Notes under the pieces: model-generated
What the model was told of the DNA's origin: nothing
Databases searched by the model: none
Seen by the model: the letters and a program-made list of their open reading frames with translations, nothing else
Position numbers and translations under genes: made by a program
Source: Tubulanus polymorphus
Lineage: Eukaryota > Nemertea > Palaeonemertea > Tubulaniformes > Tubulanidae
Assembly (NCBI RefSeq): GCF_964204645.1
Contig: NC_134036.1
Coordinates: 3,956,001-4,016,000, forward strand
Length of the DNA stretch: 60,000 nt
Reading direction: 5' to 3'
Shown: one piece after another, positions 1-60,000 of the stretch
Position numbering within the stretch: position 1 is the first letter of the stretch
Layout: each line of letters starts with the position of its first letter

Positions 1-192
1 GCACACCTAGCATAACCCGGATAAACTGGGACGGCCAAAACGAGCGGAGGCTGAGTTAAAATGGTTATATGAGATAGTAAATCGCAAGGGTGATTTAATT
101 TTTGTCGAAAAATAGCTATAACTGAGTTAGGCTAGGTTTACAACAATACGCGTGCTATTCTAGCTATTCTATTTCGGTAGAAAAAACGTCGT
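1..192. other. 3' flank of copy A
   Basis: This is the downstream region of copy A. It is almost identical to the 3' flank of copy C (about 22310-22496) and unlike that of copy B. An ATTAAA poly(A)-signal variant lies about 95 bases past the stop on the minus strand (94-99); the same motif sits at 22398-22403 below copy C. Confidence 0.6.
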
Positions 193-3100
193 TCATTTTC
201 TTCTTTTATTCTTTGCTCGTATGGATTTCATATCGATAGTCAGTATGGTGTAAAGAAGGGGATTGAGGGACGAGTTGATCGGCAAGAAAAGAACCGCCAG
301 CCAAGCCGCCACCTGATTCGGTATTTTTACCCCGAATACGGCGCAAAACTGGACGATAATTAACGGCAACCAGCAAAATAAATTACAAAGATTGATCACC
401 AAACTCCTACGTGCCAGAATCAGTTCTGTAGGGTCGATTCTCCCAGAGCCAGACCTGCTTCCAGATACGAGTCTGTACATTTGCGCATATGTCCCCATTA
501 TTGTAGCAAGTATGACAGAGTTAAACACGGCAAAAATAGCGAATGAATATTGCCAGGCGTTGACATCAATGGTGATTAAATTCATAGGTAAACAAACACC
601 GGTAGTGCCGTAGAAATTATCTCCAAAGTAAGGGTAAGGCGCTAGAGGCAGCAATGCAATGCCACTCAAAACAATCCAACATGTACAGCAAATAATGGAC
701 ACAAATCTTTGAGATTTCAGGTTTCCAGAAAATGGATTAACGATATTTGAATATCTGTGGCGCGTCATGATTAATAGAAACGTCAATGACCCTTCACAAG
801 AGATTGACACAACGACCCCTGCAAGATGACAAAATACACTTCCCGTCCAAGATTCGGAATTAAGGAAATAGAAACCTTTGAAGATGTAATCTGCCCCGGC
901 GATCAGGAATAGATAAACCGACATCATAAAATCGCAGACAGCTACATTGATGATGAGGATATCCGAGGATGGATTGGATTTATCAGAAGAAAATCGAATC
1001 GCTTGAACGCGAAGAGAAATGACTATTCCGTTAGCGAAAAAGCTGAACGAAGCGATCACCCAAATGACGGTTCTGAGGACCGTGTTACCCATCAGGTCTG
1101 AACAAGAGGAGAACGGGTCGGGTTTTGGAAAACATTCATCGACATTGGGTACCATGCAGCAAAACTTGTAAGCATCTGATCTCAGGGAGACTAATGATGT
1201 CAAATTGTCGAAAACGTTTCTGTCGACGGAAACGACTTTCGAGTTTTCGGACAAATCAAGGATTTCAAGCGTCGTCAGCCCGGAAAATGCGTAAAGCGAA
1301 ATACGATCGATTCTGTTAGCGCTGATGTTTAAAGACAGTAAAGCAGAAAGACCCGCAAACGAGTATTCATAAAGCGACAGCATTGAAAGTCCGTGAAGGT
1401 CGAGAGATTGGAGAGACCTCAAACCTTGGAAACTGCCTTCTTCTAAATAAGTCAGTGGATTTCTTGTGATGAACAGTTCTTTCAAACTATACAAACCGGC
1501 GAACGTGTTTGCGGATAATGACGTAATGGTGTTATGGGTAAGGTCTAATGTATATAGATTATGTAGGTTTGAGAATGAGTTCGGTAAAATGTGAGACAAT
1601 TCGTTGGAGGAGAGGTTGAGCATGCGAAGATAGACGTATGGGGAAAATGTTGACGGGTCCAAGATAATTTGATTTTTCGACAAAATTAAGACTCGAGTTG
1701 ATGTAGAAAAGAGACCACTTATATTTGTTAAACGAACATTGTAGCATTCGATCGAATGACCTTGGCACTGACAGCCTCTAGAGCACGTGGCACTGCAGAA
1801 AGCCTCATCATCAGTTGTATGTTTACAATTTACGACACCATTACAAACTTCGGATTGTGGGATACATCGATTTTCCTGGCCACATTTAAACATTCCCGGA
1901 CATGAAAATGTCTCGCAGTTTTCTTCGTCTTCTGAATTAGGACAATCTGATTGACCATCGCACACCTGGCTGATCGGTATACAGTACGATGCTGGACATT
2001 TGACAGTGCCAGCTGGACATTCAAATTCTTCACATCTCAATACGTGCTCAAGATTTCTACAAACTGGGTAACCATTCAGCAATCTCTCTAGAATACACCT
2101 GTGACGTCTTAAATAACAATGAGGAGAATTGAAAGAACATCTTTGTTCATCAGATTCTGTGCATAGAGTTGTGAAGTTAGTCGTACATTGGTTTTCATTA
2201 TCGCAATGAACGGTTGGATTTACCGTAATATTAGTAGCTGCAACTATTTCATCTTCTTCAAGGCTACCACTACAATCCACGACACCATCCTGATACAACT
2301 GAGAACTGATACAGTCTCCACTGTTACACAGGAACCCCTGACACGGTTCAGTGGTGCATCCCATTTCATCGGAGTCGTCTTTACAATTAGTGACTGCATT
2401 ACATCTGTTCGACCTACTAATACATTGACCATTTTCACAGCGAAATTGTTCAGACAAACACGGGGGATGAAAACACGAGTTCTCATCGGAACCATCCACG
2501 CAATCCTGTATGAAATCACAGAATCCACTTATTGATATGACTTGACCATCGTAGCATCTGAAATGACCGTGTAAATTGTTAACCGAACAATCGAGTTCAT
2601 CTTCACCGTGTTGACAGTCGTGTCTGGTATCACATACGCGATGGTCGCTGATACATCTTCGATCGTTACATTCAAACTGCCACGATTTACAACCGCTTAT
2701 AGAAGCTAACTCTTCGCTAGTTACGTTGCATGAACACAAAACAGAATGTGCTTTATCTGTTCTATTTTCCCAGGGAATCAATAACCAATTAACCGATTTA
2801 TTGTATGTTATTTCATCTCTGGTAACAACTGGTTTCAGTGTCCTCCATTGATTGTTAGAACCCTTAGTAAGAATAGCGCCATATTGGTGCTGATAACGAA
2901 ACCTTCCAACCAAATTTTCGACATCTGTCGCCACCGATATCTCACCTATATCACCGCAGATGCCACGACACATTTCTCTCGCGCTTCCAAAATCTAAACT
3001 TCGGTTTTCGTTCCAATTTGTCAGTATTTGAAGACATCGTCCGGCTATACCTACCCAACCTCGTGTACAGGTTGCGTTGAACATATTGTTATCAACCTTA

Positions 3101-6100
3101 TCCCGATTCCCAGTCGGAGACGTTTCGTTATCCGTCTTATTGCTATCTTTCCCAGTTTTATCGATGTTGATTCTGTCCGTTTCGCACATGAAAGTCGTGT
3201 GAACCTCGTCGATTTTGCAGGGGAATCGAACCCAGTTCGCCGAACCTCGCGGATTATTCAGTATCATCGCTGTACACGGCATATTGACGTCATTTATCGG
3301 TTGTTTCCTTACAGCAGATATCAAACCTTGAATAACTTCTGGTATCGTTTCGTTGCTACTCGGTGTCCGGTACCACTCTGTGTAGCTCATCGGTTTTCCA
3401 TCGGTCCACGTATAACGACCAGTTGTCAGCTGAGAAAATAGAATAAAATATTGTATCAGTCATATAAAAAACCCAAACAACGCTCAATTACCTTCCACCT
3501 GCTTCGCTCCCGGAAAGTGCGTTGGGTTTTAAGGGACACAATATCAGATGAAATCTACCAATCGAATGATAACGGGGTAAATCGGTATTCTAAGATTTAA
3601 AAAATACACGTAAAAATGCCACGTAAAAATTAATGAATAACGTCCGAAAAGCGATAGTTCGTTCATAGCACCCCAACTGGTCCTCTTTTCAAAAAAGATA
3701 TAAATTTCATCATTATTTTGAAAAATAATTGAATTCCATGATCTAATTCAACTGCAGATTGTCAATACACTCAAAACACGCTCCCACCTCCACTTCTGAA
3801 TATATTTCGTCATAATATTGACCTCCACTCCCACTGACTAAAAGACTAAAAACTAAACTTTGCGCAAGCTGCTTTACACGAATCCAAATTATACAGCAAA
3901 AATCTTTATTAGCCCAGATGCCTTGTATCTGGTGAGTTAATCATTATTTTCTCCGTTTATCAACACCAGCCTGAATTAACTATCTTTCTTATTTAAAGAC
4001 AAAACTTTTTTGAAATACTTGTAACTATTCGTTTCCGTATTAGTTAAACCTGGTATGTGTTATTATATTTTCAAATTCTATACTCATCACCTAATTTATT
4101 ATCGTTATCTCGATGTCGTTATCAATGTTGTCATTATAATAATCGTGGGGGCTTGCACTAGAACCCCCGTATTAAGTAATCAATTAAAAACTCTTATTGA
4201 TTGTTCATTTCCTTATACGAGAAATATTTCGTAGCTTTTCTCTATATTCTCTAATATTCAATAGATTTAATGCACCTGTAATTTCAAACCGATCATTATT
4301 ATGAGCGCTTTTCTAGAAAATGCCATCTTCATCAGAGGATTTACAGCGAATAACGTTTTGATAGCCATCATCTCCTGTTGTGAGTTGATACTGAGTAGAT
4401 GTCCCGCGTACTTCTGTCTACAGTACAATTCAGCTTTCTCCCAATTCAGACGTACTTTTCTGATGAATTTCACGCAGGAAAATCCCGAATCTAAAAGCCC
4501 TGCTGATTCGCAGACATTGCCGCGTTGTTTCGGCATTAGATTCTGTTCTAAGACGTATTGTACGCGAAATCTGGGCATTCTGTTTTTCACCTCGATCCAC
4601 AGCGATCTTTCCTGCAGACTATAGAATGTAACTCCCGGTACACCGTACATTTCGCATAGTTTATCCTCGTGACGGGCGTTACTACTGTCTTTGCCATATA
4701 TGGCATTGTGGCTGATCTCCTGCACGAATACAACCGCTTCTGTTTTGTATCGCGATTCTTTGATGCACGGCACTTCTTCCATATCTTTGATAACGAAACG
4801 GTAATACTGAATTCGCGTACTGTTCAGCGTGAACCCGACGTTGTATTTCAAGACGACGTTGGAACTGCCGGCCGTTCCCGGGTAGTTCGGCGACTGCACG
4901 ATCCCGCAATCCACTTCACCTCGCTTCATCGTGTCGATGTGATCGCTGTGCTTTCTCAAGCTTTGGCAGGTGCGCTGCAATTCAACAATGTAGGCGAATC
5001 TCCAGAACAAATCGGCCTTGTTGATTTTGACCGTGTACTTGAAGAGGACACTGCTGCTGCCACTGTTGTTGCTGGTGTTGAGACGCTGGCTAGTGAGCGG
5101 CATGGCGCGTTTACATGTATGGGTAGGGGACATATGATCGGGCACGCACGAGCCGATTTCGTATTCGTACGGCGTCAATATGTAAATACTACGTGGCGCA
5201 ACCTGTCGTTTTTCGGGCATAATCCTGAAACAGCGCGACGTCACCGTAACCCGGCGCTCTCCTTGTCGCAGAGTGTAGCCGTCGCAGTCAGATGGACGTA
5301 ACATCAATTTCGCTTTCCTCCGATCGTAAACCAACCTCTTGCCCTGACAATTGTATGTGTAGCCAACTACGATAACCGGGCCGCCCGAGGTAATCAGACT
5401 GACGACGCTGCGTCGATAACCCGACGAATTGGGGCAATACGGGCCGTATCGTCTAGCCGTGAAATTACCACCGTCGTATATGTAAAATCCGACGTTTTCG
5501 CAATCAACCGATAACACCCCTAGTTCGAGACTCTGTTCAGTTATTTGGACTTTCCAGGTGAATTCGTACGCGTTTACGTTATATTTCAACGTCCTAGTTG
5601 GAAATGGAAGCATCATGTAATATGCCAATGGCGCTGAAGCAAGATAGCCGCGTATCTGAAATAAATTCGAAGGAATTAATGAATTCAGTGGCAGTATAAT
5701 TAAGATATGGTCGACCCCTGATATACCGCCAACATCGGTAATCTAAAATTTCAGCGGTATATTGTTAATTTTGACTACTTTTATGACAAAAAACACAAAG
5801 CACAGAATATACAGCACTGGAAAACCCTGGCTCTACGTGGGGATATTCGGTTTAACATCATTAATACGAAATCATAGAAATTTGAAATGTGATACGGAAT
5901 CATTTAGTTGAGTATTTCGTATTATAACAACTGACTCTAAAGTTGTAAAAGAGGTCGGAACATAATCTATTCGATCATTCAATTATTCCGTCAGCTCCTG
6001 CCACAACAACAAACACATTTGTGTTAGTAAACATCAATCGAGACAAAAATCAGTATTCCCGCACTTACCGAAGGCTTATGAATGCGAAACTCTGATAATG

Positions 6101-7283
6101 AAAGCAATTTCATTCTGAATTCTATTCTTACATTCATATTTGTGATGTTCGGTCTGGTAAGAACGCACAGTATGACGAGAAATCCTTCAGATTTGAGACT
6201 CAGTGATTTCAGGTAGTTGTAACCGAGTAGAATATCAGTTCCTACAACGCGTAACCCTTCTTGTTTATAAACACCGATGACGTCATCGGATGTGACGAGA
6301 TCACGTGTCCACTTGAAGACGACATACTGTAACACCTGCACTGTGATAGACCAGCAGTGTAAGTCTTTTGATCGAGTTATTACGTGTAAACTGTTGTCAT
6401 CTGGAATGAGCACTCCCGACTCGTTATTATAGATCTGAATCAACGGATTAGAGACGTTCCAATCCGATATTCTGTACATCTGGATTAAAAGCTCAGTCGT
6501 TGTCCTGCGTTGATCCGACACGAAAATTGTGGCTTTTTTCGTTTTGGTATAAAACGATGACGGCTGCTGTCCGCTTTGAACACCTATAAGCGCTATCGGT
6601 TCACTGCTGATGTTCCAGCCATCGTAGATTCGAAAACTCGCCGCTGGATCGACACCGGCACCAGGGTATAGTATCAGGTCCAGATCTACGAATGTGAAAT
6701 TCATCGCCAAACCATACGGGATGTCGGTCCATTCGATGAACAACTGACATCGGAAATTAAGGAACATTGAGAATTTGTATCCGGTCGATGTTTTTAACTT
6801 ATTCACTTTAAAAAACGATCTCCCGCAGCTGTGAGTGATTCTCAATTGACTTCTTTCGTAACGATATATAATATAAACCCGACTACCTCGAGCACCATCG
6901 ACGTTACTTCTAAACATCAACGAGAGCGAATCGTTACGAACGATGTCGTATTTTCCGTTACCGCAAATGGTCTTCCCGTCGACGAATAGGTAGTTATCAT
7001 TGCAGAATATTGACAGTTCGATATCGTAGTACGTTTCGACGTGAAAAATTCCCGGTAAAGAGCTGTTGACGAACCAACGACATTCAACACCGCGCGTTAA
7101 CGAAGGGTAATTCGGTGAAACGATGTAACCGGACGTTGAATCTAGCGGGTACCACGTGTTGTTACAAGACGAACTTACCGTCACAGACGATTCCTCGATA
7201 GAGTCTGCGCGATCAGCGAGCGCGATGCGAACTCGACAGACGATCAGTGTCGTTATGAACAGCGCTCTTAGTCGCTGCTCCAT
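193..7283 (-). CDS. Copy A: CUB/C-type lectin/LDLa/LRR GPCR (type C LGR, GRL101-like)
   Basis: Three exons on the minus strand: 7283-6069, 5655-4276 and 3429-193, joined in phase 0 (donors GTAAGT and GTGCAT; acceptors TTTCAG and CTCAG), giving 1,943 residues. The start is the ATG of MEQRLRAL; an ATG four codons upstream is possible, but copy D has lost it. Layout: signal peptide 1-23; CUB at about 40-150 (SPNYP motif); two CUB-like regions to 400; a CUB-like region at 410-530; another CUB near 655-770; C-type lectin domain about 785-947 (WTDG, split by intron 2); second lectin-like domain 986-1097; six LDLa modules 1112-1410; LRR cap 1414-1427; about seven LRRs 1440-1625; Cys-rich hinge; seven helices 1648-1928. 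CWLP (1884-1887) and NPLLY (1921-1925) are intact, but HRY replaces DRY (1756-1758). LDLa plus LRR plus rhodopsin core defines type C LGRs (GRL101, relaxin receptors). A cell-surface receptor recognising glycan or protein ligand is inferred; the ligand is unknown. Confidence 0.9.
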
Positions 7284-7401
7284 ACGGAATAACATAAACA
7301 CGTTGATGAAAATTTAGAATTCTAAAATCAGTCCAATCGAAGAATCCATTGCTCTGCTGGAGTCATGAATACTTCAACTACTCGCTTGCTTCATCTCAAA
7401 T

Positions 7402-7429
7402 GATTTCCTCACTATATCGACGACGCCCG
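7402..7429. promoter_or_regulatory. Conserved 28-bp block upstream of copy A
   Basis: The block GATTTCCTCACTATATCGAC plus GACGCCCG lies 119 bp upstream of the copy A start. It recurs without change 119 bp upstream of copy B (18991-19018) and 188 bp upstream of copy D (38980-39007), although sequence around the D copy is otherwise largely different. A core promoter or 5' UTR role is inferred from conservation and position only. Confidence 0.45.
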
Positions 7430-8416
7430 CGGGGTATGTATACATCGTGTTCTCCAATGGAATCCATTCCCTGCGACATCATTTTTTAGGATATCGTATT
7501 TGATTTCCTCTTGGATTTCTGACTCTGCAGCTTTTGAGTTCGACATACATCTAGGCATACATAGATAATATCGACATCTGCTAACTGATTGGTTTTTGAA
7601 ATGAAAATTAACTATTTTTTTGAGAATTTAGCAACGTATTGATAATTTGACCTGGAAAATTCTAAAACCTCAACATTTTGTCTTATCATTTTAAAATGGA
7701 AATGCCTTAAGGAATAAATGCTTTTAGCCCTCCAAAATACCCCTTAATACCCGGCTTCCCTAAAGATTAATACTTGTACAGTGAAGCCCGCTTCAAATCG
7801 GATTACTCCGACTACCAAAAATCCGACCTTAACAGATTTTAATATCAATCTAACCATACCTTTCGCATCAAATGATTTCTTGTTCGCTTTCTCACTATCT
7901 TTTAAAAAAAAATATATTTCAATCTAAGCACCTCTTTCTCGAGACTCTTTTGCCTTTAAAAATTTCCCAAATTATTCTACAAAATAATAATTCACTATTT
8001 TTGGAATCATAAAAAAGACGTCTATTCTCAGGATTAAAATATCATCAGGACCTAAAATTAAATACTTATTTGCTGTCGATAGAAATCTTCTTCGCTGCAG
8101 TCAAATTCAATCTGCAACAACACGAGGCTGAGCACTCCTATTAGAAATCAATTCGTATTATCGTTACCATATCTTTCAAATTTATGTAGAGATAAATTCT
8201 TGATTGAAGATAAACAACAAACACTAGATATAAGACATTTCATCATCAAACGTTTAACAAGTGATCGTCGGCACTTGAGAATCGAAAAATGATCAGTAAA
8301 TACTTGCCATTCAGGATTTTATCACAGGCGATGATTGGAGATGAACGACAAACACTAGATATGTTATAAGACATTTTATCGCCACAGTATTAATGGTTGA
8401 TCGTCCAAATCCACCA

Positions 8417-9195
8417 CGTAAAATCCCCCGGTGAATATCCCCGTGGGTAAAAATAATACCATAGGTAAAAATCACCCGAAGTTCAGTTTTAAACTAGTGT
8501 ATAAAACTAAGATAAAAATACCCAGATAATGTTTTGATAAAGATTTTGCGATATTTGAACACCGATATTTTATTATGACTTTCGAATTATTTTTGTTTTC
8601 ATAGAAATCATCAAAACTACATTTCAATTTTGATGCATGTAACTTGCATGCTTGCTGAAAGTCACAGAATAATGTTATATGAATATGATTACATTATAAT
8701 AACATTTATATATATTTTGATCACCGTCAAATGTCACTGTTATTTCTATGATATTTGTAATTGCTTGTAATGTCCTCTGGACCTGGGCATGTATTTATTT
8801 TGTATATACTATTGACTTTGTTTAATGAAATTTATTTGTACTAAAAAAAGAGAGAATAATGTCATTCTGATATTTTGACTAATACCATACAGAATTTGGG
8901 ATTTATGATAATCTATCAAAACTTATGAATATGAGAACATGGAGACATTTAAATCAGTTGAGAATCACTATATCCGTGATAAGACGATGAGTGAAAATCC
9001 CACAATATATGTACGAATCTAAAAAGTTCATTAAAAAAATTCTAGATATTTCGGGTGGTCGCTACCACCCTTCATCGGTCCAAAAGGACATGTCAAATAA
9101 ATATGGTATTTAGCTGACATTTAGTTGCATTTTGTTTTGAAATTCAATTTGGGGGAAATTTTACCTACAGGGGATATTTACCTAGGGATTTGACC
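8417..9195. repeat. Inverted-repeat unit with short GGTAAA/TATCCCC subrepeats (A-B spacer)
   Basis: The left part near 8417-8470 (GTAAAATCCCCCGG, then AATATCCCCGTGGGTAAAAA) and the right part near 9145-9195 (the complement, GGGGGAAATTTTACC then GGGGATATTTACC) are imperfect inverted copies. The matching unit in the B-C spacer spans about 20002-20490 and is shorter because it lacks about 280 bp. The arrangement resembles a decayed inverted-repeat element; no transposase is visible. Confidence 0.45.
8603..8883 (+). mobile_element. Probable truncated retroelement inserted in the A-B spacer
   Basis: About 280 bp present here and absent from the otherwise matching B-C spacer (junction near 20187). 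The segment ends in an AT-rich tail with TTTAATGAAATTTATTTGTACT then AAAAAAAG, which looks like a retroelement 3' end on the plus strand. The presence/absence comparison supports insertion; the class is a guess. Confidence 0.4.
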
Positions 9196-9944
9196 TACTG
9201 GAATTATTACGGAGGGATTGTTAACTGTTGCGACATTTACCTTGCGTTTAGTATTTCTTCTGAGAAATCTCCAAATTGAGATGAAATACTAACACCAGAA
9301 ATTGGACATTTCATCAGCATACATTCAAAAACTGATCATCTACACCTAACACTACGGGGCGCTATCCATTATTTGTAATTCTAACATCTTGCCTAAATTT
9401 ATGAAACCCCGATCAAAGTAATTATAGTGGGAATATTGGATGGATAATATTGTCATGAAATGATCATTTGAATAGATATATCAACACCTTGAAACTGTGG
9501 TTGATACACGATAGATTCTTCTTTGAAATATCTTACAGTCATATGAAAATGTGTTAACCTTAGCTGAATTGATATGAAAACTTTTCAACTGAAATTCTAT
9601 AAACTTCGAATCTGCGCAGTATAGTTTAAACATTATACAATCGTGGATATAAAGGGTATAGTTATGCACCAGGGGAAGCTTGAGATAAACATAGACGTAA
9701 CTGGTGGTGCTGCAATATAGGTTATACCTGCAGCGCTTGATGTCTCGTTATAGAACGACACATCCTATATACGTATGGTTGAGATATGCCTATAACAATA
9801 CACGTCTCCATAGATAAAGGTGTCTGAAGCGTGCAGACGATATCCAAACTGACTGACGCCTCAATATTGGCTTTTCGCCTTACGCGCTGAAACGTTAGCT
9901 CCGCGCTGCAGTCTTTCTTGACCTGGTTGTACGCGGCGGGTCTA

Positions 9945-10740
9945 GAGAAAATTGGAAGCCCCGAAGGAAAATAAGATGCATCTCCCTGATAAACGGGTTC
10001 CATCCTCACAGTGTTCGATATATTTGATGAAATCCATCTAAAACTAAACACGCGTTCAGTACTTGTGTAGTTGTACGGAACATGCAATATAGATAAGAGA
10101 AACACCAAATACAAATACACTATCAAATACACAAATACACAAATACACTATCAACATTTTCCTATATCTTTCGAAAGCTTTTGAAACTCTTGATTGTATT
10201 AAACGTCTGGAGAACGTCCAACACTTCGGTAAAAGCGATGTAACTCTTAACTGGATTTAATCGTTTCTTTTTGAAAACTACGGTCAATGTTGTGTTTATT
10301 TCTCTTCTTCCTTCTAAAAGTGGTGTCCCCCAAGGAACAATCCTAGGGCGTTCTCTATTCTTATTGTTTCATGGAAAAATTCAATTGAATTATTTTCGTT
10401 GTTTTCTTTTCAGTGTCACTATAACTGATTCCTGGGGCGAAGGCAGATGACTTTCGGTGAACTAAAGCATCGAATTGACAAAGGTAAGGGGTTGTAATGA
10501 AGAGAAAATAGTTACTAGTATCTTAGTCAGTTTTCAAGGCCTGGGTTATTTCATCCTAGGGTACCCTAATCATTCTTTATAGTCACTATATATTTTTGAT
10601 TGACGTTTTCTCCATTGAGTACACTTATTAGGCTCATTGACGTATTAAATCGATCGGTTAAGTGTATATCCGCGTATTAGCCACCCTACCAGCACAATCC
10701 GAAAATACGCATGAATAACCATGAATAACCATCCCAAACT
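9945..10740 (+). mobile_element. A-B-specific insertion containing a decayed LINE
   Basis: The A-B and B-C spacers align up to about 9940/21200 and again from about 10741/21211 (TTAGTTTC words). The roughly 800 bp between exist only here. The insertion includes a recognisable reverse-transcriptase fragment (separate entry), so at least part is a non-LTR retrotransposon remnant. Confidence 0.5.
10162..10374 (+). pseudogene. Fragment of non-LTR retrotransposon reverse transcriptase
   Basis: Translation from 10162 gives LYLSKAFETLD, matching the LDLSKAFDTVD block of the intact element at 49.9-52.8 kb. About 150 bp later, in another frame, comes SGVPQGTILGRSLFLL, matching its TGVPQGSILGPLLFLL block. 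Spacing between the two blocks fits the family, but there are in-frame stops and a frameshift, so this is a dead fragment. Confidence 0.75.
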
Positions 10741-10898
10741 TTCTTAGTTTCATCGCTTTGCCTTTAGAAATAAGCAAACCAATGCATTTGATGGTCTGAA
10801 ATGTTCAATGGACCCTAGCTTTCCCTAATCCATTTACCAAGTGTTGCTTTGATTTCGTTTGTTTCGTCAATTACTAAAAATATATAAATGGGATAATC

Positions 10899-10963
10899 GC
10901 GCATATGTCCCCATTAAACACGGCAAAAATAGCGAATGAATATGGGCGTTGACATCAATGGTG
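10899..10963 (-). pseudogene. Deleted relic of GPCR exon 3 (TM5 region)
   Basis: Three consecutive words match copy A at about 483-574 exactly: GCGCATATGTCCCCATT, then the AAACACGGCAAAAATAGCG stretch, then GCGTTGACATCAATGGTG. Relative to the parent, 23 bp are missing between words one and two, and a few bases are altered between two and three. Diagnostic bases are of the A/C type, not the adjacent copy B type. Too short to be functional. Confidence 0.75.
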
Positions 10964-11426
10964 TTTTCGGTACGAGGAGTAGGCCTACCCTACTAAAGTT
11001 GTTTTATCGTTTCATGAAAACAGACAACAATGCTTGCTTTAATTCCGCTTGATCTATCGTTGCTTCCAAACGTAATGTCGCTCAAGGATCAATACTTGGA
11101 TTTTCAGTTTTCTATTTGTTTTCCATCTGGTCAATTCGTGTACATGCATTACATATACACTATTTCCACAAAGTATATCGCATTATTCTCACATCAATAT
11201 CATACTCTTGACGAATAGAACTCGATCGGGTTTTCTTCGGCAGGAACCATAGGTCGTCTTCTGAATTTCTGGGCGTATTTCAGATTCCATGGTGAATTGA
11301 TGTAAAGTGAATGTAAAATGCGAGTTTATGACAACAAGTTTTATTAGTACAGTGTAGTGCTGTTCGCGATTACATCGAAAGTATTTTACTATTAAAATAA
11401 CGATTAATCTTCCTTCAAAGACCAGT

Positions 11427-11484
11427 GCCCGGTTGCTCGAATCCACCGGTTATCTTGACCGACCTTTGAGCAACCGACCCCGGG
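11427..11484. mobile_element. Small palindromic MITE-like element
   Basis: CCCGGTTGCTCGAA and TTTGAGCAACCGACCCCGG form an imperfect inverted repeat with little between. The comparable B-C spacer (about 22080-22130) lacks it, consistent with insertion. The GTTGCTCAA core matches the element at 57846-57990. Confidence 0.5.
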
Positions 11485-11894
11485 TCGCTATAAACCTTTT
11501 ATAGTTTGCAACATCGAATTCGAATTGGCAACAAAACTTCGACCAACGCATGGAACTCCAGGGTGCCTGCAAAGCGGTTACATCAACGTTATACATACAG
11601 ATACAGATAGACCAGATACAGATACAGAAGTCAATCGTTAAAACCGACGGTTTGGTAATGTTAATGTCTTAATCGATTTGGCATTTTAAGGGTATAGTAG
11701 TAACAATGTGACAACTTGGTAACACAGCACACATCACCTGGCTTGGTACAAACCGGCAAAACAGGACAGAAGTCTGAGTTGGAAATTGGAAAATAAAATT
11801 GGAAATCACAAAAAGTCAGTAAGTCCGAGTTGGGCATCACCGAGTTGGGCGAGGTCGACTGTAAGCTATTTTATTTTCGTTACTAAAAAGTTTT

Positions 11895-14800
11895 TCATTT
11901 TCTTCTTTTATTCTTTGCTCGTATGGATTTCATATCGATAGTCAGTATGGTGTAAAGAAGGGGATTGAGGGACGAGTTGATCGGTAAGAAAAGAACCGCC
12001 AGCCAAGCCGCCACCTGATTCGGTATTTCTACCCGAAATACCGTGCAAAATTGAACGGTTATTAACGGCAGCCAGCAAAATGAATTGCAAAGATTTATCA
12101 CCAAACTCCTACGTGCCAATATTAATTCTGTAGGGTCAATTCTACCAGAGCCAGACCTGCTTCCAGATACGAGTCTGTACATTTGCGCATAAGTCGACAT
12201 TATTGTAACAAGTATGACAGAGTTGAACACGGCAAAAATTACGAATGAATATTGCCAGGCGTTGACCTCGATTGTAATTAAATTCATAGGTAAACAAACT
12301 CCTGTACTGCCATAGAAGTTGTCTCCGAAATAAGATGACTGTGAAAGAGGTATCATAGAAATTGTACCTATGGATAACCAACATACGCCACAAATAATGG
12401 ACACATATTTCGGAGATGTAATCGGGCTTCCAGAAAATGGATTAACGATATTTGAAAATCTGTGTCGCGTTAGAATAAGCAGAAAAGACAACGAGCCTTC
12501 ACAAGAAATCGTCACCACAATTCCAGCGAAACTGCACAATGAACTGTCCGTCCAACTTTCCGAATAAAGAAAATAGACTCCTTCATAGAGGTAATCCGCT
12601 CCCGCGATCAAAAACAAATAAACCGACATCAGAAAATCACAAGCTGCGATGTTGATGATTAGGATGTCAGAGGATGTGTTACGCTTTTCGGAGGACGATA
12701 GTCGAATTGATCGAAGACGAAATAAAACGACAACACTGTTGGCGAGGAAACTTAATGTGGCGATGACCCAAATGATAGCTCTGAGGACTGTGTTGCCCAT
12801 CAGATCAGAACAGGAGGAAAATTGATCAGCTTCTGGAAGGCACTGATCAACATTTGGTGCCATGCAGCAAAACTTGTATGCGTTTGATGCGAGAAAAGCC
12901 AGAGATGTCAGATTATTGAAAACGCCTTTTCCAACAGAAATAACTTTGGAATTGTTGGTTATATCAAGAAGTCTAAGTGACTGCAATCCAGAAAATGCAT
13001 ATATAGATATATCACGGATTCTGTTACCGCTGACATTCAGTGACTGTAGTGCGACCAAACCCTTGAAAACATTTTCTGCAAGGACCGATAGAGATAGTCC
13101 ATAGAGATTGAGAACTCGAAGCGCCTTCATACCTAAGAAACTGCCTTCTACCAAATAGCTCAATGGATTGCCAGTAATGAATAACTGTTCTAAACTATGC
13201 AAACCGGTGAACGTATTTTTAGATAAAGATGTTATGTTATTACATGTAAGGTCTAATGTGTGTAGATTATGAAGGTTGGAAAACGAAGCTGATAATATGT
13301 GAGACAATTCATTGAATGAGATGTTTAGCATACGAAGATATACGAAAGAAGATAAGGTTGACTCGCTCAAACGAATTCTATTGTCCGACAAAATCAAAAC
13401 TCGAGTTGATGCGGAGAAGAGACCAGTGATATTTGTTAAACCAGTTTTTCTACAATCGATCGAATGACCTTGACACCTGCAATCTGTAGGACACGTGACT
13501 TCACAGAAAGCCTCGTCATCAGTTGTGTGTTTACAATTTACGAAACCATCACAAACTTCAGATTGTGGAATACACCGATTTTCCTGACCACATTTAAACA
13601 TTCCCGGACAAGAAAATATCTCGCAGTTTTGTTCATCTTCTGAATTAGGACAATCTGATTGACCGTCGCATACCTGTCTGATCGGTATACAGTAAGACGC
13701 TGGACATTTCACAGTACCAGCTGGACATTCAAATTCTTCACATTTCAAAATGTGCTCAAGATTTCTACAAACTGGGAAACCATTTGTCATTCTATCTAGA
13801 ATGCATCTGTGATGTCTTAAATAACAATGTGGAGAATTGAAAGAACATCTCTGTTCATCAGATTTTATGCAGAAATTTGTGAAGTTAGTCATACAGTAGT
13901 TTTCATTGTCGCAGTGAACAGTAGGATTCACTGTAACATTAGAAGTTGTTACTAATTCATCTTCCTCAAGGCTTCCACTACAATCCACGACACCATCCTG
14001 ATACAACTGAGAACTGATACAGTCTCCACTGTTACACATGAACCCTTGACACAGTTCAGTAGTGCACCCATTTTCATCGGAGCCGTCTTTACAATTAAGG
14101 ACTCCATCACATCTGTTTGATTTACCGACACATTGACCATTTCGACAGCGAAATTGTTCGGCCAAACACGGTGGATGAAAACACGAGTCCTCATCAGAAC
14201 TATCCACACAATCCTGTATGAAATCACAGAATCCACTAATTGATATAACCTGACCATCATAGCATTGAAACTGACTGTGCAGATTGATATCCGTACAATT
14301 GAGTTCATCTTCACCGTGTTGACAGTCGTGTCTGGTATCACATACGCGATGGTCGCTGATACATCTTCGATCGTTACATTCAAACTGCCACGATTTACAA
14401 CCGCTTATAGAAGCTAACTCTTCGCCAGTTACATTGTAGGAACACAGAACAGAATGCGCTGTATCTGTTTGGTTTTCCCAGGGCATCAATAACCAATTAA
14501 CTGATTTATTATACGTTATTTCATCTCTGGTAACAAATGGTTTTATTGTCCTCCATTGATTGCTAGCATCCTTAGTTAGAATAGCGCCATATTGGTGCTG
14601 ATACCGAAACCTTCCAACCAAATTTTCGACTTCTGTCGCCACCGATATCTCACCTATATCACCGCTGGTGCCACGACACATTTCTCTCGCGCTTCCAAAA
14701 TCTAAACTTCGGTTTTCGTTCCAATTTGTCAGTATTTGAAGACATCGTCCGGCTATACCTACCCAACCTCGTGTACAGGTTGCGTTAAACATATTGTTAT

Positions 14801-17800
14801 CAACCTTATCCCGATTCCCAGTCGGAGACGTTTCGTTATCCGTCTTATTGCTATCTTTTCCAGTTGTATTTTTATCGATGTTGATTCTGTCCGTTTCGCA
14901 CATGAAAGTCGTATGAACCTCGTCGATTCCGCAGGGGAATCGAACCCAGTTCGCTGAACCTCGTGGATTATTCAGTATCATCGCTGTACACGGCATATTG
15001 ACGTCATTTATCGGTTGTTTCCTTACAGCAGATATCAAACCTTGAATAACTTCTGGTATCGTTTCGTTGCTACTCGGTGTACGGTACCACTCTGTGTAGC
15101 TCATCGGTTTTCCATCGGTCCACGTATAACGACCAGTTGTCAGCTGAGAAAATAGAATAAAATATTGTATCAGTCATATAAAAAACCCAAACAACGCTCA
15201 ATTACCTTCCACCTGCTTCTCCCGGAAAGTGCGTTGGGTTTTAAGGGACACAATATCAGATGAAATCTACCAATGATAACGGGGTAAATCCCTATTCTAA
15301 GATTTAAAAAGTAAACGTAAAAATGCCACGTAAAATTTATGAATAACGTCCGAAAAGCAATAGTTCGTTCATAGCACCCCAACTGGTCCTATTTTCAAAA
15401 AAGATAATATAATATTAACCTCCACTCCCACTGACTAAAAGACTAAAAACTAAACTTTGCGCCAGCTGCTTTACAAAAATCCAAATTATACAGCAAAAAT
15501 CTTTATTAGCCCAGATGCCTTGTATTTGGTGAAATAATCATCATTTTCTCCGTTTATCAACACCAGCCTGAATTAACTATCTTTCTTATTTAAAGACAAA
15601 ACTTTTTTGAAATACTTGTAACTATTCGTTTCCGTATTAGTTTAACCTGGTATATTTTCAAATTCTATACTCATCACCTAATTTATTATCATTATCTCGA
15701 TGGCGTTATCAATGTTGTAATTATTATAATCGTGGGGGCTTGCACTAGAACCCCCCCGTATTAATTAATCAATTAAAAACTCTTATTGATTGTTCATTTC
15801 CTTATACGAGAAATATTTCGTAGCTTTTCTCTATATTCTCTAATATTCAATACATTTAATGCACCTGTAATTTCAAACCGATCATTATTATGAGCGCTTT
15901 TCTCGAAAATGCCATCCTCATCAGAGGATTTACAGCGAATAGCGTCTTGATTGCCATCATTTCCTGTTGTGAGTTGATACTGAGTAGATGTCCCGCGTAC
16001 TTCTGTCTACAGTACAATTCAGCATTCTCCCAATTCAGACGTACTTTTCTGATGAATTTCACGCAGGAAAATCCCGAATCTAAAAGCCCTGCTGATTCGC
16101 AGACTTTGTCGCGTTGTTTTGGCAGTAAATTCCGTTCTAGCACGTATTGTATGCGGAATCTGGGCATTCTGTTTTTCACCTCGAGCCACAGCGGTCTTTC
16201 CTGCACACTATAGAATGTAACTCCCGGTACACCGTACATTTCGCATAGTTTATCCTCGTGATGGGCGTTACTCCTGTCTTTGCCATATATGTCGTTGTAG
16301 CTGATATCCTGCACGAATACAACCGCTTCTGTTTTGTATGAAGTTTCTTTGATGCACGGCACTTCTTCCATATCTTTGATAACGAATCGGTAATACTGAA
16401 TTCGCGTGCTGTTCGCCGTGAACCCGACGTTGTATTTCAAAACGACGTTGGAACTGCCGGCCGTTCCCGGGTAGTTCGGCGACTGCACGATCCCGCAATC
16501 CACTTCACTTAGCTTCGTCCAGTCGATGTATTCGTTGTGCTTTTTCAAGCTTTGGCAGGTGCGCAGCAATTCAACAATGTAGGCGAATCTCCAGAACAAA
16601 TCGGCCTTGTTGATTTTGACCGTGTACTTGAAGAGGACACTGCTGCTGCCACTGTTGTTGCTGGTGTTGAGGCGCTGGCTACTGAGCGGCATGGCGCGTT
16701 TACATGTATGGGTAGGGGACATATGATCGGGCACGCACGAGCCGATTTCGTATTCGTACGGCGTCAATATGTAAATACTACGTGGCGCAACCTGTCGTTT
16801 TTCGGGCATAATCCTGAAACAGCGCGACGTCACCGTAACCCGGCGCTCTCCTTGTCGCAGAGTGTAGCCGTCGCAGTCAGATGGACGTAACATCAATTTC
16901 GCTTTCCTCCGATCGTAAACCAACCTCTTGCCCTGACAATTGTATGTGTAGCCAACTACGATAACCGGGCCGCCCGAGGTAATCAGACTGACGACGCTGC
17001 GTCGATAACCCGACGAACTGGGGCAATACGGGCCGTATCGTCTAGCCGTGAAATTACCACCGTCGTATATGTAAAATCCGACGTTTTCGCAATCAACCGA
17101 TAACACCCCTAGTTCGAGACTCTGTTCAGTTATTTGGACTTTCCAGGTGAATTCGTACGCGTTTACGTTATATTTCAACGTCCTAGTTGGAAATGGAAGC
17201 ATCATGTAATATGGCAATGACGCTGAAGCAAGATAGCCGCGTATCTGAAATAAATTCGAAGGAATTAATGAATTCAGTGGCAGTATAATTAAGATATGGT
17301 CGACCCCTGATATACCGCGAACATCGGTAATCTAGAATTTCAGCGGTATATTGTTAATTTTGACTACTTTTATGACAAAAAACACAAAGCACAGAATATA
17401 CAGCACTGGAAAACCCTGGCTCTACGTGGGGATATTCGGTTCAACATCATTAATACGAAATCATAGAAATTTGAAATGTGATACGGAATCATTTAGTTGA
17501 GTATTTCGTATTATAACAACTGACTCTAAAGTTGTAAAAGAGGTCGGAACATAATCTATTCGATCATTCAATTATTCCGTCAGCTCCTGACACAACAACA
17601 AACGCGTTTGCGTTAGTAAACATCAATCGAGACATAAATCAGTATTCCCGCACTTACCGAAGGCTTACGAATGCGAAACTCTGATAATGAAAGCAATTTC
17701 ATCCTGAATTCTATTCTTACATTCATATTTGTGATGTTAGGTCTCGTAAGAACGCACAGTGTGACGAGAAATCCTTCAGATTTGAGACTCAGTGATTTCA

Positions 17801-18872
17801 GGTAGTTGTAACCGAGTAAAATATCAGTTCCAACAAAGCGTAACCCTTCTTGTTTATATACACCGATAACGTCATCGGATGTGACGAGATCATGTGTCCA
17901 GTTGAAGACGACGTACTGTAACACCTGCACTGTGATAGACCAGCAGTGTAAGTGTTTTGATCGAGTTATTACGTGTAAACTGTTGTCATCTGGAATGAGC
18001 ACTCCCGACTCGTTATTAGAAATCTGAACCAACGGATTAAAGACGTTCCAATCTGATATTCTGTAAATCTGGATTAAAAGCTCAGTCGTTGTTTTGCGTT
18101 GATCCGACACGAAAATTGTGGCTTTATTGGTTTTGGTATAAAACGATGACGGCTGTTGTCCGCGTTGTTCACCTAAAAGTGCTATCGGTTCACTGCTGGT
18201 GTTCCAGCCATCGTAGATTCGAAAAGTCGCCGCTGGATCAACATCAGGACCAGGTTTCACTTGTAGGTCTAAATCTACGAATGTGAAATTCATCGCCAAA
18301 CCATACGGGATGTTGATCCATTCGATGAACAACTGACATCGGGAACTAAGGAACATTGAGAATTTGTATCCGGTCGATGTGTTCAACTTATTCATTCTAA
18401 AACTCCATCTCCCGCAACTGTGAGTGATTCTCAATTGGCTTCTTTCGTAACGATATATGATATAAACCCGACTACCTCGCGCACCATCGACGTTACTTCT
18501 AAACATCAACAAGATTGAGTTGTTACGAACGATGTCGTATTTTCCGTTACCGCATATGGTCTTCCCGTCGACGAATAGGTAGTTATCACTGCAGAATATT
18601 GACAGTTCCATATCGTAGTACGCTTCGACGTGAAAAGTTCCCGGTAAAGAACTGTTTATGAACCAACGACATTCAACACCGCGCGTTAACGAAGGGTAAT
18701 TCGGTGAAACGATGTAACCGGACGTAGAATCTAACGGGTACCACGTGTTGTTACAAGACGAACTTACCGTCACAGACGATTCCTCGATAGAGTCTGCGCG
18801 ATTAGCGAGCGCGATGCGAACTTGACAGACGATCAGTGTCGTTATGAACAGCGCTCTCAGTCGCTGCTCCAT
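11895..18872 (-). CDS. Copy B: CUB/C-type lectin/LDLa/LRR GPCR
   Basis: Exons 18872-17658, 17244-15865 and 15143-11895 in phase 0 give 1,947 residues with the same domain order as copy A. Exons 1 and 2 and both flanking introns are nearly identical to copy A. Intron 1 is 413 bp in both; intron 2 is 721 bp here against 846 bp in A. From the middle of the second lectin-like domain onward the sequence leaves A and groups with copy D, for example at TM1 (TVLRAIIWVIA) and in the LRRs. The motif after TM3 reads HRF instead of DRY; CWLP and NPLLY are kept. An AATAAA lies only about 20 bases after the stop codon (11870-11875 on this strand). No frameshift or internal stop is present, so the copy looks functional. 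Confidence 0.9.
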
Positions 18873-18990
18873 ACGGAATAACATAAACACGGTGATGAAA
18901 ATTTAGAATTCTAAAATCAGTCCAATCGAAGAATCCATTGCTCTGCTGGAGTCATGAATACTTCAACTACTCGCTTGCCTCATCTCAAAT

Positions 18991-19018
18991 GATTTCCTCA
19001 CTATATCGACGACGCCCG
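18991..19018. promoter_or_regulatory. Conserved 28-bp block upstream of copy B
   Basis: Identical to the block at 7402-7429 and at the same 119-bp distance from the start codon. Because the whole A and B upstream spacers are recent duplicates, this instance alone is weak evidence; the match in copy D carries the weight. Confidence 0.4.
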
Positions 19019-22000
19019 CAGGGTATGCATACATCGTGTTCTCCAATGGAATCCATTCCCTGTGGCGTCATTTTTTAGGATATCGTATTTGATTTTCTAT
19101 TGGATTGTTGACTCTGCTTTTGAATTCGGCATACATCTAGGCATACATAGATAATATCGACATCTGCTAACAGGTTGGTTTTTGAAATGAAAATTTACTA
19201 TTTTTTTGTAAATTTAGCAAAGTATTGATAATTTGACCTGGAAAATTCTGAAACCTCAACATTTTGTCTTATCATTTTAAAATGGAAATGCCTTAAGGAA
19301 TAAATGCTTTTAGCCCTCCAAAATACCCCTTAATACCCGGCTTCCCTAAAGATTAATACTTGTACGGTGAAGCCCGCTTCAAATCGGATTACTCCGACGA
19401 CCAAAAATCCGACCTTAACAGATTTTAATATCAATCTAACCATACCTTTCGCATCAAATGATTTCTTGTTCGCTTTCTCACTATCTTTTAAAAAAAAATA
19501 TATTTCAATCTAAACACCTCTTTCTCAAGACTCTTTTGCCTTTAAAAATTTCCCAAATTATTCTACAAAATAATAATTCACTATTTTTGGAATCATAAAA
19601 AAGACGTCTATTTTCAGGATTGAAATATCATCAGGACCTAAAATTATATACTTATTTGCTGACGGTAAAAATCTTCTCCGCTGCAGTCAAATTAAATCTG
19701 CAACGACACGAGGCTGAGCACTCCTATTAGAAATCAATTCGTATTATCGTTACCATATCTTTCAAATTTATGTAGAGATAAATTCTTGATTGAAGATAAA
19801 CAACAAACACTAGATATAAGACATTTCATCATCAAACGTTTAATAAGTGATCGTCGGCACTTGAGAATCGAAAAAGGATCAGTAAATACTTGCCATTCAG
19901 GATTTTATCACAGGCGATGATTGGAGATGAACGACAAACACTAGATATGTTATAAGACATTTTATCGCCACAGTATTAATGGTTGATCGTCCAAATCCGC
20001 CACGTAAAATCCCCCGGTAAATATCCCCGTGGGTAAAAATACCATAGGTAAAAATCACCCGAAATTCAGTTTTAAACTAGTGTATAAAACTAAGATAAAA
20101 ATACCCAGATAAGATCTTTGATAAAGATTTTGCGATATTTGAACACCGATATTTTATTATGACTTTCGAATTATTTTTTTTTTTTCATAGACATACCATA
20201 CATAGTTTTGGATTCATGATAATCTATCAACATGAGAATGTTGAAACATTTAAATCAGTTGAGAATCACAATAACCGTGATGAGACGATGAGTAAAAATC
20301 CAACAATAAATGTACGAATCTAAAAAGATCATTAAAAAAATTCTAGATATTGCGGGTGGTTGCCGCCACCCTTCTTCGGCCTAAAATGACTTGACAAATA
20401 AATCTCGTATTTAGTTGACATTTAGTTGGTTTTGTTTTGACATAAAATTTGGGGGAAATTTTTTAACCTACGGGGGATGCTTACGTAGGGATTTCTACGG
20501 GGGGGGGGGGGGTGTTACCTATTACGACACTTATCATGCGTTCGGTACTTCTCCTGAGAAATTTTCAAATTGAGATGAAATATAAACACCAGACATTAGA
20601 CATTTCATCAGCATACATTCAAAAACTGATCATCACTTTACACTACGGGGCGCTATCCATTGTAACATCTCTTGGATGTTTCACCCGATCAAGTGAACTA
20701 CATCATTAGAATTGATTTTAGGATGAAAAATATTGTCATAAGATGACCTTGGAATAAATACATTAACACCTTGAAAATGTGACGGTGATATTCGATAGAT
20801 TCCTCTTTGAAATCTCTTACGTCCATATGGAAATGTATTAAGCTTAGCTGAATTGATATGAAAACTTTACAGCTGAAATTCTATATAAACTTCGCATCTG
20901 CGCAGTATAGTTTAAACATTGTACAATCGTGGATATAAAGGTTATAGTTATGTACTATGGGAAGCTTGAGATAAATATAGGTGTTTCTGGTGGTGCTGGG
21001 ATAGGTGGTTATACCTGCAGCGCTTGATGTATCGTTTTGGAACGACACATCCTATATACGTGTGGTTGAGATATGCCTATAACAATACACGTCTCCATAG
21101 ATAAAGGTGTCTGAAGCGTGCAGACGATATCCTAACTGACTGACGCCTCAATATTGGCTTTTCACCTTACGCGCTGCAGTCTTTCTAGACCTGGCTGTAC
21201 GCGGCTGTTTTAGTTTCGTTGCGTTGCCTTAAGAAATAGGCAAATCAGTGAATTTGGCCTCAACTCTTCAATTGACCCTAGCTTTTCCTAATCCATTTAC
21301 CAAAGTGTTGATGTGATGGCGGTTCGAATCTTCGTTTGTTTCGTAAATTATTAAAAATGTGTAAATGGGATACTGGCCCTCACCAGATAGCGCAACATGA
21401 CTTTGGGTAATTCGTATAGAGTGAAATGATCAGTTCATTATTATTGAAATATGAACTCGATTTTAGGCTTGCTCATACGAAAATGATCAAACAAGTCATC
21501 GCATAGATATAACATCCGCTTTCTGACTCAATAATGGTATAGCTTTTTTGATTTACTAATGAGAAAAGTTGATTCGAATTTAATTGAAATCTAGGTAATT
21601 GAAGCGCGGTAATCTAGTGCCACTAACGATCCTGGCGGATTATCGCTGAATCTTCGCTTGCCGCTGTAGCGTTGTCGGTGTCCCATTGCCGTGTGTCTAT
21701 GTAAGATTTAAGTAAGATTTCTTGACCCGAATGTCCCTCTGACGGCTGAGGTTATTTACTCTCAAATACGCCAATGATCATTGTATTTGTTCTTTTAATC
21801 GTGTCCATTCTAATTTTTTTCTCCGTATATTATCACTGTGGTCGAATCGTGTACATAAAATATGCTTTCTGCACAACGTATTCCTGGTGTTTTTTTCCAT
21901 AAATTTCATAATCTTGTCTGATGGTGAAGTAATTGTTTGTTAATCGCATCTCTTTATCGGCGGTTAATGAAAATTGTTTTCTGCTGAATAATTCGACCTA

Positions 22001-22496
22001 TTTCCGATTCATTCCACGGTGAATTGAATTGCTCTAACAACACATATTACGGTTATATCAAAAGCGTTTTACTCTTTAAGTAACGACCGATCTTCAGGCA
22101 TGAGAAAAATAAGTCTGGTCGTTATAAACTCGTTATAATTTGCAATATCCAATTGGAAATTGCAACCAAGAAATCTCATGGACTTTCACGATTCCTAGAA
22201 AGTTTTTAGTTATTGCCGACGGTTTGGTAATGTTGATGTTTATATCGATACGGCATTTAAAAAGGTGCAATGTGACAACATCAAAACGACAATTTGGTAA
22301 TGCCGTACGCCTTGCATAACCCGGATAAACTGGGACGGCCAAAACGAGCGGAGGCTGAGTTAAAATGGTTATATGAGATAGTAAATCGCAAGGATGATTT
22401 AATTTTTGTCGAAAAATAGCTATAACTGAGTAAGGCTAGGTTTACAACAATACACGTGCTATTCTAGCTATTCTATTTCGGTAGAAAAAACGTCGT
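19019..22496. other. Spacer between copies B and C
   Basis: No intact gene is seen. Up to about 21200 it duplicates the A-B spacer. From about 22310 to 22496 it is the 3' flank of copy C, matching 1-192. Copies of the dispersed GACATTTCATCA repeat lie near 19790-19985 and 20570-20640. Confidence 0.6.
20002..20490. repeat. Inverted-repeat unit with GGTAAA/TATCCCC subrepeats (B-C spacer)
   Basis: Homologue of the unit at 8417-9195. It lacks the segment present at about 8603-8883 in the A-B spacer and is followed by a run of about a dozen G residues near 20501-20512. Confidence 0.4.
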
Positions 22497-25400
22497 TCAT
22501 TTTCTTCTTTTATTCTTTGCTCGTATGGATTTCATATCGATCGTCAGTATGGTGTAAAGAAGGGGATTGAGGGACGAGTTGATCGGCAAGAAAAGAACCG
22601 CCAGCCAAGCCGCCACCTGATTCGGTATTTGTACCCCGAATACGGCGCAAAACTGGACGATAATTAACGGCAACCAGCAAAATAAATTACAAAGATTGAT
22701 CACCAAACTCCTACGTGCCAAAATCAGTTCGGTAGGGTCGATTCTCCCAGAGCCAGACCTGCTTCCGGATACGAGTCTGTACATTTGCGCATATGTCCCC
22801 ATTATTGTAGCAAGTATGACAGAGTTAAACACGGCAAAAATAGCGAATGAATATTGCCAGGCGTTGACATCAATGGTGATTAAATTCATAGGTAAACAAA
22901 CACCGGTAGTGCCGTAGAAATTATCTCCAAAGTAAGGGACAGGCACTAGAGGTAGCAATGCAATGCCACTCAAAACAATCCAACATGTACAGCAAATAAT
23001 GGACACAAATCTTTGAGATTTCAGGTTTCCAGAAAATGGATTAACGATATTTGAATATCTGTGGCGCGTCATGATTAATAGAAACGTCAATGAGCCTTCA
23101 CAAGAGATTGACACAACGACCCCTGCAAGATGACAAAATACACTTCCCGTCCAAGATTCGGAATTAAGGAAATAGACACCTTTGAAGATGTAATCTGCCC
23201 CGGCGATCAGGAACAGATAAACCGACATCATAAAATCGCAGACAGCTACATTGATGATGAGGATGTCCGAGGATGGATTGGATTTATCCGAGGAAAATCG
23301 AATCGCTTGAACGCGAAGAGAAATGACTATTCCGTTGGCGAAAAAGCTGAACGAAGCGATCACCCAAATGACGGTTCTAAGGACCGTGTTACCCATCAGG
23401 TCTGAACAAGAGGAGAACGGGTCGGGTTCTGGAAAACATTCATCGACATTGGGTACCATGCAGCAAAACTTGTAAGCATCTGATCTCAGGGAAACTAATG
23501 ATGTCAAATTGTCGAAAACGTTTCTGTCGACGGAAACGACTTTCGAGTTTTCGGACAAATCAAGGATTTCAAGCGTCGTCAGCCCGGAAAATGCGTAAAG
23601 CGAAATACGATCGATTCTGTTAGCGCTGATGTTTAAAGACAGTAAAGCAGAAAGACCCGCAAACGAGTATTCATAAAGCGTCAGCATTGAAAGTCCGTGA
23701 AGGTCGAGAGATTGGAGTGACCTCAAACCTTGGAAACTGCCTTCTTCTAAATAAGTCAGTGGATTTCTTGTGATGAACAGTTCTTTCAAACTATACAAAC
23801 CGGCGAACGTGTTTGCGGATAATGACGTAATGGTGTTATGGGTAAGGTCTAATGTATATAGATTATGCAGGCTTGAGAATGAGTTCGGAAAGATGTGAGA
23901 CAATTCGTTGGAGGAGAGATTGAGCATGCGAAGATAGACGTATGGGGAAAATGTTGACGGGTCCAAGATAATTTGATTTTTCGACAAAATTAAGACTCGA
24001 GTTGATGAAGAAAAGAGACCACTTATATTTGTTAAACGAGCATTGTAGCATTCGATCGAATGACCTTGGCACTGACAGCCTCTAGAGCACGTGACACTGC
24101 AGAAAGCCTCATCATCAGTTGTATGTTTACAATTTACGACACCATTACAAACTTCGGATTGTGGGATACATCGATTTTCCTGGCCACATTTAAACATTCC
24201 CGGACATGAAAATGTCTCGCAGTTTTCTTCGTCTTCTGAATTAGGACAATCTGATTGACCATCGCATACCTGGCTGATTGGTATACAGTACGATGCTGGA
24301 CATTTTACAGTCCCAGCTGGACATTCAAATTCTTCACATCTCAATACGTGCTCAAGATTTCTACAAACTGGGTAACCATTCAGCAATCTCTCTAGAATAC
24401 ACCTGTGACGTCTTAAATAACAATGAGGAGAATTGAAAGAACATCTTTGTTCATCAGATTCTGTGCAGAGATTTGTGAAGTTAGTCGTACATTGGTTTTC
24501 ATTATCGCAATGAACGGTAGGATTTACTGTAATATTAGTAGCTGCAACTATTTCATCTTCTTCAAGGCTACCACTACAATCCACGACACCATCCTGATAA
24601 AACTGAGAACTGATACAGTCTCCACTGTTACACAGGAACCCCTGACACACTTCAGCGGTGCATCCCATTTCATCGGAGCCGTCTTTACAATTAGTGACTC
24701 CATTACATCTGTCCGACCTACTAATACATTGACCATTTTCACAGCGAGATTGTTCAGACAAACACGGGGGATGAAAACACGAGTTCTCATCGGAACCATC
24801 CACGCAATCCTGGACGAAATCACAGAAACCACTTATTGATATGACCTGACCATCGTAGCATCTGAAATGACCGTGTAAATTGTTCTCCGAACAATCGAGT
24901 TCATCTTCACCGTGTAGGCAGTCGTGTCTGGTATCACATACGCGGTGGTTGCTGATACATCTTCGATCGTTACATTTAAACTGCCACGATTTACAACCGC
25001 TTATAGAAGCCAACTCTTCGCTAGTTACGTTGCGTGAACACAAAACAGAATGCGCTGTATCTGTTTGATTTTCCCAGGGAATCAATAACCAATTAACCAA
25101 TTTATTGTATGTTATTTCATCCCTGGTAACAACTGGTTCCAGTGTCCTCCATTGATTGTTAGAATTCTTAGTAAGAATAGCGCCATATTGGTGCTGATAA
25201 CGAAACCTACCAACCAAATTTTCGACTTCTGTCGCCACCGATATCTCACCTATATCACCGGTGATGCCACGACACATTTCTCTCGCGCTTCCAATATCTA
25301 AACTTCGGTTTTCGTTCCAATTTGTCAGTATTTGAAGACATCGTCCCGCTATACCTACCCAACCTTTTGTACAGGTTGCGTTGAAGATATTGTTATCAAC

Positions 25401-28400
25401 CTTATCCCGATTCCCAGTCAGAGAAGTATCGTTATCCGTTTGATTGCTATATTTTCCAGTTGCATTTTTGTCGACGTTGATTCTCTCCGTTTCGCACATG
25501 AAAGTCGTGTGAACCTCGTCGATTCCGCAGGGGAATCGAACCCAGTTCGCTGAACCTCGTGGATTGTTTAGTATCATCGCTGTACATGGCATATTGACGT
25601 CTTGTATCGGTTGTTTTCTCAGGGGAGATATCAATCCACCGATTACTCCGGGTATCGTTTCGTTGCTACTCGGCGGCCGGTACCACTCTGTGTAGCTCAT
25701 CGGTTTTCCATCGGTCCACGTGTAACGACCAGTTGTCAACTGAGAAAAAAGAATAAAACATTGTATTATCGGTTATATGAAAAACCCACTCAAGTAATAA
25801 AGAAATAAAGTACGATTTAGCTAAAGTTGGTTCGACGTTTCGACAATATTCTGATTTTCATGGATACTAAACAGCAAGATCTTTTCGAAATTATTTTCCT
25901 TTTTAGTGTAGGATTTTTTATCGTCAATCACGGGCTTTATCAGTAACTATTCTACAGGTTCTCTGACATTTCTACCGATTTCACCATATTTCCATTGACA
26001 TTTTCTTTTTCATGACATTATCAGGCCCATATCGATACGTCTCATCCGCTACATATTAAGGGTTAGGCTTAAACGCTATTTAAATATTCTAATATTGATT
26101 TGCATTGGTAACTAACTACCAATATATAATTCAATTGAATTGGATTGAATAATAATACCTCAACTATAGGGACAAAAGAGGAACTATTGATTATTGAGAT
26201 CTTCTTTATATCGTGGGTCATCATGATTTTCTTTTTTGTGTTTAATCATCATATTTCAATTAATCGAATGCACCTGTAATTTTAATCCGATCATTATTAT
26301 GAGTGCTTTTCTCGAAAATGCCATCAACATCAGAGGATTTACAGCGAACAGCGTCTTGATGGCCAACATCTCCTGTTGTGAGTTGATACTGAGTAGATGT
26401 CCCGCGTACTTCTGTCTACAGTACAATTCAGCATTCTCCCAATTCAGACGTACTTTTCTGATGAATTTCACGCAGGAAAATCCCGAATCTAAAAGCCCTG
26501 CTGATTCGCAGACTCTGTCGCGTTGTTTCGGCATTAGATTCTGTTCAAAGACGTATTGTATGCGGAATCTGGGCATTCTGTTTTTCACCTCGAGCCACAG
26601 CGATCCTTCCTTCAGACTATAGAATGTGACTCCCGGTACACCGTACGTTTCGCATAGTTTTTTCTCGTGACGGGCGTTACTCTGGTCTCTACCCTTTCTG
26701 TCGGCGTAGAACACTTCCTGCACGAATACGACCGCTTCCGTTTTATGTTGCGATTCTTTGATGCAAGGCGCTTCTTCCATATCTTTAATAACGAATCGGT
26801 AATACTGAATTCGCGTGCTGTTCAGCCTGAACCCGACGTTGTATTTCAAGACGACGTTGGATCTGCCGGCCGTTCCCGGGTAGTTCGGCGACTGCACGAT
26901 TCCACAATCGACCACACTTCGCTTCGTCCAGTCGATGTGATCGTTATGCTTTTTCAATCTTTGGCAGGTGCGCCGCAATTCGACGATGTAGGCGAACCTC
27001 CAGAACGCGTCGGCCTTATTGATTTTCACGGTGTACATAAGGCTGTTGCTGTTGTTGAGCCGCTGGCTACTGAGCGGCATGGCTCGTAAACATGACTTGG
27101 TAGAGAACATATGATCGGGCACGCACGAGCCGATTTCGTATTCGTACGGCGTCAATATGTAAATACTACGTGGCGCAACCCGTCGTTTTTCGGGCATAAT
27201 CCTGAAACAGCGCGACGTCACCGTAACCCGGCGCTCTCCTTGTCGCAGAGTGTAGCCGTCGCAGTCAGATGGACGTAACTTAAAGATACCTTCACCCAAG
27301 CGCTTGCCTGGACAGTTGTATGTGTAGCCTAATACGATAACCGGGCCGCCCGAGGTAATCAGACTGACGACGCTGCGTCGATAACCCGACGAACTGGGGC
27401 AATACGGGCCGTATCGTCGAGCCGTGAAATTACCACCGTCGTATATGTAAAATCCGGCATTTTCGCAATTCACGGACAGCACCGTTAGCTTGAGACTTTG
27501 TTCGTATATCTGGACTTTCCACGTGAATTCGTACAAATTGATACGGTACTTCAACGTCCTCGTTGGAAATGGGAGCAGCGTGTAGGACGCCAATGACGTC
27601 GTAGCCAACTTGCCGTGTATCTGAAATATATTTAGATGAATTAATGAAGTCAGAATGAATACCAATACAGTCAACATGTACACCGCCTACATACTGGTGA
27701 TTTAGGAATTCGGTGGAGTCGAATAGAGTATGGTGGTATGTCAGGGTTAATTTCGACTATTTCCAAAAATATACAGAAGCTCTTTGTGTAAACCAAAATC
27801 TAACGTTAGAAGTCCAGACGAGCATCAGGCGGTTGTAGGTTGGCCTTACGACTTTCTACGAATCGACCTACCATCGCCTTTACCCCAAAATAATTGACGT
27901 AGGAATGGAATATTATTGGTTGTTGGAATAAGGACACGATCGAACAAATATAAAACTTACAACAGGCTTGATAATGCGGAGCTCTGACTTCGTGAGCGAT
28001 TTCGTTCTGAAGTCTATTTCTACCATTACATTTGTCATATTCTTCGTAAGAACGCACAGTATGACTATAAAACCGTCAGAGTTGACACTCAGTGATTCCA
28101 AGTAGTTATAACCGAGTAAAATATCAGTTCCTACAACGCGTAGCCCTTCTTGTTTATATACACCAATGACGTCATCGGATGTGCTGAGACCACGTGTCCA
28201 GTTGAAGACGACGTACTGTAACACCTGCACAGTGATAGACCAGCAGTGTAAGTGTTTTGATCGAGTTATTACGTGTAAACTGTTGACATCGGGAATGAGC
28301 ACTCCCGACTCGTTATTAGAGATCTGTATCAACGGATTCGAGACGTTCCAATCGGATATTCTGTACATCTGGATTAAAAGCTCAGTCGTTGTTTTGAATT

Positions 28401-29172
28401 GATCCGACACGAAAATGATGGCTTTGTTAGTTTTGGTATAAAACGATGACGGCTGCTGTCCGCTCTGTATACCTATAAGCGCTATCGGTTCACTGCTGAT
28501 GTTCCAGCTGTCGTAAATGCGAAAACTCGTCGCTGGGTCGACACCGGCACCAGGGTATAGTTTCAGGTCCAAATCTACGAATGTGAAATTCATCGCCAAA
28601 CCATCCGGGATTTCGATCCATTCGATGAACAACTGACATCGGAAATTAAGGAACATTGAGAATTTGTATCCGGTCGATGTTTTTAACTTATTCACTTTAA
28701 AACTCCATCTCCCGCAACTATGAGTGATTCTCAATTGGCTTCTTTCGTAACGATACACGATATAAACCCGACTACCTCGCGCACCATCGACGTTACTCCT
28801 AAACATCATCGAGATCGAATCGTTACGAACGATGTCGTATTTTCCGTTACCGCAGAAGGTTCTCCCGTCAATGAATAGGTAGTTGTCACTGCAGAAAATT
28901 GACGGCTCGATATCGTAATACGTTTCGACGTGAAAAGTTCCCGGTAAAGAGCTGTTGACGAACCAATGACATTCAACACCGCGCGATAACGAAGGGTAAT
29001 TCGGTGAAACGATGTAACCGGACGTAGAATCTAGCGGGTACCACGTGTTGTTACAAGACGAACTAACCGTCACAGACGATTCCTCGATAGAGTCTGCGCG
29101 ATCAGCGCGCGCGACGCGAACTTGAAAGACGATCAGCGACGCTATAAACAGCGCTCTCAGTCGCTGCTCCAT
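22497..29172 (-). CDS. Copy C: CUB/C-type lectin/LDLa/LRR GPCR
   Basis: Exons 29172-27961, 27620-26274 and 25739-22497 in phase 0 give 1,933 residues. Exon 2 is 11 codons shorter than in A and B, through losses in the basic stretch around the YDRRKAK position and in the Ser/Asn-rich linker. Exon 3 from the LDLa modules to the stop, and the 3' flank, are almost identical to copy A. The start of exon 3 differs (PGVIGGLISPLRK against PEVIQGLISAVRK). The post-TM3 motif is HRY. Upstream of the start codon the sequence is unrelated to the spacers upstream of A and B, so this copy may use a different promoter. An in-frame ATG further upstream (29211) would extend the N-terminus by 13 residues; the start at MEQRLRAL is preferred because it puts the signal peptide at the terminus and is shared by the copies. 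Confidence 0.9.
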
Positions 29173-29451
29173 ACCGAACAACATCAACACTTCAGAATGA
29201 TTGTCGAACATCGGCAGAACAATTGGTCAAATTATGACAAAAATCGTCTATTGGATGTCATCCGTCTGTACGTTTTTGAATCGATTTTCGAATTATTGCA
29301 ATTTTCTTCCCGATCCAAAATGTCCCCAGCTCGACGGGGGTTTAAGAATTGATGGACTATAATTGTAGTTGATGACTTCAAATTTCGTCGTATAGAATAT
29401 TCGAACTTTCCTTTAAAGTATAGCTTTCATTCGTGAATGAAGAAGTCCCAC

Positions 29452-29552
29452 AATTCGAATTTCATACGATAAAGTTTATTAGAATGAAACCTCGAAGTTT
29501 CGGCCGTTGACCAACAGCCAGATCATCAGGCGGAATGACCAGAAAAAAAAAA
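29452..29552 (-). mobile_element. Retroelement 3'-end-like sequence, possibly Penelope-like
   Basis: On the minus strand the order is CCTGATGATCTGGCTG, then GGCCGAAACTTCGAGG, then TTCTAATAAACTTTA. This arrangement (a CTGATGA-type word, a GAAAC-TTCGAGG-type word, an AATAAA) is one I associate with Penelope-like or related retroelement 3' ends in invertebrates. No protein-coding part is present. The class assignment is from memory of motif style. Confidence 0.35.
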
Positions 29553-29941
29553 CAGTAACATAGGAAATAAACCCACAGGTCGTTAAGAGAAGCTATGTGT
29601 CAGAACTTGATAAACAGAATTAGCATAAAAACACCATAGGGTTCCACCGTAGGAACCACAAAATTAATAAGGTTTAGTTAAGAAGGTTTAGATACCTACG
29701 TAACTATGGTTTAGTTGAAGGCTTATGTCAATAAGTTGATAAACCGGCAATTAGACGAAAAACCGCGAGAGAATCCGACGTTTTGACCCTAATCTATGAG
29801 CCATTTCCAAATCTAATCTATTGCATATAACTGTATAACAACATGGATTATAGCGTCAAGGTAACTAAGTGATCCCTTGACTAAGGAGTTTATTTTTGGG
29901 TTAAGAGAAACCTACCGTCGGTCACATCTGCTCTTCGCGCG

Positions 29942-30371
29942 TCGTTTTGGTCCGTAATTTCGTTAATAATCAGTTGTAAATATTATGCATCAATTTGTTC
30001 AGTAAGGAATTTGCATTCAGAAATAAATCACGAACTGGCATAAATTAGTTTGTGTTTTCATCTATCAGCGATAGTTTACCTAGCATACGCTCGCGTAATG
30101 CTGAAAAACGGCTTTTATGGCCCGTCACGTTGCGCCACCTACTGTATTTTGATATGCTAATGAGCAGATGATGACGTCACTGTAACGGTTGAGCGGATTT
30201 TTCAGCATTACGCGAGCGTATGCTGAGTAAACTATCGCTCATAAATGAAAACAAAAACAACTTTAGTAAACATTGTTGTTTATTTCTGACTGCAAATTCC
30301 TCACTGAACAAATTGATGCGTAATAAAGGTAGATAAACCGATTATTAACGAAATTACGGACCAAAACGTCA
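29942..30371. mobile_element. Palindromic MITE with arms of about 165-180 bp
   Basis: The left arm (29942-30105) and right arm (30205-30371) are inverted copies. The outer ends CGTTTTGGTCCGTAATTTCG, the middle CATCAATTTGTTCAGT and the inner block AGCATACGCTCGCGTAATGC are all matched in reverse complement. The 100-bp loop contains TGACGTCA-type words and no ORF. Target-site duplications could not be fixed. Non-autonomous DNA transposon is the likely origin. Confidence 0.75.
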
Positions 30372-31881
30372 CGTTTTTGAAAATAATAGCTGACTCGAGG
30401 ATGAGACGTTTATATGAATCATATCAAGATTATATGAATTATTGTGTCCACAGATTCTCCTGCTTGTAACTCGGTTTTTCTGAGGTCAGTCTGCGTTATG
30501 GGTAACTGGTTTTGATTGAAGTAGATATGTTATGTAGAATATCAAAACGTATTCAATGAAATCATCAAAATGAAATGGAAAATGTAAAAAACACATTATT
30601 TAATTAATGTGTATGGTGGCGTATTCGTATCCAGGATATTTTTTTCAAATCCTATTAGTGCGGGTATCATTTAACAGCCACTAACACGTGCCACATTAGA
30701 CTAATTATCTCTTCATCGAAGAGGTTGACCGATCTGTTTTTCTCCCGCTCGGCGTGATGAAATGTTCTGCTTATGTCAGCGGAAATCAGGTCTTTATCTA
30801 TCTATAATTCGTTTTCGAAAAAAAATATTTAGGGTCGAGACCGGAGACATGGTTATATTACATGGAATATTGATAATCCGTTTTTTTAAGATCAGCGAGT
30901 GAATTAAGTAGAGGGGTGGGTACAGGCAGATAAACGTCAATCCTCAGTAGAGAATTCGAATAGCCAAATACCAATAGACCTATAATTCGAATTCTCCATA
31001 CTAACAACACGCAGTTTCTTTTTTTTACATACATCATATCATGATTCCAATTCCGTCAAACATTTTCGGGAATCTAATAGTAAATATCAAAATATCGTTA
31101 ATTCTAAGATTGTAAGCTGATGCTGACAAATATAGCACTCAAATATCATAACTATCTCTCAGTATAGTAGACCCCTCATTGATTTTCATCACGGGCCAGA
31201 GCAATATACCATTCGCATATAACTTAAGTAAGCGGCTTCTGTCGTTTTAGATGAGATCGTTTTGATGTTTATTGCGATTATCACGCGATCAAAAAGAAAG
31301 GACCCACAGTAGGAAGCCAAGCTTATTTTGACGTTTCACCTCAATAGCTATGAGGCATTATCATAAGCAGATTAGTTACTCAAGATCGACGGTAAAATTA
31401 CTATCGGCTCATAGCATACGCCTTGAAATGTCAACGTTTTAGTAAGTATATTAAACGCGGGAAATCCCAAAATAATGAAGCCAAAAATGCACATTTCTTC
31501 GTTACTCTTATTTTCTATTTGATAAAATTATTTTTGAGAGGATTTGCACTACGTCATCAATATATCGTATATCGCAGCTAGACTGGTTGCCGGTCAACTT
31601 AATTCATTCAACACAACTTAATTGACCCTTATATGTTATATCTAAGCTTGTATTAGATTATTCATTGTTGACAATATTAAGCAATATATGTGGGTTTCTC
31701 AAGGCGTCAATAAACTTAAGGTTACTTTCTTGTTGACGTGAACTAATCAAAAATAGATGTTATACATTTTATCAGCACTTCAATTCAAATTGAAATATTG
31801 AGCTTGAATATAAGGAGCTTAATTTGTTACACGTACGAATGGAATAACAACGTAACAACCTTCCATTTTTTTCCGATTATT

Positions 31882-34800
31882 TTATTTTGGGATACTTGGC
31901 TTTGTAAGATGTTGGCGGCGTTTATTTCTTGCTCGAATGGATTTCATATCGATAGTCAGTATTGTGTAGAGAAGTGGATTTAGGGACGAGTTGATCGGTA
32001 AGAAAAGAACCGCCAGCCAAGCCGCCACCTGATTCGGTATTTCTACCCGAAATACCGTGCAAAACTGAACGGTAATTAACGGCAGCCAGCAAAAGAGATT
32101 ACAAAGATTTATCACCAAACTTCTGCGTGCCAAAATAAGTTCAGTAGGGTCGATTCTACCCGAACCAGACCTGCTTCCAGATACGAGTCTGTACATCTGG
32201 ACATAAGTCGTCATTATTGTAGAAAGTATGACAGAGTTAAAAATGGCAAAAATGGTGAATGAATATTGCCAGGCGTTGACATCAATTGATATTAAATTCA
32301 TAGGTAAACAAACTCCAGTTGTGCCGTAGAAGTTGTTTCCAAAATAAGATAACTGTGACACCGGTATTATAGCTATGGTACCCATGGATAACCAACATAC
32401 GCCACAAATAATCGACACATATCTCGGAGATGTAGTCGGGCTTCCTGAAAATGGATTAACAATATTTGAGAATCTATTACGAGTAAGAATAAGCAGAAAA
32501 GATAACGAGCCTTCGCAAGAAATTGTCACTATAACTCCAGCGAAACTACACAATGCACTATTCGTCCAACTTTCCGAATAAAGAAAATAAACTCCTTTGA
32601 AAACGTAATCTGCTCCCGCGATTAAGAACAAATAAATCGACATCAGAAAATCACAAACTGCGATATTGATGATGAGGATGTCAGAGGATGTGCTATTGGT
32701 CTCAGAGGATGAAAGTCGAATAGCCAAAATACGGAATAAAATGACAATACTGTTCGCAAACAAACTGAACGCAGCGATGACCCAGATGATAGCTCTGAGA
32801 ACTGTGTTACCCATCAAATCAGAACAGGAGGAAAATTGATCAGCTTTTGGAAGACACTGGTCAACATTCGGAGCCATGCAGCAAAATTTGTAAGCGCTTG
32901 AAGCGAGAAAAGCCAAAGATGTCAGATTATTGAAAACGCCTTTTCCAACAGAAATAACTTCGGAATTGTTGGTTATGTCGAGGATTCTGAGTGACCTCAA
33001 TCCCGAGAATGTGTACTTTGACATATGTTGGATTCTGTTACCGCTGATATTCAATGTCTGTAATGCGGTCAAACCTTTAAATACATTTCTCGCAAAGGTC
33101 GATAAATGAAGCCCATAAAGATTGAGAACTCGAAGCGATTTCAAACCTAGAAAACTGCCCTCTATTAAATATCTCAGCGGATTGCCAGTAATGAATAACT
33201 GTTCTAAACTATACAAACCGGTGAACGTATTTGCGGATAAGAATGTTATGTTGTTATATGTAAGATCTAATGTATGCAGATTATGCAGGTTTGAGAAGGA
33301 GTTCGGTAAAATATAAGACAATTCATTGAAGGAGAGGTTAAGCATACGAAGATATACAAAAGAAGATAATATTGACTCGCTTATAAGGATTCTGTTTTTT
33401 GATAATATTAAAAGTCGAGTCGATGCCGAGAAGAGAGTAGTTATATCTGTTAGACCAGCATTTTCACAATCGATCGAACGGCCTTGACATTTACAGCCTC
33501 TAGGACACGTGACATTACAGAAAGCCTCATCATCAGTTGTATGTTTACAATTTACGACACCATCACAAACTTCAGATTGTGGAATACATCGATTTTCCTG
33601 ACCACATTTAAACATTCCCGGACATGAAAATGTCTCGCAGTTTTGCTCATCTTCTGATATAGGACAATCTGATTGACCATCGCACACCTGTCTGATCGGT
33701 ATACAGTACGATGCTGGACATTTTACAGTACCAGCTGGACATTCAAATTCTTCACATCTTGATACGTGTTCAAGATTTCTACAAACTGGGAAACCATTTA
33801 TCATTCTTTCCAGAATACATCTGTGGCGTCTTGGATAACAGTGAGGAGAATCGAAGGAACATCTTTGTGCATCATATTCTGTGCAGAGTTTCGTACAGTG
33901 GTTATCATTAGTGCACTGAACCTCAGGATTTACTGTCACATTGGTAGTTGCTACTATTTCATCTTCTTCAAGGATTCCACTGCAATCCACAACTCCATCC
34001 TGATACAACTGAGAACTGATACAGTCCCCACTATTGCACAGGAACCCATGACATAGTTCAGCAGTGCATCCCATTTCATCGGAGCCGTCCTTGCAATCAG
34101 TGGCTCCATCACACCTGTTTGATTTACCGACACATTGACCATTTTTGCAGCGAAATTGTTCGGACAAACACGGTGGATGAAAACACGAGTTCTCATCGGA
34201 ACCATCCACACAATCCTGTATGAAGTCACAGAAACCACTTATTGATATGAACTGACCATCATCGCATTGAAACTGACTGTGTAAATTGATATCCGTACAA
34301 TTGAGTTCATCTTCACCGTGTTGACATTCGTGTCTGGTATCACATACGTGATGGTCGCTGATACATCTGTGATCGTTACATTCAAACTGCCACGATTTAC
34401 AACCGCTTATAGAAGCTAATTCTTCATCAGTTACATTATATGAACACAAAACAGAATGCGCTGTATCTGTCACATTATCAAACTTTTTCATCTTCCATTG
34501 AACTGATTGAATATGAGTAATTTCATCTCTAGTGATTATTGGTATCAAAAGTATTAATCTGTATCGATCATCAATGGCCAGTATAGCACCATACCGGTGC
34601 TCATAGTGTAATGTTTGAATTATCCTCATATATTCTCTTCCATACGACAATGTAATACCTATTTTACCGTTTATTTTATTACACATTTCCGTTGCTTGTT
34701 CGACGTCCAAATTGTGATATTTATTCCAGTCAGTCAGTATTTGATAACATCGCCCTGCTATATCTACCCAACCCCGAATACAGGTTGAATCAGTGACGTC

Positions 34801-37800
34801 TAGCTTTGGAAATGAATAATTTTCAGCGGTTACTATTGTTTCATTGTCGTATCTCGTCAGATTGCCATCTTGCTTTGTTTCATTTCGATCCGATTCGCAA
34901 ACAAACGTTGTATGAACCTCCTCGATTAGACATGGGAATCGAACCCAGTTCGCCGAACCTCGTGGATTATTCAGTATCATCGCCGTACACGGCACATTTA
35001 CGTCATTTATCGGTTGTTTTCTTAGAGGAGATATCAAGCCTCGAATAACTTCTGGTATCGTTTCGTTATTTGTAGGTTTATACCACTCCGTGTAGCTCAA
35101 TGGTTTCCCGTCAGTCCACGAGTAATGAGCTGCTCTAGGCTGTAAATCAAATTGAAGATAACTTTATTTCATGCACGACAGAAAGTACCCGAGACCATTT
35201 TTGGACGATCTCGCTTGAAAACTCATATTCAACTGTTCATAGATTGTTTAATGTAATCTTTTGTTTACCTCATATGTTAGCCCAATCATGACTATGAGAG
35301 CAGTTCGCGTGTATCCCTCCTTGAGCAGTTCCCGGGCGAACAGACTTTTGATGGCCATCATTTCCTGTTGTGAGTTGATACTGAGTAGATGTCCCGCGTA
35401 CTTCTGCCTACAATACAATTCAGCATTCTCCCAATTCAGAATTTTATCTCCGATGTATTTTACGCACGAAATTCCAGAATCTAGAAATCCTGATTTACAG
35501 ACATTTCCAACCCGTTTGACGAGTGATTTCTCTTCGACCGTATATTGTATTTGAAAAGTGGGGATGAAATTTTTCACCTCAAACCAGAGCTGCATGATAT
35601 CCAGACTATACAATACAACCCCCGGTACTGACACTCTACCGCATATTTTAGTTACGTGTTGAACTTGCTTACGTCGTGTAGTTCCGTAGAAGTTCTGTAC
35701 ACGTTGCACCAACAAAACGGGATCGTTGTCCATCCCGGATGACTTCTCGCACGACGTCGCTTCGATATGTTTCAACATGAATCTATAAAATTGGACTCGA
35801 TCGAGTTTGCGTCTGAATTCGAATGTATAGCGTTTAGGTTCTCGTTCGCTTTCCGCTTTGCCGGGGTAGTTCGTCGACTGCACGCGACCGCATTCCGGAG
35901 TCAACGCGGACAGGTCGGTGTTCTTGTCGATTGTTTTCAGTCGCATGCATTTACGTCGCAGTTTGACGACGATGAGCTTTTTCCAGAAGTCGTACGCACT
36001 TTTTAGGTTGACCGTGTGCAAGACAACTCCATCGAGATGTCGAACGTTGAATCGCCACATGTGCCGACACGTCGATGTCGGAAAGTACTGATTGACGACG
36101 CACGAATCGACTTCGTATTCGTGCTCGGACCAAATGTAGATATCTTTTAAAGGGAGGCGCCGGTTTTCGGGCGTTATCAGAACGCAGTCGGACGTCGCGT
36201 TGACGTGTTGTTCTCCTTTCTTTAGTAGTCGACTGTCGCAATCTGTCGGACGAAACACGTACCAGCCTGCATTAAAACCCACGCTATGGTCGTATAAGTA
36301 GATGACAACCATTACCAGTCCACCCGATGTAATCAGACTGACGACGTTACGGTCGTATCTCCTTAAACGAGGACAATACGGACCGTAGCGTCTAGCCGTG
36401 AAATTACCACCGTCGAATATGTAAAATCCAGCTCGCTCGCAGTTCTCTGATAAAACTGTTAGTTCCATATTTTCTTCATAAATGTGAACGGCTGACTTGA
36501 ATTCGTATGAATAAAAGCGATAAAACCTACCCGAAGGAAAAGGAGTCAAGCGCCGCTGTCTATCAGTAAGCTATAAGATAAAAAAAAAACAAAAATTTTG
36601 ATTTTGATTTTGATTTATCGTTGGGCTCAAGGTATGATCTGTGGGAAGAAAAATATGGCATTCTTTCAGAAAAGCCTATTATTCATCATTTACCCGTCAA
36701 ACTTTCATATTTTATTCGTTAAACCTTCGTTTTACCCGTTTAGAACTTTTATTTTACATATGTGTAAACTTAACTTTAGATTTACCCGTAAATTCTTCAT
36801 ACATTGCTCGTCAAAACTGATCTCAGTGTACTCAAAAACTAAATCGCTTATACAAATATACAATCTAATCAAATATTTTGTTTTCTTATTTTAACAGAAT
36901 ATCAAATACTTTGACAGAATTGATTATCGATATGAATTATGAATGTTTTAGTTTTGACGGCTGAAGCTTTGTCGGGTAAAATAAAAATGTTGGCAAGGCA
37001 AGTTTGATCTTTCACACGACATGATAGAAAACCCACTATGTACCGATAAAACGATCTCTATTGAGAGTTCGAAACATCATTTCAAATTTCTAATCAAATA
37101 AACTCTTGGTTGTAAGACTTTTTAATATGAACACAGTGGTACTTTTAGATATATCATCAATTTTTTTTCACGTTTGAGTATGGTTATTGTACTCGGTTGA
37201 TGTTTTATTTTGACAGTTTACCTATGCCTTAGAAAGAAGGTCTAGTAGTAATTAGTATTGTTGTATATGGCGTAACAGAGATCCTAGCGGTAGACACTAC
37301 GATGAACGTAAGCGTAAAGGAAAACGTGAATGAACGACCAATAATCATAGGGGATTCCATGTAGTTTTGAAGTGATAAATGTGTATTTTTTTCTGTAGAT
37401 TATCTAAACTAATCAAATGCATGTATATTTTAGAACCGGTGTCGCCAAAAAAAGCCATCGGGAAAAACGTATATCCACCACATCTAAACCTTTCATATAT
37501 GTAATTGGTAAATACGTTTAATTATTGTACCTAGTCACCCTTCTTAGTTTTTTGTTCTTAGTTTTGATAACAACACGTACCTGTTTATGGAAGATACGGA
37601 AATCAGACTTCGAAAATGATTTCACTCTGCGCACAATCCTTACATTCGATCCTGTGATGTTCGGTCTCGTAAGAACGCACAGTATGACGAGAAAGCCGTC
37701 AGATTTAACACTCAGTGATTGCAGGTAGTTGTGACCGAGTAAAATATCAGTTCCTACAACACGTAACCCTTCTAGTTTAAATACACCGATGACGTCACCG

Positions 37801-38792
37801 GATGTGCTGAGATCACGTGTCCAGTTGAAGACGACGTACTGTAACACCTGCACTGTGATAGACCAGCAGTGTAAGTGTTTTGATCGAGTTATTACGTGTA
37901 AACTGTTGACATCGGGAATGAGCACTCCCGACTCGTTATTAGAGATCTGTATCAACGGATTCGAGACGTTCCAATCGGATATTTTGTACATCTGGACTAA
38001 AAGCTGTGTCAGAAATTTCAGTTGACGATATTGCAGTGATATGACGGCTTTGTTTGTTTTAGTATAAAACGATGAAGGTGGATGTCCGGTTTGTTCTCGC
38101 ATAAGAGCTACAGGTTTACTGCTGCTGTTCCATCCGTCGTAAATCTTAACAGTCGCCACCAATGGATCAATCCCAGCATTTAATTGGAAAACTGTTTGAG
38201 TGAAGGTGAGATTCATTGCATAGCCACGAGGCATCCCGATCCTTTCTAGATACAACCGGCAATTTCGTAGACGTGTTATCGAAAATTTGTGTCCCGTATC
38301 TGTTTCTAACCGTCCTAACCTTAGATTATATCTTGAACAGTCGTGAGTGATTCTGAATCGGCTTCGTTCATAACGATATATGATATAAACCCGACTACCT
38401 CGCGCACCATCGACGTTACTTCTAAACATCAACGAGATCGAATCGTTACGGCGGATATCAGGTTTTCCATCACCGCACAATCTGATATCAGACTCTTCGG
38501 CGAGAATGTAGCTGTCCTTGCAGAGTATCGACGGTTCGATGTCGAGGTAAAACCGGACGTGAATAGTTCCCGGTAAAGAACCGTTGGCGAACCAACGACA
38601 TTCAAGACCGCGCGATAACGAAGGGTAATTCGGCGAAACGATGTAACCGGACGTAGAATCTAGCGGGTACCACGTGTTGTTACAAGACGAACTTACCGTC
38701 ACAGACGATTCCTCGATAGAGTCTGCGCGATCGGCGCGCGCGATGCGAACTCGACAGACGATCAGCGACGCTAACAGCGTTCTCAGCTCCAT
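31882..38792 (-). CDS. Copy D: divergent CUB/C-type lectin/LDLa/LRR GPCR
   Basis: Exons 38792-37581, 36570-35269 and 35139-31882 in phase 0 give 1,923 residues. This is the most divergent member. Exon 2 (CUB and linker) and the second lectin-like domain are heavily changed, and intron lengths differ (1,010 bp and 129 bp). It uses donors GTACGT and GTAAAC where the others use GTAAGT and GTGCAT. By contrast the signal peptide and first CUB start, a block in the third CUB-like region, the first-lectin sequence AELYCRQKYAGHLLSINSQQ and the third intracellular loop are nearly unchanged. The post-TM3 motif is NRF, so the acidic residue of DRY is absent here too. The C-terminus is longer (RARNKRRQHLTKPSIPK) than the RAKNKRRK ending of the other copies. 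The upstream ATG seen in A, B and C is GTG here, so translation should begin at MELRTLLA. Confidence 0.88.
35140..35268 (-). other. Short intron 2 of copy D
   Basis: Only 129 bp against 534-846 bp in copies A-C, with donor GTAAAC and acceptor TTACAG. It interrupts the first C-type lectin domain at the same residue (after IGL plus three residues) as in the other copies. Confidence 0.75.
36571..37580 (-). other. Long intron 1 of copy D
   Basis: 1,010 bp against about 340-413 bp in the other copies. AT-rich, with no gene or recognisable repeat seen. Confidence 0.65.
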
Positions 38793-40968
38793 ACCGAACA
38801 ACACGGCGATGAAAGTTATGAATTCTGCAATCTGTCAATGAAAGATCGTTTTACGCTCAGCCGAAGTCGACGATTCTTCGACGAAGAAATCAAATCTTCA
38901 ACTACACGCGTTGTGAAGCGTATCAAATAAGCAAATTCGATGCCGGATTTACAGTAAATAAAGATGGTACCATGCTTCGGATTTCCTCACTATATCGACG
39001 ACGCCCGAGGCATACGCGCATCAACTATAGAATATCGGATTTCCAACTATATGTTCATGAGTTATCGACGTTCCAGTTTGCGTAGATATTACGGTCGATA
39101 TCTGTCTACTGCTCGGTTTTTCGAAAATAAGCATATTCACAAACTAGCAAAGTATTGATGATTTGACTTGGCACACATCAAAACTCAACATGTTGTGAAA
39201 TTATTTACAAGGTCATGCTTGGAAAATCATTATTTAGAATTCTTGTTCGTACAGGCTTAAGTAACGTATGACATTTACGAGAAATATTCAGTGAGAACGT
39301 TCTTATCAAATCTAAAGATAATTTCATATAATCCTGGCTGTCAGATTTAGAGGTTTCTTGTTCAGAATGTAATTTCGGTCCGGAAAAATATCTAGAAAAC
39401 TGTTCCGCATATGCCGTTAAATCGTTCGGTCGCTCTTATCGAAAATCCCGATGTCGAAACAGGCAGAGGGGACGAAACCCCCTATACCGAAGAACGGTTG
39501 ATTCGGTGAACGCTGTAACAAGCGAGAAATTGAAAATGAATTATCTCGTCCTTTTTCGTTCTATTAGGGAGAAGGATATGCCAGAATTTCACAGGAAAGG
39601 CTTGATGTTCTAAATCTATTGGATTTCATTCATCGAAGCCCTTCTTAACTCCAGGATTGAATGAAATGTTTTTTTGAATGATGAGGTTACTAAACTTAAA
39701 TCACAAAGATAGCTCCTTTTTTGTTTGCTACGTCGCTGTGTCCAGCATTAAGGTATGTTTGACTTTGGTGATGAATAAATAATAGCAATGAAAATATATT
39801 AGTGTTCTTAATTTTCTGCCTAATTTTTCGAAGTCGATATTGTCGCTATTTGGTTTTTCACATATTCCCGCCGTACGATCTCTACGATTGAGATGATCGC
39901 CACTGCCAAGGTGAAACAGAAAATCGCGCGTTTCTATGAAGATATTTTTACGATTGCATCATTAATAAAGATCTTCTGGTAAAACTCTTATCTTCGGGTA
40001 AAAAAAGTTCTAAATTGTATCTGAAACATCGTGAAATATTCACAGCCAGTGACACAAAATTACCAATTTTTCTCAAACGTTTCCTGAAAAAAGTGACATA
40101 TTTCTTTTAAATTGTAGCCGTGTCAGAATTTTGCGGAAAATGAAATAAACACAATCAAAAAATAGAAATCGTCACCTTTTTAACGATATGTAAATCTAAT
40201 CGATGTGGCAAAAGGTAATGAACGACAATTAAGATAGGTAATGATAAAACAAAATAAGTAAATCGCGCTTGAGGTTTAAGTGCAACAGAAATAATATGTT
40301 TAAATCTGTTCAACGATGCTGCGGTACATGCCCCCTTAATGGCGCCTGGTGAAACTGAACACATCCCTAACTGCCGAAGATTATTATCATATTATGCGCT
40401 CTAATGCGGGAAGCCAAAAACTAGAATCGAATAGATTTACTAAACTAGATATTTTTACACATATTCGCAACGCAGTTAGTTATGAAAGAGGAAGTTTATT
40501 CCGTTTTCGTTTGTTTATTTTTGCTTTTGCTATGAAAGTTACCATTTTAGGATCGCATTCGGACGAGAGCGCGCGTCCAGCAGTGTAAGAGAACGACGTA
40601 GTCAAATTGAATCAAATTGAACCGATCGAAATCGGCATTTCTGTTCGTTTTTACCGTTTTACTTTTTATCTATTGGATCGTTTGAAAACACGAATCGACA
40701 GGGACTCGCGCGCGGGTGCGACGGGAAACCCGGGTGACATACCCCCCCCCGGGGGTACTTGTAAATAGACATTCCGGAACATTGCGGAACGATATTTAGC
40801 AACTAACTTTTTATTCTTATTTATGCAGAACACTTATATTACGAATTGGACAAAAAACTCTCTCAGTTCATCGTTCTAAAACCGTATAGACCGTAGGAAG
40901 ACAATTGTTTACGAGTTGACCGGATATATCATTTATCGACTTAGGAAGTGAACTCGTATTCGAATCCG
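38793..40968. other. Divergent spacer between copy D and the FN3 receptor gene
   Basis: About 2.2 kb separates two start codons on opposite strands. Except for the conserved block at 38980-39007, I see no gene, repeat or RNA here. A C/G-rich palindromic run CCCCCCCCCCGGGGG lies near 40743-40757, roughly 210 bp before the FN3 gene start. Shared promoter use is possible but unsupported. Confidence 0.5.
38980..39007. promoter_or_regulatory. Conserved 28-bp block upstream of copy D
   Basis: Same 28 bases as upstream of A and B, 188 bp before the copy D start codon. The surrounding spacer is divergent, so retention suggests constraint, for example promoter or leader sequence. No such block is seen upstream of copy C. 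Confidence 0.45.

Positions 40969-60000
<19,032 letters not shown>

Follow-up and report, generated by a model that had tools for sequence, protein, structure and literature searches.

A tandem array of at least six mosaic type C LGR-like receptor genes with predicted CUB and C-type-lectin-like heads in the nemertean Tubulanus polymorphus

Organization of the array

The window analysed here is a stretch of 60,000 nucleotides of Tubulanus polymorphus DNA (NC_134036.1, positions 3,956,001 to 4,016,000). At positions 193-38792 four intact genes (A-D) were modelled on its minus strand as sets of three long open frames, one set per gene, with splice sites assigned by comparison of the copies (Table 1). 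The predicted proteins comprise 1943 (A), 1947 (B), 1933 (C) and 1923 aa (D) and contain no internal stops. An earlier note on this DNA had described four intact copies in this interval, and they were found there intact; each has three long exons and two phase-0 GT-AG introns. Four copies as the entire array had to be rejected: when 70 kb of flanking sequence was fetched, two further complete copies (E and F) with the splice pattern of A-D were detected left of the window. The four genes are thus real, but they belong to an array of at least six. The note had suggested a lineage-specific expansion, of which the local part is borne out by these six tandem genes. All six are intact and share one strand, arranged head to tail in the order F-E-A-B-C-D; they span 60.5 kb and are separated by spacers of 2.7-4.6 kb, and all 12 introns (two per gene) are of the GT-AG type and in phase 0.

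In the flanks searched for additional copies, NC_134036.1:3906001-3934000 and 4016001-4036000, no match was obtained, and six genes is a lower bound for the size of the array. The genome comprises 267.8 Mb in 77 contigs; a genome-wide 7tm_1 scan scored 147 of 2,666 candidates, the array not being among them, and therefore has no bearing on copy number. The sole N gap of the window (42400-42599) lies outside the array.

Upstream of the genes, blastn (1e-10) detected sequence common to F, E, A and B, while the upstream sequence of gene C matched no other copy and that of gene D had matches to F and E alone, about 115 bases long. An upstream coding exon common to all copies was not found within 2.6 kb at this threshold, which a diverged exon could escape.

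Table 1. Predicted features of the array. Positions are those of the window, except for genes E and F.
Feature	Positions	Strand	Content	Basis
Gene D exon 1	37581..38792	minus	signal peptide (by eye), CUB1, CUB-like 2, third segment without domain assignment	gene model, Pfam CUB
Gene D exon 2	35269..36570	minus	segments without domain assignment, then CTLD1 N-terminal half	Lectin_C, 23.0 bits for the half alone
Gene D exon 3	31882..35139	minus	CTLD1 C-terminal half, CTLD2-like segment, LDLa, LRR, 7TM, stop	Pfam, RXFP1 match
Gene C exon 1	27961..29172	minus		gene model, alignment
Gene C exon 2	26274..27620	minus		gene model, alignment
Gene C exon 3	22497..25739	minus		gene model, alignment
Gene B exon 1	17658..18872	minus		gene model, alignment
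Gene B exon 2	15865..17244	minus		gene model, alignment
Gene B exon 3	11895..15143	minus		gene model, alignment
Gene A exon 1	6069..7283	minus	signal peptide (by eye), CUB1 (~46-135), CUB-like 2 (~150-275), third segment without assignment	
Gene A exon 2	4276..5655	minus	segments without domain assignment, then CTLD1 N-terminal half (4276-4515)	
Gene A exon 3, CTLD1 C-terminal half	3181..3429	minus		joined CTLD1 Pfam 34.5 bits; DEC-205 profile match
Gene A exon 3, putative CTLD2-like segment	2704..3180	minus	cysteine-containing	no Pfam/PDB match
Gene A LDLa block	1786..2703	minus	6 stretches	Pfam PF00057, E 9.5e-31
Gene A LRR block	1120..1785	minus		Pfam PF13855, E 3.7e-34
Gene A class A 7TM core	193..1119	minus	7TM core, short basic tail, stop	Pfam PF00001, E 6.5e-20; RXFP1 145.8 bits
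Gene E	NC_134036.1:3945134-3952215 (stop codon excluded)	minus	1941 aa	
Gene F	NC_134036.1:3934322-3940971 (stop codon excluded)	minus	1939 aa	

Assignment of the three exons to one gene

The first C-type-lectin-like domain (CTLD1) is split by intron 2, its N-terminal half closing exon 2 and its C-terminal half opening exon 3. Joined scoring against Pfam Lectin_C (cut-off 22.6) was performed for two of the six copies. The joined CTLD1 of gene D reached 39.0 bits, compared with 23.0 for the N-terminal half alone and no match for the C-terminal half, and that of gene A reached 34.5 bits, compared with 18.8, below the cut-off, for exon 2 alone. A CTLD1 profile of genes A-D matched DEC-205 with 61.5 bits when joined and with 18.7 bits when built from exon 2. 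Since the CTLD1 score rises upon joining, exons 2 and 3 belong together and are parts of one predicted gene. No domain is split across the junction of exons 1 and 2, and this predicted join is supported by splice-site conservation, by frames that stay open and by the signal peptide; the acceptor site at the start of exon 2 is present in all copies.

Each unit could instead hold two genes, one for a secreted CUB/CTLD protein (exons 1 and 2) and one for a shorter LGR (exon 3), as the exon joins are predicted from DNA, and as a published model encoded on another chromosome of T. polymorphus (P0035) has merely 689 aa. However, joining raised the CTLD1 score in both copies scored, and exon 3 starts in the middle of a domain and has no signal peptide by eye, whereas one was seen on exon 1. 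In addition, P0035 itself retains a CTLD1 remnant, YYTWTDGKPLSYTEW, ahead of its LDLa modules. We consider two genes per unit highly improbable, and exons 1 and 2 as a separate gene were rejected on the split CTLD1 and the lack of a signal peptide, judged by eye, on exon 3.

The LDLa-LRR-7TM core

Pfam scans covered genes A and D. In exon 3 of both, six LDLa stretches, four LRR_8 stretches, LRR_4 and 7tm_1 were matched, in line with the about six LDLa modules, the LRR block and the class A seven-helix core of the earlier note. The LDLa modules lie N-terminal to the LRR block, which is located between them and the 7TM region. Among PDB sequences, the best match of the 7TM region was RXFP1 (gene D 147.9 bits, gene A 145.8 bits), with the next best matches at 81.2 bits (gene D, glycoprotein-hormone receptors) and 78.7 bits (gene A). 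Because the 7TM region is nearest to RXFP1, the array is assigned by sequence to the type C LGRs, the class A GPCRs to which relaxin receptors and GRL101 belong, in agreement with the plan recognized in the note. In alignments of the copies a KFCCM...C...SSC stretch, a candidate type C cysteine-rich hinge, was seen visually, and the end of TM3 was found to be devoid of the acidic residue of DRY, which renders coupling uncertain.

An adhesion-GPCR reading was also considered and rejected, as neither 7tm_2 nor GPS was detected at E values up to 1 in any of the three exons of A and D. Beside 7tm_1, gene A displayed a sub-threshold match to 7tm_4. NCBIfam yielded LRR matches only, far under the cut-off.

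Two related proteins were obtained as the two matches among 738 candidates of a protein search: P0035 and a 900-aa LDLa-LRR-7TM protein (P0036), which has 32-33% identity to the four window genes and no CUB or lectin domain listed. P0036 begins within an LDLa, and its N-terminus may be missing. The full-length protein search, with 29 matches among 5,997 candidates, was swamped by LRR proteins and returned no close full-length relative, and a search of 7TM regions with the full-length query gave no match among 1,589 candidates. LOC141911221 of T. polymorphus was returned by the search among 738 candidates. Neither that search nor the full-length search listed any of the six array proteins.

Head domains

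CUB1 of gene D was matched by Pfam CUB (E 5.5e-5, 23.9 bits) above the cut-off of 21.4, that of gene A scored below the cut-off, and a four-copy profile (A-D) matched cubilin with an E value of 1.1e-7. CUB1 thus has support from sequence. For CUB2 (gene A residues ~150-275) a CUB fold is suggested by matches of a structural model of exon 1, which is of low confidence (mean pLDDT 40.9) and usable for residues 150-275 only. Where the earlier note had named several CUB or CUB-like domains, two can accordingly be proposed, one from sequence and one from the low-confidence fold, and the remainder of exon 1 and the part of exon 2 before CTLD1 stay without assignment.

Two C-type-lectin-like domains had likewise been named. 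The first was recovered with Pfam and DEC-205. The second was not: neither Pfam (genes A and D) nor the PDB (four-copy profile) matched the CTLD2-like segment, and its model, with a mean pLDDT of 34.8, is of no use. The head is also longer than the approximately 970 residues given in the note, as about 1,107 residues precede the LDLa modules in gene A, signal peptide included.

In carbohydrate-binding C-type lectins, EPN/QPD and WND are the calcium/sugar motifs. None of EPN/EPS, QPD, WND, WID or WDD was present in residues 771-1110 of any of the six proteins, which speaks against classical calcium-dependent sugar binding. Internal repeats in the ectodomain found no support in profile comparisons among segments; the four values above 50% probability were built-in overlaps.

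Mosaic structure and selection

Segment-wise dS and dN were calculated for 11 of the 15 gene pairs over 12 segments. Genes A and B are nearly identical in the head, with a dS of 0.00-0.13 over three exon-2 segments (0.00 and 0.01 in two of them), compared with 1.25 in the LRRs. The opposite was detected for A/C (0.17-0.42 in exon-2 segments, 0.03 in the LRRs) and B/F (0.09-0.25 and 0.03, respectively). Third-position differences between A and B place the beginning of the divergence at about alignment column 1080, across the LDLa block. Trees of exons 1-2 and of the LRR-7TM region were incompatible in both directions of the AU test (p 1.3e-7 with a difference of 68 log units, and p 5.8e-29 with 1,197 log units), and exon 2 alone also rejected the LRR-7TM tree (AU p 7.3e-4). 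The discordant dS values and the mutually rejecting trees indicate that heads of other history are combined with two or more types of LRR-7TM module, one in A, C and E and another in B and F, to which D is closer. Near-identical heads are thus carried on different predicted LRR-7TM cores; the genes are mosaics, and the divergence pattern indicates that unequal recombination or gene conversion has shuffled the array.

Some of the six copies might be uncollapsed haplotypes introduced by the assembly, as the dS of A/E is merely 0.01-0.08 across LDLa, LRR and 7TM. However, the copies are arranged head to tail on one strand with kilobase spacers, the gap of the window is located outside of them, and among the 11 pairs all except A/E and C/E attain a dS of at least 0.25 in some segment, with C/E itself attaining 0.43. 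An assembly artefact is for these reasons very hard to credit.

Whole-gene dN/dS was 0.27-0.35 in all six window pairs, as expected for working genes. In each of these pairs exons 1-2 had a higher ratio (0.34-0.45) than the LDLa-LRR-7TM region (0.18-0.24). As dN/dS is below 1 over whole genes and over both broad regions, the faster evolution of the head may reflect relaxed constraint. Of 132 segment-pair cells, with one additional cell not computable, 11 had dN above dS, six in the signal peptide segment and five in the first two exon-2 segments; these cells hold few changes, are uncorrected, and may reflect relaxed constraint, chance or adaptation.

Proposed function

Type C LGRs are mostly discussed as hormone receptors. 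Six mosaic copies with a faster evolving head fit a receptor that recognizes microbes, parasites or non-self better than a receptor for a single hormone. Taken as a whole, including the identity of the array and the mechanism proposed below, we give this explanation about an even chance of being correct. The head would capture its ligand, a protein or glycoprotein, on the cell surface or close to it, and the ligand or the deformed ectodomain would then engage the LRRs. By analogy to RXFP1, for which the LDLa has been proposed as activator of the 7TM bundle, the membrane-proximal LDLa could activate the 7TM bundle and a G protein would signal, perhaps Gs, which is named in PDB chain 7tmw_R of the solved RXFP1 complex. 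A recognition or immune role is plausible by analogy, the precedent being a GRL101/CTL cluster at a schistosome-resistance locus (PMC12297450, in part).

A serious rival is hormone reception, in which the LRRs and LDLa modules would bind an insulin-, relaxin- or IGF-like peptide, the head would be a long-standing accessory adjusting affinity or localisation, and ordinary neutral duplication with gene conversion would account for the array. The closeness of the 7TM region to RXFP1 and the purifying selection over whole genes are in line with this reading, as are the insulin-like ligand hypothesised for GRL101 (PMC8286064, excerpt) and the CUB domains that type C LGRs carry in Nematostella and Trichoplax (PMC9545775, excerpt), from which part of the head may be ancient. 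Yet a single hormone axis needs fewer than six mosaic copies, and in all six window pairs evolution is faster in the head than in the core. We regard hormone reception as possible but doubtful, and recognition as the best-supported guess.

Another reading is that the array would serve in sensory epithelia to detect cues from conspecifics or the environment. Chemoreceptor genes typically lie in tandem; small-molecule chemoreceptors, however, have a far smaller ectodomain than the array proteins. In the crown-of-thorns starfish a GRL101-like LGR with six LDLa modules is enriched in sensory tentacles, but this case, as reported in the excerpt, is one gene and no array (PMC6267866). A chemosensory role appears quite unlikely.

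Recognition could be carried one step further, in a tentative form that we hold to be improbable but worth stating: gene conversion and unequal crossing-over would pair variable CUB/CTLD heads with two diverged LRR-7TM modules (A/C/E and B/F, the latter closer to D), and a single locus would keep generating new pairings of sensing and signalling. Such a self-reshuffling GPCR recognition system would correspond in a nemertean to the parasite-resistance cluster of the snail, whether by descent or by convergence. The exchange of head and signalling core is to us the most interesting part, and the mosaic genes are natural chimeras. Together with the snail cluster, the array makes testable the hypothesis that some relaxin-receptor-like GPCRs turned into reshuffled recognition receptors.

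Comparison with known systems

With RXFP1 and RXFP2 the array shares the order LDLa, LRR and class A 7TM, and RXFP1 is the nearest solved 7TM to A and D. In contrast, RXFP1 (LGR-7) has an LDL domain at its start, its drawing in PMC9545775 shows neither a CUB nor a lectin head, and the end of TM3 differs in the alignment. Lymnaea stagnalis GRL101 likewise combines many LDLa modules (twelve) with LRRs (six) and a 7TM region, as cited in PMC8286064; CUB and CTLD go unmentioned in the excerpt of that paper, a distinction by description and not by sequence. The CTLD in ectodomains of placozoan adhesion GPCRs (PMC6321704, in part) and the CTLD, CUB and LDLa in those of amphioxus (PMC2246102, in part) resemble the array, but their 7TM region is of the secretin/adhesion family and not that of a class A LGR. 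From nemerteans, a study of neuropeptide receptors excluded GPCRs containing LRRs, according to its excerpt (PMC8557429).

The earlier note had placed the CUB and lectin extension outside the known plan. Each part has a precedent. Nvec-LGR4 of Nematostella and Tadh-LGR-5 of Trichoplax are type C LGRs with added CUB domains, and like the array they have an LDL domain, LRR, 7TM and N-terminal CUB; they also have a type C-like hinge, for which the array offers a candidate. Unlike the array, fibronectin type II is named for them, and the excerpt mentions no C-type lectin domain and describes no array (PMC9545775). In the SudRes2 schistosome-resistance region of Biomphalaria sudanica, 12 GRL101-like genes lie within 440 kb, 10 of them with LRR, LDL, a C-type-lectin-like domain and 7TM; its authors describe the lectin fold at the N-terminus as peculiar to these genes and report six others of like domain composition elsewhere in the genome (PMC12297450, excerpt). 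Because the validated and top outlier variants there fall in a Zn-RING-IAP gene that lies inside the cluster but is not a GRL101 gene (PMC12297450, excerpt), the link of the GPCRs to resistance is mainly positional. The likeness to the array, clustered paralogous GPCRs with C-type-lectin-like, LDL, LRR and 7TM domains, concerns domain content, and the snail cluster differs in that CUB has no occurrence in the main text and in its spacing (12 genes in 440 kb versus six in 60.5 kb; PMC12297450).

What stood of the claim is the conjunction: an LGR with both CUB and C-type-lectin domains was not found in the open-licence literature among the matches listed, mostly titles and abstract openings. The array is thus a new combination on a known receptor type, a CUB and CTLD head on a type C LGR; the receptor type itself is not new. 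After the molluscs, with the snail cluster at the schistosome-resistance locus, Nemertea becomes the second spiralian phylum in which LGRs with a lectin-like head form an array, here tandem and mosaic.

Array-gene paralog and GPCR pair on a second contig

A paralog of the array genes is located on a different chromosome (contig C9 of the T. polymorphus genome), where its published protein model, LOC141911221 (P0035), comprises 689 aa. This model retains a remnant of CTLD1, the C-type-lectin-like domain split across intron 2 of the array genes, N-terminal to the LDLa modules, and lacks parts of the LDLa and LRR regions. P0035 may be a fragmented model of a further full-length gene. The same contig yielded two class A GPCR matches, which lie on opposite strands with ~16 kb between them and represent either an inverted duplication or an assembly duplicate.

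Sequences neighboring the array

Upstream of the receptor array a non-LTR retrotransposon was found, of which ORF1 (523 aa) encodes zinc knuckles and a GDSL-lipase-like domain and ORF2 (977 aa) an endonuclease and a reverse transcriptase. It is adjoined by an inverted repeat with an arm-to-arm spacing of 1,198 nt, the arms of which are possibly the termini of a further mobile element. The fibronectin type III frames are probably exons of one gene or more. One frame of the 39/78-nt minisatellite is open and encodes a GTGSRVKLNPHNC-like repeat.

Features in the window and on contig C9 of the T. polymorphus genome (G000)
Feature	Position	Strand	Description
Class A GPCR match 1	G000:C9:11468664-11469431	-	score identical to match 2
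Class A GPCR match 2	G000:C9:11484889-11485656	+	score identical to match 1
N gap	window 42400-42599		200 bases; beyond array limits
Fibronectin type III frames	window 44090-47803	+	three open frames; strand opposite to array
39/78-nt minisatellite	window 48067-48513		39-nt unit, ~12 copies
(ATA)n microsatellite	window 49100-49257		~53 units
Non-LTR retrotransposon	window 49874-54395	-	two long open frames, ORF1 and ORF2
Inverted repeat	window 54553-55050 and 56249-56746		498 nt; arms 97% complementary
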